Assembly (NCBI GenBank): GCA_951799445.1
Contig: OX637297.1
Location: 1,116,001-1,180,000, forward strand
DNA: 64,000 nt
Direction of reading: 5' to 3'
Origin: Pseudisothecium myosuroides
Lineage: Eukaryota > Streptophyta > Bryopsida > Hypnales > Lembophyllaceae
Under the pieces are notes generated by a model, which was not told where the DNA came from, ran no database searches, and worked only from the letters and a program-made list of their open reading frames with translations. The position numbers and the translations under genes were made by a program. Shown one piece after another: positions 1 to 64,000 of the stretch. How positions within the stretch are numbered: the first letter of the stretch is position 1; the number at the start of each line of letters is the position of its first letter.

Positions 1-488
1 GGATTCAAACTGTGATCACTCAGCGGGGTAAGATTGTCACCTGAGACTGATGAATGTGGGAGAGCCTTCTCATACACATCGTCATCCGGGAGAGCCTCCA
101 ACTACTGAACTCACTTTGTAATTATTGTACTGTACAAAGATACTGAAAAGATATTAAGTTAAGCCTGTACATTGGATCCCCACTTTTGGATACTTGTCTT
201 AGAGTTATATACTGCTAGGTACTATAGCTCTAAAAAGTTCAGATGTTTTCTTTTTCTTTTTGGCAAGGCTATTGTAGAACTAAAAAATAAATAAAAATCT
301 TTATTATTAACAACCCTTCATTAATTATAACGACCCTAGATGAATTACAATGATGCTTATTTACTTCAAAGCCTTGTCTAAAAGTTAGGACCACCCTAAT
401 TAAAATAACCCTTCATTTGATCGCACGTCTCCAGCTAAATAAATGGGAGTGCACCCCCCAAGGCTGATTCCCAAAACTAGCCTCGGTA
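1..488. other. AT-rich stretch, no gene seen
   Basis: No reading frame with coding character, RNA gene or repeat structure could be supported here. The sequence is AT-rich, with short A and T runs. Confidence 0.5.
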
Positions 489-890
489 GTGTGGATAGGA
501 GTGACACCAGGCAACATGTCTAACCATCAATGTTGTTCGGTGACTGCTAGAGATCCAACACTTATCCAATATCAACACTTGTCTTGTTTTTGCTATGCCT
601 GTTTAGGGTATGAGACCCAGCATACTTGCTATCAAATTGACCATGTGCCAAAATTCAGTTTGTATAGGTTGAGATCCAAAGCTCCATTTCAAGCTCGGAG
701 ACTTTATGATGCAAATGAGGTTGAAATTGGCACTGGCGGAGAGTAGATTGCTGATGGTTTGTGCATGGGGGACAATGTTGCTGTGCGTGCACCATTCAAA
801 GAGAAGCCATGATGGCTCATAATCATTATCAAGGCAACGTACATTGTTGAGGAAGCCTTCACTGACCCGGATGATGTAGGCGCTAGATTA
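489..890 (+). pseudogene. Relic transposon protein, upstream half
   Basis: One frame reads through about 130 codons, broken by TAG at 744-746 and TGA at 810-812. The frame contains a cysteine/histidine segment (about 570-640, CFCYAC then HVPKFSL) followed by a compact domain with GDNVAVRAPF, WLIIIKATYIVEEAF and TDPDD. The TAG fits CAG and the TGA fits TGG, so each is one transition from sense. The domain appears to continue at 5878-6160 (SGDVIFNGIWYERL), implying that about 5 kb was inserted between the halves. A related C-terminal layout (a short hydrophobic strand, then W and a charged segment) is seen in the transposase-like gene at 39403-42691. The match to a named family is from general pattern only. 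It could instead be two unrelated exon fragments. Confidence 0.5.
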
Positions 891-2640
891 CCCACCCTTG
901 GTAATAAAGCGAACACCGACCAGGTTCTATGCCTTTATCCACAATTTTTAATATATGGGGGTGATGTAAGCGCGGTCCACTGTGCCTTCCAAGCAATGGA
1001 TCTTTTTCGCTAACGTTTCCTAAATGTCGTGGATGGCAGCGAATAATTAGAATGCATGTAATAACTCACAAGGTAACTGCAAGCTCAGGGATAATGGTAA
1101 ACTTCTAACTCCCTAACTATCTATCCTATGTCAAGGGTCGACTGGGTAGTTGGCGTCATTTCTAACGTCCCTAACTACGTAAAAAGGGGAACCCCTATGT
1201 TCCTTCCATAAACCTCCAAGGCTATCTTGGGTTTTTAAAACTCCACCTTGAAGTTCTACTTTTAAAAGCTACCCCTAAAGTTCCAACTTCGGAATGTAAC
1301 TCTAGATTTTACTTCTTTAACTTGATTCTAAATATTAACTACTGACTTTTGCTTTATGTTTTAACTTTTAACTCTAAGTTTTTACTCCTAAATTAACTCT
1401 AAGATTTACCCTTGAATTTTAACTCTATGTTTTAACTTTTAACTCTAAGTTTTTACTCCTAAATTAACTCTAAGATTTACCCTTGAATTTTAACTCTATG
1501 TTTTAACTTTTAACTCTAAGTTTTTACTTCTAGAATTAATTCTAAATTTTAACCTCTAGGTTTGACTCTATGTTTTCACTTTGACTCTAGATCTTTTCTA
1601 CTTCCAACAACTAACTCTAACTTTAACTTCTACCTCTTAACTTTTAGCTTCTACTTTTAGCCTTTCACTATAACTTTTTACTCCCCAATTGACTCTAAAG
1701 TTTAACCTTTAAATTTAATCTTAACTTTTGACTTTTGACTTTTGACTTTCTACTTCCAACTTTAATCCTATCGTTTTAATCCTAGTTTAACTCTAAGTGT
1801 TATCCTCCTAAATTTAATTCCAACTTTTAACTCTAGGGCTTAACTTCTAAACTTACTTCCACAATTTACTCTGAGTTTTGACTTCTAATTTTAACTCTAT
1901 TTCTAACTCAAAAATCTACTCGTAATTTCTACCTCCTAAATTTAGTCCAAAGTTTTACTTTTTAATTTCTACTTCCCACTCGGATTTTTTACTCCTAATT
2001 AACCCTAACTTCCTTTTCTAAACTACCCTAAGGTTTCACTGGAAATTTTAACCCCCTAAGTTAAACTTCCAAATTAATTCTACTTTTTAACTTCCCAAAG
2101 TTAACTCTAGATTTTGACCTTAGAATTTTAACTTTAAGAAATAAAATGTAAATTGATTCTAATTCTAACCGCTAATTAATCCCTAATTTTAATCCTAAAT
2201 TCTCTTTCTAATTTAAACCCCTAACGTCCGTCCATGATTCTTTTTGAATGATTTTTACTCAAAATTCCTCCGTCCTACCCCCTACCGCTTAACTTAGCCT
2301 AACGCGGTCAGTTTACGGTCGAATCTTAATTATAAGATGTTTTCGGAAACCTCTATTCCTAATCTATCAACTTTTGAATCTAAACTTCTAATTTACACTA
2401 ATCTCGGATGCTAATCACGCTCTAAGGGCTGATTAGGAAAATAAATGCTAATTAGGGAGAAACATCAAAGATTAAATCAAAAACTCACCTCTTCACTACC
2501 GCTATCGGAAATAACTTTGTCCACGTCCACGTGTACATCCTCATGCTCCATGGTAATCTTTGGTTTTTGTTTGATTTTCCAAGCTCACCGCTTATTTAGA
2601 AAATATTACAATTTTTGATGATCTAAACTCTTTCTTTCTT
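891..2640. repeat. Degenerate CTAA/TTTAACT-rich low-complexity DNA
   Basis: From about 1200 to 2240 the plus strand is a long run of variants of TTTAACTCTAA and TTTTACTCCTAA. It behaves as a diverged simple repeat and has no reading frame of note. The rest of the interval shows nothing recognisable. Confidence 0.7.
1355..1530. repeat. 71-bp tandem repeat, about 2.4 copies
   Basis: The string AACTCTAAGTTTTTACTCCT starts at 1370 and again at 1441, and its third partial copy starts at 1512. The spacing is exactly 71 bp and the first two units are essentially identical, so this is a recent local duplication inside older low-complexity DNA. Confidence 0.9.
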
Positions 2641-3295
2641 CTTCTCCCTTCTTTTCTTTCTTCCTCTCTCCTTCTACACTAGTACTATTCCACCTAAGCT
2701 TTTATGAGTCTTACACTATGGTCTCAAACTTCAAGGAGGTTTTTAAGATGCCAACTATCCTCTTACACAATTTTGCCTTTGTGTCATCCTAATCCTTCTT
2801 TCAACGGTCACCACAAATTCTCAAGATTTTTTCTTAGGTCGACCTACTCTAAGCCTAGGTCACTATTCATCGTCTCTCTCACCTCTCCCCTATTTCATTC
2901 GATTTTTCTCTACCCTTCCTCCATTGTGTGTAGAGTGTTTTGTAGTTGTTGGTGAGGGTGAGACTTCCTTGTGTGCAAGTACAGTGGTGCTCCGCTCTTT
3001 TCTCCCTTCTCCCTTTTTGATTTTAGACCCTAATCCCTACCCCAATCCCTACTTAGCAATAGGTCAGCCCCCCATTCTCCTTTGTTTTGTTTATCTTGTC
3101 TTTATTTTGTTCTAGTGTGAGAGAAACCAAAAATCAAGAAAAAGGAGTCCAAAAATGGGGACCGAACTGGGGCCCCAACTGCCTGCCGGACCAAGCCTGG
3201 CCTCCCGGCTGGCTGGCTAGTTGCTGGGGGGTCGGGTTCAACAAAATAAATAAATATTTATTTATTTGTTTTCTTTTGATATTCTGATGATGTGA
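2641..3295. other. Pyrimidine-rich and spacer DNA, no gene seen
   Basis: A CTTT/CTTC-rich tract lies near 2630-2680, and a short inverted AAATAAATA/TATTTATTT run lies near 3245-3270. Reading frames are short and compositionally biased, and none is supported as a gene. Confidence 0.5.
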
Positions 3296-3421
3296 CCTGG
3301 TCTGTTTGGTTCTCGACTTGATCTGGTCTGTTCTGGCTCTCGACTTGATCTGGTCTATTTGGTTCTTGACTGATCTGGTCTGTTTGGTTCTCGACTTGAT
3401 CTGGTCTGTTTTGGCTCTGGA
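3296..3421. repeat. Minisatellite, about 26-bp unit, five copies
   Basis: Five successive variants of CTGGTCTGTTTGGTTCTCGA followed by CTTGAT, each 25-27 bp, run head to tail. Variation is limited to a few substitutions and one-base indels. Confidence 0.9.
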
Positions 3422-3473
3422 CCTTGACCACTAAGGAAAAACTGGATTTTTGGCAAACTGGGTTTTTGGTGAA

Positions 3474-3775
3474 CTAAGGGAAAAAACTTGGTGAAAATAA
3501 AACTTGGGAAAAATAGGACTTGGGGAAAATAGAACTTGGGGAAAATAGAACTTGGGGAAAATAGGACTTGAGGGAAATAGAACTTGGGGAAAATAAACTT
3601 GGGGAAAATAAACTTGGGGAAAAATAGGACTTGAGGGAAATAGAATTTGGGAAAAATAAGACTTGGGGAAAATAGAACTTGGGGAACAACTAGACTCACT
3701 AAACACTTGGGGAGCAACTTAGACACACTAAAACTTGGGGAACACTCAGACTCACTAAACACTTGGGGAACAACT
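3474..3775. repeat. Minisatellite, about 17-bp unit (ACTTGGGGAAAATAGA)
   Basis: Around a dozen copies of ACTTGGGGAAAATAGA and close variants run from about 3480 to 3690. They then grade into a longer related unit containing ACTTGGGGAACAACTAGACT. The minus-strand reading frames over this block are only the translated repeat (FPKFYFPQVLF-like) and are not genes. Confidence 0.9.
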
Positions 3776-4028
3776 AAACTAAAGAAAACTTTGGAATTAA
3801 CTAAACTTCACTAAATGCAAAGGAACCTACATATCTTGGAAGCTAAACTCTGGAGATTTCCACAAAGGTCTTGGAAACTAGACTTTGGAACTAAACACGG
3901 GGGAGGTGCAAAGCTTTGCCGTTAGATTGGTTTTAACACCAACTTTAGGACTTCTTGACACCTCGAGGGTTCAAAGCTCCGTTGTCTACACTTTTAACAC
4001 ACGCTTTAGGACTTCAACTTTGTCACTA

Positions 4029-4185
4029 GTTCAAAGCTTCGCCGTCCCGGAGGGAGGTCCACTCAACAAGGAGAAGATTAGAAGAGGGTTTGGAATAACT
4101 TTAGAAAACATGCACAAAGGAGGTTCAAAGCTTCGCCGTCCCGGAGGGGGGTCCACTCAACAAGGAGAAGGTTAGATGAGGGTGT
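4029..4185. repeat. 94-bp tandem duplication
   Basis: TCAAAGCTTCGCCGTCCCGG occurs at 4031 and again at 4125. The following GGTCCACTCAACAAGGAGAA is also repeated, giving one full and one partial unit of 94 bp with few differences. Confidence 0.9.
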
Positions 4186-4189
4186 AAGA

Positions 4190-5877
4190 AAAAACACAAA
4201 GAGAAAACACATAAGTTAGACCACGTGGCAACACAAAACTCACACGCTAAAGGCCCCCGAAAGCGGCATCGCCAAGGTACGGTGGAGGGTGATTTTAGAA
4301 TTAGTGCAAGATACAAAAAAAAAGACTCTTAAACTTCACAAGCTAGACCACAACACGCACAAGAGGGAGAGAGAGGCTCTCCACTTACAACAAGGTGCCA
4401 ACAACTTCACAAAAGAGTACACAAAGCAAGGTAGAAGGACCCCCAAGGACCTTCAAAGCTTGAAAATAAGCAACAATGGAGCCAAAAGTGCTCCGAAAAC
4501 ACCGTAGAGGTTTTTGGCTTCAAACGCCAAAATATCCAAAATAACTTGAACCCACGGACCCAAAACAAGAATTGGAGGTGTTCTAGAGAGAGAAATGGGG
4601 CCCTTATATAGGTTTCCCAAGGGCTCACCCCTCTCTCTAAAGCTCTAAGGTAACCTTATCAACGGGGATTTTCATCCTCATCCTCAAAGATTTTCGTCCT
4701 ACATCCTAAATTTCTACTTCTACCATCTATGCTGGACCAACATCCTAACTTTTGGAGATTAGCTCCAATCGCCGAACGGATTGCGCCGTTGGATCCAGAT
4801 CGCCGTGTTTAGTCCTAAATCCTCCTACCCCCCGTACCGAGGCCAAAAACCCATCGTAGGCTAATTTAGTTTAAAAACCAAATCGTGGTAAAATCCTAGA
4901 TCTTGGGGGTCTCCTATTTGGAGAAATGTGAATAGCCTAGGGTCTCTGGTAGGTGCAAGAGAGTCGGGAAGGACTTTTGGTTGACTTCGTTTCGCCATCG
5001 TATGGGCCCGGGATGCCGGTCAACGTGGCGGGGACCCCGCCACGTGGTTAATTCCCGAGGAATCTCGCCGGTTCGGGTACTTGCCGCTATCGGAATGTCG
5101 TGAAACTTCACGGAGCGCATTATTAACATAAAACAAGCTAGTCTAATTTTTAGTGAGATTTTATTGTAACCTGGGTAATTTCCATGAAATTCCCGTTGGA
5201 GGTTAGGAGGGTTGACCACCCGGAAAAAGGTTCTTCTGCAAGTCGGAAGATGCCGGGATTTTTCACGTGGCCTCTCAGGGAGTCGTATGAAAGACGTGCG
5301 GGTGTGTTTCCGTACCTGGCACGATTGGTCAATGGAGATTTAAAACTGGCCATCTCCTCAAATTAGCGACGGTGCGGGAATCTTCTGCAGGTGGAGGAAT
5401 CTTGGCGAACCAATTTTGCCGTTGGACTCCTAGCATGGGATTCACCCTAGAACACCATCCCTGGGCTGTAGATTCCTCCACGGGCCCGGTCTTGCGTGAG
5501 TGGCTCCTACATGCTAACAATCGGGATTTTGGGAATTTGTCGATCTAATGGGGAATTCTAAATCTAACTCTAGGACCCGACCTAGTGGCCTCGCCGTGGA
5601 TCCCTCGGACCGACCTAGCCATGAATCGCCACATTCATGGTGGGATTTAGCCCTTTTGGGCCTGTGTGACTCGAATCCTCCAAATCTAACCTTTTCGTTA
5701 TTTTTATACTATTTTTAAGCAAGGTTTGGGGGATTCTAAGTAAAAAACACAAATCTAGACCAAATACTATAATGGGTATGACACAACCCTATTTCGGTTC
5801 TACACTCTTTTTATGGATTTTTGTATACTTTTATCAACTTTAAATTGCAAATTTCCAAAAAAATAATTCTACAAGTC
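4190..5877. other. Spacer, no gene supported
   Basis: Open frames here are short and mutually overlapping and lack recognisable motifs. A TATATAAG-like box lies on the minus strand near 4600, and a G+C-richer stretch runs from about 4750 to 5660. The interval probably belongs to one or more transposon insertions that split the relic gene on either side, but no terminal repeats could be paired. Confidence 0.4.
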
Positions 5878-6160
5878 CCAAGTAACAAATTGGGAGCTCA
5901 CAGATGAGAACACCTATGTCTCTGGGGATGTTATTTTCAATGGAATATGGTATGAGAGGCTCAAAGAAGGGAGTCAAACTTATTTGCTGAGGAATGACAA
6001 AGAACCAAGTACAATTAATAGCCACATTGTTCTTACTTCCAAATTTAGTTTGCCCCCTATTGCACATCCTATAAAGAGTCATTTATCAAGATTTGAGTTG
6101 AAGGTAGATGTCAAAGAGATTATTGATGAGGCCTTGAGGGGTGCTGTGCTACTGGACTAG
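5878..6160 (+). pseudogene. Relic transposon protein, C-terminal exon
   Basis: About 90 uninterrupted codons end in TAG at 6158-6160 and encode WELTDENTYVSG, IFNGIWYERLKEGSQTY, LSRFELKVDVKEIIDEAL and GAVLLD. An in-frame TAA lies just upstream of a TTCTACAAG or CCCAAG acceptor, so the segment looks like a last exon. Its N-terminal part would follow naturally on the TDPD segment ending near 890, so I read the two as the separated halves of one protein. The composition is normal coding, unlike the flanks. A foldback element begins 70 bp after the stop. The function is not identified. Confidence 0.55.
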
Positions 6161-6230
6161 AACTACAATGTTCTTGTAATCTTCCCTTTTCACCGTATTT
6201 TTATTCAATACAATTCAATTTTCCAATGGT

Positions 6231-7634
6231 TGTACAGTAAGGTCTACTTCATTTACGAATTTTTGAAATCGCAGGGAAGGGAATTTCAGATCTGCCAACT
6301 TTGACAGCCTCCCGAGGGCTCAAAAATTGATTCTTTGACCATGAAATTTTTACCACAACTTCATTTTTAAGTTAATTATATGTGTGCCAAATTTCAAGGC
6401 CAAATGATTTACACAAAAAAAGATAGTCAAAATCTCCCAACATGTGTAGCCGTGAAAAAAATTTCACTACTACCAACTTTGACACCCTCCCAAGGACTGA
6501 ATTTTTTTATTTTTTCTATGAAACTTTTGGCATAGGACCATCTATATGTTGATTACATTTGTGAAAAATTTCAAGTCCAAAAGCCCTCTACAAAAATAGA
6601 TATTCAAAATCTCCCAACATGTGTATTTGTAAAACAATTTCACTCCTACCAACTTTGACACTATCCCAAGGGTTGAAAAATTGTTTATTTACCATGAAAT
6701 TTTTATGATGAAATTATATCTATGTTAATAACATGTGTGCCAAATTTCAAGTTCAAAAGATTCATACAAAAAAAAATGCCAATTCTACCAACATGTGTAG
6801 TTGTGAGAAAAAAAATTTCAGCCCTTGGGATAGTGTAATTTTTTGGGTTAAAACTTTCACATGGATGTAGAAAGTCATTCTCACAACTACACATGTTGGG
6901 AGAATTAGAATATCTTTTTTTTGGTAAATCTTTTGACCTTGAAATTTGGCTTACATTTTATCAATATAAAGATGATCTCATGCCAAAAATTTCATTGTAA
7001 AATGTATTTTTTTCAGCCCTTGGGATAGTGTCAAAGTTGGTAGTAGTGAATTGTTTCTCACAACTATACATGTTGGTAGAATTGGCATATTTTTTTTTGT
7101 ATGAATCTTTTGAACTTGAAATTTGGCACACATGTTATTAACATAGAGATGATTTCATCATAAGAGTTTCATGGTAAATAAACAATTTTTCAACCCTTGA
7201 TATAGAGTCAAAGTTGGTAGTAGTGAAATTGTTTCACAAATACACATGTTGGGAGATTTTGAATATCTATTTTTGTAGAGGGCTTTTGGACTTGAAATTT
7301 TTCACAAATGTAATCAACATATAGATGGTCCTATGCCAAAAGTTTCATAGAAAAAATAAAAAAATTCAGTCCTTGGGAGGGTGTCAAAGTTGGCAGTAGT
7401 GAAATTTTTTTCACGGCTACACATGTTGGGAGATTTTGACTATCTTTTTTTGTGTAAATCATTTGGCCTTGAAATTTGGCACACATATAATTAACTTAAA
7501 AATGAAGTTGTGGTAAAAATTTCATGGTCAAAGAATCATTTTTGAGCCCTCGGGAGACTGTCAAAGTTGGCAGATCTGAAATTCCCTTCCCTGCGATTTC
7601 AAAAATTCGTAAATGAAGTAGACCTTACTGTACA
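6231..7634. mobile_element. 1.4-kb foldback transposon, Tc1/mariner-like ends
   Basis: The left end reads TGTACAGTAAGGTCTACTTC and the right end is its exact reverse complement. The two arms stay complementary for several hundred bases toward a centre near 6830-6900. Each arm is itself built from about 177-bp direct repeats: CCAACTTTGACA occurs at 6295, 6473 and 6649, and its complement recurs in the right arm. There is no coding frame. A TA dinucleotide followed by CAGT at each end suggests a TA target site and Tc1/mariner-type mobilisation by a transposase supplied elsewhere; that class is inferred from the ends alone. Confidence 0.85.
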
Positions 7635-9899
7635 TCAAAGACTTGGTAGTTTGTGCTTAATTGCCTGAATGCTGGTTCTAAATTCTGTAAATTGATCTTA
7701 CTTTCAATGACTTGGTACTACATCCAACATTGAAATTTTAGAACTAAGACATGGGTTGATGAATTTGGTCATGTTTTCAAGTCACGTCCTTGTGATTATT
7801 TCTTAGGTAGTTCTTCTTTTGCAGTAATTCAATATCTTGTTTTTGGGTATTTAGGGTGGTATATATATTGTTAGATTGATAGGTTTGGATGCCATAGCCA
7901 ACCTAAAAGCCTGGCACGGATTTTTTGGGGAAGCGTGCTACTTTGCCACTCTTGCAGAGCGATTCAGATGTCGGTATCAATTAAGAAAAGATTCAATTAG
8001 CCATGCTCTTGGAATTTGAAATGTTCAGGTGGACCGTAAGGTAGAGACATCCAAAGGTGCCACTTTTTGTTACATTGTAGGTACACTACTTAGATTGATC
8101 ACATTTTTACATTTCTTGTTGGAAAAAAAAATGAGATTTCAATGCACCAAAGAACGTGGCATCTGAATACTAGAAGCAAAAATTATTAAAGGTTAAAGCC
8201 TTATTTGGAGAATTTGCCACTGCAAAGAGTCGTTGTTGAGCTTGGGCCCAGGCAATTCTAGCCCTCCACCGTGTCACACTATAGAGCCTTACCAAACTTA
8301 GAAAAGATAGTACTAAAATAAGGCTAAGTTGTTCTCCTAGATTCATTCTTGTATCTTCTCAAATTCACTTTTGGAAACTTGAGGCTATAAAACCAAATAA
8401 TGACAAAAACAAGTCCCAGAAACTAAGCTTAGTCAAATTTCCACCAAGCTCTTAAAAATGGCGTTCAAAGCTTGAATTTTGAAGAGCCGAATCTTCTAAA
8501 GTTTGTGGATTGTGTAGAGATGGGGAATGTTTTGAAGGCCAGTCTTCACATAGACTATCCCAGCTGTCTTTACTGTGTAGTAATGGCAATATTCTCAAAG
8601 TCTGGTTCAAAAACCACCATCATTATTTTGTATATATATGACTTCTGGAGATGTACAGAAGATGATCATGATGGCGGTTTAAGGCAAAACACAAATTTAA
8701 AAGGGTCTACCTTTAATCATTTCAAACTATTATTTTTCATTAAAGAGTTTAATTTTTTATGATGTTGGCCCGCTCATTAGATTCAATTTAGCTTCAATTT
8801 TTCAAGTGATATATGTTGTATTTTGTAAATCTTGAATTTAGAAATGGAAGTTCTTGAAAATTAAAAGTGCATTCTAAATTCTTGTGGAATGTATTTTTTG
8901 GCAAAGTCTTTGGTATATATATACCCTATACTGATGTGAAACTGCTTTCATATTCCAAAAGTGTATATTTTATCCAAAAATATAGATGGATCCATTTTGT
9001 AGGAAGGCGGGTTTTGCAAGCATCTCCTTATGTAATTTCTAGTTCTATATAGAAGATCTAAAACTATTAGTGGTATTATTGCTCTTGAGATGAAGATGAA
9101 TCTTATGTGAAGTACTACCTTCCCCAAAATTATATTGGTTGCAAATGTTGTTATATAAATAGAAGTGGGAATTTGTTTAAATTTTTGTGCAAAAAATGAA
9201 AGATATCTAATTTTATTTTTTGTTTATATCTCCAATAAAAACTATTAGACTTACCTTTTGAAACAAATTTTGGCATATTGAAATATTCAAATGAATATTA
9301 AGATGTTTGTAATTTATAAAGGATGAACATTGTAATTTGTGAATTCATAGAATTGAAGAATTGAAGCTTGTAAACTTTTTATATTCTATATTTCTAATTT
9401 CTAAGATTTTTAATTTTTATCATGCTGAAATTTTTTAACTTCTTATACTTAGTTGTGAGCTTAAAAAATTTATGGAAATTTTTAAACTTGAAAAATTCAA
9501 AACTTGGCCAACTTATACAACTTGATTGTAATTTTTTAATTTGTAAATTTCTAATTTGAAAGATTGTAATTTGTTTAAATAGGAAGGGTGATTTGTAGCA
9601 ATTATCGACAAGAAATCATAAAATCCCTTTACCTAGGAGGTAAAAAGACATGTGGGCCCAAGAGAATCATTGAGAAAATCATATATTGAAAGAAATTGGA
9701 TCAATTATAAAGATTTATTTTTTATTGAAACAAGGTTTTATAGCTAAATACTAATATTATCAAAGCACCTTTATATTTGAAAATAGCTATATACGTGCTT
9801 TGTTAGTAGCATTAGTATTGAAATAGGAGATTTCTATGAAATGAATCTTTTTTATTAGTATTTAATATGATTTATTTTTAAAACATCAAAAATGATTGT

Positions 9900-10350
9900 A
9901 AATTAAACCCAAAAGGACCAAAGCCTTTTTTCTGCAAATAAAACATTCAAAACTACCATCTAGGAAGGAATGGTTGTTGCTCTTTAGATTCTCTCTTCAA
10001 AGCAAGTTGGATACATTCTTGCAAAATTTTAGATCATTAGGAATAGTATAACATATATTAAAAAAACAAAATCATTAATAGCTCTAAGATGGAATTCAAA
10101 CATCATGATCTCAATGGTGAGTTTGCTCTAATAAACTAACTTAAAGCCTTCAAGTAATTTTTTTTTAAAATTAAAAGAAATTACATTCAAAAATGAATCC
10201 TACAGGTTATTTTTTTCAAGAAGATGCTTAGATTGCCCAAAAAACAAGATTGTCCATAATTTTATCATATTTAATTCTTGTGGAATGAATCAGAGCTTCA
10301 CATGTCAACAAAAATATAGTCTTATTAAAATTAAAAAATTTAGCTCAGAG
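9900..10350. repeat. Diverged copy of the repeat at 62.45-63.15 kb
   Basis: Shared blocks in the same order and orientation include GCCTTTTTTCTGCAAATAAA (compare GGCCTCTTTTCTGCC at 62.46 kb), AATGAATCCTACAGGTTATT and TTCAAGAAGATGCT with CCCAAAAAACAAGA (compare 62.99-63.05 kb). The copies differ by scattered substitutions and small indels, so this is an old dispersed repeat family. Confidence 0.7.
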
Positions 10351-11915
10351 TTATGTTTATTCCATATTGGTCATGTAGGTCTACCTATTTTTGACCAAGG
10401 ATTGATTGTTGCAATAAATTGAGAGTTGTATCCAATCACAATGCACCACAATTGCACCATAATTGATCACAACTCATCTCTATTTGTATGGGAAGAGAGC
10501 ACCCTACATTAAAAACAAGTAGGGTGATGAAGAATGGATTGGCTCTCGTAATTCATTATTTTTTTCAAATATATTTAACCATTTGCATTTTGCTTCATAA
10601 ACATTTACTAAATATCAAAAATTCTATATGATTTTTGATTGAATATTGCCATGGTGTGACAAAACTTATAAGGTTGGTTTTACTTACCCTTATGTAGTGT
10701 CCTTCCCAAAATCTAATGAGGTTCTATAATTCAAAGAATTGAGGGAAAAATTACATTAGAAATTTATTTTAACAACACTTTAGAATAGATTTTCAGCTAG
10801 AAGCTGCAAATTGATTTTCATTGTACGTGTTATGTCTTCATATTTATTTTAAATCCCAAAGTTTGTGGATTTGATACGTAATAAGAAGAATGACAGTTTA
10901 CTTCAAATTACTTTCATAATTTTGACACCCTCATGATCAAACATTATAACCTTTCAATCTAGAAGTGGTAATTTTGTGTTTACTTTTCTTATGTAATCCT
11001 TAACAAAACTAGTTTGAACTTATACAATTAAAAAATTGATGAAACTTATCAAAACTTTGACTTTTTGTTTAATATAAAGCATACATATCTTCTGCTACCC
11101 ATAATGTCATACTACTATATTGGAATTGAAGGATATAGCATTGAATCACCGCACTATAGGGACTACTTCCTTTAGATCCTGTGTGAAGTATCAAACTAGT
11201 AACAGATTATTTTTACTTTAATTAAGAAAAATGCCACATGTGCAGCATGTGGCCATCAAATGGATATAAAACAAGCTAGCAATTACAAAGTAGGAATCTT
11301 CCTAGTAAGATCTATCACTTTTGCTCCATTGAGAGCAATCTATGCTTTCATCATTCTCTCAGAGAATAATATGGCTCGTAATTTTCAATTTCCATAGCAA
11401 TAGCTTGCACTGCCATTGCTTTGGTAGTTGCAAGAAAATTCATCTTCTTCTTATCAACCTTCCAAAAAAGTCATCCATCAATTGTGTCTTGACCTCAATG
11501 GTTACCCTTTAAACCTGTCCAATATAGATATTCAAGCCTTTTGCATTTTGAAACCATACCTACACTTAATTGCAATATCATGTTTAACTAGTATCCTTTG
11601 TGTTATTGCGACAATTAAAAAAAAATAGAAGTAATTTACTAAAAAATTTTAATTCAAAAGTAACTTGGACATTCATAATTTCTCCATTCTAGGTCCAAAA
11701 TTCATGAATTAGAGCATGTGCACCCTTCCATGGTGAGGGCTTTTTGACGTACTAAGAATGTGACTAGGGGATTTAGAGTTCTAAACATCCTACTGTAACA
11801 AACAAAACAAACAACCTAACTTAAGGTATGGATTACAATTCAATACTATTGTACGCTAAAAATTTGTACACAAAGTCATATTTTAGCACAAAATGGAGAT
11901 TTAATAGAAATTTAT

Positions 11916-11917
<2 letters not shown>

Positions 11918-11951
<34 letters not shown>
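11918..11951. repeat. (AT)n microsatellite
   Basis: An uninterrupted alternating AT run of more than 30 bases. Confidence 0.97.
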
Positions 11952-11954
<3 letters not shown>

Positions 11955-12632
11955 TTCACAAGGAATCTTTAACTTCAAAATGTCCAAGCCCTTTTTTGAC
12001 TAGAAAGCTAGTTTCAAACAAATTCAAAAACTAGTCCACCAACACAAACATCAAATACACTTTGTATATCATGTATCATGTACTCTTGTAGAAGCCACAT
12101 TTCAGGCTGAATACTGTAAAATGTTTATCGTTTAGCCAAGGCAATTATCTTTTCTTTCTTAAGTATGCAATTTGAATGACCCTACATTGAATCGTGAGTA
12201 ATGCGGTTCCTCCTACATTAAGGCTAGTGAATCATTAACCTATTGGAATGGAGTTTTCCATATAAAATCCTGGTCACTGATTTTTGGTTGAGAATGAACT
12301 TGTGTTGGGGAGGATCCTGCTTTAGATTTTAAGTTCTGATTGGGTGTTGTAAAGGTGTCAAAACTGCAATAATTTTCACGTAAATCTCATATTGACACCT
12401 TTTGCCTGGAGCTCTGAAGGCTTAACTTACTGTCACAAGCTATCTGAGCAACTCATGTGAGACCTGGATTGTACCTTCTGCATTGAACTAACAGACAAAG
12501 TAGAATAATAACCTCCTAAACCACAGATTGATGAATAATTCATGCATCTCACACAACAGATATAATCATGTGTAACAAAAGAGCAGTTGCACAAAATTTA
12601 AAAGTTTTATATGGAAAAGTGAAAAATGGAAA

Positions 12633-13006
12633 TCAATTGTTCTTTACCCTGCTTCTAGTTACCACCTTCTGTATTGTTTCAACCTGTAAACCAATGATTT
12701 CTAGCTCTACATCTCCTTTTCTACATTCATATCTACAAGAACTTCTGTTCTTTAAAGGAGACCGTTTTGCCAATCTTGTGGCTTTATACACATTACTACT
12801 TTGGTTGGATGCACATGATTTGCTAACCTTCTTTTTCATGCTAGAATCATCTATACATGGATCACAAGACCTCTTCACACTGAAAGAATATCTCGTAGCA
12901 CTTGTACCCTCTGTTGAACTCAATGGACTAGCCTCCGCTAGATTCACTGCAATCACCATACCCTCCATGGCTGTGGATACTGGATCCAGTGGGGTGCAAA
13001 TTTGCG
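12633..13006 (-). pseudogene. Probable last exon of a minus-strand gene
   Basis: After a TTTCTCAG acceptor the minus strand stays open for about 120 codons to TAA. The product is rich in Ser, Lys and Arg (SMKKKVSKSCASNQ, LAKRSPLKNRSSCRYECRKG), as in a nuclear, partly disordered protein tail. It lies downstream of the exon at 13114-13345 and the RING exon at 14830-15469, and is probably spliced to them. I do not recognise a family. Whether the gene as a whole is functional cannot be decided, but exons assigned further upstream carry nonsense codons. Confidence 0.4.
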
Positions 13007-13113
13007 CTGAGAAAGCCAACAAGAGCAATTCAGACACTTGTAGGTACAAACACTATAATTTAAAACATTGCTATCCTCATGCTAGAATCAATTGCCACCA
13101 AACCCAAACTCAC

Positions 13114-13345
13114 CCGCCTCTTCACTAGGGCACAATAGTGCATCAATATCCTTTGGTGCGCACATTGTTGCTAGGTTCGGATTTATTGCATCGTCACTTG
13201 TATCACTTGTTGCTTCTTTTGCTGGGGAGTCTATCTCATCAACACCGTCACCATTAGGACTTGCTTTTGTTTTGGGCTGCAAATTCTCTCCATGTGATGG
13301 TGTGTCATCCTTCAATCTGCTATTTGAAATGCAGGGGACTCCAGG
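13114..13345 (-). pseudogene. Acidic linker exon of the minus-strand RING gene
   Basis: The open segment runs from a GTGCAG acceptor to a strong GTGAGT donor at 13108-13113. It encodes a low-complexity acidic/polar stretch (KASPNGDGVDEIDSPAKEAT, SDTSDDAINPN, CPSEEAG). The good splice signals at both ends, rather than any domain, support it as an exon. It probably joins the RING exon upstream to the terminal exon downstream. Confidence 0.4.
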
Positions 13346-13679
13346 CTGCACTTGATAGATTGATCTAGACGATCCCCTATCAGATTGTTTCCCTTGAGAC
13401 TGTGACCCTACAAACAGAAGACAAAATAATTAGTCAATTGGTAGTTGCCTAAACCAGCAGTATTATATCTCCAAGCGGACCACAAAACCAATAGGACAAT
13501 AGGGGCCCAATTATGCACACCCAAAGTACTTAGGCAGCTCAGGCTTTGCTTTGGCAAATCTGGAGATCATAAATGTGATCCATTGCTATCAAAAGCAACA
13601 TCAAAAATTGCTCTAAGCACGTACACTAATTCAAAACTGCTAATTCCATCACCTCAACTTGTTGTATATCCTTATTAGA

Positions 13680-14420
13680 ATTTGAAGAACACATTCCAGT
13701 ATCCAAAATCAAATGCACGAGTATTCCCAAATCCAAGTATAAATGCATGGGCGTCTAGCACCGAAGCACAGAACAAGTGAGTATCTAGCACCCAACCCTT
13801 GATGCCTGAACCCAATCTAGAACCCAAGCACAGATTAAGTGAGTACCCACTAGCTAAGCAGAAACACATGAATATCCAGCATCCAAGCACAAAGCAAAGC
13901 ACAAACACAAGAATAACCAGCAGCCAAGCACAAACATGTGAGTATCCAGCACCCAAGCACAGATTAAGTGAGTACCCACCAGCCAAGCAGGAAAAAAATG
14001 AATATCCAACATCCAAGCACAAAGCAAAGCACAAAACAAAGCACAAACACAAGAATAACCAACAACCAAGTACAAAACCAAACATAAACATGTGAGTATC
14101 CAGCACCCAAGCACAAATGCAAGAGTATCCAATACCAAAGCACAAATGCAAGAGTATTCCAGCACCCATGCAGAAATAAGTGAGTATTCCAGTACCCAAG
14201 TACACTTACAACCACATTCCAGCATTTGTTGCAAAAGCTCAATCATGAGTATTCTAGCAGCCAAGTACACTCGTAACCATGCTCCAGCATCCAAGCAGGA
14301 ATTGATCAGTACTCCAACAAGCCAAGTACACTCGCAACCACATTCCAGCATCCAAGGACAAAAGAAACCATACTCTAAATACAAAAGCATAAAACCAATC
14401 ATACTCCATCACTAAAGCAC
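13680..14420. repeat. Intronic minisatellite, 25-30-bp units (CCAGCACCCAAGCACA)
   Basis: Variants of GTGAGTATCCAGCACCCAAG with CACAAA run for about 740 bp, with higher-order duplication: two blocks carry the same TTAAGTGAGTACCCAC motif about 120 bp apart. It lies between the RING exon and the next exon, so it would be intronic. Long open frames on both strands here are translations of the repeat. Confidence 0.9.
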
Positions 14421-14829
14421 AAAAGCAATGTCATTTACGCTTGTAAGCAGGATACGCTAGCAACCAAGCACGGAAGTAGATTCATTGGAAGCAACAAAGC
14501 ATGCTTGACAGAAGGAACTTTACACCCATTCAAGTGCATTGTATCAACATGTCCTTACCTCAAAATATCTCAAAAGCACTTCACCAGGCACATGGTTCAG
14601 CAGTACTACCAAAGTAATAACAGTGTCGTGACTAAAGCACAAACATAATCTAAAAGCACTTAAAAAAATCCAAAACCAACTCAAGGATTGCCATACTTCC
14701 AAAGTAATTAATCAATCAAATCGTAAGCACTGCCCACAATAAAATTGTATATGCTACCAAATCTAGGAACTAGCCAACAATTCCAAAGCACCAAATTAGT
14801 TTAGCATACAAGTTCAGGGATTCACTCAC

Positions 14830-15469
14830 ATTCAGGGATTGGAATACCAAAATTTTCCTTCAAAGTGTCACTCAACTCCTCCATGGACCTTGCCAACGAT
14901 GATTTAGCAACAACATCTTGCACATCTAATTCCTGTGAGCGAAAACCAAATGACCTACACCATGCAGGATGAAAAGTCTTCTTGCAAATCACACAGGTAT
15001 TTTGAATCTCTGCAACCTTGGCAATGCAAAATGGATGATACAAATGCCTGCAGCTTGCCATAACAACATCAAATGATGTGTACCATTGGTTACAAAATGA
15101 ACAAGCTTCCAATTCAAACACAATTCCAAGCTCATCCGGCAAATGAGGATGTAGGCAAGGTTTTGGCCAGCAAGCCACTCCTCCTTGCTGCATCATTTGG
15201 ATCTGGTTTGCAATTGCATCCTTGTATCGTCGCACCTCTTCTAACTCTCTCTTCACCACTGCAATGTCAGCCTCAGACTTCCACATGTCTAGACCAGCAT
15301 CAGTATAATGTTCTCTAGCTTTCTTGGCTCTTCTTTGACAGTCTTCTAAACTGAAGTTAGCAAACTCCAGCTTCTTAGATTGCACTTCTCGCTCTAACCT
15401 CAACTTCTCTAACTTCTCTAATTCAACAATAAATTGATCATTGCCTTCATCGAGGTTGTCTCTAAATTG
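14830..15469 (-). pseudogene. Coiled-coil plus RING-finger exon (TE-associated)
   Basis: The exon is bounded by a TGACAAGTGCAG acceptor and a GTGAGT donor and is fully open for 213 codons. The first about 95 residues are a charged helical coiled coil (LEKLEKLRLEREVQSKKLE). After WPKP, a complete RING-type zinc site follows: CSFC, then CRHLYHPFC, then CVIC near residues 120-165. RING proteins of this kind usually act as E3 ubiquitin ligases. A second RING protein with the same WPKP spacing is encoded at 34271-36766, next to a CACTA transposase, which suggests that both are transposon-associated. This exon itself shows no stop or frameshift. Its relation to exons further upstream is inferred from strand and order only. 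Confidence 0.65.
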
Positions 15470-18400
15470 CTGCACTTGTCAGGAGAGAAAGTAAAAATGT
15501 TCAAACTCAGAAGACATCACACAGCTAGTGAATGGTGAATATGTTGAGATCAAAGGAATCGAACGCAACCCTACGTTACGAAGAATACCCCAAACTCCTA
15601 GGTGCACAAGAGAGCAGTTTTAGAACTCAAGATCCAGAAGTCCCAAATTACTTAACGATATGGTTCCACTTCCATTGCATTCATAATAACAACAAAGATA
15701 GAATGAGTAGTATGATCTTTAATTTAGCCTGCCAAATCATTCTGTAAGCCAGCCTGTGCATCCTAAATCTTAAAACCTAATCCCTACTAGAGCAGTATAA
15801 GCAAGAAGTGTGCACCCTAAACCCTAAACCCATCTAGATCACTGAAAGATTGTCTACTACAAACTCAAAACCCTAATCCCAACCACATCAAACTGATCAA
15901 AGAACCCATGCAGCACCACAGATTGTCACCCTAAGACCAAAGATACATAGAAATTCAGTACTAACAAAGCTGTGTCCGAAACAACAGATTTTCAACTCGA
16001 CTCTGTTGATACCACCCGTTGTTTTGGACGAGTAGTTTTGGCTACTATCCAATTGCAAAACGTTGTTCCGGTCAGTTGATCTGGTCACTCTCCAGGACTC
16101 AGTACATGTTCTGAGGGCATGCCACCTCATTGATGGAGCAATGTCCTCCCTTTACACATGTCACCTTGTGTCGATTGATGACTTCAATCTCTAGTGCTGT
16201 CATTGGTTAGTGTATTATCTGTTTATTCTTTTTTCATTTTTACAATCTTCATTTCCTAGGATATAATAGGCAAGTGCATTTATTTCTGGGTCCACTTGTT
16301 GAGGCAATTACTATTTGTATTCCGTGTATAAGGACGAATAAATAAGAAATGAAATACAGGTATTATATTGACTGTGCGACACATGTACTGCTTCAATACA
16401 TCAACTAAAATTTATTTTATTCCACATGTGAAAATACTAATAACAAATCAACCAAAACTTGTCGGTCGCTTGCTACCCTATACATCTGAATTCTTTCCTA
16501 GTACACCCAAATTCTTTCCTGAGTACCGATGAAGACATCAAAGACATCTTCTTTGTTTCCATCAGTTTTCAAAGGTAACATCTGAATTGAAAACTTCCCT
16601 ACTATACTTCACAGGAACTCAAAATACCTGAATTCCTTGCTCCACTACTTTAGTAACGATGTGTTTGCCACTATGCCTCTGCAACTTGCACTCACTCCTC
16701 TCCGACTGAATTCCAACAACGTGCTCACTTCATTTCTTACTTTCTCCATCCAAATTCTCCTCCCCTAATCCACCCAATCAATACACTACTTCCAGTACAC
16801 ACGTCAAGATGAGCAGCCACTGATGTATGTCTACAATCCTTCCCAACGGCCTGCAATTTCAATTACATTAACACTTGTCAAACTAATATGTAATATAGGA
16901 CTTTCCATTTCCCCTCCCACCCCTCCTTGAAAATGGCAACACACATGCGCGCCTTCTTTCTAAAGAAGGGCAACCTGTAGCTCAATAAAGAGTCCCATAC
17001 CTTCAACTTCATAAACTGCACTCACGGTCCAAGTCATTTGAGGTGTCGTCAACAACAACTTCATCAGGAGTGATAGTGCCTTCAAGATGGCAGCTTCCTC
17101 AACCGGAGAAAAGAACATGCTCCTACGAACCTGCCACACAAAACAAAATCACTGGTAATCTCTTCTCCACACTTTCGTAAAGTACACAACCATTTCCTGC
17201 ACTGTCACTACCAGCACCTGTACTAGCGCAAACTTCTAGGCAGATGCTACCAAATGGCAAAGGCAGTTCCAAGGCGAACAATGCACAGAGCTTCAACATA
17301 GGGGTTTTTTTAGATACATTTCACAACATGCTCTTCCCTTTGTGCTGTTACATTACATTTCCTTCTTTGTAGCTCTCCACTTCATATTGTTAGATTGCTC
17401 TAGTTTCAAAAAAAAACTCTCCTTCCGGCTTTTGTTCCCTTCAAATCATATGATGATGTGCACCGCCTACAAAGACGTTGTAAAATCAGGCCTTGACTGC
17501 ACACCTTCCTCTACAGCAATCGTCCTGCAGCCCCCGGCATTGCATACATCAGACAAAGCAATTTTGAGACTTGGCCTTCACCAACTTGCTTCTCTTCTTT
17601 CTAGGACTACTTAACGTTTATCAAACACCATCGTTGAAAAACTTACTTCTGTATAAGTTTATCTCAGTGTCACATGAATCCAATGCATACATTGCCATAT
17701 GGAAGCTCTTCATTTTTTCGGTTCATCACTCACCTTCGTCATCCTCTAACGTCACTCATCTTGCTCACAATTTCATTGTTTCCCTCAACAAATATGGAAG
17801 CCAAAAAATATTTCCAAGTGCTATTCACGAATTCCACACTGCTGTAATGCTCCAGCCCCTAGCACTACAAGCTCACAATGCACCTTCTCTTACCATTTAA
17901 TTAAGCATGGCAGTATTAGGAGCTCCAAAGCAGCATTAGTACTCCCATTTTTATGACCTGAAACTCATACCTGTTTCAGAACTGAAACGAGACCAGCACA
18001 TCCAAAAACCAGTCATGTACAAATTAATGCAACAATCTGCACATCTTAAGAATCACTCTCCAATTGGAAGCCCTGCACAACAAAGAAAATTTCAAACCTC
18101 CAACCTCTATACATGACATTCACGCTGCTCTTCATGTGATGAACGCTACCATACTTGAAATGAACTTACCACTTCCTATAAGCTTGGCATCTTCCAGGAC
18201 CTCCACGTTCATTTAGGTCAAGCTGAAAAAATTGCATGTACCAATAGGACTTTCTGCGTTTCAAAAACTCCTCGTCATCCTATGATAGAATCTGCGTTTC
18301 AGAAAATTTGGTAGTAAGCACTCATCATCTAACAGTGCTAATTCAAAGCAAGCACTACTGCCACTTACCACTTTCAAAAAGGAACTTATAAATGACGAAA

Positions 18401-18816
18401 AAATTATCATTCTTACCGTAGACGATGACAGAGAGTACGGAACAATACTTGCAGAAATGCATACCTTTCTCCATGGTCTTCTTGCCGTTCGTCATGGTAT
18501 CTAGGCATCGACATGCAAGTATTGAATTTCATTTACAATCATCAACCTTGGTTCACAATAAAAGCTAAATACACTAAAACAATTCCATACAAAATTCTCA
18601 TTACAACATAAGTACTCATATGGTCACAACGCAATAGTTGCGCTACCTTTAACTTCCAGAGAATTACAGGGACTATGAGCCCTCACTCCTTCTTAAGCAA
18701 TTAAAATCCCATGTTACAAACGTAAAATCAAATAATCCTCACGACCTAAATGGACTTCCCACTTCCGACTTCCCACTTAGGGTTCACAAAAAACGGACAA
18801 CACGTACCTCACTCAC
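15470..18816. other. Intron or spacer, no gene supported
   Basis: Only short, overlapping frames are present. A CACCCTAAACCCTAAACCC motif at about 15817-15835 is telomere-like but has only two units. If the minus-strand exons belong to one gene, this would be intronic. Confidence 0.4.
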
Positions 18817-19047
18817 AACTCGTTCGACGACAGTGTATAGCTGGTGGCACATACAGTTTGCCGATCCTTGAACATGTGCTACAAGTCTTCTGTTCGGCTT
18901 CAACAACAAGAGCCTGAAACCTCTTCAAGCTTCTAAACCTTCTTTTCGCCCCAATCTTCGTTCCACTCCTGTTTGAAAAGACTCCTCCACCTCTAGCACT
19001 TGATCCAAGGACAATCCTTGCTTCCTTAACCATGGATGACCCTGCAC
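18817..19047 (-). pseudogene. Candidate basic exon on minus strand
   Basis: About 75 open codons lie between a CAG acceptor (at 19042-19050) and a GTGAGT donor at 18811-18816. The product is strongly basic (GTKIGAKRRFRSLKRFQALV) and includes CSTC. No family is recognised. It lies in line with the other minus-strand exons and may belong to the same gene. Confidence 0.35.
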
Positions 19048-21705
19048 CTGACAAGACAAGAATGCTGCGTACAACATATGGTTCACACTTAGTTTGACTA
19101 TATTGATACTTCATCACAGTCTAATTCCTTTCCACCTTACGGCAACGAATACTACTTTCTACACGCTTCACATAGTGCTCTCTTCTTTCAAACGACCCCG
19201 CATTGTTTACAATATCCCACACAGGGAACCTACCTTTGCCTCTGTCCCTCTTCAGATCTCCAATCGTTTCTCCAAGTCACATGGCAACCTACTCATACAT
19301 GCCTCCGCCTCCATTGACAAGTTTGCTTCCTCTGCAAACTTCGAGTTCTTTCTCCACTTCACAAGGTACAACCCCACACATCAACTACTTTCACAAAGGA
19401 ATTGTGATTTAAAGAAGTCTACCATAGCAAACGCTAGCTCAACAGCTCGGGCAGATTTCAAGGAAACGACACGAACATGCAAAGACGCACTTCTCTGGTT
19501 ACTTAGGAAATGAACTAAAAACAACAACTTCATGAACCACATGCAATGCATACAAGCAAATGACCAAAAATTAATGCAATCACCTACACACCTTCCAACA
19601 TGTTCTCCTGGAACCATGACCGGAAGCACCAGGGTATATATCAACCATGTCAACCAAGATTTCTCCATATTAGCAAAGGAAAGAGACAGCTTCTCCGCCA
19701 TTCCTAACAAAACCTAACTTCACTCCTACAAACTGTTTGTCAATCCTACTGCATCTGAACACTTGAATAACTACTTTCTTGGCTGACAGATATCCATCAT
19801 TCGTCTGCCAAACCCCTCATATCTACCACAATAGGTTTCCACAATGAATGGGACATCCAAGTACAATCACTTCTACAACAATATAATGGACAAGATGATT
19901 CAACATGACGTCCACAAATTTGATACAAACCAATTGCACTCCATACCAAAACCTTCCTTCCAAATTAATTGGGCAGCAAACTCTTGAAGTGCAAAACTCA
20001 CTTCCTTCATTTAATTTTGTTCCTCCTCTGTTTGGACAACTTCCTCTTTCATTTAAGAAAAGCATGCAATAGAAGGGAGGAGGAACACATACATTTGAAA
20101 TAACATTTCATGCTCTGCCTCAGTCAAATGCGTTACCCACTTGGAACCAATCAATGACCACCCTTCCAAAACATGTTTTCCACAAAAAAGCCGCTCCGCT
20201 GATGACTGACCACCTTCAAAAATTGCTGACAATGAAACCAATAATTTCATAAACACACGGGAAAGAAAATGGTATGAGTTCCATTTCTATCCCTTGCTAA
20301 GACAACTCTCACTTCTCATTTGCACTTCATTCAGAAAAGACATGAACTTCGGTTTCCACAGCCAGTTCTCTCCTCCACAGCCGTTTCCAAGTCTTCCAAT
20401 GATCATCATGAAACCCTCTTCGTCTATTGCATGTGTGCTATAACAATAGTTTCCGATACCTTCATGTCAGATTTCACATCCTCTGCATTCACTAATCATT
20501 TCATGAAACTATTAAGCACTTGATGTTATGGAAATTGGGGACATAGAACACATTTCAAGTTTATAATATTAATTGCAATATGTCCGCATCCACACAGCCT
20601 CTACGATAGAAGACACCAAACAAAACAACACTCCACCGCATTCGCACTTCATTTTGTTATCCAGGTCTCCGAAACAATGGAGCTCCCCAAATGGATAATA
20701 ACTTGTGCCCGTTATTTCTACAAACACGACTACTATCACATTTCTCAAACAAATTGAAAAATGTGCCCACGGCTAAACGGACGTCTGTCCTTGTCTTCAA
20801 ACCAGTCCTCAAATTCCCACATAATTCTCTCCAACGAAACTTCTGTCAACAGTTGCTGTCCCCTGAATTCTTTGTCCCACGACTTCTCGCCTGCCCCGCT
20901 CCTTGTATTCTCGGCATTGAAAGCCTGAAACTGACAACATCGTTAGTCACAGACAAACAAAAAAATAACATCAATTAAGTTGCCAATGCCAGCCAAAACA
21001 GGTATCCACTCCAAATGATTTCTTAAACTTGCACAACTTAGTCACTTACATAAAAATCAGCTTCATTACAAACTCACATGCTTACCTGGAATCCTTGCCA
21101 CGTGATTTACTGCAAAGACTTGGAAGTGTGACATCCCATGCGACCCTCCGTTGTCGACACACTACCGTCATTAGCCTGATAACGTTTCAATTCGGCTTCC
21201 AGTTTCATAATATACTCATCTTTTGCTAATACATCTGTCTTGGCCGGACACTCGTTGTTGTTTGCATTTGAAGTCTACGGTGTATCCTTGTCGGCTTCTT
21301 CTAGAGCATCCTCTCTTCCTGTTTCTGTGCTCTATGGCATTAGACAAAAACAGCAGAAAATAAATGCAAGACGGCTCAACCTCCATGCATGTCCACATGA
21401 GTAAGACGCTATACAGTCAGCAAAAGGCAAATCTAGTAATTAAGGAATAATCCTTTGTCATCTTAAATTTACCCTCTAACAAAAATCATGCTCTGTTGCT
21501 CTTGCTACTGCATCCACTTGACTTTCCAAACGGACAAAATGACTTCTCAGCTATACTACGATATTTCTCTAACATGGAAGCTAAGTCGCAACAAAAAGTA
21601 AAGTCTACGTCTGAAATTACTTTATGAATAGCGCCTTCACATCCGCATTCCATCTATTCAACACTCGGATGAGGAAACATAGACAGTCTACTTACCTGAC
21701 TTTTT
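19048..21705. other. No gene supported
   Basis: The plus strand is pyrimidine-biased and contains many short spurious frames. No motif, repeat or splice-bounded frame could be supported. Confidence 0.4.
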
Positions 21706-22485
21706 TGCACTTCACCGTACTGAGCATGAATTGAAAGTTGACCTTCAATTTCATCATGCACGGGAGAGCGCATGCTATCCTCCAACATTAACTCCTGTGC
21801 ATACTTCTTCTCTGATTTTTCAGGAAATATTGGTACTTTTCATTTTCGTCCACGGAATCCTTTGTCCCAGTGCATTCATTTTGCACTTCCTCGGGATCTG
21901 GTGATCTCCGCAATACCATACATAAATTCTCCCTGACACCTTCTTCTCCTATTGGTCTAGTTTGTCTAATAGTCTTCCGGCAAGCATTGGCATGCTGACC
22001 TTGCTCAGACTTCTCTTGCTATTGCGTACTGTTTGCCAACTTCTCTAGCTGTTTCTACAATTGCTTGTCAAAATGCTCAGGTCGCTTTCCGCCACTTCGG
22101 ATGATTGAAAACAGCTCTCCTTGTCTCTTTGTCACCGCCTTCTCCATTAGGCCTCTCAGAAAAGTATCATCCACCTTTCCAAAGTACTCAAAATTGTCTT
22201 CCAGTCGGTCCTTGAAAGTCTGAACGTCTTCAAATGTCTGCTTTTTGATGTGAGTGCAACAAGGATCAAGACCTGTAGCCAACTTGTTTATTGCCGCTAC
22301 CCATGCAGTCCTCCCCGGGCCATATGGTTTTCCTTGTTTGTCCACTGTCAAGTAGAACGCCTTCTTCCCATCTTTCTCACGTTTCGTCTTTGTTGACTCC
22401 TTGGATCGCTGTCGATGCCTTCGTTGACTCCTATCAAGAGGGGTCAAAGTTTCAACAATGTCTCCGTCCTTTACAGATGCGGATG
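21706..22485 (-). pseudogene. Transposase-associated exon, plant Transposase_24-like
   Basis: Minus-strand coding runs from an AACAG acceptor to a GTAAGT donor. It contains GPGRTAWVAAINKLATGLDP, CTHIKKQTFEDVQTFK, DNFEYFGKVDD and KSEQGQHANACRKT, and ends IPVFPEKSEKKY-like. The order (W-rich start, FEY, then KSEQ..N and TGR-like blocks) resembles the gag-like/Transposase_24 proteins that accompany plant CACTA elements; that assignment is from memory of the family pattern. Two in-frame TAG codons (22055-22057 and 22019-22021) fit TGG or CAG ancestors, and a one-base frameshift lies near 21850. The gene is therefore dead. Confidence 0.5.
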
Positions 22486-24752
22486 CTGTTCATCGTATCA
22501 CTTTGGCACCTCTGAAATTTACAGACCTCCTCGAGGGGGACCTCGATGACATTGGTGTACAGCTCCTACAGAAGCAGTGATCGCTTTCTGGTGTACTTGA
22601 CCTCCTTTGCCTGCAATCTTGCTCCGAAGAATACCACTCGAGTACCGGACAAGGTGCCTACATCCCCTTGGTGATGACGTCCTTGCATTTCCGCAAGAGT
22701 TCTCTACAGGAATGGTGTTCACAAATAATACGAACAATGACTCCCAGTCATAAGGTTTTCTGTAAATGCTTTATACAAACACGCTTTTTCCCAAGGACAT
22801 TTTAGAATTCCATCTCACAACTTTTGAAACACCAGTTTCTGTATGGGATGCATGCGTCACCTCCAGAGAGAGTGATGGCCACCATCTAACATCCCTCAAA
22901 ATGAAAAAAACAATTTACCACAAAATATATTCAATCCAATTTCCACTATGACGTCTGTAACCAGCTGGACTTCCTTTGTAATACTCTTCAAATTCATTCT
23001 CACTCCTACGTCGTTGAGATTCTCTGGGAAGCACGGGGCTCCTAGATTGACTCCGTTGAGGACTGCCACTCCCTGCCACATGGCTGTGGCTCCACTTAAT
23101 CTGACGTGGGCTCCTAGAAACACAAAAATGGGGTCAATCTGATCGATGTCTTGCACTTGAAGAGTTGCTACGGTGTCTGCTTCTTCCTCTGTAAGACTGC
23201 ACAATTGGAAATGGAAAAACACGTCAGCATGGGGCGCTAGATAGATTCAAGCAAATCTTCCTCTATTTAATTGCCGTTGATTCCCGTTGTAAAATGCGCC
23301 CAACTCAGTTATATGTATGCCTTTGACATTCAATTTGGTATTATAATGACTGCGCAAATGACGAATAACAAAGAATATGACACATACTGAACTCATAATC
23401 ATACACAACATTACCCTCTTTACCCTATCATTGTGACTGAAACAAAGAACCTGTACACTTCCACGTAGAGAGAAATTGCAAGTGTCATGCCCAGTCCAAC
23501 AGTTACTGACACTTGCAAAAGAATAAGAACAAATTACACAAACTTTTGTCAAGGAGTATGGACTTTTGTCAACGCCTGCAACAACATGAATAGTTCATCA
23601 CAGTTTGCAGTACCTAGAGTGCGTAAGAAAACTTCACGTGGTCCTAGAACTTTCCTAGATAATTTCAAAACTACTGTCTTGGATCTGAAAATCTGACACG
23701 AAGAGGTAATCATGATCTCATACTTCTGCTTGTTCCTCGTACCTACATCCCCCTACAGTAACACCCGTAATTGTTCAATAACACCAATGAATACGATTGG
23801 ATAAATTGTTTCTCACGTGGTGCCATAGTTCATGTGAAATCCTTTCATCCGGTTAGCTGGAAAAAAAATTGACGACTACATGCACTTCTCCACCTTCTCA
23901 AATAATTAAACAAACAATTCACAACTATTCCCGTCCAATAAACTTTTTCCAATACACAAAACAGTTGCCTGCACTCGTTGGATTTGACTCATCGGTTTTC
24001 ATTGGCGGGGTGAAGCAGAGGATGAGGCAATGTAACTCACAGAAGAAGAACTCCTATGCTTCCAATACTTCTTCCTTAATTTCTGACAAGACAGTTTTCG
24101 AACTTACTCGAATGAACTTCAAGATGCGGTACTGAATTTTGGCAAAAAAATTTCAATCTTGTGAATATAAATTCAATTGATGTGGTCATTCTATGTCAAG
24201 CATTTAGTAAGTCACTGTGAACTGCCTTTGTGAAAACCAATTTTCTTCAATTGGAGTCCTACTCTCCCGACAAACCCTTATGTCACATTGTCAGCGACAG
24301 ATTAAGGAGACAGAAGTTCACAACACTAAGGACATCGTTGCCTTTTAAAAAGAAAAGGGTGAACAGGATCTCCACTTTCTGCAAATATAAAGCAAGAACA
24401 AAGCACAAACACTTCACAGTCCCATTGTGGCCTTCACATGCACGTGTCAAAATCACTATAGAGTCATGAAGCGGACCTTACAACTCCCACAAGTTCAAGG
24501 CACTCGAAGAAACCTAATCCTGTTCACACCAAAAACGACGGAGTAATAGAATCAAAACAACTTACATCGCTGAAGTATTTTTGATTTAGAGATCTGTAGC
24601 GTTCTCAGGTACTAAACACCTTGTTCTCATTTTCCGCCGCCAAGTCCATCTCATTGCCACTTTGAACCTCGACTTCTTCCCGGCTTACGGTTTTTGGTTT
24701 ACTCTTCCGAGGTACTACTTCCTCCGGGCAATCATATTGCATGGGTTCTTAC
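22486..24752. other. No gene supported
   Basis: Frames on both strands are short, with poor splice context. If the minus-strand exons form one gene, this would be introns. Confidence 0.35.
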
Positions 24753-24840
24753 CCTGGACGCCGGGAAAATGGAAGTGCACGGTTGTCTACAGGGTTCTTT
24801 GCTGCATGGTCACTGGGGTTGTCAAATTCTTTGTTGGCCT
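24753..24840 (-). pseudogene. Candidate small exon on minus strand
   Basis: A TCTAGCAG acceptor and GTAAGA donor bound 88 bp reading ANKEFDNPSDHAAKNPVDNR. Directly downstream, another frame stays open and is acidic/polar (RKSKPKTVSREEVEVQSGNE), so either a frameshift or mis-assigned splicing is present. The call is weak. Confidence 0.3.
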
Positions 24841-25059
24841 CTGCTAGAATTACGTTGAAACAATTCATGCATGAGTACAAAAAAATGAATCAAATTCTAC
24901 AAACACTGCAATTGCACAATCGACAACAGAGTTCAAAGAAGAGGACAAGAGTAGAAGAACTTTCACCACGGAGATAGTAGGAAACTCCCAAATTCTAATG
25001 CACAAAGCGACACTCTTCATCCTTCAAACTATATTATCCAAACATTTCAGTAGACTAAC

Positions 25060-25552
25060 TTGTCTTTGATGGATTTTGAACGCTTTTCGGAGAAGAGGGA
25101 CCGACCTGATCAAGCAATGACTTTCCTACATTGGTGTCAAGTTCTTCGTCAATGTAGTTTGTCCTCCCACTAGCGCTACCACTTATGTCCGCTGGATTTG
25201 CAAAAACGGTTTTCACTGACCTGTCACAAGCAGCAGCATCCTCCTCCCTCTTTCGATGCATCTTCTCTACATCAGGTACTGCTGCCTCTGGGATACTCAA
25301 GAAAATGTCCACTGCAGAGGCAGACATTGCTTTGCTTGTCTTTGACCGCTTCCCTCCGTGAACCACTTTCGGCTCTGCCTCGCGACATCGGCGACTCCTA
25401 TTACCGTGATCATCCGTCCCATTTCCCGGGCCACAATTCTCAACTACTGTCGTAGTGGTCACTGTTTTACTCTGCCTTCCGATTTTGGCACTCGTTTTTT
25501 TTTTGGAGAACCATGGCTGCGGTTGATTGCTTGATTTCAGACGAGTCGCCAT
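25060..25552 (-). pseudogene. Probable first exon of the minus-strand gene
   Basis: The ATG at 25550-25552 has a good context (GGAGATGGC) and opens 164 codons that end at a GTTAGT donor (25054-25059). The product is disordered and basic at first (WFSKKKTSAKIGRQSK, KRSKTSK), suggesting nuclear localisation, then acidic (NYIDEELDTNVGKSLLDQ). It faces away from the CACTA gene at 31 kb, so the two would be divergently transcribed. No domain is recognised. I infer that the downstream minus-strand exons (24.8, 22.4, 19.0 and 15.4 kb) could follow it. Confidence 0.4.
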
Positions 25553-26951
25553 CTCCTCTTCCTGTACCGATCTCAACAAACATTGGAAGAAATTAATCAC
25601 ATATGCTAAGGAATAGAATAAAACAATTTGACTATGCATTTACCTCAATTGACTCTGAACTTATTATTATGCAGCAATGTCATCTATGTGGCACCTATAG
25701 AATTCAATAACTTCAAATTTTAAACCACCAAAAATCCCACGCAAGTACAGAATACAACATAAAGTACAAGAACATCCTAAAGACTGAATGTCAAAAAACG
25801 TAAAACGTAAACACAAAATAAAAAAATAAAAAAAAGAGGTATACAAAATGTGAAGATATACTTTAAACTAAAAGACACATGCCAAGCTAAAATTATTGCA
25901 TAGTAGCCTCCACTGAGGCCTGTAAATTAAGAATAGCGACAAAATTTTCCATTTTCGATTAGCTTCTTTAAGTTATCAGAGGCCAGCCAATATTCTACTC
26001 CATCTCAGCATAGACTGCCCAATGCTTCAGGTTCTATTACATTTGACAGACAGGCTTTTCAATACGCTCAAATTAATTATTCTATTTAAGAAGCAACCGG
26101 GAGGATAGCAAAAACAAACAACGATGGCACACGCAGTAGACATGGACGACGACATCGAGAAATCATAAGCTGGAATGATGTGTGTCTCGGGTTCTCTAAG
26201 AGTTTACGTTTTCCTTAGCGATTCCTTATGGAACGCACATATCACTGTTATAATTTTTTGTAAGAACACGTTGCTAGGTCACTTGTGCTGTCTTGTGCTT
26301 ATTATTCCTTTTCTTTGAATGAAATTCCGTTTCATTTGTTTTGAAAGTGGTATATGTATATATAAAAAAATTGAAATACTACTCATACTAAGGTCATAAA
26401 CACTGCACAATTTTCATTTAAAAATAATTTCATACACAAGTTTCTGGAATGACAACCTCATGTGAAACAACACCTCAATCATGCACCCTAGTGTTTCTGT
26501 TTCTCACTTTCTTAAATTGTGAAAGACAGAGAGAGAACACGGACAAATGCCTAGCCATTTACAAGAAAGGGCATGGACTCTCTCTGTTGCGCGTTGGTCC
26601 AAAATTTGCTTAGGACACAGCTGCTGACAGAAGGGATTTGCCAATTTCGTTCATTAATGTACCTTTGGTGACAAATTCACCCCACTTTTTCACTGTCTGA
26701 CTTCACTTTCTTGTGATTTAGGTATGTTTTACAATGCTTCACGTCATGCTATCCTTAAAAGGGTGATTTCTGAATTGAAGACCTAGTAAGGATGGACTAA
26801 GTGAGAGTACCTTCAACCCTACATCGGGCTCCCTAAAAGCCATGGACACATACATTAAAAAACCAACAGTCTTTCAACATGCGAACTTTAAGACCAACTA
26901 TAATTGAATAGGAAATGGTTGGAATTGAGGGATAAGAAACTTTCGACCTAC

Positions 26952-27435
26952 TTCGTCTGCTGATTGGGAATCCTGTGACTTGTCAGCGCACAACTTTGTC
27001 GATGAATTAGAGCATGCGCTACTTTGCACCGCTTCTTCCATTCCACTTGGTTTAGAGACCGAGTCCTTCTCTACCATTGCAATTACAAGCTCTGCATGCG
27101 ACTGAGGCGGCTGACTTTCAGATCTTTGTCCACTTGAACGCCTTCCGAGAGATGCTGCTTCTGTAACTGCTGATGTCACAGCTGTTTTCTTTGCCTCCCA
27201 GGTTTCACTGTCCTCTATGAGGCCTTCTCTAGGAGGAGCACTCCCATGCCCGCAACAACAAATACCTTGTACCTCTTCTTCAGTGTCTGCTAGAACCTCT
27301 CCTTCGGAATCGCTGGAGAGCAAGGTAATGTCCACCTTTGCGGCCCTCAAAGCTGGGTGTGGCGGTGCTCTTGTTTGAGTTGTCAGGGAGTACAACTTGG
27401 CATCTCGAAAGGCGTTGATATTCACTTCGGCAAAC
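26952..27435 (-). pseudogene. Candidate minus-strand exon, acidic/serine-rich
   Basis: About 160 open codons follow a TGCAG acceptor and end at a GTAGGT donor (26946-26951). The product has acidic and Ser-rich stretches (SSDSEGEVLADTEEEVQG, SLGRRSSGQRSESQPPQS) and a CCCGHG cluster. It lies upstream of the candidate start exon at 25552, so it either belongs to a separate gene or shows that the true start is further upstream. Confidence 0.35.
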
Positions 27436-30400
27436 CTGCATTTCTAGCAACTTCTGAGAGTCAACCTTGATATAGCAAAAGCAGCCAGCTAAAACTAATG
27501 AAATTAGTTTACTTTTCGTAGACTGCTGCACCTCTTATTGTACACATGCCACAACAGGTTGTCATCTAGAGAATTCAGGCTACATTGTTGAACATAGGAA
27601 AGCCGTCATTGCGCACGTCGGGAATTAACAAACGTCATCCATGGCCAATATTAGGGTTCCAACAAGGCACGCATCCCAAGAATATCCATTTGGCTGCTTC
27701 TGGAACAATACGATAGAAATCGTTGGGTGCTTCCAGCATGCGCAGTACTCACTACATAGAGGGACCTGCGAAAGTTCCTGCCATGTGAACCACAATGGTG
27801 GACAGCAAGACGTGCAAGTAATTTTTGACCCTCACTTCTCTAATTCTCTCGTATTCTATTTATGGTTCTCATTAAATTAAAGTCACCAGAAACTTAGGCA
27901 TTGCATCACTGTTTACAGAGCTAAAGAAACCGCTGTGGAAAATGGAGGACGACATGCGTCGACCAAAATCACGGCCTACTCCCACTGCGTTCTGAGTGCA
28001 GAGTTCAAGGTGCCTTGGATTTTGCTTTGACTTCCTCAAGTGAGGTACTTGTTATGGAAAAACAGGAACTTTGCTTTCGAAACTTACATACTGTTTGTGT
28101 GGTTCATGTCTTCTTGTGGTCGACGGTCGTAGTCGGAGGTTATTCTGAATTGTAACACCTCCATCCTTGTAGCAGTAAGCAAGCTAGCAAAATTTGTCTC
28201 TCAGTTCCTCAAAGTCTTTTTGTTCTCTTGTCGCATCTACACAAGGTTCTCAAACTCTGTAAACGTCTATGATGGCCATTCCAGGTACAAAGTGCACTGT
28301 ATATAGAGAAAGAAGTCGGTGCAAATATATGAATTTCAACTACGTTAATGGTGAAGGTCAGTGTTCCTCTAAAATGCCTTGTCAAATTCAATTACTCATG
28401 TCTCATGCAGTCCAGTCTACACCCAAGATATTATTGTGTCATAATTGCTCATGTCCGACTACCAATATTATATTTGCCAAGATGCAGTACTTATTAGTTT
28501 GAAGCAGACTCCTATGATTGCTTTGTCGCCTCAAAATTACTAGATGTAATCATGCAGGTTGAATATATTTCAGAAAAGGCCCCTTTCGCACTTGAATATG
28601 TAGTACTCATACACTGCTAGCAAACAAAATTTTGAATCCATTACTTTTGTTACGATTAAATGTTGAGAGAGGGTAATCTTCAAGTCCTCACATATTAATC
28701 ATTTCCAATTCTCATTCAAATGTGAAAATACACTTGCCAGTGCCAGAGACTTGTCACTTGCAATGTGACCTTTGCAAGTCATAAAATCTGCCGTGTTAGT
28801 ACCTTGTATCATTGAACAAGAGGACTGTAGGGGCGAAGTCCCGAACTACATCTTCGAAATTGAGTTTGGTGGTGCTCTTTTTAGTTGTTGATCAAGCATT
28901 AGAGTTGTTCATTGAAGACCTTGTTACTATGCTCATCAGAAATAAAGTCTGTCGTTGTTAGTTTTGAGGCGACCTGATGTCATGGTTTTTGTGGTTCCTC
29001 TGTCTGTTGCAAGTCTTTAACGTTGCCGAACATGATTATGGAGAATTCTTGTGTGGAGTTCGTCTTACAAAAACGTTCACTAAAATGTTTACAGTCCAAC
29101 GTGCGTCTAATTGTTACCTTCACTTACAAATTAGTTAAGGAACTTCTTCGCTTCAAGCACTGGTTGGATGCATCTTATTTTCATTGTCTTTGCTGTGGAT
29201 AGTGATTGGGAGTGGATTGCGGCGTGCTCTTACTCAAATCACTTAAAGATCTAAGGAAGCGGTCCTAGTAGAGTAAAACGACTTGAAATTGGAAAATCAG
29301 CTTGCAGAACGGTAAGTGGACTAATTTTTGTTTTTCAATCGTGTCACAAAGACCTGGCTAGCAATTGACGACCATTTTGTTCCTACTTCCTGCATTTTTG
29401 AATCCTGCCTTTGTTTATTAACAAGTTATGTCTTCGTTTGACGGACACTTCAATTACACAACGACGACATGATTTTCAGCAGCTTTTCCAGACAAACATT
29501 GTTTTTGCTTTCAATTTGAGCTTGGTTTAGAATAAAAATACTTTTACATGATGCACAGTCGCACAGGATTGAAGATGTTCCATTCGCTGGATTTTTCGTG
29601 AAGTGTATATGGCGAGGAGATACGCACTGAATTCAAGGTAAGACCATTTGTCTTTCACATCTTTTAATCCAATTGTATTATGTTAAGGCACTTGCAACAT
29701 TTGTGTGGAAGTTGTGATCTTCCTCGCTGCCTAGTATGAGTCATGTAACAGCATTCGAGAAAGCAGCATCTTCATACTTGAATCTGTGTATGAGGGTGGA
29801 CTAAGGATGATGTCATCTTCTTATACAAATCACAATGTCTCTGTGGATTTTTATTTCTCAAGAAGAGGTTGGCCACTTTATATTCCGTTCTGTATGAGTA
29901 TTACTGTAATTTTTTAGAATAGAAGTCGCGGTCAAGGGAACATTAAGTAGCCTTCCTTTGAACCATATCCTGTAGGCCTACTTTTAACCATATTGTCTAG
30001 TGACCCTGTACAACCGCCCATGGACGGAAGAGGCTTCATTTTGGGTACACTTGTAATAATCCCTTTGCCTGTGCGTCAGAAGTCTCTCCCAAGTTGAAAA
30101 AGAACAAAGGAGGAATGACGCCATTTTGGGGCATGTGTTGGTGCTCCGGGAATGCATTAAGGACCTTCTCATGCAATCTTCATAAAGATACGTGTAGTAG
30201 TTTCCATTAATTTGTTGTAGAATTCTGTATCGTAGTGGTTTTGAATTTTATCAGTGACAAGTAAGTATCTTCAAGGACAGCAACTTATAATTAGGATTAG
30301 CAAAAATTTATTTTGTACACAACATTTTCTATAGAATCGGTGGAGCGTGTACAATTCTAGCACTGTGGAATTTTATCGTTGCAAAAATGACCTCTTTTGT

Positions 30401-30983
30401 TCCTAGTCCTCAGATGGCATGGTTTCTTTGATGCCAATACCTTCTTATGCAACATGTGCTCAGAGCAAGAGATGTTTCTGTGCGCAGTGATTGTGTCTTT
30501 GCATTGTTTTTGAGACCTCTTTTGTGGATGTTATGCAGAGAATGGGTGGTCGCACCTGAAGAGGAGGTGCATTAAAAAGTTCATGTGAAAGCGTTCTTAA
30601 TTAAAGAGACAGTGCAGCCTAAGTGTAGCATTCCGTTGCATACACAATGTGGTCATTCTGTAGTGATGTGCTCCTGAAATCATACTGTTAAAACTTCGTA
30701 GTTCATGATTACTCCTTCGAGGGTTTAGGTTCTTTTCAAATGATTTGTTTATGATCCAACATAATTCCAAAGCTCCTCTGGAAAATCTTATGTAAAAGGC
30801 ATTTTATCTGTGATTAAGGAAGCCCAAAAATTGAACACATTCTAATCACCGGTCCAATTTCATTGTTTGTCTCAGGTTAGAGGCGGACTGGCTGGAACTG
30901 AAGTGCCTTGTCCCAACTTCGAGGGGTACAACAACATAATAATTAATTCGGCGTATAGCAAATTCCTTTAAGCAGTATTAAAG
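27436..30983. other. No gene supported
   Basis: About 3.5 kb without a frame, repeat or RNA gene that I can support. It separates the divergent minus-strand exons from the plus-strand CACTA transposase and may contain their promoters and the 5' part of the latter's transcript. Confidence 0.4.
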
Positions 30984-33559
30984 ATGCGACGCCGCAAAGA
31001 TGCAGCGTACCATATCAAGCGCTCTATAGCAAGTAGACTTGGTTTAACAGAATACCCTTGCGCATGCACACGTTGTAGAGGCGCTCACGTGAAGAATGTG
31101 GACGTCATTACTAGGCACCATCGCATACATCGTCGAGATCCTTACTTAATATATCCAGTAATGGTAAGTTCACTTCTTTGGAAAATAAATTATCAGCGGG
31201 TTTCTTCAGGTCTTAGAACGACGAAATAATTCTTATGTGGAGTAGCTTGTTATTGGAAATTGCACTTCCCTGACATCGTCATCCAGGCTTGATTGTTGGA
31301 ATTGTCAATCATGAAAGTATTCAGTGCTTCATCGTAGTAAGAAATACTAAGTATGTTGTCCTTTAATCGAAGGGAAATCGCAGCTCTTATAACAAAATTG
31401 CAGTGAAGGCAAACCTTTCTCACTGTACTTGGGCAAGTTTGAATTCAATGTGAATTGTTTGAGCAGACTGTGGATGGACAAAATGTGCGTGGACCTGCTG
31501 TACATCTAGAGCAGGAAGAGGAGAATTACCGGACCAGGTAAGAAGACAATCGAGAAGGTAAATTCACGTGGCCAAGGAGGACAATGATCAATGTCAAAAA
31601 TATGGCCAGGGACGCTTTCGGGAGGGTCGATGAAATTTTTGACAACGCCGTAAATGAGGGCAGCCCAGATTGTATGCAGAACAACGACAAAGAAGTTGGC
31701 AATGAGGGGGACAAAGTTAATTTGGAGTATTTGGTGCGCAAATCCACTAAAAGAGTCTTCAAAGGTAGTAGTCAAAACCGTCTTCAATGCGTGATTGTAT
31801 TATTTTCCATGTGCAGTTTGTACTCAGTCCCCAATACTTTCATGGATGCCTTGCTGACATGGATTGCTGGAGACCTTCTCCCTACCTCAAATTGCTTCCC
31901 GAGAACCTTGTACAAGGTAAAAAGTATGTTGATGAAGCTGGGACTAGAGCACAAACAAGTGCACAACTGTCTTGACGGCCATGTCCTGTATGAGGGTGTG
32001 AATAAGGATCTGACAGAGTGTCCGACATGCGGATCAGCTTGTTATATACCAGGTTCTAATGACATTCCCCAATGTGTAGCCCGTTATTTTGACGTGATCA
32101 AACATCTACTGAGGATGTTCAAATGCCCAGACATAGCAAAGTATGTGACTTGAAATGCTAGTCACAAGTTGCGGGGCCGTAAAATGAGGTCAATGGCTCA
32201 CAGCTTACAATGGAAACACATAGATCGCATGTATGCAGACTTTGCTTAAGTTCTTACTAATCTTTGTCTTGGACTAGTAGGCGATGGCATAGTTCCATTC
32301 AAAAATAATGCGCTGAAGCACTCAACCTTTGTACTCCTTATTACAATTTACAATCTTCCCCCTCGGCTGTTAATCAAGAAGTTTTTCATTTCCCTAGCTG
32401 TGCTCATTCCTGGACACACAGCAACTTCAGGGGGAAATATAGATAGTTTTCTAGCTCCCATAGTGCATGACCTGTTGGAGCTTTGGGAAGGGGTACCGGC
32501 GGTGAATATGTCAAAACCTCAAGGCGAAAGACAATTTACTCTTAGAGTAATCTTGATGTGGATTGTTAATGATTTCCCAGCCTACGGATTGCTGTCGAGG
32601 CAACAAGTACATGGTTACAAAGCATGTCCCCTTTGTGGCCCTAAAACATGTGCGGAGCATGCGAAATTTCTTCACAAAATGGTGTACTTGGGTGCTAGAA
32701 GATTCCTCAACGCCAATCACCCATTGAAATGCTCTGCCATGCAAACCTATGGGTCTTAGTACTGAAGTTAAGGGAGGACGTAGAGTTAATGAGAGGAAAA
32801 GGAACATGATTGGAATTTTTTCAAGTGAGAGGAATGAGGCTGTCATCTGTATAATGAGTAGGAGATATTTCAAGGTCTGTTGTTTTAGGGAACAATAGGG
32901 TGATGAGAATGAGCAGTGGGGTTTGTGTTCCTTGATTTGTTTTAGGATTTAGAGTTCTGACTTGAATTCTATTAAATGCGTGCAGGAGGTATGAAGCGTT
33001 TTATCAAGAGAGGACTGCAGCACGAGAAGATTTTTGTAATAGAAACCCATGCAGGACTGGACAGAGATGGGTTCCATACCCGACTGAATTGGACGAGGTA
33101 CCAGCATTTGCGTAGTGGATTGAAAGAGAGGTTGAAAACAAGAAAGAGAATGGAATTATAATACCCGACAATGTAGAAGACTCATCTACACCACCATCTC
33201 TAAGAGCACAGAGGTATAGAAGCATGTATGCGTACAGCTACCACTACCGAGTGCAGAGTGCAGAGGAGATTGTGAACAGAACGTGTGATTCAGGAGTTGC
33301 AGCAGTATTTCACAGGCCTTGTCGATCAAGAAGGCGAGATGAAAATCTAGTGAATGCATCACTTGAGTACATTGGCCAAATTCAGGAGATATTGGAGCTT
33401 GACTATGGACGGCACTGCACTGTGGTGCTACAATGCGATTGGGTGAAGGCTAACTACCGGGGTAGAAATGCCACCGTGAAAAAAGATGAATGGGGATTCA
33501 CCCTAGCAAGGGTTGTCTTCCCCAACACCGGGACATCGCGACAACTTGACGTCATATGA
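30984..33559 (+). pseudogene. tnp2: CACTA (En/Spm) tnp2-type transposase, decayed
   Basis: Exon 1 (30984-31163, donor GTAAGT) carries the transposase-associated N-terminal CPC-like domain (YPCACTRCRGAHVKNVDVIT). From 31467 to 32759 a single frame reads through the Transposase_21 core: CPTCGSACYIPGSNDIPQC, then the GDGIVPFKNNALKHS region, IYNLPPRLL, LIPGHTATSGGNIDSFLAP, and FPAYGLL..HGYKACPLCGP. A later exon, from an acceptor near 32986, ends with YIGQIQEILELDYGRH and QCDWVKANYRG. The family moves CACTA elements by cut-and-paste. Breaks seen are TAA 31539-31541, TGA 32151-32153, TAA 32247-32249 and a frameshift near 32730. The usual final segment is missing after 33559. No CACTA/TAGTG terminal repeats could be paired. 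Confidence 0.9.
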
Positions 33560-33692
33560 CGTCTAGTAGAGCCCCCGCGACGTCTAGTAGAGTCAACTTT
33601 ATCTTTGACTTTCCGAAAAGGTAAATACCCTTTTACCTACGCCACCTAGATGCCATGTGGCGCTCGTGTGGCAGAATTTGGGGAGCATGCGT

Positions 33693-34050
33693 GTAAGGCG
33701 ACTTCGAGTATAGCGTGACCGCGGATGTGGGCGACCTCGGATACAGGCGACTTCGGGTAAGGGGACCGCGGGTGGGCGACTGCGGATATGGCGACTGCGG
33801 ATTCGGCGACCGCGGGTAGAGGCGACCTCGCCTGGAGCGACCGCGGGTGGGCAGGGTTGACCCAAAGTCGCCCACGAGAATCCGTAGTGTCTCTAATGGA
33901 CCCGAGGTCGCCCAAATGGGACCCGCATTTGCCTACTGGGTACCCGAGGTCGCCCAAAATCTGTACCCGAAGTTGCCTACTGGGACCCGAGGTCACCGAG
34001 GTGGACACGGAGTCGCCCAGAATCTGTACCTGAAGTTGCCGTATGCGCGG
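33693..34050. repeat. GC-rich minisatellite with GGCGAC/GTCGCC units
   Basis: The first half repeats GGCGACNNCGGGTA-like units of about 18-21 bp. The second repeats CCCGAGGTCGCCCAAAATCT with TGTACCCGAAGTTGCC. The block is far richer in G+C than its surroundings and lies between the CACTA transposase and the RING gene. All long frames across it are repeat translations. Confidence 0.8.
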
Positions 34051-34270
34051 TCGCTGGAGTCGCACGCGCCTGTCCAAACCTAATTCACCCGTGCTCACCC
34101 CACCTATAAGTTCACTTGCCCATGCCATTTCTCACACCTTCATTCTCCTTTGAGGCTTTCGGTCTTGTATCCGTAATTGGGTGCATGCGTTACCCTCTCG
34201 TTGAATATTTACTTCTTCTTAGATTCATCCAACCCTTTGTTACCGCGAGTTCTCAATACCGACAAATCCA

Positions 34271-36766
34271 ATGGCCACCGGGGGAAACAACGGTGGATCA
34301 CTACCTATCCTGCACACTGCAGTTGTCATTTCTGGTGTAGCCAGGAAGGCTCTTTTAGATAAGGGGCGGAAGCGCAGGGGTACTATTCATCGCAAGCAAT
34401 GGCACGTGTTGAACAGCCCAGACCACCTCGCTTTTAAAGGCTGGGAAGAGGAGACCGAGCTGTGGACAATGCAAACCTGCGAAGATTACATTGAATGGTG
34501 TGACATCGGGAAGTTGTTTCCGGCATGGCGCCATCATTACAACCGGCGCACCAATAAGGCAAATCTGAAGTACTGTGAAAGTCCAACTTTTATTCAAAGG
34601 TGCGTGGAAGTGTGGCAAGTCCTCTACAAAACCCCTTTCGTAGAGAGGAACGAGGTTACTCTATGCATTGCCAGAGGAGCATATGCTGAGGTGGCATTGA
34701 AAAAGGAGGTTGACTGGAGCATGATAAAAGAAAGTCCATACGTCGGACATCCAGAAATTGGATTAATCCCAAGAGGGATTCTGAAATTTCTAGAAAGTGG
34801 ACTTGCACCTATTTGAAGTGATCCTCGAAACAAAGAGACTCTTGAAGTTCCCACTGACAAATCGGAGGAGGATGAAGATTCCGATGGCACACGAGTCCCA
34901 AGGACAACACGAGTCAGGGAGCAGCCTGTCATCCCCGTAGAAGTTCAGGTCCAAAATGTTGAGGCACCTTCATCATCATGAGAACGGAGAATGAAACATC
35001 CTCCGAAGGTGCTTCGCTCCACAAACCGAGTCAGATCTGCACTAGCCTCAGCGATGGTTTCAGGCCCACCGTTGGCAGAAGAGGATGCTGTCAATGTCTT
35101 CAACTTTGGACCAAATGAGGACTTACCCATGGATGGAAGTGTTCATACTACCATTTCCCAGCCTTGAGCGACTCCAGCTGACAACACTGTAGCCCTGTGT
35201 AAGGCCCTCAATCTCTTGAAGACCAAAGACTCCACGATTGCCTCACTTGAGTCGGATGTCAGGAAATTGCAATCACTTTGCGATCACAAAAGCGCTATCA
35301 TATCTCAGCAATCTAAAGAACTACAACGCCTTCGGGAGAAAGAGCGAGAAACGTTGACTTTGTCAGATATGGACGACCCCTTCATTGAGCATGATCCACA
35401 TCATCTGGACAAGGTTGTAGGGGACCTCACCGACGACGTCCTTCAACAGACTCCTCCTGCCAAGCGTACCAAGCGTTCTTCACTTCTTCCAATTGCGCAT
35501 CTTCCTACCATCACGGAAGACACTACCGCTGACACAAATGATCTCCGTGGGACCCAAGATTCACTTTCGTTTCCTGTTGTTCCACGCCCCGTACAGTCGG
35601 TGAAGAAATCGGGACTTGAAGAGGAAAACCGTACTCTTTGAGCGCATTTGGGAGAGTTGGCGGCCACATACTACCATTGGAAGGTCACCTACATTCTCTC
35701 CGTCGACAGATCACAACAAATTGCCCAAGAGTTGGATAAAGTTTTGAAGAACTTCATTGCAAGCGCTCCTAAACGGGAGAATGGACTCACATCTTGGGCA
35801 TTGCTTGATATCCTTTTACCCAGTGACATGCCCATGTTGGAGTTGCCTGGAAAGACTGTCATAGATTGGACACAAAATGGGTGGGACTACATGAATCATA
35901 AGTCTTCCCACCTTGACGAAGAGCAACAGAAGTTGCTGTGGCCGAAGCCTGCACATTTCGTCTTGGACCACACCAAATGCCCCATATGTCTAGACCCATT
36001 TGGCCCTGAAGGAAGTTGGGCACTTGGATCCTGCACACATGTATACCATCCTCAATGTCTCATCATGCAATGCTTGATTAGGCGACGTTGGGTCATATGT
36101 TCAGCGCCATTCCATAAACGGTTGTATGCCATGTTCAACTTGATGACTTACATGCCACCGTCTTGGGAACACAGCGGCAATACAACGGATGAAACGAAAT
36201 TTTGGGGCCAAGACTTGCTTTGGAGTTGGCGACAAGGCTTTCATGATAAAGAACCGAGAGATGTTAGCTCGCAATTGAACTGGGAAACAAACCCGACTGA
36301 AATTGCGGCCGTTGCACCCAGGCCGATGGGAAAGGGAGCACAATAATATGAAGGGAAGAGGGCGTTCTTCTTCCAATGTCTTGGTGGATATTTCGATAAG
36401 AGCTCCGCAACCTTCAAGTGGGGTCCTCATCCGGAGAAGCATCGTTGGAATTTTCAAGGCGAAAGGATGGCCAATCAGGATGAAAATGCCTCCATTCAAG
36501 AATTGAATGATATGCAATACATGGACTCTACATACGGGCCTTATTACCAAAGTCAAGCATTGGACTATCTATTGGAAAAACACTCTCCATAGATCCAAAA
36601 AACCCTCTTAGCTCTGAAGGATTCCAATGTCTTAGAATCCATTTTGAACGCAAATGGACCAGCTTCTCGCACTCGTGCAAAGCGCAAGCTGGGGGTTGGA
36701 GAGTCATCCAATTCTGAACGTGGCGAAGGAAGCGGTTCTCAGAACAACCCAAATGTTATCAGTTAG
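34271..36766 (+). pseudogene. 832-codon RING-finger gene with six nonsense codons
   Basis: One frame runs from an ATG with good context (CAATGGCC) to TAG at 36764-36766. It is interrupted by TGA at 34814, 34979, 35165 and 35639, TAA at 36344 and TAG at 36590, with no frameshift. Codons 1-180 form a unique helical domain with many Trp (FKGWEEETELWTMQTCEDY, GKLFPAWRHHYNRR). Codons 180-460 are disordered, with a short coiled coil near 315-360. The RING site near codons 570-625 reads CPICLDPFGPEG, CTHVYHPQC, RRRWVIC; the Trp replaces an expected zinc-ligand Cys, compare CVIC in the 14830-15469 exon. RING proteins are usually E3 ubiquitin ligases. The gene follows a CACTA transposase on the same strand and is probably a transposon accessory gene; no named family was identified. 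Confidence 0.85.
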
Positions 36767-37880
36767 ACATTTGTTGCAATCATTTACTTGAACATTACTT
36801 CTCGTTATTAGATGTAATGTAAGGCTTATACATATGGGCTCATAGTATATCCATGGTCGCCTAGTTGAGTAATATGTGTTGTTTTTTATTTGTTGCTTCA
36901 ATTCCAGTTCTACAGCTCCGTATTGTGCTTATGCACAGCAATTATATATTGCTTGGATTTTTTTAGTATATACTACTTCGCAATATTGTGAGTCAATTTT
37001 TTGCGCAAGGAATAAATGTTTGTTCTCATTTTGGGTTTTATTACTCCACTATTATATTGAAAGAAATATCCCCAAAAAATGTCTCCTCTTCTCACTTTGA
37101 AGTTGAATTTTTTTTAAAAGCTCTTACATCATGTTAACTAGCAATAAGGGTTTTTTTCCATTTCAGATTGTTATAAAAAATATACTCAACTATGATGAAC
37201 TTCTAACGCAAAAATATAGTTGTTAGTGGGCTATAAAAAGATGTTGAATCCACCAAAAATGCAGCCGCTCAAGGGAAAGAAATTGGTGCTCTTTTTCTTA
37301 TGAAGGAAAGATCCTACAAGGCTACAATATCTTAAATGAAAAAAAAGTTTAGGTTCCCTAAAAAAAAATTACTAATATAATATAGGAAAAAAATGGCTAC
37401 ACTGAACTTATTAAAATCATCCTTGTTCCTTACTTACCAAAAAAAATGGAATTTACTCGGTTTCAAGGTACCCCAGAATTTGGAATATGAATATAAAAGA
37501 ATAGTGGTGCAATTATTTTTACGAGGGAGAGTTTTGAAAACTTCTTAAATAGATTAAAAAATATTTATTATTTGCTTCAAAATATATTCAGATATACTAA
37601 TAAATAAAATCGATGCCCTTTACTTTATCCAAATAATTTTCATTTATAAATCACCGAAGCATAGAGTTCTACAAGTAGAAATCAAGAATTAAAAATACAA
37701 TGAAGGAAAAATATTGGACCTCTTCTTCTTTTACGCAAGTTTTTTTTTAAATATACATATACAAATTTGGATTCTTATTTTAAAAAACTTAAGATGTAAA
37801 GAAGAAATATAATAAGTGGTCTTCTTCCTTTGGAAAAAAGGTTCATCCGTAACTTATCAAAGAATGGAGGCTTTCCCATA
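36767..37880. repeat. AT-rich flank containing the 410-bp satellite unit
   Basis: No gene is visible. From about 37500 to 37880 the sequence matches the tandem units at 62.28-64.0 kb (shared GCATAGAGTTCTACAAGTAG, AGAAATCAAGAATT, TTTAAGATGTAAAGAAGAAA, AATGGAGG.TTTCCCAT). This is the left half of the array into which the giant element inserted. Confidence 0.75.
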
Positions 37881-37904
37881 ATGCCATATTTAACTACTTC
37901 TGGA
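37881..37904 (+). repeat. Left terminal inverted repeat of giant element
   Basis: A 24-bp exact inverted match to 62249-62272. It runs directly into a perfect hairpin at 37895-37924 (12-bp arms TACTTCTGGACT / AGTCCAGAAGTA, 6-base loop), so terminal and subterminal structures overlap. The right end has only a degenerate version of that hairpin. Confidence 0.85.
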
Positions 37905-37960
37905 CTTTCAATAGTCCAGAAGTAAAGAGGCGGTGAAATCCCCTGATGTTTTCCTATGGA

Positions 37961-38569
37961 TCTGGAGATCTCTTGAAATAGGAACGCTTTGCATGCATCC
38001 AATTCAGCACCCACAAGTATGTCGGGGAGTGCTTCATGTGCTTGGAAATGAAAGAAATTGTGTAGTTGTAACATAGCGGATCCGTGGTAGAGTTCACATG
38101 ATTGTATTGGGAGATCTGTGGACCGAGTTTCCGTAGTTTAGGCATCCAATTTATAGCACAACTGAAGTCTCAGAACCTATCGAGAGATCCCCCGATGACC
38201 ACCACTTGTTGCAAACATGGCTCCCATCCCATATTAATCCCTCAGTGAGCGCTGATCTTCACATAATTCTATCGGGAGATTCCCTGACGGGGGGGTAGAA
38301 TATGAGTCGGCTTCACTGACAATCTTGGTGTCGAAGTGGTACAATTTGATTCCTGTGCTAAAGTGCAAGTGATATCCGAGTTCATCAAGAATGATTCACA
38401 ATAAGGCACGAGGGGGCCGATTCTTTCAAAGATATATGGTATCCCGAGAGTTCAAAGGAAGTACACACAAGTGGATTTGAAATTCAAACATCAGTTGACA
38501 ATTACCAAATGAACAATTGCTCTTGGGAATAAGGAGTCCGGTTCTAGGATTCACCGGGAGATCCCTCGA
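37961..38569. repeat. 16-bp palindrome cluster, left end of element
   Basis: Degenerate copies of TCGTGGGATCCCACGA lie at 37961 (TCTGGAGATCTCTTGA), 38180 (TCGAGAGATCCCCCGA), 38272 (TCGGGAGATTCCCTGA) and 38554 (CCGGGAGATCCCTCGA). All keep the central GAT(C/T) and the outer TC..GA symmetry. No gene is visible between 37.9 and 39.2 kb. Confidence 0.7.
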
Positions 38570-39402
38570 CGGACTGCTAACATAATGGAGCTAAGGTAGT
38601 CAGGATATGACAAAGTGACAGGGGCATATCACAATAACTTACTCACAGTGACATTTGAAGAACTGTAGACCAGTGAGTCACAAGTGCTCAGACGTTCAAC
38701 ATACATCTGAAGATGAATAACGGATAAGTAAACATAATATTCCTCAAAAATAATGACATTAGTTTCAGTTTGTGTAAAGAACATCAAGGTTCTTTCACTG
38801 CAAAAAATAGATCCGTACTTGGTTGTCCGCTATATAATTGTAAAGATGCAAAATCTAGAAGACTAGAATTCCAATAGTGATTAACTGTGAGTGAAAAGAA
38901 ATGCGTTATTCAGACTCATTTGAGTGCGTGTATGACCCGAGCAATGTATTCTGTTCCGGACACAAACATAAACCACTTCCATTTCAGGAAATAAGAGGAA
39001 GAAAGACATCCCACGCTTCTGCTATCAAATCATTGCCCCTCTGCCGCACGCAAAGAATAGAAATCATAAACATATTAATATATTTATAAATATTTATTTT
39101 ACATATACATGTCACAAAAAGCAGCTCTGAAAAATTAATCGAAGAATAGTCCTACTGACTCAACGGACTGTACTTCGAAACCCTCACTTGCGGCTGCACT
39201 TACTGGATGTAGAATGCGTTGTGCGATATCACGATGGCAGTCGTGCCCCGCAAATGCATCGTGACATCTCACAATTGCCGCGACGATTGACACAGTGCAT
39301 CGAGAGTTCCCACGATGGCAGTAGCGACCCCGGACTAGGCACTCAATCATGGGTCCACCACGTTTGCCCGATTCAAATTCACTAAGGCAACCTCCCTACT
39401 CT
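38570..39402. other. Element spacer downstream of the transposase gene
   Basis: No gene is supported. Three more palindrome copies lie at 39229 (TTGTGCGATATCACGA), 39259 (TCGTGACATCTCACAA) and 39300 (TCGAGAGTTCCCACGA), only 30-41 bp apart, just after the end of the transposase-like gene. Confidence 0.6.
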
Positions 39403-42400
39403 TCAGAGGAATCGTCCGTGATTTTTGATCCACTCTCCTGGACCAATTTGCATACACTGCAGCACCCGCGTCCACCCAGGTGGGGGACTTTTTTCAACGA
39501 CCCATTTATCGTACCAGCAATTCCGATAAATCAATTCCAGCCTTGTTTCGGAGTTATCGGGTCGCCAGTACTGAAGCAAGAACTTCCCGTTATTCACATC
39601 TCCTTCCACTCTGCATACAGTAGACAATGCTCTTCCCTGCCAAACAGCACATGATTCCAAGACTTCCAGTCTGACAAGTACCCAACAGCCTGGTCGTATG
39701 TCTAGCCATGGATTAAAGCTTTCCCTTGGGGCTTCATTTGCAGGGCTGCAGTAAGGCTCCGGCTCCTCTTCTTCCTTCGGAATCACGTCCATGGGATTCA
39801 CCGTCGATCCTGGGCGAGGGACTCCATTACGCGCCACCCTCCAATCGTGTTGTGGCCAGAAGCCTTCCACCAACTCCGGAGGACACTCGAGTAATGGTTC
39901 CTTTAGCTCATTGAGAACACACTTCCAGTAATCCACGTATGGACCGAACGCAGTTGCAAATCCCTCGCATTTAGAAATACCGTATTGCCAGTACTGAATG
40001 TATTTCTCAAGTCCTACCAGCATGAAACCCTTGTTCAAGGTAGCTTTCTGCGCCGCATCCCTTGCCTTCTCTTGATTTCCATGCGGTATCGGAACCTCAC
40101 TGCCCCACATGGGCTTAAACGGAACAGGCTTTGGACAGCCATGAGGGAGCATGGGCCAACCATTGTTGTCTGTCTTCCAAATGCGTTCGAAAGGTTTCTT
40201 CGACGGCAACTAGTTTGAATCAACTGCTGACCTTTTTGAAGTTCATGACGGGGACCCCATTAGTGTCTACGTAGAACTTGAACAGGTGCATCTCCCCCAA
40301 TCCAATTAATTTTTCTCCGCGATCACATTGGTAACCCTCCACGAACGACTTGAAATCCCCCACCTCCTGCATGAACTCCGGCATAAATGACAGTTCTTGG
40401 GACTGCATGAAGGCTTTCATGAGGTTAGCGACGACAAAAGTGTTCTTGGTCTTCAGGGCCTTGGAAAGGTGGCTGAAATATGCATTGATGTCCTCGTGAG
40501 TGTGTCCGACTAGTAGAAATCCAACCTGAATTTCCTTGAAGACACCTCGTGCAGTGAGCAAGGATACGAACGCCATCAGAAATTTGTTCTTGTTATCCTT
40601 GGCAGAGTTGTTAAGCTGAAGATATAAATTTTCAGGAAGGGGGGTACTTCCGACCCGAGCTCCAGGTTCGGTGAGGGTTAGACTGTCCATACATCTAGAC
40701 TTTCCTTTAAGCAGTGTCTCGAACAATGAGTCAGCCGGCGGATATGGAAAGAGGTTGCCTGCCTCTCGAATAGGTGGACCCTCCAGCCGGCGCAACAACC
40801 TCGCCAAAGACGAAATGGTGAAGTTGGAGTCCGCCGGCCAGCAAGATGGAGCATAATGGGAGTAAGCACCGTCACCATGGCCATGAGCTACCATTCCAGT
40901 AACGCTCATCGAAAGCTGCCCCAAACCGGCCGTGGCCTTCGTTGTCACCCGGAGTCTGGGTAGAGCCGTCTTGGATGTATCCATCTTGTCGTGAATTATA
41001 CATAAAATTCTTCGAGGATCTCGTTTGGATTCCTCACGCCAAGACGCATACAAACGACGGCAAGAAGCTTGGTGATTCAGATGATGAGTCCGCTGCTTCA
41101 CGAACTCCACGTACTCGGGGCTTCCTTTCGGAGACTTCAAAATAAATTGTTGTAGGTCGTCGCACGTAGTACATTTTGCAAACAAACTTCTGAAAGGCTT
41201 AATGGAGACGTTGTTAAAGTACTCCCGCTTGAGTCTACTAATAGTCGACTGGCTCACGGGCGGCAGACCATAGTCGGCATTCAACTGCAAATCCAGAATT
41301 GGTGCGCTTAAGCATCGATACGAGCAAAGGGGAAGGAATGCAAATGACAAGCAATGCACCAGAACAGTGATCGTGATATCTCACGATCATTGATCTCGTC
41401 GGGAGATCTCACGACCAATAAAGTAGTGACAGGAGATTAGGGGCACTACCTCGTTGGCGTCTGCTCGGACTCGTTTCCAATTTCTTCCGGGAGGAAGGAA
41501 TTATAGAGTGTCCGTTTGCCCGTTCCCGATGCCGCGCATTTGGTGGGGCATTTGATCAGCATTCTTGTCAATAATGGCTTTCATAGTCCCAACGACTTGA
41601 ACAGTCCGAGCCCACGGGCGCTTAACCCCTTTGTTTCCGTGCGTCCCTGATATGACGCTGTTGTTGTACATCTTGATGTAACTGTGGTAAGTGGACTTCG
41701 GGATGCCGTGAATTATGTACCATGCCTTGCCACAAACATCAACTCCCTCTAGCGTGACGTATTTCCGCTTCCGCTCCCCGTACCTTTCGTGTAGTTGTCC
41801 TCCCACTCCAATCCCATATTCACGGCACTCATCAAACGACTTCAAGTAGTACTTTTGCCTTACTAACAGCGTGAACTCCTGGTTATAATGCTGACAACAC
41901 AGACGTCTGCAACACTTCTCCGAGCTGACTTTCCAAATCTCCTCGTCTGCCGTTTTGTGGGAGTACTGCGATTCCTTCAGTTCCAGATTGGATTTGCGAA
42001 CTATAAACCGGTATGGTGCTTTCATTCTACCTCCGAGGTAAGCAAGAGGGTCGTCGATATCGGGAATGGTGGCAAAATGATCCACTGTCTCCTTCAACGA
42101 ACGACCGTTGGGAAACCAACACTCCGAAATTGGCCACCTGTCGTGAGACATTATGGCTTCGGTGTCACCCACAAAAACATCGAGGACTATCACACCTATG
42201 AAACCTTCACCAAGTGTCTCCTCTTGGAAATGATCCTCCGGACTCCAACAAATGATACGACCCGAGGAAACAACAAGGTCGGTCGACGTCCTTCCGATGT
42301 CAAACCAGGCTCTTTGACGAATATACGCTCTAACAACGTCGGCGGCTCTCCACAACACTACATTCTCTTGAACATCCTGTAATGTGTTCATACCCCTCTG

Positions 42401-42691
42401 ACAAGGAAAGCATTTCAAATCCTGGAATTTTAATTTGATAGAATGAGGTCGCACCAGAATGTAAATCTAAGGCTCAACAGGTATGGGCACACCCAGCCAC
42501 TAGCCCTAGGGACGAACCTCTTTAACGATTCCTGATCCAACTTCACCGAATCCAGGCACAAACAGCTTAACCCAATCACCATTCACAAATGCTTCACATC
42601 CACCGGTGGAATCCTATGATTCACCCTCTACATGCGTTCCGTCCACATACGGAACTATTGCGTCAACAGCAGACTCACAGAATGAATCCAT
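39403..42691 (-). pseudogene. Giant-element transposase-like gene, inactivated
   Basis: Exon 1 runs from ATG (42689-42691) to a GTAGTG donor after 41450. A 165-bp intron (41285-41449) follows, and exon 2 starts at 41284. Exon 1 (414 codons) contains CCRRLCCQHYNQEFTLL and GKAWYIIHGIPKSTYHSY (helix-turn-helix-like). Exon 2 contains TISRLKREYFNN, IIHDKMD (about residue 513), LQLNNSAKDNKNK (about 639) and GHTHEDINAYFSHLSK (about 675). From memory, related repeat proteins (DUF7869-type) read LQLD at the second site, so the presumed catalytic Asp is Asn here (codon 40610-40612). Breaks are TAG at 42614, 42506, 42500 and 42467, TAA at 41501, a frameshift in the A-run complementary to 40233-40237, and TAG at 40210. 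The C-terminal part (39403-40209) holds GFWPQHDW and a WVLVR..VWQGRALS domain. A role as the element's recombinase is inferred. Confidence 0.75.
41285..41449 (-). other. Transposase intron with two palindrome copies
   Basis: GTAGTG donor and TTTGCAG acceptor. The palindrome is present at 41371 (TCGTGATATCTCACGA) and 41399 (TCGGGAGATCTCACGA), 28 bp apart. Confidence 0.75.
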
Positions 42692-42852
42692 TGTTAGAGT
42701 GAGCTCTATCGAATCCCTTGGACGAGATTAAAACGATCCGTAAAACCTGTACATCATACATTCAAGGAGTTAGGCATGTCTACAGAAGAGCGCTGCATTC
42801 ATGGCATTGTAACCTCACGACATGAAGGACAGAAGCATCAACGTCTGTACAG

Positions 42853-43533
42853 TCGTGGGAACTCACGATCACATGGCAACGCAACATGAACAAGTGAATC
42901 TAGTTACTGTCAACAAGAAGTTTGAAAGCCCAGACGCAATAGTGCGATCTCACGAGGGTCGTTCTAGAATCACTGGGAAGAAGCCAAGGCATCCAGGAAA
43001 ACGTCGCAGAAGTTTAGAAGACATTAACCAAAGAACGTTCAGTACATTGTGGGATCCCACGACACTCTTGGCGCTCAATCACTTAAACCAGAGATCGCGG
43101 TATTCCAAGATCCTCCTAAGGGATCACATAGACCGCTACAGAAATACAAATGAAGTAGTGGGTCAAATTGAATCACTCTGACAAGTCCCCGACATATTAT
43201 CAATCAATCGTGGGATCCCACGAGTTCGGTATCGTGTAAATTCCGAAAGAGTGTTTAGCGTACCCCCCCGAGTAGGAGAACCTGGTGCCAACCGAAAATG
43301 TGATCGTGAGATCCCACGATGCTTATACAAGATCGACGAGGAGTATGACGGTCATCAAAAAGTAAGGCACCTAGACGTACACCAAGAAGGCCACAGCCAA
43401 GGTTCAATCGATCGATGGGATCCCACGACAAAATGATAGGAGTTCCCTCGACTACCAGACCGCGATATCTCTCTACTCGAAGACTGAGAGGTCTCGCCCA
43501 CGCTCAATACGCGGAGATTGTGGGATCTCACGA
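42853..43533. repeat. Palindrome cluster upstream of the transposase gene
   Basis: Seven copies at 42853, 42940, 43047, 43208 (perfect TCGTGGGATCCCACGA), 43304, 43413 and 43518, typically about 90-110 bp apart, with one gap of 161 bp. They lie 5' of the transposase start at 42691, where a promoter is expected. The intervening DNA is unique and non-coding. Confidence 0.85.
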
Positions 43534-45350
43534 TGCTTACGTATGTTGGATATATACACATATTCTACTATCGTAGACCAACGTATCTACAAAAGATTGT
43601 GAAATTAGGTTTCCTGTCACTGGTTTTATGGCATTCGACACTCTATAACTATTCTCAGTTACTGTACAAAAATTCTCTACTTTTAAAGTGGATTTTGCTG
43701 TAATTCAGACTCCTGAACCTCCATGGGTACAATAGGAAACGTTCTTAGAAGTAGTTGAATTTGATGGTTGGGTTTTCCTCATGTAAGTTCGCCTAATTCC
43801 TAACGCAACCTAATTTCATTACTTTGTAAAGACGTTCTGACCGGTTGTCATCCACATACAAGGTTCTCATATCAACTTGCCCTTAGGGTAGTGCCGTCCC
43901 GCGATTCAAAAGGAACCTCGATGTCACCACAACATGGTGATCCCTTAAGCACATGAGTTTTTCGCAAAATGAGACCAATGTGCGAAGAAAATTATCGCAG
44001 TCAGACTCCATTTCACTCTCAATCTATGACATCCTCAGTTTGTGACAGAATGCAGTGGCGTCAATTCGACTACAAAATCCTCAACATTCGGAATCGCATA
44101 ACACTTGCAAGGGATGCATTCTTACCTTGCAGCAACTGGCTTGGTCAGAACTTCGTGCGCCTCCACGCCCACTCTGTCGCCAACGTCGGCAGACACCCAC
44201 TCGCCACTCCGCAGCCTGCTCCGCCTGTTCACGTGTGCAATCGAAAAGAGCAAGCTCCAGGTTCTTTTCGGGTTATGAACCACGTGGTTGGTTGGAATTC
44301 TTCAGCTCTGAATTCCCGTCGCGAATTTTGAAATCACCAAGCGATCCTTGATTTCAAATGTTGGATGCGTTCTTGAATGTCGTGCCACAATCAACAACGG
44401 CTGGGGGGTACGTGCGGTCCTTCACTTCGGAAGTTGATTGCATTCTCAAATTCCGCGCATCTCCGACTACAAGGAGGAGAGGGCGTGGGGCTCTTGACTT
44501 TCTGACTGGAACTTCGCAAATCCAGACTTCACTGAAATTCCGATTCTTCACTGACATTTTGAAATTCGCCGCATTCAAGGATGGTATCGTTGCACCGTTT
44601 TCTAGGAGTCAATGATGCTTTGACCAAAGCGGATCAAACTCTGAAGACTTTCACTTCACAAAATGTCGCACACTTCCCCGATCAATACTCGGAATTCTTC
44701 CCCTACACGACCTGATTATACGTATCCTACAGAAACGAACTGTACAAAATCTCATGAACCCAAAAACTTGAGCACCTGAAACATGTGGAACACCTCACTT
44801 ACAAAAAGAATCAACAAAAATTTTGAACTCTCGAATGTTCATATTTGTTATTTTCTATTCCAATGAATGCAATCTTAGGGTCTAGGGTCTACAGTCATAG
44901 GGTCTACAGTCCACGGTCATAGGGTTTAGGGTACATGTTGTACTATAGTGTTCACGATTTCAAGGTCATGGTTCTTCGTTTCAGGGTTCAGGGTTTCAAG
45001 CTTTAATAAGGTGTAGGGTATACAGTGGCAGCACTTTACATTAACGTTTTCAGGGTCTGCAGTTCATGGTTTACGACTTTTAGGGTTTAGGGTATTATGA
45101 AAAATGAAAATGACGCTAATTATTTGTTTTTAATTTTTTCCTCAATTAAGTTTACGTCATCTCAGACTGGGAACATATAAACTTAAAATTCAATCTAACT
45201 CAATATTGCTAAATAAAAATGTCAGTTAACAGATTGATTTCATATATAATTCTTGTTATGTAGTACAACATCCTATGGTTTGATATGGGACTTTACGGAT
45301 TAAACAATGATTGACACAATTTTTATTTCATCTAGGAATTTTTAAATAAA
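43534..45350. other. Element interior, no gene supported
   Basis: A minus-strand frame near 44320-44600 contains SSSQKVKSPTPSPP, similar to the KSPTPSP stretch in the 53700 exon, but its splice limits are unclear. From 44874 to 45095 there are about ten degenerate TTTAGGG-like units (AGGGTCTAGGGTCTACAGTC and similar). The palindrome is absent here. Confidence 0.45.
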
Positions 45351-45353
45351 GCA

Positions 45354-45510
45354 CCAGGGGCTTTTTTGCGTTTCCCTCTCTCATTTTTCCCTACGTAAAC
45401 GGCAATCCATGACTTCTCCTTGTGTCACAATCCGTTGACACAAGGAAAAGTCATAAGATTGCTGTTTACATAGGGGAAAGTGAGAGAGGGAAATGCAAAA
45501 AAGCCCCTTG
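45354..45510. mobile_element. Snapback hairpin MITE, about 157 bp
   Basis: The left arm starts CAGGGGCTTTTTTGCGTTTC and ends TTGTGTCA. After the 8-base loop CAATCCGT, the right arm returns almost completely complementary to GCAAAAAAGCCCCTTG. The whole unit would fold into one long hairpin of about 72 bp. There is no coding capacity. Confidence 0.85.
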
Positions 45511-45575
45511 TGAAGGACTTTGGATGTGCAATCATGATGGAACAAAGAACAAACTGAACCATTATTTATTTTGTG

Positions 45576-46250
45576 TTTAGATTCCATCACTATTTTTACT
45601 TCTTGCCCGTTGGAAAATCCATCTTAACGTGAATTAAAAAAAATGGGGAATAAAATTAATGGGCCCTACCATGAAATGGCTTCATTTTAAAAATGTCATG
45701 GATGGTTCATACATGCATGCATAAAATTCTATCGTGGAAGTTGGAATTGCTCTCAGGATTTAGATTCCACCACTATTTTTACTTCTTGCCCATTGGAAAA
45801 TCCATCTTAACGTGAATTAAAAAAAATGGGGAATAAAAATATTGAGCGCTGGCATGAAATGGTTTCATTTTAAAAATGTCATGGATGGTTCATGCATGCA
45901 TGCATAAAATTCTATCGTGGAAGTTGGAATTGCTCTTATGATTTAGATTCCACCACTATATTCACTTCTTGCCCATTGAAAAATTCTAATTCACGTGAAT
46001 TAAAAAAAATGGGGAATAAAACTAATGGGCCTTGCCATGGAATGGCTTCATTTTAAAAATGTCATGGATCGTTTATACATGCACGCATAAAATTCTATCG
46101 TGGAAGTTGGAATTGAGCTTAGGATTTAGATTCCACCACTATTTTTACTTCTTGCCCGTTGGAAAATCCATCTTTACGTGAATTAAAAAAATTGGAGAAT
46201 GAAATGGGCCTTGCTATGGAATGGCTTCATTTTAAAAATGTCTGGCAATT
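45576..46250. repeat. 183-bp satellite, about 3.7 units
   Basis: TTTAGATTCCA recurs at 45576, 45759, 45942 and 46125, exactly 183 bp apart each time. Units share CTTCTTGCCC.TTGGAAAATC, GGCTTCATTTTAAAAATGTC and TCTATCGTGGAAGTTGGAAT and differ by a few substitutions. Confidence 0.95.
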
Positions 46251-46267
46251 TCATACATAAGACAGTG

Positions 46268-47441
46268 CATGTCGGTATGGAAAAAAAGGTACAAGTTCAA
46301 AATACTCCGCTCATGAAGTGAAGAGGCATGAGCGGGAGAAGTCCATGCTACGTTTTTCCGAACGTACCACGTAACCTAAAAAGGTCCTCCTCCGCCTGCG
46401 GTTCATTCAAAGAACTCTCATTCCATAAATCATACATAAAATAGTACATGTCGGTATCAAAAAAAGAATGTATAAGTTCTTAATCTTCCGCTCATGAAGT
46501 CATGAGCAAGAAAAGTCCATGGTACGTTTTCCAAAATTGCGATACATATTACATGTCGATTTAAAAACAAAAAATTGAAGTTGTAACTAAATATTAATTT
46601 TTTTTTCATAAATTGAAGATCATTTCTGATCGTCCTTTGTTTGACATTTTTTTTTAATTTCCATTTTTTGCAAGTAATTCCAAGATCATGGGCGGCTGGG
46701 CTTGGTCACGTACTTTGGAGAACTGTCTCCAGATATGCTCCAAAACACAAGTAAATTAAATAGATTAACACCTAGTATGCCCCTAAAACCGCGGGCAATC
46801 ACGCTCTTGTCCACATCTATTCAATGATCATTGCAAGACAATTAATATAGAAGACAATAAGATAATTTAGATATTATTTCTTCATTACACATTTGCCAAT
46901 CATGTTGATTGTATACATGAAAATGATTGCCTAGGAGATGAATGAGAAAGAATTATATAGGACAATCATCAACAATCTTCCCTGTACTTATGTAATCGTT
47001 ACAGTCATTTCTATTTAATTAAATAATTTGGACTAATCATTTTCTAGAAAAATGACACAAGTGCAAACTAGAAATCAAAGTTCATTATGTTAAAGGCATA
47101 TTTAGCGGCTTGTAAAAAAATAATAATCATCGAAACCAAAGGTTAAACCTAGAAATCAATGTAGCAATCCATGAAATTAAACCGCTCATGATTCGTAACT
47201 AATGTTTGCATGGACAGAGTATTTACAATAGTAAAACTACATTTAGTTTTTGTTAAAATTAACTCGTACAACATCATGCATGATTTATGGAATGAAGGGT
47301 CTTTGAACCGCAGGACCGAGGGGATTTTTTTAGGTTACGTGGTAAGTTTGGGAAAACGTAGCATGGACTTTTTCCGCTCATGACTCTTCACTTCATGAGC
47401 GGAGTATTTACAACTTGTACATTTTTTTTCCATACCGACAT
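46268..47441. mobile_element. Foldback element with about 165-bp arms
   Basis: The left arm (46268-46433, starting CATGTCGGTATGGAAAAAAA, containing CCGCTCATGAAGTGAAGAG) is the diverged reverse complement of 47278-47441. A second partial direct copy of the left arm lies at about 46440-46530. The interior is AT-rich and non-coding. It is nested in the giant element next to the 183-bp satellite. Confidence 0.8.
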
Positions 47442-48024
47442 TTAAAATAGTAAAACTAGCTTGCCTTATTTCAACAAAGTTACTTTACAAGCCATCAAAG
47501 TAAATAAACGTTTCTACAATTATTTTTATTTGTAGACATGGAGTTTCGAGAGTTCCAATAGCAACAATGTGCATAAAAACAAATAACGAATAAATAACGA
47601 ATAGTGCATTCTTGTAGAGAAACAAAAAAAATGTTTGTAGTAATTATCAAATGTCAGGAAATTAGTGAGGTGCAAGTGTGCGACCTAATTTCAGCATTTT
47701 GTGTAATGAGTGATTATTTAGCTTAAGACTTCTAGTCAAGCCCTCCTCATGATGTCAGTAATCATGAGGAGGGTGGGCAGTCATGACCTGCGCCGTCTTG
47801 CACCTGACAGCGCCACGTCAGTAGACTCCCCTGAAGGTTTCCTCTCCTCCTCGTTTCCTTTCCTCCCCACGATGTCTGCACGCATCCCTCTTCTCCCGAC
47901 TTCGTGTGCTTCTCCGTCTTCTTGATTTCGTGCGCTTCTCCGCTTTCCTTCCTCGCGCGTTCATTCGGGATGCTGCAGTCCGTGAGTTTCGTTGTCTCTA
48001 GCTTTACATTTGGAGTGAGTTGAG
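47442..48024. other. Putative promoter region of the ParB-like gene
   Basis: Base composition changes from AT-rich to GC-richer at about 47.74 kb. A perfect hairpin at 47741-47773 (CCCTCCTCATGAT, 7-base loop, ATCATGAGGAGGG) sits just before this change. No ATG in the frame of the next exon was found, so the start codon is either mutated or further upstream. Confidence 0.45.
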
Positions 48025-48273
48025 TTGTGTGGAGTTTCTTTGGTTGGCGGGGCGTTGAACTTCTGTTTGCGGAGTCGAGCGCGGCGAGGGACATTGGAGG
48101 AGCGTATTCAAATTTTGCTGGCGAAGTGTGTGTGCGCGGAGAACGACAGTGAATTTTTGTGGCGGAGTGCGGTAGTGCGTGAAGCATTCCCTGGCGAAGG
48201 CGGTGCGCAAGCGTTCGAACCTGTGTGCGAGAAAAATAACACGGTGCTGGACTTCACCCACCTCATTGAACAG
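48025..48273 (+). pseudogene. ParB-like gene, exon 1
   Basis: The frame stays open to a GTTAGT donor (48274) and encodes LEERIQILLAKCVCAENDSE, FLWRSAVVREAFP and TVLDFTHLIEQ. The end is in phase 0, matching exon 2. The start given is the first open codon region after an in-frame TGA near 48016; no in-frame ATG was seen. The function of this segment is unknown. Confidence 0.5.
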
Positions 48274-48942
48274 GTTAGTTCATCGTAGTCCAACCTCAAA
48301 ACCTGCATTTTGATTTTGTAGTTCTCTGGCGGTGAGGTTCATTATTTGACTTCTTCGTTGTAGAATTGTGATCGCATGGAGGTGTGCGTTTGCTCTGGAG
48401 TTTAGCTTCTAGGCTTGGAAAGAATTGATCCCATTCAAGCTTGTCAAATGAATCTAGTACATGGATATAATGGCTGTATGGCACTCGCCCTCCTTGCAGG
48501 TGTAGGCTCTCCTCACGCATCGTAGTTCACGGTTCATCACTGTAGACCCTAGAATGGTAACCTTGATGTAGTTCACGAACTAGAGTTCAATCATGTGTAT
48601 GATTGGACTGCTGTGAGTGTTTGAATTCAAGCAAAGTGAAGTAAGGAACGGGAATGTTGCTCCCAAAGAGGAATGGAGCGAAGAGTTCATTGTATATTAT
48701 TTAGTTAGACAATACTCGTTTGTGAATGATATTAGGAACATGGTTTGTGCAGGGATTTTATGACTATGATCAGACACGCTTGTTTTCTGTGCGATAGGCT
48801 ACTTAGTTCGTCACTTTAGATTTAAGTTTACCTTCTCTTCAATTAAATTCACTTGGCTAGTCATGAAGGAACAAGTTAGGAGTTTGTGATTCTCAGTGGA
48901 TGATTGAAGTTACAATTTCTACTGCATTTGAATTTCATGCAG

Positions 48943-49070
48943 CAGTCTTTCGAAGAGCGGAAGGGTATTTTTGTAGTAGCTGAAAACAAGGTCGGACCCG
49001 TGCAAGCGGAAGCTATGATGGCAGCAGGTCCATCCCAGCGTACAGCAAACCTCCCAGTTTGGAAGGACCC
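48943..49070 (+). pseudogene. ParB-like gene, exon 2
   Basis: A TTTCATGCAG acceptor and GTAAGT donor bound 128 bp encoding QSFEERKGIFVVAENKVGPV, ending PVWKDP. The phase joins correctly to exon 1 and, through CC|T, to exon 3 (PEMQVDEGPEEL). Confidence 0.6.
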
Positions 49071-49330
49071 GTAAGTTACTTTGAACTATATTCTCATTAC
49101 TTTCCATTTCTTGCTTGCAATGTCTAGGTTATAGACATTGCTAATAATTAGGGTATGGCTGTTTGCAATTGCATTGTTATGCACTCCGCTGAAAATGAGG
49201 GTAATAGAGCCTCTGTCATAGTCGCTGTTATAAACATAGCTAAGAAATACGGTAGTACATATGCCGAGAAGAACACACGGTAATGAGTACGTGACCCTAT
49301 TACCGGGGATAGTGACCCTAAAACCGTGCA

Positions 49331-50000
49331 TCGTGGGATCCCACGATAAGGCAATCCCTGTGTAGATTTGAGCATCGTAGGATCCCTGACTTGAAATCCT
49401 AGCGGCCGACCACTGCGCCGCCACACGAGTTTTAGGGTTTGTGGCCCATCATGGGATCCCCCGATGATAAGATGTGGAGACGCAAACTATACCCAGACCA
49501 CATATTAGGCACAGACCAGGCAACGGATTAGTAACCCATCGTGGGATCCCCCAATGGAGGATAGTAAAGACCGCGCCTGACCTAGACTTAACAATTAGAA
49601 GACCACCTACTTAGAGCATTCAAGTACTAAACCGTTGTGGGAAATCACGACGAGAAAGTCTAGCGTGGGTAGAGAAATTGAGATGAAGGCGCGTTAACAA
49701 ATAGCGTTGATTATATGAACAATCAATCGTGGGATCCCACGACAGACAGTAGTTTCACAGATTATCAACGATCTACTTTTAAGATATTCCAATCTCTATT
49801 CTATGTTCATTAGTGCCGTCGTCATATGCCAGGACGCCTTCAGTTAGTGAGTTGAGATGCAGTAACCTCGTGCCCACTACTGTCCGTGAATGTAACTGAT
49901 CGTGATATCCCACGACAACGGTAATTTGTGAAACCAGATCATCAAAGTGATCACGAAACCATTCCTTCTCTTTCATAACATCCGTCGTAGGATCCCACGA
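49331..50000. repeat. Palindrome cluster in intron 2 of the ParB-like gene
   Basis: Copies occur at 49331 and 49727 (both perfect TCGTGGGATCCCACGA), 49449, 49539, 49635, 49900 and 49985, with a weaker one at 49375. Most neighbours are about 85-120 bp apart. The DNA between them is not repeated, so the palindrome itself, not a larger unit, is conserved. Confidence 0.9.
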
Positions 50001-50099
50001 CTAAGGATAAAAATTAAAGTTAGAACGGGAATAATATCGCACCACCATCTGCTCTATTGGACAATGTGGAAACTAACATCTCTTTCTACCATGCTGCAG

Positions 50100-51420
50100 T
50101 GAAATGCAAGTCGACGAAGGTCCAGAAGAACTGACACCAAGGAAGCTTGGTACCTTCATCGACTGCTACATTACGTCTTTGGAGTACACAAGTCCACATC
50201 CACCACAAGCCTTTTTCCGATGCGACGAGCAGATTACACATTGGGGAATCGCCTAGAAAGCAGAGAGTGACGGCTCCGCCATTATTCTTCCTACGCTGGT
50301 GAATGGGACGATGGGGCACCCGACTGCCGGACTGAGGGTACTTGAAATGAAGGGGCTTGACGACGACACAACGCTCCTAGTTGTAGAGGAGAAGGTTCCC
50401 CTTTCCGGGGAGATCATAACGTTTGGGCTGATCCTTGACTACGCGAAGTTCAGCCTCACTTTGTACGAGTCTGTGACTGCAAGGGCACATCTGATGTGCA
50501 AAGACACGTCTAAGCCTCGGTGGAAGCCTAAGGAGCTGAAGAACCAGTGGGACATAATTATGGAAGACTTACGAGATACGAACGCTCCCCCCCAAGCCGT
50601 GACAGAGATACGAACGCCGTCCCCCAAAAAGAAGACCAGGAAGAGGAGGTTTGCAGTTGGAGCTCCCGGGGACAAAGATGATGCCGTAGCAGGGACATTC
50701 GGAAAGAAGAAAAAACCGGATACCCCGCTTCCGCTTCACAGGGCTGTGGCTCTAGAGGAGGCAGATGTGAAGAAGATGACACTGGAAGAGATGAATAAGA
50801 TGAGGACCTTCTACGAGAAGTCCTTTGGTTGCCTGTACAAATGGGGCAGGAAACCAATTTGTGACAGCAAAGGAGAGCTCATCCGCGTGCACTATGACTA
50901 TTTGCACCAGGCACCTGTAGCACTGTTCGTGTACAGGGGAATTCAGGCAGAGCAGCTTGATGCGCTGACGTGGAAGGCACAAATCACACCTGATTATAAC
51001 TCGGAGAACAGAGTCATAATAGTGCTTCCTCTTAAAGTGGGACCTTACGGCCCGACGAAAGTAGTGTCGCACTATGAGAAGCAAGCGCCGAAGAAGAAGA
51101 TATTTGAAAACCCCAAGACGCACTACTACATAATAGGTGGCCAACACAGTGTCCAGGCATTCAAGGACCTGATTAGGCTTGGTGTGATTCCCGAGAAGGA
51201 TAAGAAACAAGCCTCCACCTTTAATATTTTACCTGTGTGGACGGACAAAGATCACCACGGAGACCTAGTGCACTTCTCGCGGGTGCTGAACCACGATGTC
51301 GTTGGCGAACAGAAGGAGCAGAACTTCACGAAGCAGTTGCTGAACGCAAGAATCAAATGGCGGAGTATGGGAAGTCCACAGCCAACACTATTGGGCAGAG
51401 CACACTCGCAAGAGTACAAT
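50100..51420 (+). pseudogene. ParB-like gene, exon 3 (ParB/Srx-like domain)
   Basis: The exon runs from a GCTGCAG acceptor to a GTAAGA donor, open except for TAG at 50254-50256 (fits CAG). The first about 130 codons are followed by a basic linker (PSPKKKTRKRRFAVGAPG), then a domain with the order expected of ParB N-terminal folds: KAQITPDYNSENRVIIVLPL, then THYYIIGGQHSVQAFKDL (position of the ParB GERR box), then IPEKDKKQASTFNILPVW and HFSRVLNHDVV, ending LLNARIKWRSMG. ParB-like folds bind nucleotide and DNA or act as nucleases in other systems. Here the GGQHS box replaces GxRR, so CTP binding is uncertain. The family call is by pattern only. The palindromes in the neighbouring introns suggest a DNA-binding role (inference). 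Confidence 0.6.
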
Positions 51421-51487
51421 GTAAGAATGACGCCGGAGTAGAAAAAATTAATGTTTTTAGGTCATCAGAGTGTCCTCTACCTAAACA

Positions 51488-51805
51488 TTGTGGGATCTCC
51501 CGATGGTCCTGCACTACACCTCAGACCTTCATTACATTAGAACCTCGTCATTGTGGGATCCCACGACTAAGTCCTGGCTTTGCAATACGTGATAGTTCTA
51601 TGTTAGAATGAGGAGATCGTGATATCCCACGACGTTAACTTATGAAATACCAGATGGCGCTAGTTTAGTTTTTTGTGCTGGGGGTTCAGTCCGTGGTGTT
51701 TTCAAATTGTGCATGTAGAAGATAGTGGCTCATCGTGATATTTCACAATTGCCTATTGCCTAAACGACTTCTTCGTGGTAACTGACTGATCGTGGGATCG
51801 CACGA
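51488..51805. repeat. Palindrome cluster in intron 3 of the ParB-like gene
   Basis: Five copies at 51488, 51551, 51617, 51733 and 51790. Spacings of 63, 66, 116 and 57 bp are close to multiples of about 60 bp. Confidence 0.9.
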
Positions 51806-51880
51806 CTGTTTATTGGACTTCTTGTGTTCACGTTGTCTGTCTACAGATCGCGTACTGACTGTTACTCCTTTGTTGGGCAG

Positions 51881-53240
51881 GCTTTTCAGCCGTCGGTGGC
51901 ATCAATATTTGCGGGAACAAAGGCGAAAGACATTGCCGAATTGAGAATCCCTCTACTCTTCTTGGAGAACGACGCTAATGTTCAGAGATGGATCAAGATA
52001 AAGGAGAGATTTATGGCAGGTCTCCTTCCCGACGCGGCGGGGCTGGTCAATGTATCCGGGAGTACGAATCGCTAACCGTTGGCGGCAAACAACTTCAAGC
52101 CCCTTTACGGACTTAGACCGTAGGACATCAATTTCCTTGTGGATCAAGTCGAATCCCAAGTGGTCAGCATGAAGACCTTCGTTGCAAAGTCAAAATCACA
52201 GAGAGGTGAAAAACGCATTATCTCTCTTGCAGACGTCGACGCCAAAATTTGGTTGGTTAGGGCGATGAAGAACCAACTCTTGTCACATTACAAGGGTCAT
52301 TTGCTGCTCGTGAGGATGGTGGAGTACGAGCCTTACCCGGACTCTTTGTGGGTCGAGTTTGCGACAGAAAAGAACATTTAGCCCAAGGATGTGGATATGT
52401 GGGTGAACAAGGCAATGGAGACCATTTGTTGGCAAAAAGTGGTTGCAGGACCGGACGAGAAATCTCAACAGGATGTTCGACCCAGCTGACCTTCCGCAGT
52501 CGGTGATTCATATGTGAGAGTCGTATTTCAAGCTGATGGTAGAGGAGGAATCGGTGTAGGCAAATGCACGTGGTTTTTCAGAGCACTATCTTTGTAAAAC
52601 CATGGACGAAAGCAACTGGGACATCAACGCCACCTTGGCGGCAGGGGACGTCATAGCGTGGAGGGGAAAGAAGAAGCAGCACTTGTACATCTGGTTCATG
52701 TACGAGTCAACGTCCTGCGGGTGTCGCGCCAAAATTCTTGAAGAGCGGAAGTTGAAGAGACTCTTTGACGCTCTGGAGTACTATGATCCGCAGGACCAGA
52801 CAGTCGTAGCCCGCTCTGTCGCCGTTCTCCTCACAGATGTCGAAGGGTTCCACATGATTGTGGCTCACCTAGAGAAACGAAGGATGGAAGTCAAAGCTAG
52901 GTTGTGGGACTGGCACGTTGTGAACTACATGGCAGAGCCCGAAGACTTCTTCCCTCAAGCTCCGGCCGGAGATGGGTACAATGTCTTTGTTGTCTTCATT
53001 TTTGGGCACAGCAAAGAGCACGACCGGCGAACTTGCTTCAAAAGCTTCTTCCCGGGATTGGACCGCCTCACTCAGGTGTACAAGGCGGAAGATATGCCGG
53101 ACGACTACCCTTACTGGCGTCAGCAGCAAATGTCGTATCTGAAGATCAGCAGTGCGTTGATTCTATTCGAAGGACTAGCTTACACCGACTATGTCTTTGT
53201 CAATGTCAACGGGGGTCCGGAGTTCACATATTTAGGCTTG
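51881..53240 (+). pseudogene. ParB-like gene, exon 4
   Basis: The exon begins after TTGGGCAG in phase 0, continuing exon 3 (AFQPSVASIFAGTKAKDIAE), and ends at a GTATGC donor. It includes KSKSQRGEKRIISLADVDAK, KTMDESNWDINATLAAGDVI, LLTDVEGFHMIVAHLEKRRM and DYVFVNVNGGPEFTYLGL. In-frame stops are TAA 52073, TAG 52121, TAG 52379, TGA 52515 and TAG 52557, and a frameshift lies near 52430-52445. Each stop is one C-to-T or G-to-A step from a sense codon. The fold is not recognised; it is long and globular in composition. Confidence 0.6.
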
Positions 53241-53340
53241 GTATGCACTACAACGATTGTCTTTTCTTTTGTTCTTCTGATAATCTCAATTTTGATTTCA
53301 GGGATGTGAATGTCACTAATTTCCGGTTGTTGTATTTCAG

Positions 53341-53560
53341 TATTCGGAAGGTGGTAAAGTGTTGGAAGTTGTAGATTTAGCGGAAGCTAAAACGTTAAGT
53401 CAGGTCTTCGCCAAGCAGATTTGGGACGACAAACATGCGCAGGCGGCACCCCTTCCTCTTCCGGAGGCCGAACACGAGGACGAGGAAGTTGAGAGTGATG
53501 ATGAAGCTGCTGTAGTTGAAGACATCACCCAACACAGACCAAGTTTAGGAACAAGGTCGG
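53341..53560 (+). pseudogene. ParB-like gene, acidic exon
   Basis: A TGTATTTCAG acceptor is followed in phase by YSEGGKVLEVVDLAEAKTLS and an acidic run (EAEHEDEEVESDDEAAVVED). The 3' limit is uncertain: the same frame stays open to 53739, and a palindrome copy at 53601 (TCGTGATATCTCCGGA) lies just beyond, probably in an intron. Confidence 0.5.
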
Positions 53561-53699
53561 TTGAGCACCCTAAGATTAGTGTGCATTATTTGCTGAACCA
53601 TCGTGATATCTCCGGACGTTGGGCAGCATATATCTGTGATATGCAATTCAGGGAGGGCAAACTGAGCTCAATTGTGGTGGGATATTGCCTTTCTCGCAG

Positions 53700-55481
53700 G
53701 CGAAATCTCCGACTCCCTCCCCCCGGCGAGAGCAGCTGATTGATCCGCCAAGTACAGCGGAGGATGCTGACGAAGTTCCCGAAGTTCATTTGGCACAAGC
53801 GGAGCTGGAAGAGCTGACAGAGCAGCATGAGAGTATTCCAGAGCCGTTACCAGCCGAAAGAATTGTAATTCCAATATCGAGCGGGTCGTCAAGCAAAGTG
53901 AATTCAGGGATCCAATTAACGGACCCAAGGATATCCAAGAGGAAGCCGCGTAAGAAGCCGGTCAAGGAACCTGACATTGCAAAAGATACCGGGAGCACAA
54001 AGGCGTCCAAGCTAGTGCGGAAGACAACAGGCAAAAATTGAAAGGGGGGAACCTTGAAGTGGACTCCAAGTAAGTCGTTGGTGGAGCGCAAACAGTCGCC
54101 AGTGAAGCCGACTGGGAGTCCGAATCCCGAAGCATCAGTCGCAGAAGACACGCTTCTGACTTGTGCCTTGGGACCGTTACCGTCGAAGTCTGACAAGTCA
54201 ACTCAGCCGCAACAGGAGGATGAGCAGGTATCTTGTGCTTCAGGAGTTGACAGACAGCTACCGGACCTCGTCTTATTAACCCTGGGGGACACTCACCGAC
54301 CAACATCGGGGGATCCCACAATGACGAAGGAGTCACTGGTCAGGAGCGGGGAGGATGCGGCCGACCTCAGCGAGGGGAGGAAAGAGTCGAAGGGGGATGA
54401 TGACCACCTCGGATCGGGGGATGCCACGATGACGCAAGAGTCTGATGTCGGGAGGCGGGACAGTGACTCCGGACCTACCCCGGAGAGGGAACACGCAAAG
54501 GGTAGCACTGGAAAACCTGCATCGGGGGATCCCACGATGAGCCATGCATTACCTGTCCAGATTGAGTTAGCTGTCCCTCAATGTGGAGCAGGGAAGGATG
54601 ACCGAGGCCGGACACCGGGACCTGAAGGATCGGGGGATCCCACGATCCTGAAGAGTCAGTGGTCTCAATTCAACATGGCGATCCGACGGAGAGCGAGGGG
54701 GTTGAACACCAGGAAGGAGTGGTTGCATTGTCTTTGTCGGGGGATCACACAACGGTGCCAGAGCGATTGCTCCCGCCAATGGGCATCACGGTTGCTCTAC
54801 TGAACGATACCTTTGTTGACTTGGTCCCTGTGAGTCTCAAACCTGTTCCTGGAAGGAAGAGTAAACCTGTCATAGGGCGGGCGAGGATTGTCAACATTGC
54901 TTCACTGGCCTCCAGTGTTCCACTGGAGGTTGTAAGAGAGGTGGTTCTTGATGACGGTGAGTGCAATTCTGACAAAGTTTTGGAGGCCTTACCTTACGAG
55001 GCCCAAGAAATAATGAAGTTCTGTCTTGTCGATCGTATGAGAGCATTTGGTCATTTACCGAGTCTAAACCACTATGGGAAGATGCGTCTGGATACCGACA
55101 AGAAAATTCATTTGGAATCCATAAGGCGAGCGAACCGTTTCCTTTACAAGCCCGTCTTTAAATGGATATTTCAAGATGGTCCGCGTGCAATGTATGAAGG
55201 AGGGGATCCACCTGATAGAGACGACGAGTGGGAGGCAGTGGAACGCGGCGTTAGAGGGAGGAGGGTGGTGCCTTCGAGCGACGACGAGCTTGAGACGGGA
55301 TCTGTGAATGTTGACAAGGGGGAAAGAGGACCAGTGAGCGCTGACGAGAGAGGAAAGTTGCAAATGCTCGTCGAGAGGAGGGGGGAAGGATCAGTGAGCG
55401 ACGGCGAGAAGGAAAGAAGACGATTGGGCGACGAAAGGAGGGGGGAAGGGTTGCCAGCTTGTAGCGTCCGAGCTCCCGCAG
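53700..55481 (+). pseudogene. ParB-like gene, disordered exon with 108-bp repeats
   Basis: A TTCTCGCAG acceptor opens a Ser/Pro/charged exon (KSPTPSPRREQ, RKPRKKPVKEPD) that ends at a GTAACA donor. TGA at 54039-54041 fits CGA. Between 54306 and 54752 the frame encodes spaced SGDPTM-like motifs, each written by the palindrome. A one-base deletion between 54630 and 54737 shifts the frame (0 to 2). After it comes a more folded segment (VSLKPVPGRKSKPVIGRARI, LPYEAQEIMKFCLVDRMRAF) and then acidic/arginine repeats (ERRGEGSVSDGEKERRR). It is probably a DNA- or protein-binding tail; no family is recognised. Confidence 0.5.
54306..54752 (+). repeat. Five palindromes at 108-bp spacing inside coding sequence
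   Basis: Copies start at 54306, 54414, 54522, 54630 and 54737, giving spacings of 108, 108, 108 and 107 bp. 108 bp is 36 codons. The roughly 92 bp between copies are highly diverged, while the 16-bp core (TCGGGGGATCCCACGA and variants) is kept. The single 107-bp spacing coincides with the reading-frame shift. Confidence 0.95.
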
Positions 55482-55581
55482 GTAACATGCCTACATTATT
55501 GTCAATGTACATACGAGATAACGAATCTTGAATTGGCCGGTCACTGACTCTGTGCTTCTCTTGTATTCTGTAGTTTTTTGA

Positions 55582-56226
55582 GTGCCTACTGAACCGGTGG
55601 CGAAGTCGTCGAATCAGATAGAAAGGTGGCGGTATTATGTGGTCCTTGACCTTAATGGAGTTCTTGTTCACAGGTCATTCAATGAGTTGAATAGACGCAT
55701 CGTAACACTTCGACCGAATGTTGGTCAGTTACTTGACTATGTGCACAGATATGCAAACATTGCTTTCTAGAGCAGTTTGACACCGGCAAATGTGACGAAG
55801 GTATTGAATCAAATGCTGTCGGGGACGTCTGTTAAGGCGAAGCACGTGCCTGTTCTCATGCAGGAAGACTGCACAAAGTCGTCCTATAGAGACCCCAAAC
55901 ACCCGGATAGGCCCTACTTCCTGAAGGATCTAAATCATTTCGCGACTAAGCTGGGTTTGAGGTCAACCGAGAATGTTCTCCTCGTTGATGACGATCCACT
56001 TAAAAACCTCCTGAACAATTGTCATAGCACCATTTTCCCCCGCAAATTTGAAGGGGACTGTAAAGAGCAGTACCTTGTAGGGGTGCTCAGTCCTTGGCTC
56101 GCACGTCTGTTTAATTCACAAAAAGCTGTGCCGGCGTATGTCAAGAAGCATCCGCTCCACAATGGTCTGCCATCGGCGGTCCCGTTGACCAGATCGGGCT
56201 CTGACATTTTGAGGGCAGTAGTTTAG
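55582..56226 (+). pseudogene. NIF/FCP1-like HAD phosphatase module 1
   Basis: After a TTCTGTAG acceptor near 55573 the frame reads WRYYVVLDLNGVLVHRSFNE, RPNVGQLLDYVHRYANIAF, then TAG (55768-55770, fits Trp), SSLTPANVTKVLNQML, YFLKDLNHFATKLGL and VLLVDDDPLKNLLNN, ending at TAG 56224. The order matches CTD-phosphatase-like HAD proteins: nucleophile loop, cap-side WSS motif, DDDP metal site. The nucleophile loop is DLNG rather than DxDxT, a variant I recall in plant homologues, so full catalysis is uncertain. It may be the C-terminal domain of the ParB-like protein or a separate gene; the exon upstream ends at 55481. Confidence 0.7.
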
Positions 56227-57118
56227 TTTTGGTTTTTCTTCCTTGAGGGACTTCATCATGAAATCTCACGATCTCCTTATGGCGTGCATATTATTGCTTG
56301 TAGCTTAAAACTCTTGAACATACTGTAAATATTGTAAATGCATTTTCGAAATATTGGACATTCTTTGTTTGTAGGAGGCATTGATTCAGCCTCGTAGTAA
56401 ATGTGAAAATAAATTTTTTTCCTAAATGCCTTTGATTAAGATAATTATGAGTTCGAAGGGATCACCTCGACCTTGACTATTAATCCGCGTGCATGCACAT
56501 CTAGAGATCTAATGGTATACCGTGGAAGTGGATTCTATCGGTAGATCGGACTGTTCTGGGCATTTATCCTTGTCTTTTAAATCTAATGTGAATGCATTTC
56601 CAGTGCATGACCCTCACTTAGAATTGTTTTCTTATTCTTCGTTCGCAGCTTTAATCTAAATTTGGTTCTGAAATTGTTTATCATATTACTCGGAAGAGTG
56701 GAATTTTTTGAACACTTCATTACATTTTAGCACTGGGCGTCATCATCCTGCGCGGCAAGCTTCATCAAGAGATCGCATGATACGACGTGACGTGTGAACA
56801 TTGAAATGTCATTTCCGTCCTTGTATTGTCTCGTGATATTGTTTTTGTATTTGTGGATGACAGTGAAGTTGTAGTTGTGCTTCTACTGTTTGTTTGGGAG
56901 TTCTACTACAGTTCCAGTTTGCTGAAGTACGGATTTGAAATTGATAATTTTGACCTCTCTCTTTGGCTTGATCGGAAGATCTCACGATCATTTTACCTTG
57001 CATTGAATTATTAGTCTTAGGCGGATTATGTAATGTCCATTTTTGTTGCTTTAGTCGAATGCAATTGAATTTCTGCTGCAAAACTTCCTTTGCTCGAGTT
57101 TTTTCGGTCTTCTAGTAT
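56227..57118. other. Element spacer with three palindrome copies
   Basis: No gene is supported. Copies lie at 56258 (TCATGAAATCTCACGA), 56764 (TCAAGAGATCGCATGA) and 56972 (TCGGAAGATCTCACGA). Confidence 0.6.
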
Positions 57119-60100
57119 GTCACCCTAAACCTTTTTTTGTATTTGACGCAAATCCTAAATCTGCATTGTCGTAACACAGCAAAGCACAAATCCCTCCCTT
57201 AGGTGCTAAAGTAGTGTAAAACACCTTAGATGACTCGTGTATCGTTCCCACAGGATTTTAACTCGTAGTTTCCTCAAAATTCCCGGAACAGGATCCGGAA
57301 CACAAAACCAAAGACAAACAAAATCCGGAAATAAGATGTAGAATTAGACTTCCCGATCTGTATTCGTTTAACTTTCGTTTGTATCAACCTAGCTCTCAAA
57401 CATATTACCAATCAACAAGGAATAGATCGGCAATCCTTCACAATAGTAGTAGCAACTTAGTATCCGGCTTAACTAAATGCAGAACCGGAAAGAGTGTCTT
57501 GATCTTGTACCTTTCCCGGATCCGGATCTAGCAAGCAATGCGAACAAGGGTAGAGTTTAACCTCTACATCAGAGGGTTCCGCTCTTGGACTTAAGGAAGG
57601 ACACGTAAATCCTACCCTCCACTGGTTTAAAGTGGTTGAAGTTCCACTAAAAGAGAAATAACAAAGAAAAACAAAGAAAACCAAGAATACCGGAAGGCAA
57701 GTATTTCCTCACAGCTGATCCGGGAAGTTACTCCAGACAAGAAGGTCACTCAGGAAACCCCTACTATCCCACTTACTACAATGACAGACTCTGCCAAAAC
57801 ATGGTTCCCAGAGCAGAGCTAGTACCAACTAACTAAAGGATCCCAACTACTTTCCAGTTCCTCTCTTCCGGTAACAGCAAGACCTCATCAAACGTCGGTT
57901 AGCATTCGTACTTCAACCCAAAGAACTCACCCAACCTAGGAACGGCTATCTCACTCAGAAGACCCTCAAGGAAAATCAGCAGATGAAACTACCCTTTAGT
58001 ATGCCAGTTCTTCGTAAACCAACTCCTAATACTCCCAGAACCGGATCCAGACAGAATCCGGGGGTCATCTATTCTTCTCCAACACCTGCAAACCAGCTAC
58101 CCGCATTACCAATGCTTAACACACTGATGGCATACCAACACAAACTGAGACTTTTCAGACTAGTACTTGCGAAGTGGAAATCTGAAATCAATTTACAGAG
58201 TACTGAAAAATATACATAAGAATACCCGGGGCTTCAAACCAAAATCAGCCCCCTAAATACCAAACACCCAGAGACCCCTAAAGGCCCCTGGGAATCAAAA
58301 GGAAAGGACCAGAGAATGACACCTGTCATTCCCCTTATCCTTCCCACGTTGACTTTCCTACCACAACCCGCCGATCCGCAAAATGTGGATCTCAGATCCT
58401 AAAAACCCGGAAAGTGAAGTCCAGGTTCATCCAACTGAAAAGCAGCTAACTGACTGCTTTCTACCTATCAAAAACTTGAGTTTTAATACTAACCATGCTA
58501 GGGTCAACTCAAGGAACTACCTAACTACTTCTTCTGCCGCTTCGGAGAAGGTGCCTCCAACTTGACAGCTCCTTTCCGGGCTGGCTGTTTCCTGCTGGGC
58601 GATGGTTTGGGTGGCTTGGGATACTTCCCCTTTGTTGCTGAGGCCGTCTTACCCTTGAATTGCGAAGGCGAGATGGTCTCCATGTCTGTATCCTCTTCCG
58701 ATTCAGAGCCCGGATGTGACTCGGACTGGGAACCGGATCCCGACTGGCTGCCCTCCTGTGCTGAGTTACTTGGCGACTCGCCTTCCTTTGAATGATGACT
58801 AGCAGAAGTCGCCTCCCTTCTTCTTTTTGGTGTTGTCTTCTTCTTTGTGGTGCTGGGCATTGTTGGAGATGGCTTCGAATCCTTGCTCGGGGGTGTCCCA
58901 AGTTCTGATCCGGACTTCCGGGCCTTCTCCTTGGATCCGGATCCATGCCCTGATCCTTCTCCTCCTTCTGACTTCCGCTTAGAAGTTTCCTTTGCGGGTG
59001 TCTTCTCCTCCTTGGGCTTACTCTTCGGCTTTACATTCGCTGGGGGCGACATTGGCACCTTCTTGGAACCTTTGAACAACCCCGATTCTTGAAGTACATC
59101 CCGGATCTCGAACATGAATTTCTCCGTGACATCAGAATACTCAGCCAGAACTTCTACTGACTTGACTGTTGCCTCTGACCCGGCCTTATGGATCCCCTCA
59201 TCGAATAATTTGGCCTTGTTAATCACATTTCCCGAATTTGACACAAAAGCCCTAACTCTACGGAGGGTCTCCTCAACCTCTGGGGAAAGTTTCTTTCCCT
59301 TCTTACTCTCCTCAAGTTCCCGGGTTAGTTCCTGGTTCTGCTCAGTCAACTCCTTAACCCGGGATTCCCACTTCCGGTTCTCTCTATCTCGGAGTAAATC
59401 CTCAATCCTCTTAGCGAGTTCAGATGCGTTTATTCCCCCTAGCAGCCCACATGCACTCTTGACTGCTTTTCTCTCCACATCTAACTCCTCTCTGAGCCTC
59501 TCTAGATCCTCAATGATTCTACCTAGCGGTTTATCCTGGGGATCTTTCTCATCCGGGGATTCCTCACTCTTATTCCCCTTCTTCTTCTCTGAGGCTGGAA
59601 TCTTTTCTGGGGTTTTCTCTTCCTCTTCTGAGGATTCTCTCTCGGATCCCTCGTCATTCTCTTCCTCTACCTCTTCTTCTCCCTTTGGAGTGATGTTCAG
59701 TTTCATAAACGTGGCGGCAGCCTTATAGGCAGTTCTCTCCGGGCCTCTCAAAGTTCCTAAATACTCATAGAGGTGAAATATAAACGGCCCTATTGTTGTC
59801 GCCTTGGTATTTCCTAAGGATGAGACCATCTTGGTCACTCTCTCCTTAACAATACCAGCCCAGAAAACCTTTCTATCTCCACTCAGTGCCCCAAATATTG
59901 TGTTGGCCCAGGTTAATGTAATCCTGGTCGGCCGTTTCGGGTACAAGATTGGGAGCAGGAACTCTAACACTCTCTTCTCCCTCTGATCCTTGCAATCCGC
60001 TACGGTGTACCCATCATTGCCATGAGGGGCTTCAGAGAACTTACCCTCATGAAACTTGAGCGTCCGGGACGCCATCCCCTCTCCCGGTCTTGGAAAATTG

Positions 60101-61094
60101 TATACCCGTTTCCAGGTATCGACAGTCCAACTGCTGGGAAGAGCCCGGGAAGTCTTTTCCCATTCGTTTGATTGATCCCTCATTAACTCCCGGATCATGT
60201 CCTTATTTCTCAGCTTCCAGGGTCGTTGCAGAAAGTTCACACACCCCATCTGCGCGAGGTCTTCCTCCAACTGTTTCCGGTAACCCGGATCTTGCGGGAT
60301 GATTGGAACAACGTTCCTGAACTTCAAAGTAACAGCTCTGCTCCCTTCGCCCTTCACCATTGCACTCAAACTCCCACAAGATACCCTCAAAAACAATCCT
60401 CACACAGTCCCTCACTAAAGCAAAACTGCAGAGTTCTCTTTCCCAGTCCTATCTCTCTCTTGGGTCCGGGAAACTTGGAGCTCTTTCTCTCTTTGCAACT
60501 TGACTCTACACACAACGACTCCAAGCGCTCCAAGGTCTCTACAATCCTCCAACTGAGAAGTGAGAGAAGAAAATCCGACCCCTGGGTCTTCTCTCCCGTC
60601 CAGCCGCTTTCCAGCCGTTAGGGTTTCCCGTTAGGGTTTCCCGTTAGGGTTTTCCGTTCCCGCTGAAATCCCGGAGGATTGTGACCGTTAAACGGTCTTC
60701 CTTATCTTCCGGTAGAGCCATTGGATCGCAGAATTGCCCTAACGGCTTCTTCTGGGATCTCCGGTATCCTCTGGTATCCTCCGGTACATGTTTATACCCG
60801 GCCCCGGTATATTGAACAAGTCCAGATTCACCCACCGGTTCCGTATCCGGTTCTGGATATCTCGATAAATCAGGGAATCTAATTTCCCCTTCTTAACCTA
60901 TTTATCTATTTACTATTATCCTATAATGGAAAAATCTTAATTTTGGTAAAACTCCTATCTAAGCCTTGTAAAAAGCTAAAAATTTTACCATTTCTCACTC
61001 CTTCTTTTAAATTCTTAGCTAACTAACCTTATCCTTACATTTTGTGCTCCCACATGCATCCCTTGTTAGTGCTGTATTCTGGGTTGCAGTGACA
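57119..61094. mobile_element. Nested insertion carrying an intact ORF
   Basis: Compared with the surrounding element, this block lacks the palindrome, is enriched in CCGGA, and contains one undamaged gene (58525-60360). Short inverted ends TGTCAC (57119) and GTGACA (61089) could mark its limits, but no target duplication or long terminal repeats were found, so the borders are approximate. Left of the gene (57.2-58.5 kb) nothing coding is supported. Three tandem units of CGTTAGGGTTTCC lie at about 60615-60656, upstream of the gene. Confidence 0.5.
58525..60360 (-). CDS. Intact 611-residue coiled-coil ORF of nested element
   Basis: ATG at 60358-60360 starts 611 codons with no interruption; the frame is also open upstream to a TTG at 60396, but ATG is preferred. 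Residues 1-240 form a globular domain (LEEDLAQMGCVNFLQRPWKL, SWTVDTWKRVYNFPRPGEGM, RTLKFHEGKF, WANTIFGALSGDRKVFWAGI). Residues about 240-300 are highly acidic and Lys-rich, and about 300-400 a coiled coil (IIEDLERLREELDVERKAVK, ELTEQNQELTRELEESKKGK). The tail is Ser/Lys/Pro-rich and disordered, ending KRQKK. The arrangement resembles retroelement gag-like or envelope-position plant ORFs, but I do not recognise the family. Undamaged coding among pseudogenes marks a younger insertion. The plus-strand frames across it are shadows. Confidence 0.75.
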   Translation of the reverse strand: MVKGEGSRAVTLKFRNVVPIIPQDPGYRKQLEEDLAQMGCVNFLQRPWKLRNKDMIRELMRDQSNEWEKTSRALPSSWTVDTWKRVYNFPRPGEGMASRTLKFHEGKFSEAPHGNDGYTVADCKDQREKRVLEFLLPILYPKRPTRITLTWANTIFGALSGDRKVFWAGIVKERVTKMVSSLGNTKATTIGPFIFHLYEYLGTLRGPERTAYKAAATFMKLNITPKGEEEVEEENDEGSERESSEEEEKTPEKIPASEKKKGNKSEESPDEKDPQDKPLGRIIEDLERLREELDVERKAVKSACGLLGGINASELAKRIEDLLRDRENRKWESRVKELTEQNQELTRELEESKKGKKLSPEVEETLRRVRAFVSNSGNVINKAKLFDEGIHKAGSEATVKSVEVLAEYSDVTEKFMFEIRDVLQESGLFKGSKKVPMSPPANVKPKSKPKEEKTPAKETSKRKSEGGEGSGHGSGSKEKARKSGSELGTPPSKDSKPSPTMPSTTKKKTTPKRRREATSASHHSKEGESPSNSAQEGSQSGSGSQSESHPGSESEEDTDMETISPSQFKGKTASATKGKYPKPPKPSPSRKQPARKGAVKLEAPSPKRQKK

Positions 61095-61212
61095 CCGTAG
61101 AAGTATTGCTAATTTCCTTGTACTATGCAGCAAATAAGACATTCAGTCGCTGTTCTTCAAATAACTACCCATGCGTATTTTCAATTAGCGGTTCTGTTGT
61201 ATTGCATATTGG

Positions 61213-61228
61213 TCGGGGGATCTCACGA
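61213..61228. repeat. Palindrome copy upstream of module 2
   Basis: TCGGGGGATCTCACGA, in the likely intron just before the exon at 61291. A weaker copy lies at 62111 (TCGGGAAATCTCCAGA), about 140 bp inside the right end of the element. Confidence 0.8.
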
Positions 61229-61290
61229 TCAATTGACGTCGTTTTCTGTATGTACATGTCTGTGTGCTGAGGCTTATTTGGTCTTTGCAG

Positions 61291-61773
61291 AAGGCGATGC
61301 TCTTAGTACTAACAGGGGATCTCTGCGTGAAGGGCTGTGTGGCAGATCTCCCACAGAATATCAAAATTTGGCTCGGCTTCCGTGGTCTTCTCCGACATTT
61401 CGTTGAAGAAACTCACTGTAGTTTGTGGTCCGCAATGCAACCTTCAACACTCGCCGCTCTTCTTCGACGTATTCTACCGCCGGAAATTCTGTCAAGGTTT
61501 CTATTTTTTGCCGGGTCTAACAATCCACGGAAGAACCAGGTGTATCCCCATCGTCGTGCAATACTGAAGACTGTCTTGAACATTCCTCGGACGCACAGGG
61601 TACTCTTGAATAACAGTGTTGTAATGCTTGTCCTAGATCCTCTTGATTGGGAACGTCCGCACTTGCTTCGACCGGCGTTGCATGTGAGGGATGATGTAGA
61701 TCCTGTAGAGTTAGATCGTCCGCACATTATAGCACCGCCTTTTGATTGGTCTTGGGCCCCAAAAAACATGTAG
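61291..61773 (+). pseudogene. NIF/FCP1-like HAD module 2 (last exon)
   Basis: A GTCTTTGCAG acceptor opens 160 codons to TAG: MLLVLTGDLCVKGCVADLPQ, KIWLGFRGLLRHFVEETHCS, LWSAMQPSTLAALLRRILPP, EILSRFLFFAGSN, HRVLLNNSVVMLVLDPLDWE. The order (hydrophobic strand and nucleophile loop, RPG-like segment, LWSAM, FLFFAG, LV.D.. loop) parallels module 1. The nucleophile Asp position reads LVLTGD and the metal loop LVLDPLD, so it is unlikely to be an active phosphatase. No internal stop is seen. It lies 5 kb beyond module 1 because of the nested insertion; the 5' exons are not identified. Confidence 0.55.
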
Positions 61774-62248
61774 TTGGAAGTAGACTAGTTGGGTTATTTA
61801 TCATAATTATGCCTATAGGGCACCTGTTTGTTGCATCCAAATGATTATATAAGTGGCGAATCCACCTTTCCTATCTAACTGTGATTACACCTTACCAAAT
61901 GTCTGTAATTGCATTATGTTGCTTCATCAAATCTTTTGTGTTATGTGATACTTTGGGAAGTATCTTCTGAGCTCTCCCGATCTGTGATGTCGCATATTAA
62001 TGCAACCCCGGATACAAATGTACCGCTTACAGCAAATGTCGGAGTTGACATCATCTCAAATTCATTGATTTGTTCGAACACTCTATCCCGAAGGAGTATA
62101 TTTCCTTGCATCGGGAAATCTCCAGACCACTTAGCATCCCAAAGTTGTTTAAATCTCCTTTGAACGGCATTACGGACTCATTGTACATACCTTCGAGAAG
62201 ATCTTCCGATGGACAGGACCTTCACAAAGTCCAGAATTCCTCGTAAAT
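61774..62248. other. Right subterminal region of giant element
   Basis: No gene is supported. It contains a weak palindrome copy at 62111 and two AGTCCAGAATTCC/TTCCAGAAG-type motifs next to the terminal repeat, a decayed counterpart of the hairpin at the left end. Confidence 0.5.
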
Positions 62249-62272
62249 TCCAGAAGTAGTTAAATATGGCAT
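62249..62272 (-). repeat. Right terminal inverted repeat of giant element
   Basis: Exact reverse complement of 37881-37904. It is followed by CATAATGG, duplicating the CATA that precedes the left repeat. Confidence 0.85.
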
Positions 62273-62279
62273 CATAATG

Positions 62280-64000
62280 GAAAACATAAAATTGGAAGAA
62301 TATCAATGCGATTATTCTTCTCATTTGTATACCTAAGTTCTCACAATTTCTGGAAAAATTTTCAAATAATATATTATTTGCTTCAAAATGTATCCATGTA
62401 TACTAATAAACAAAATGGGTTTTCGGTTCTTTATCCTAATAATTTTAACCCCTCAAGGCCGAAGGCCTCTTTTCTGCCAAAAAACACTTAAAACTGTCAT
62501 TTCTATAGCAAGGATTCCAAAAATTTGAAAAATGTTTTTTTTGGAAATTTAACGGTAGGATCTTACCCCTAACTAGTATGAGAATGTGAGTAAAAAATTT
62601 CAGAATTCTGGACCACACAGATTGCAAGATATCTGCGTTTAAATTGGAAAAAACAAGTATTTCAGCACATTGCGGGACTAGATTTTTAGACTTTAAACAT
62701 TTTTAACTTAAAATTTTTGGACTACAAAGTTCTGAGCTTTAAATCTCTATAGTGGAAAATTGAGTTGAGACTTGAGAGTCTAGGAAAAAAAAGAATATTC
62801 AAAAAAACTTAATTATCATTCTTAAAAAAATTATTAAGTAGAAGTCGACACGAGATAGAAGGAAAATCTAAAATATTTATATATTTTAGATGGAATTAAA
62901 ATACACTAATTCCAATGGTGACATTGTTCTAGCAAGTAAACTAAACCATGAGAATTTATTTTTTGTGAAAAATTGCAAAAATAGCATTCAGAAATGAATC
63001 TTACAAGTTATTTTCTTCAAGAAGATGCTCTAACTACCCAAAAAACAAGAATGTCCCTATTAACTTTCTCATAACAAATCAAAATAAAATGAACCAAAGC
63101 TTTCCAAATAGACAAAAATATTATCTATGAAAAGAAAAATACAAAAAAACAAAATCCAATTCTTGCCAAATGTTTTTTCCTGCCCAGATTGCCCAGTTAT
63201 GACAAAATGTAACATATTTTGCCAGAACTTTTGACTCCTATTTCAAAATGTGCTGAAATTTAGTGCATATGAAAGATATTCCTTGCGCCTAGCTTCTATT
63301 AAAATTTTGGCTTAAAATATAGAAATCTCTAGTGACACGTACTTGCCCAAAATTCCTCTACAACCAAAAATCACATGCTGGTCCTCAAAGGGTTAATTCA
63401 TAAATCACCCAAGCATAGAGTTCTACGAGTAGAAATCAAGAATTCAAAATACAATGAAGGAAAAAAATCATACTTTTTTTTTTTCTAAGCAAGAGTTTTG
63501 GGAAATAAATAGATACAAATATTTGTTTTTATTTTAAAAAATTTAAGATGTAGAGAAGAAATATAAAAGTGTTCTTCTTCCTTTAAAAAATAGGTTCATT
63601 TGTAATTTACCAAAAAATGGAGGGTTTCCCATTATGAAAAACATAAAAATGGAAGAGTATCAATGCGATTATTCTTCTCCTTGTAAACCTAAGTTCTCAG
63701 AATTTCTAGAAAAAATTGGAAATAATATATTATTTGCTTCAAAATATATACACATATACTAATAAACAAAATGAGTGCTCTTTTTTTCATCCAAATTATT
63801 TTCATTCATAAATTATCGAAGCTTGGAGTTCTACAAGTAGAAATCAAGAATTCAAAATATATCGGACTTCTTCTTCTTCTAAGCAAGATTTTTTATAAAT
63901 AAATAGATACAAATTCCTGTTCTTATTTTAAAAAATTTAAGATGTAAAGAAGAAATACAATAAGTGCTCTTCTTCCTAGAGAAAAAAGGTTCATTCGTAA
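62280..64000. repeat. AT-rich tandem repeat, about 410-bp unit, target of insertion
   Basis: Blocks such as GAGTTCTAC.AGTAGAAATC recur at about 63416 and 63826 (410 bp apart), and TATTATTTGCTTCAAAAT recurs at about 62377 and 63730. The same unit flanks the left end of the giant element (37.5-37.88 kb). The copy at 63600-63670 runs uninterrupted through the point where the giant element is inserted in its neighbour. Between 62.45 and 63.15 kb the sequence matches the diverged copy at 9.9-10.35 kb. No gene is supported. Confidence 0.8.

Follow-up and report, generated by a model that had tools for sequence, protein, structure and literature searches.

A giant DUF7869 transposon in a moss genome with a candidate ParB-like, palindrome-based regulator

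Introduction

The window analysed here, a stretch of 64,000 nucleotides from the moss Pseudisothecium myosuroides, holds between two perfect inverted repeats an interval of more than 24 kb with several genes and many palindromes, which raises the question whether the interval is a single mobile element, how such an element might move and what the palindromes in its interior are used for. A preliminary description, made from the letters of the window, had read it as a giant transposon with terminal inverted repeats (TIR). The reading was followed into the whole genome assembly, into predicted protein structures and into related loci.

Results

Borders and empty site of the window copy

The element is delimited by a perfect 24-bp inverted terminus, ATGCCATATTTAACTACTTCTGGA, with no further exact match in the window, and by CATA directly outside both termini, a 4-bp target-site duplication; both the repeat and the duplication are present as described beforehand.

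37877-37880: target-site duplication CATA, left
37881-37904, plus strand: 24-bp terminal inverted repeat, left
37881-62272: giant DUF7869 transposon, 24,392 bp in this copy
45576-46242: 183-bp tandem array within the element, longer in other copies
57167-61054: nested insertion of 3,888 bp, foreign to the element proper, with ends TG...CA and a duplication of TGCAT
62249-62272, minus strand: 24-bp terminal inverted repeat, right
62273-62276: target-site duplication CATA, right
63393-63802, plus strand: flanking repeat in an uninterrupted copy, which gives a paralogous empty site (junction at ~63633)

When the flanks are joined with one CATA removed, they match the copy of the repeat at 63393-63802 in 346 of 412 positions (84%), and the junction is gapless, the two gaps of the alignment both lying away from it. 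The uninterrupted site reported for this satellite copy is consequently confirmed in its structure but not in its letters: the copy reads TTTCCCATTATGAAAAAC, two substitutions from the string given before, and the empty site is therefore paralogous and not letter-identical. The reported length of 24.4 kb likewise holds between the outer ends, but includes the nested insertion, which is missing from five other full copies, so that the intact unit is ~21.15 kb.

On its minus strand the nested insertion has a frame of 624 aa (58525-60399), and self-BLAST detected no long terminal repeats in it. The 183-bp array varies in copy number and is followed, in the central noncoding region, by an inverted-repeat pair at 46281-47428 (125 nt, 86%).

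Copies across the host genome

In the 388-Mb assembly the terminus has 469 matches (231 + 238) at one mismatch or fewer and the reversed control has none, which excludes a chance origin of the termini. Pairing of neighbours less than 100 kb apart, performed with 100 matches listed of the 469, all of them perfect, gave 37 convergent pairs, 31 of which are 20.8-26.3 kb long; four further pairs are divergent and one is tandem. Of the 31 pairs in this size range, 20 were examined, and every one is flanked by an exact 4-bp target duplication, of varied sequence.

Five full copies (c1 to c5) were compared with the window copy. While c1 to c4 measure 21,146-21,155 bp, c5 has an insertion of its own and measures 24,629 bp; c1, c3, c4 and c5 are mutually 98.3-99.0% alike, c2 is ~96% alike to those, and the window copy is 91-96% alike to all five over long blocks. 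The interiors are homologous, with common palindromes and genes. Inverted termini, a duplication of constant length, many copies and an empty site, the marks of a TIR cut-and-paste transposon, thus occur together, and the element is a real, recently multiplied giant transposon of the moss genome. The family may comprise ~200 copies or ~1% of the genome if most termini pair, which is an estimate and not a count. A genome search for inverted terminus pairs, a constant target duplication and shared interiors were what the preliminary description had named as the test of its reading, including the test for its refutation, and the reading has come through on each of these points.

The transposase gene

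The gene on the minus strand encodes the transposase, a DUF7869 protein for which Pfam gives no other family.

39347-41284, minus strand: transposase exon 2 with the stop and the DUF7869 catalytic core, open in c2 and c4
41285-41449, minus strand: putative 165-bp GT-AG intron with two palindromes
41450-42691, minus strand: transposase exon 1, with a stop at 41501-41503 and other changes in this copy

The predicted model has an RNase H-like DDD core, in agreement with the earlier label of a transposase-like gene; the nearly invariant D99 and the invariant D225 and D265 (30 sequences) map onto this predicted fold, which also resembles that of integrases. The transposase of the window copy is decayed: besides the changes in exon 1, exon 2 has frame breaks and its second catalytic Asp reads Asn.

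A protein search that scored the 7,999 candidates with the most common words found the closest relatives at 69-77%. Among named species the best matches come from two mosses, Physcomitrium patens at 49% and Ceratodon purpureus at 48-49%; a liverwort and a clam have more remote relatives. No relative was confirmed in viral contigs scanned with the transposase alignment, and Foldseek returned no match at E<=0.001 for the models of the transposase and of the ParB-like protein. The term DUF7869 is absent from the open literature searched, a body of text that takes in few subscription papers. DUF7869, so far a domain of unknown function, gains a likely role as a transposase which would carry out cut-and-paste transposition.

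The ParB-like gene and the NIF/HAD exon

The second gene, on the plus strand, contains a ParB-CTPase-fold domain in its predicted structure, as its former designation as ParB-like had anticipated.

50107-51426, plus strand: exon with the predicted ParB-CTPase fold, 442 aa in c1 and c4
51879-53240, plus strand: second coding block of the ParB-like gene
53668-55485 (start approximate), plus strand: third coding block, a 606-aa stop-to-stop frame in c1 and c2, including the palindromes spaced by 108 bp
55575-56223, plus strand: NIF/HAD phosphatase-like exon, motif DLNGVL in c2 and c4

The dN/dS ratio of 0.11 between c2 and c4, obtained from small pairwise counts, makes the ParB-fold protein look to be under purifying selection. 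Of the two phosphatase-like modules announced for this region just one was found, the NIF/HAD exon, with a Pfam match of 3.6e-13 in copy c2. The second coding block has no Pfam family above the cut-off and, against the PDB, one weak match (E 0.15) that was discounted; neither the ParB-like profile nor the NIF/HAD exon has sequence relatives in the PDB. The search with the ParB-like protein scored the 7,996 candidates with the most common words. No relative of the second gene, taken as one roughly joined protein with one short exon omitted, turned up among proteins 0.55-1.75 times as long, and it is therefore the putative splicing, and this only, that would unite the ParB-like and NIF/HAD parts in one protein.

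A ParB-fold protein in a plant transposon that looks purifyingly selected would bring a fold of bacterial segregation and gene control into eukaryotic mobile DNA. In a survey of the ParB fold from 2025, sulfiredoxin is the commonest eukaryotic representative, and the main text of the survey has no mention of "plant", "transpos", "fung" or "moss" (PMC12704722).

Dispersed 18-bp palindromes

The palindromes noted earlier inside the element are common to all six copies, each of which carries 28-33 sites of the 18-bp palindrome ATCGTGGGATCCCACGAT at up to four mismatches, as against none in the 39,608 bp that flank the element in the window and a mean of 0 in 20 shuffles of c4. At up to three mismatches the window has 23 matches versus 0.01 expected. 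On the transposase side, the sites are located upstream of the gene, in its intron and just past the gene end; on the side of the ParB-like gene they are located upstream and in the first putative intron, and in addition recur with a spacing of ~108 bp in a coding block.

42852-43534: 8 palindromes at <=5 mismatches, clustered upstream of the transposase gene
49330-50001: 7 palindromes at <=5 mismatches, clustered upstream of the ParB-like gene
51487-51806: 5 palindromes at <=5 mismatches, clustered in the putative intron 1 of the ParB-like gene
54305-54753: palindromes in coding sequence, 107-108 bp apart (54305, 54413, 54521, 54629, 54736)

Copy c4 has 37 sites at up to five mismatches, 2 of them in the first 1.3 kb and 0 in the last 1 kb. 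Genome-wide there are 173 perfect palindromes (control 0), and among 50 of these listed, 28 have a listed perfect terminus no more than 25 kb away, versus 1.45% of C1-C4. Conservation of the noncoding palindrome bases is just slightly above that of their own flanks. The ~30 palindromes per element look like control sites.

Palindromes at sister ParB-like loci

A piece of 6-6.5 kb was read from each of three diverged ParB-like loci (L072, L073 and L074; 48-50% amino acid identity). Eight sites of ATCGGGAGATCTCCCGAT in L072 and six of ACCGTGATATATCACGGT in L074 stand immediately before and after the ParB exon, and neither count is equalled in any of 100 shuffles; in L073 two identical sites follow the ParB exon, which is within chance expectation. 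The motifs were chosen from the same loci, a choice for which the shuffle test allows by taking the best palindrome of every shuffle, and nine control pieces of 6 kb contain 0-2 sites. Nine sites of the c4 piece also match the L072 motif at up to five mismatches. The palindrome motifs of the sister loci are related yet different and occupy the same places, in two of the three loci beyond chance. Such matched, family-specific palindromes constitute a natural experiment on the joint change of specificity of transposons and their regulators. Besides its family of 18-bp palindromes, L074 has an exact palindrome, GTTCCGGAAC, at 1579 and 5588.

A second giant DUF7869 family

A second DUF7869 family (G000; L064-L071, L075-L094) has a 634-aa frame and the terminus ATGGTCAATTTCGTTAAAATGGCG, with 2,353 genome matches (1,208 + 1,145) at up to two mismatches and 0 for the control. 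The 45 perfect matches listed yield 17 pairs whose lengths range from 33.1 to 47.8 kb, with 7 falling at 44.28-44.57 kb; among nine pairs examined, the exact 4-bp duplication is present in seven and absent in two. A comparison of two copies over 24.2 kb showed them to be 99.87% alike. At least 13 pairs of less than 200 bp are found among 100 ATGGTCAATTTCGTTAAAATGGCG matches listed, and since pairs of 153 and 195 bp both have 4-bp duplications, miniature derivatives of this family exist. One frame matches the Plavaka transposase (2.3e-18). No ParB-like frame was detected in the 24.2 kb common to two copies of ~44 kb, and no 18-bp palindrome at up to five mismatches in the 16.2 kb scanned.

In our judgement, DNA transposons as large as 21 to 48 kb, with tens to hundreds of near-alike copies, are unusual for a plant. 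With clean ends, duplications and some seemingly open transposase frames, both families are directly testable.

Discussion

Classification

CACTA elements have CACTA ends and a 2-3 bp duplication and are ruled out by the 4-bp duplication and the ATGCC ends. Maverick/Polinton elements carry DNA polymerase B and capsid genes and have a 6-bp duplication; the 4-bp duplication, and a subset of ORFs scanned without any hallmark family, exclude them here. Starships, Teratorn, Maverick/Polinton and large Helitrons rest on other recombinases or polymerases, and the reading as a Starship was set aside with its hallmark genes missing among the ORFs scanned. These known giant eukaryotic transposons (PMC6431247) are alike to the present one in size and in the possession of several genes. 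The Mutator duplication is 7-12 bp (PMC10741241; PMC9033089), and the 4-bp duplication in 20 of 20 pairs rules out Mutator/VANDAL. With regard to the Gypsy-integrase-like protein that is a feature of Ginger, Pfam recognises DUF7869 alone in the element, and the predicted fold is also integrase-like.

The element probably belongs to the Sola superfamily, to which it is likened by published description rather than by reference Sola sequences. Sola elements are described as having a 4-bp target duplication, a DDD-type transposase and TIRs of variable length, with Sola1 present in Physcomitrella, and as mostly 2-9 kb and in some cases more than 15 kb long (PMC10741241; PMC9033089). The 4-bp duplication (seen in the window copy and in all 20 pairs examined), the predicted DDD-type core and the moss host agree with this; on the other hand, the element is with ~21 kb larger than most Sola elements, and neither a ParB-fold gene nor dispersed palindromes figure in the descriptions of the superfamily drawn on here (PMC10741241; PMC9033089). 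No description of the present element was recognised in the open literature searched, to which subscription papers contribute little.

A proposed mechanism and its alternatives

On balance, we consider it rather probable that the element is a giant cut-and-paste DUF7869 transposon with an element-encoded, palindrome-based regulator. The transposase, with its predicted RNase H-fold DDD core, would recognise the 24-bp termini and excise the element, and reinsertion would proceed through a 4-bp staggered cut. The ParB-fold protein would be the palindrome binder, most likely working with the ~30 lineage-specific sites, many of which are at promoters and introns of both genes, as a sequence-specific regulator of the KorB or VANC kind, by which the element would be expressed or silenced.

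Both analogies have their limits. VANDAL elements possess a Mutator-type transposase and a longer target duplication. The VANC motifs of Arabidopsis VANDAL elements are short, family-specific and noncoding, occur in introns and upstream regions, partly in tandem, and evolve with VANC (PMC5735166). A family-specific motif repeated in promoters and introns is common to both systems, but the main text of the VANC paper does not mention palindromes (PMC5735166), and no VANC-related Pfam match links VANC to the ParB-fold gene. KorB represses through 16-bp OB sites near to or far from promoters (PMC11790492); the predicted ParB-CTPase fold and palindromic sites at promoters are alike, whereas in the element no DNA-binding domain or ParA partner was identified, the sites are 18 bp long and of other sequence, the host is eukaryotic and the intron-bearing gene is linked to a NIF/HAD exon. 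A more far-reaching version, put forward tentatively as a serious possibility, is that a eukaryotic transposon has evolved its own ParB-parS-like (KorB-operator-like) system, in which a ParB-fold nucleotide switch, loading on ~30 family-specific palindromes along the 21 kb, governs whether the element is expressed, escapes silencing or is assembled for transposition, and in which protein and palindromes change together between sister families.

Alternatively, the palindromes could be distributed internal sites of the transposase itself and the ParB-fold gene an unrelated accessory. Sites in the transposase intron, at its promoter and just past the gene end would fit, as would the second DUF7869 family, which has a different transposase and is without the palindrome in the part scanned; we nevertheless judge this explanation unlikely, as transposase sites are expected to concentrate at the element ends, where c4 has almost none, and as the sites at the sister loci flank the ParB-like exon, the part of these loci that was read.

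The predicted ParB-type fold, the many dispersed palindromes and the unusual length of the element could also point to a structural role, in which a ParB-like clamp, once on the palindromes, would draw the element together in order to synapse ends 21 kb apart or to handle an excised circle. This is quite unlikely, since neither the ParB-like frame nor the palindromes were detected in the part examined of the other DUF7869 family, whose members span 33-48 kb.

That a host DNA-binding or chromatin factor, in silencing or as an insulator, targets the palindromes is likewise quite unlikely. Plant hosts silence transposons, the sites are at promoters and introns and the sister motifs have much of their frame in common; however, such a factor predicts one motif, where the best motif differs among sister families at the same positions, and predicts more sites outside the element than the clustering of the listed perfect palindromes near listed perfect termini would indicate.

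Finally, an integrated virus or a chimeric assembly artefact, which the large size and unusual gene content might suggest, is hardly credible, as the ORFs scanned contain neither a polymerase nor a capsid family, and with 20 separately placed pairs that each have a 4-bp duplication of their own, the latter excluding an assembly artefact.

Other features of the window

Rfam at the gathering threshold and a tRNA scan gave no matches in the window. RING-finger-like frames are present outside the element, one (35642-36343) just above one Pfam cut-off and another (14825-15478) below. An inverted repeat at 6231-7634, with arms of 455 nt that are 98% alike and lie on 176-177 bp repeats, is foldback-like and also outside the element. 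At 31542-32759 there is a fragment of the transposase family tnp2 (CACTA-type), of which the frame 32250-32756 matches Pfam Transposase_21 (4.4e-42).
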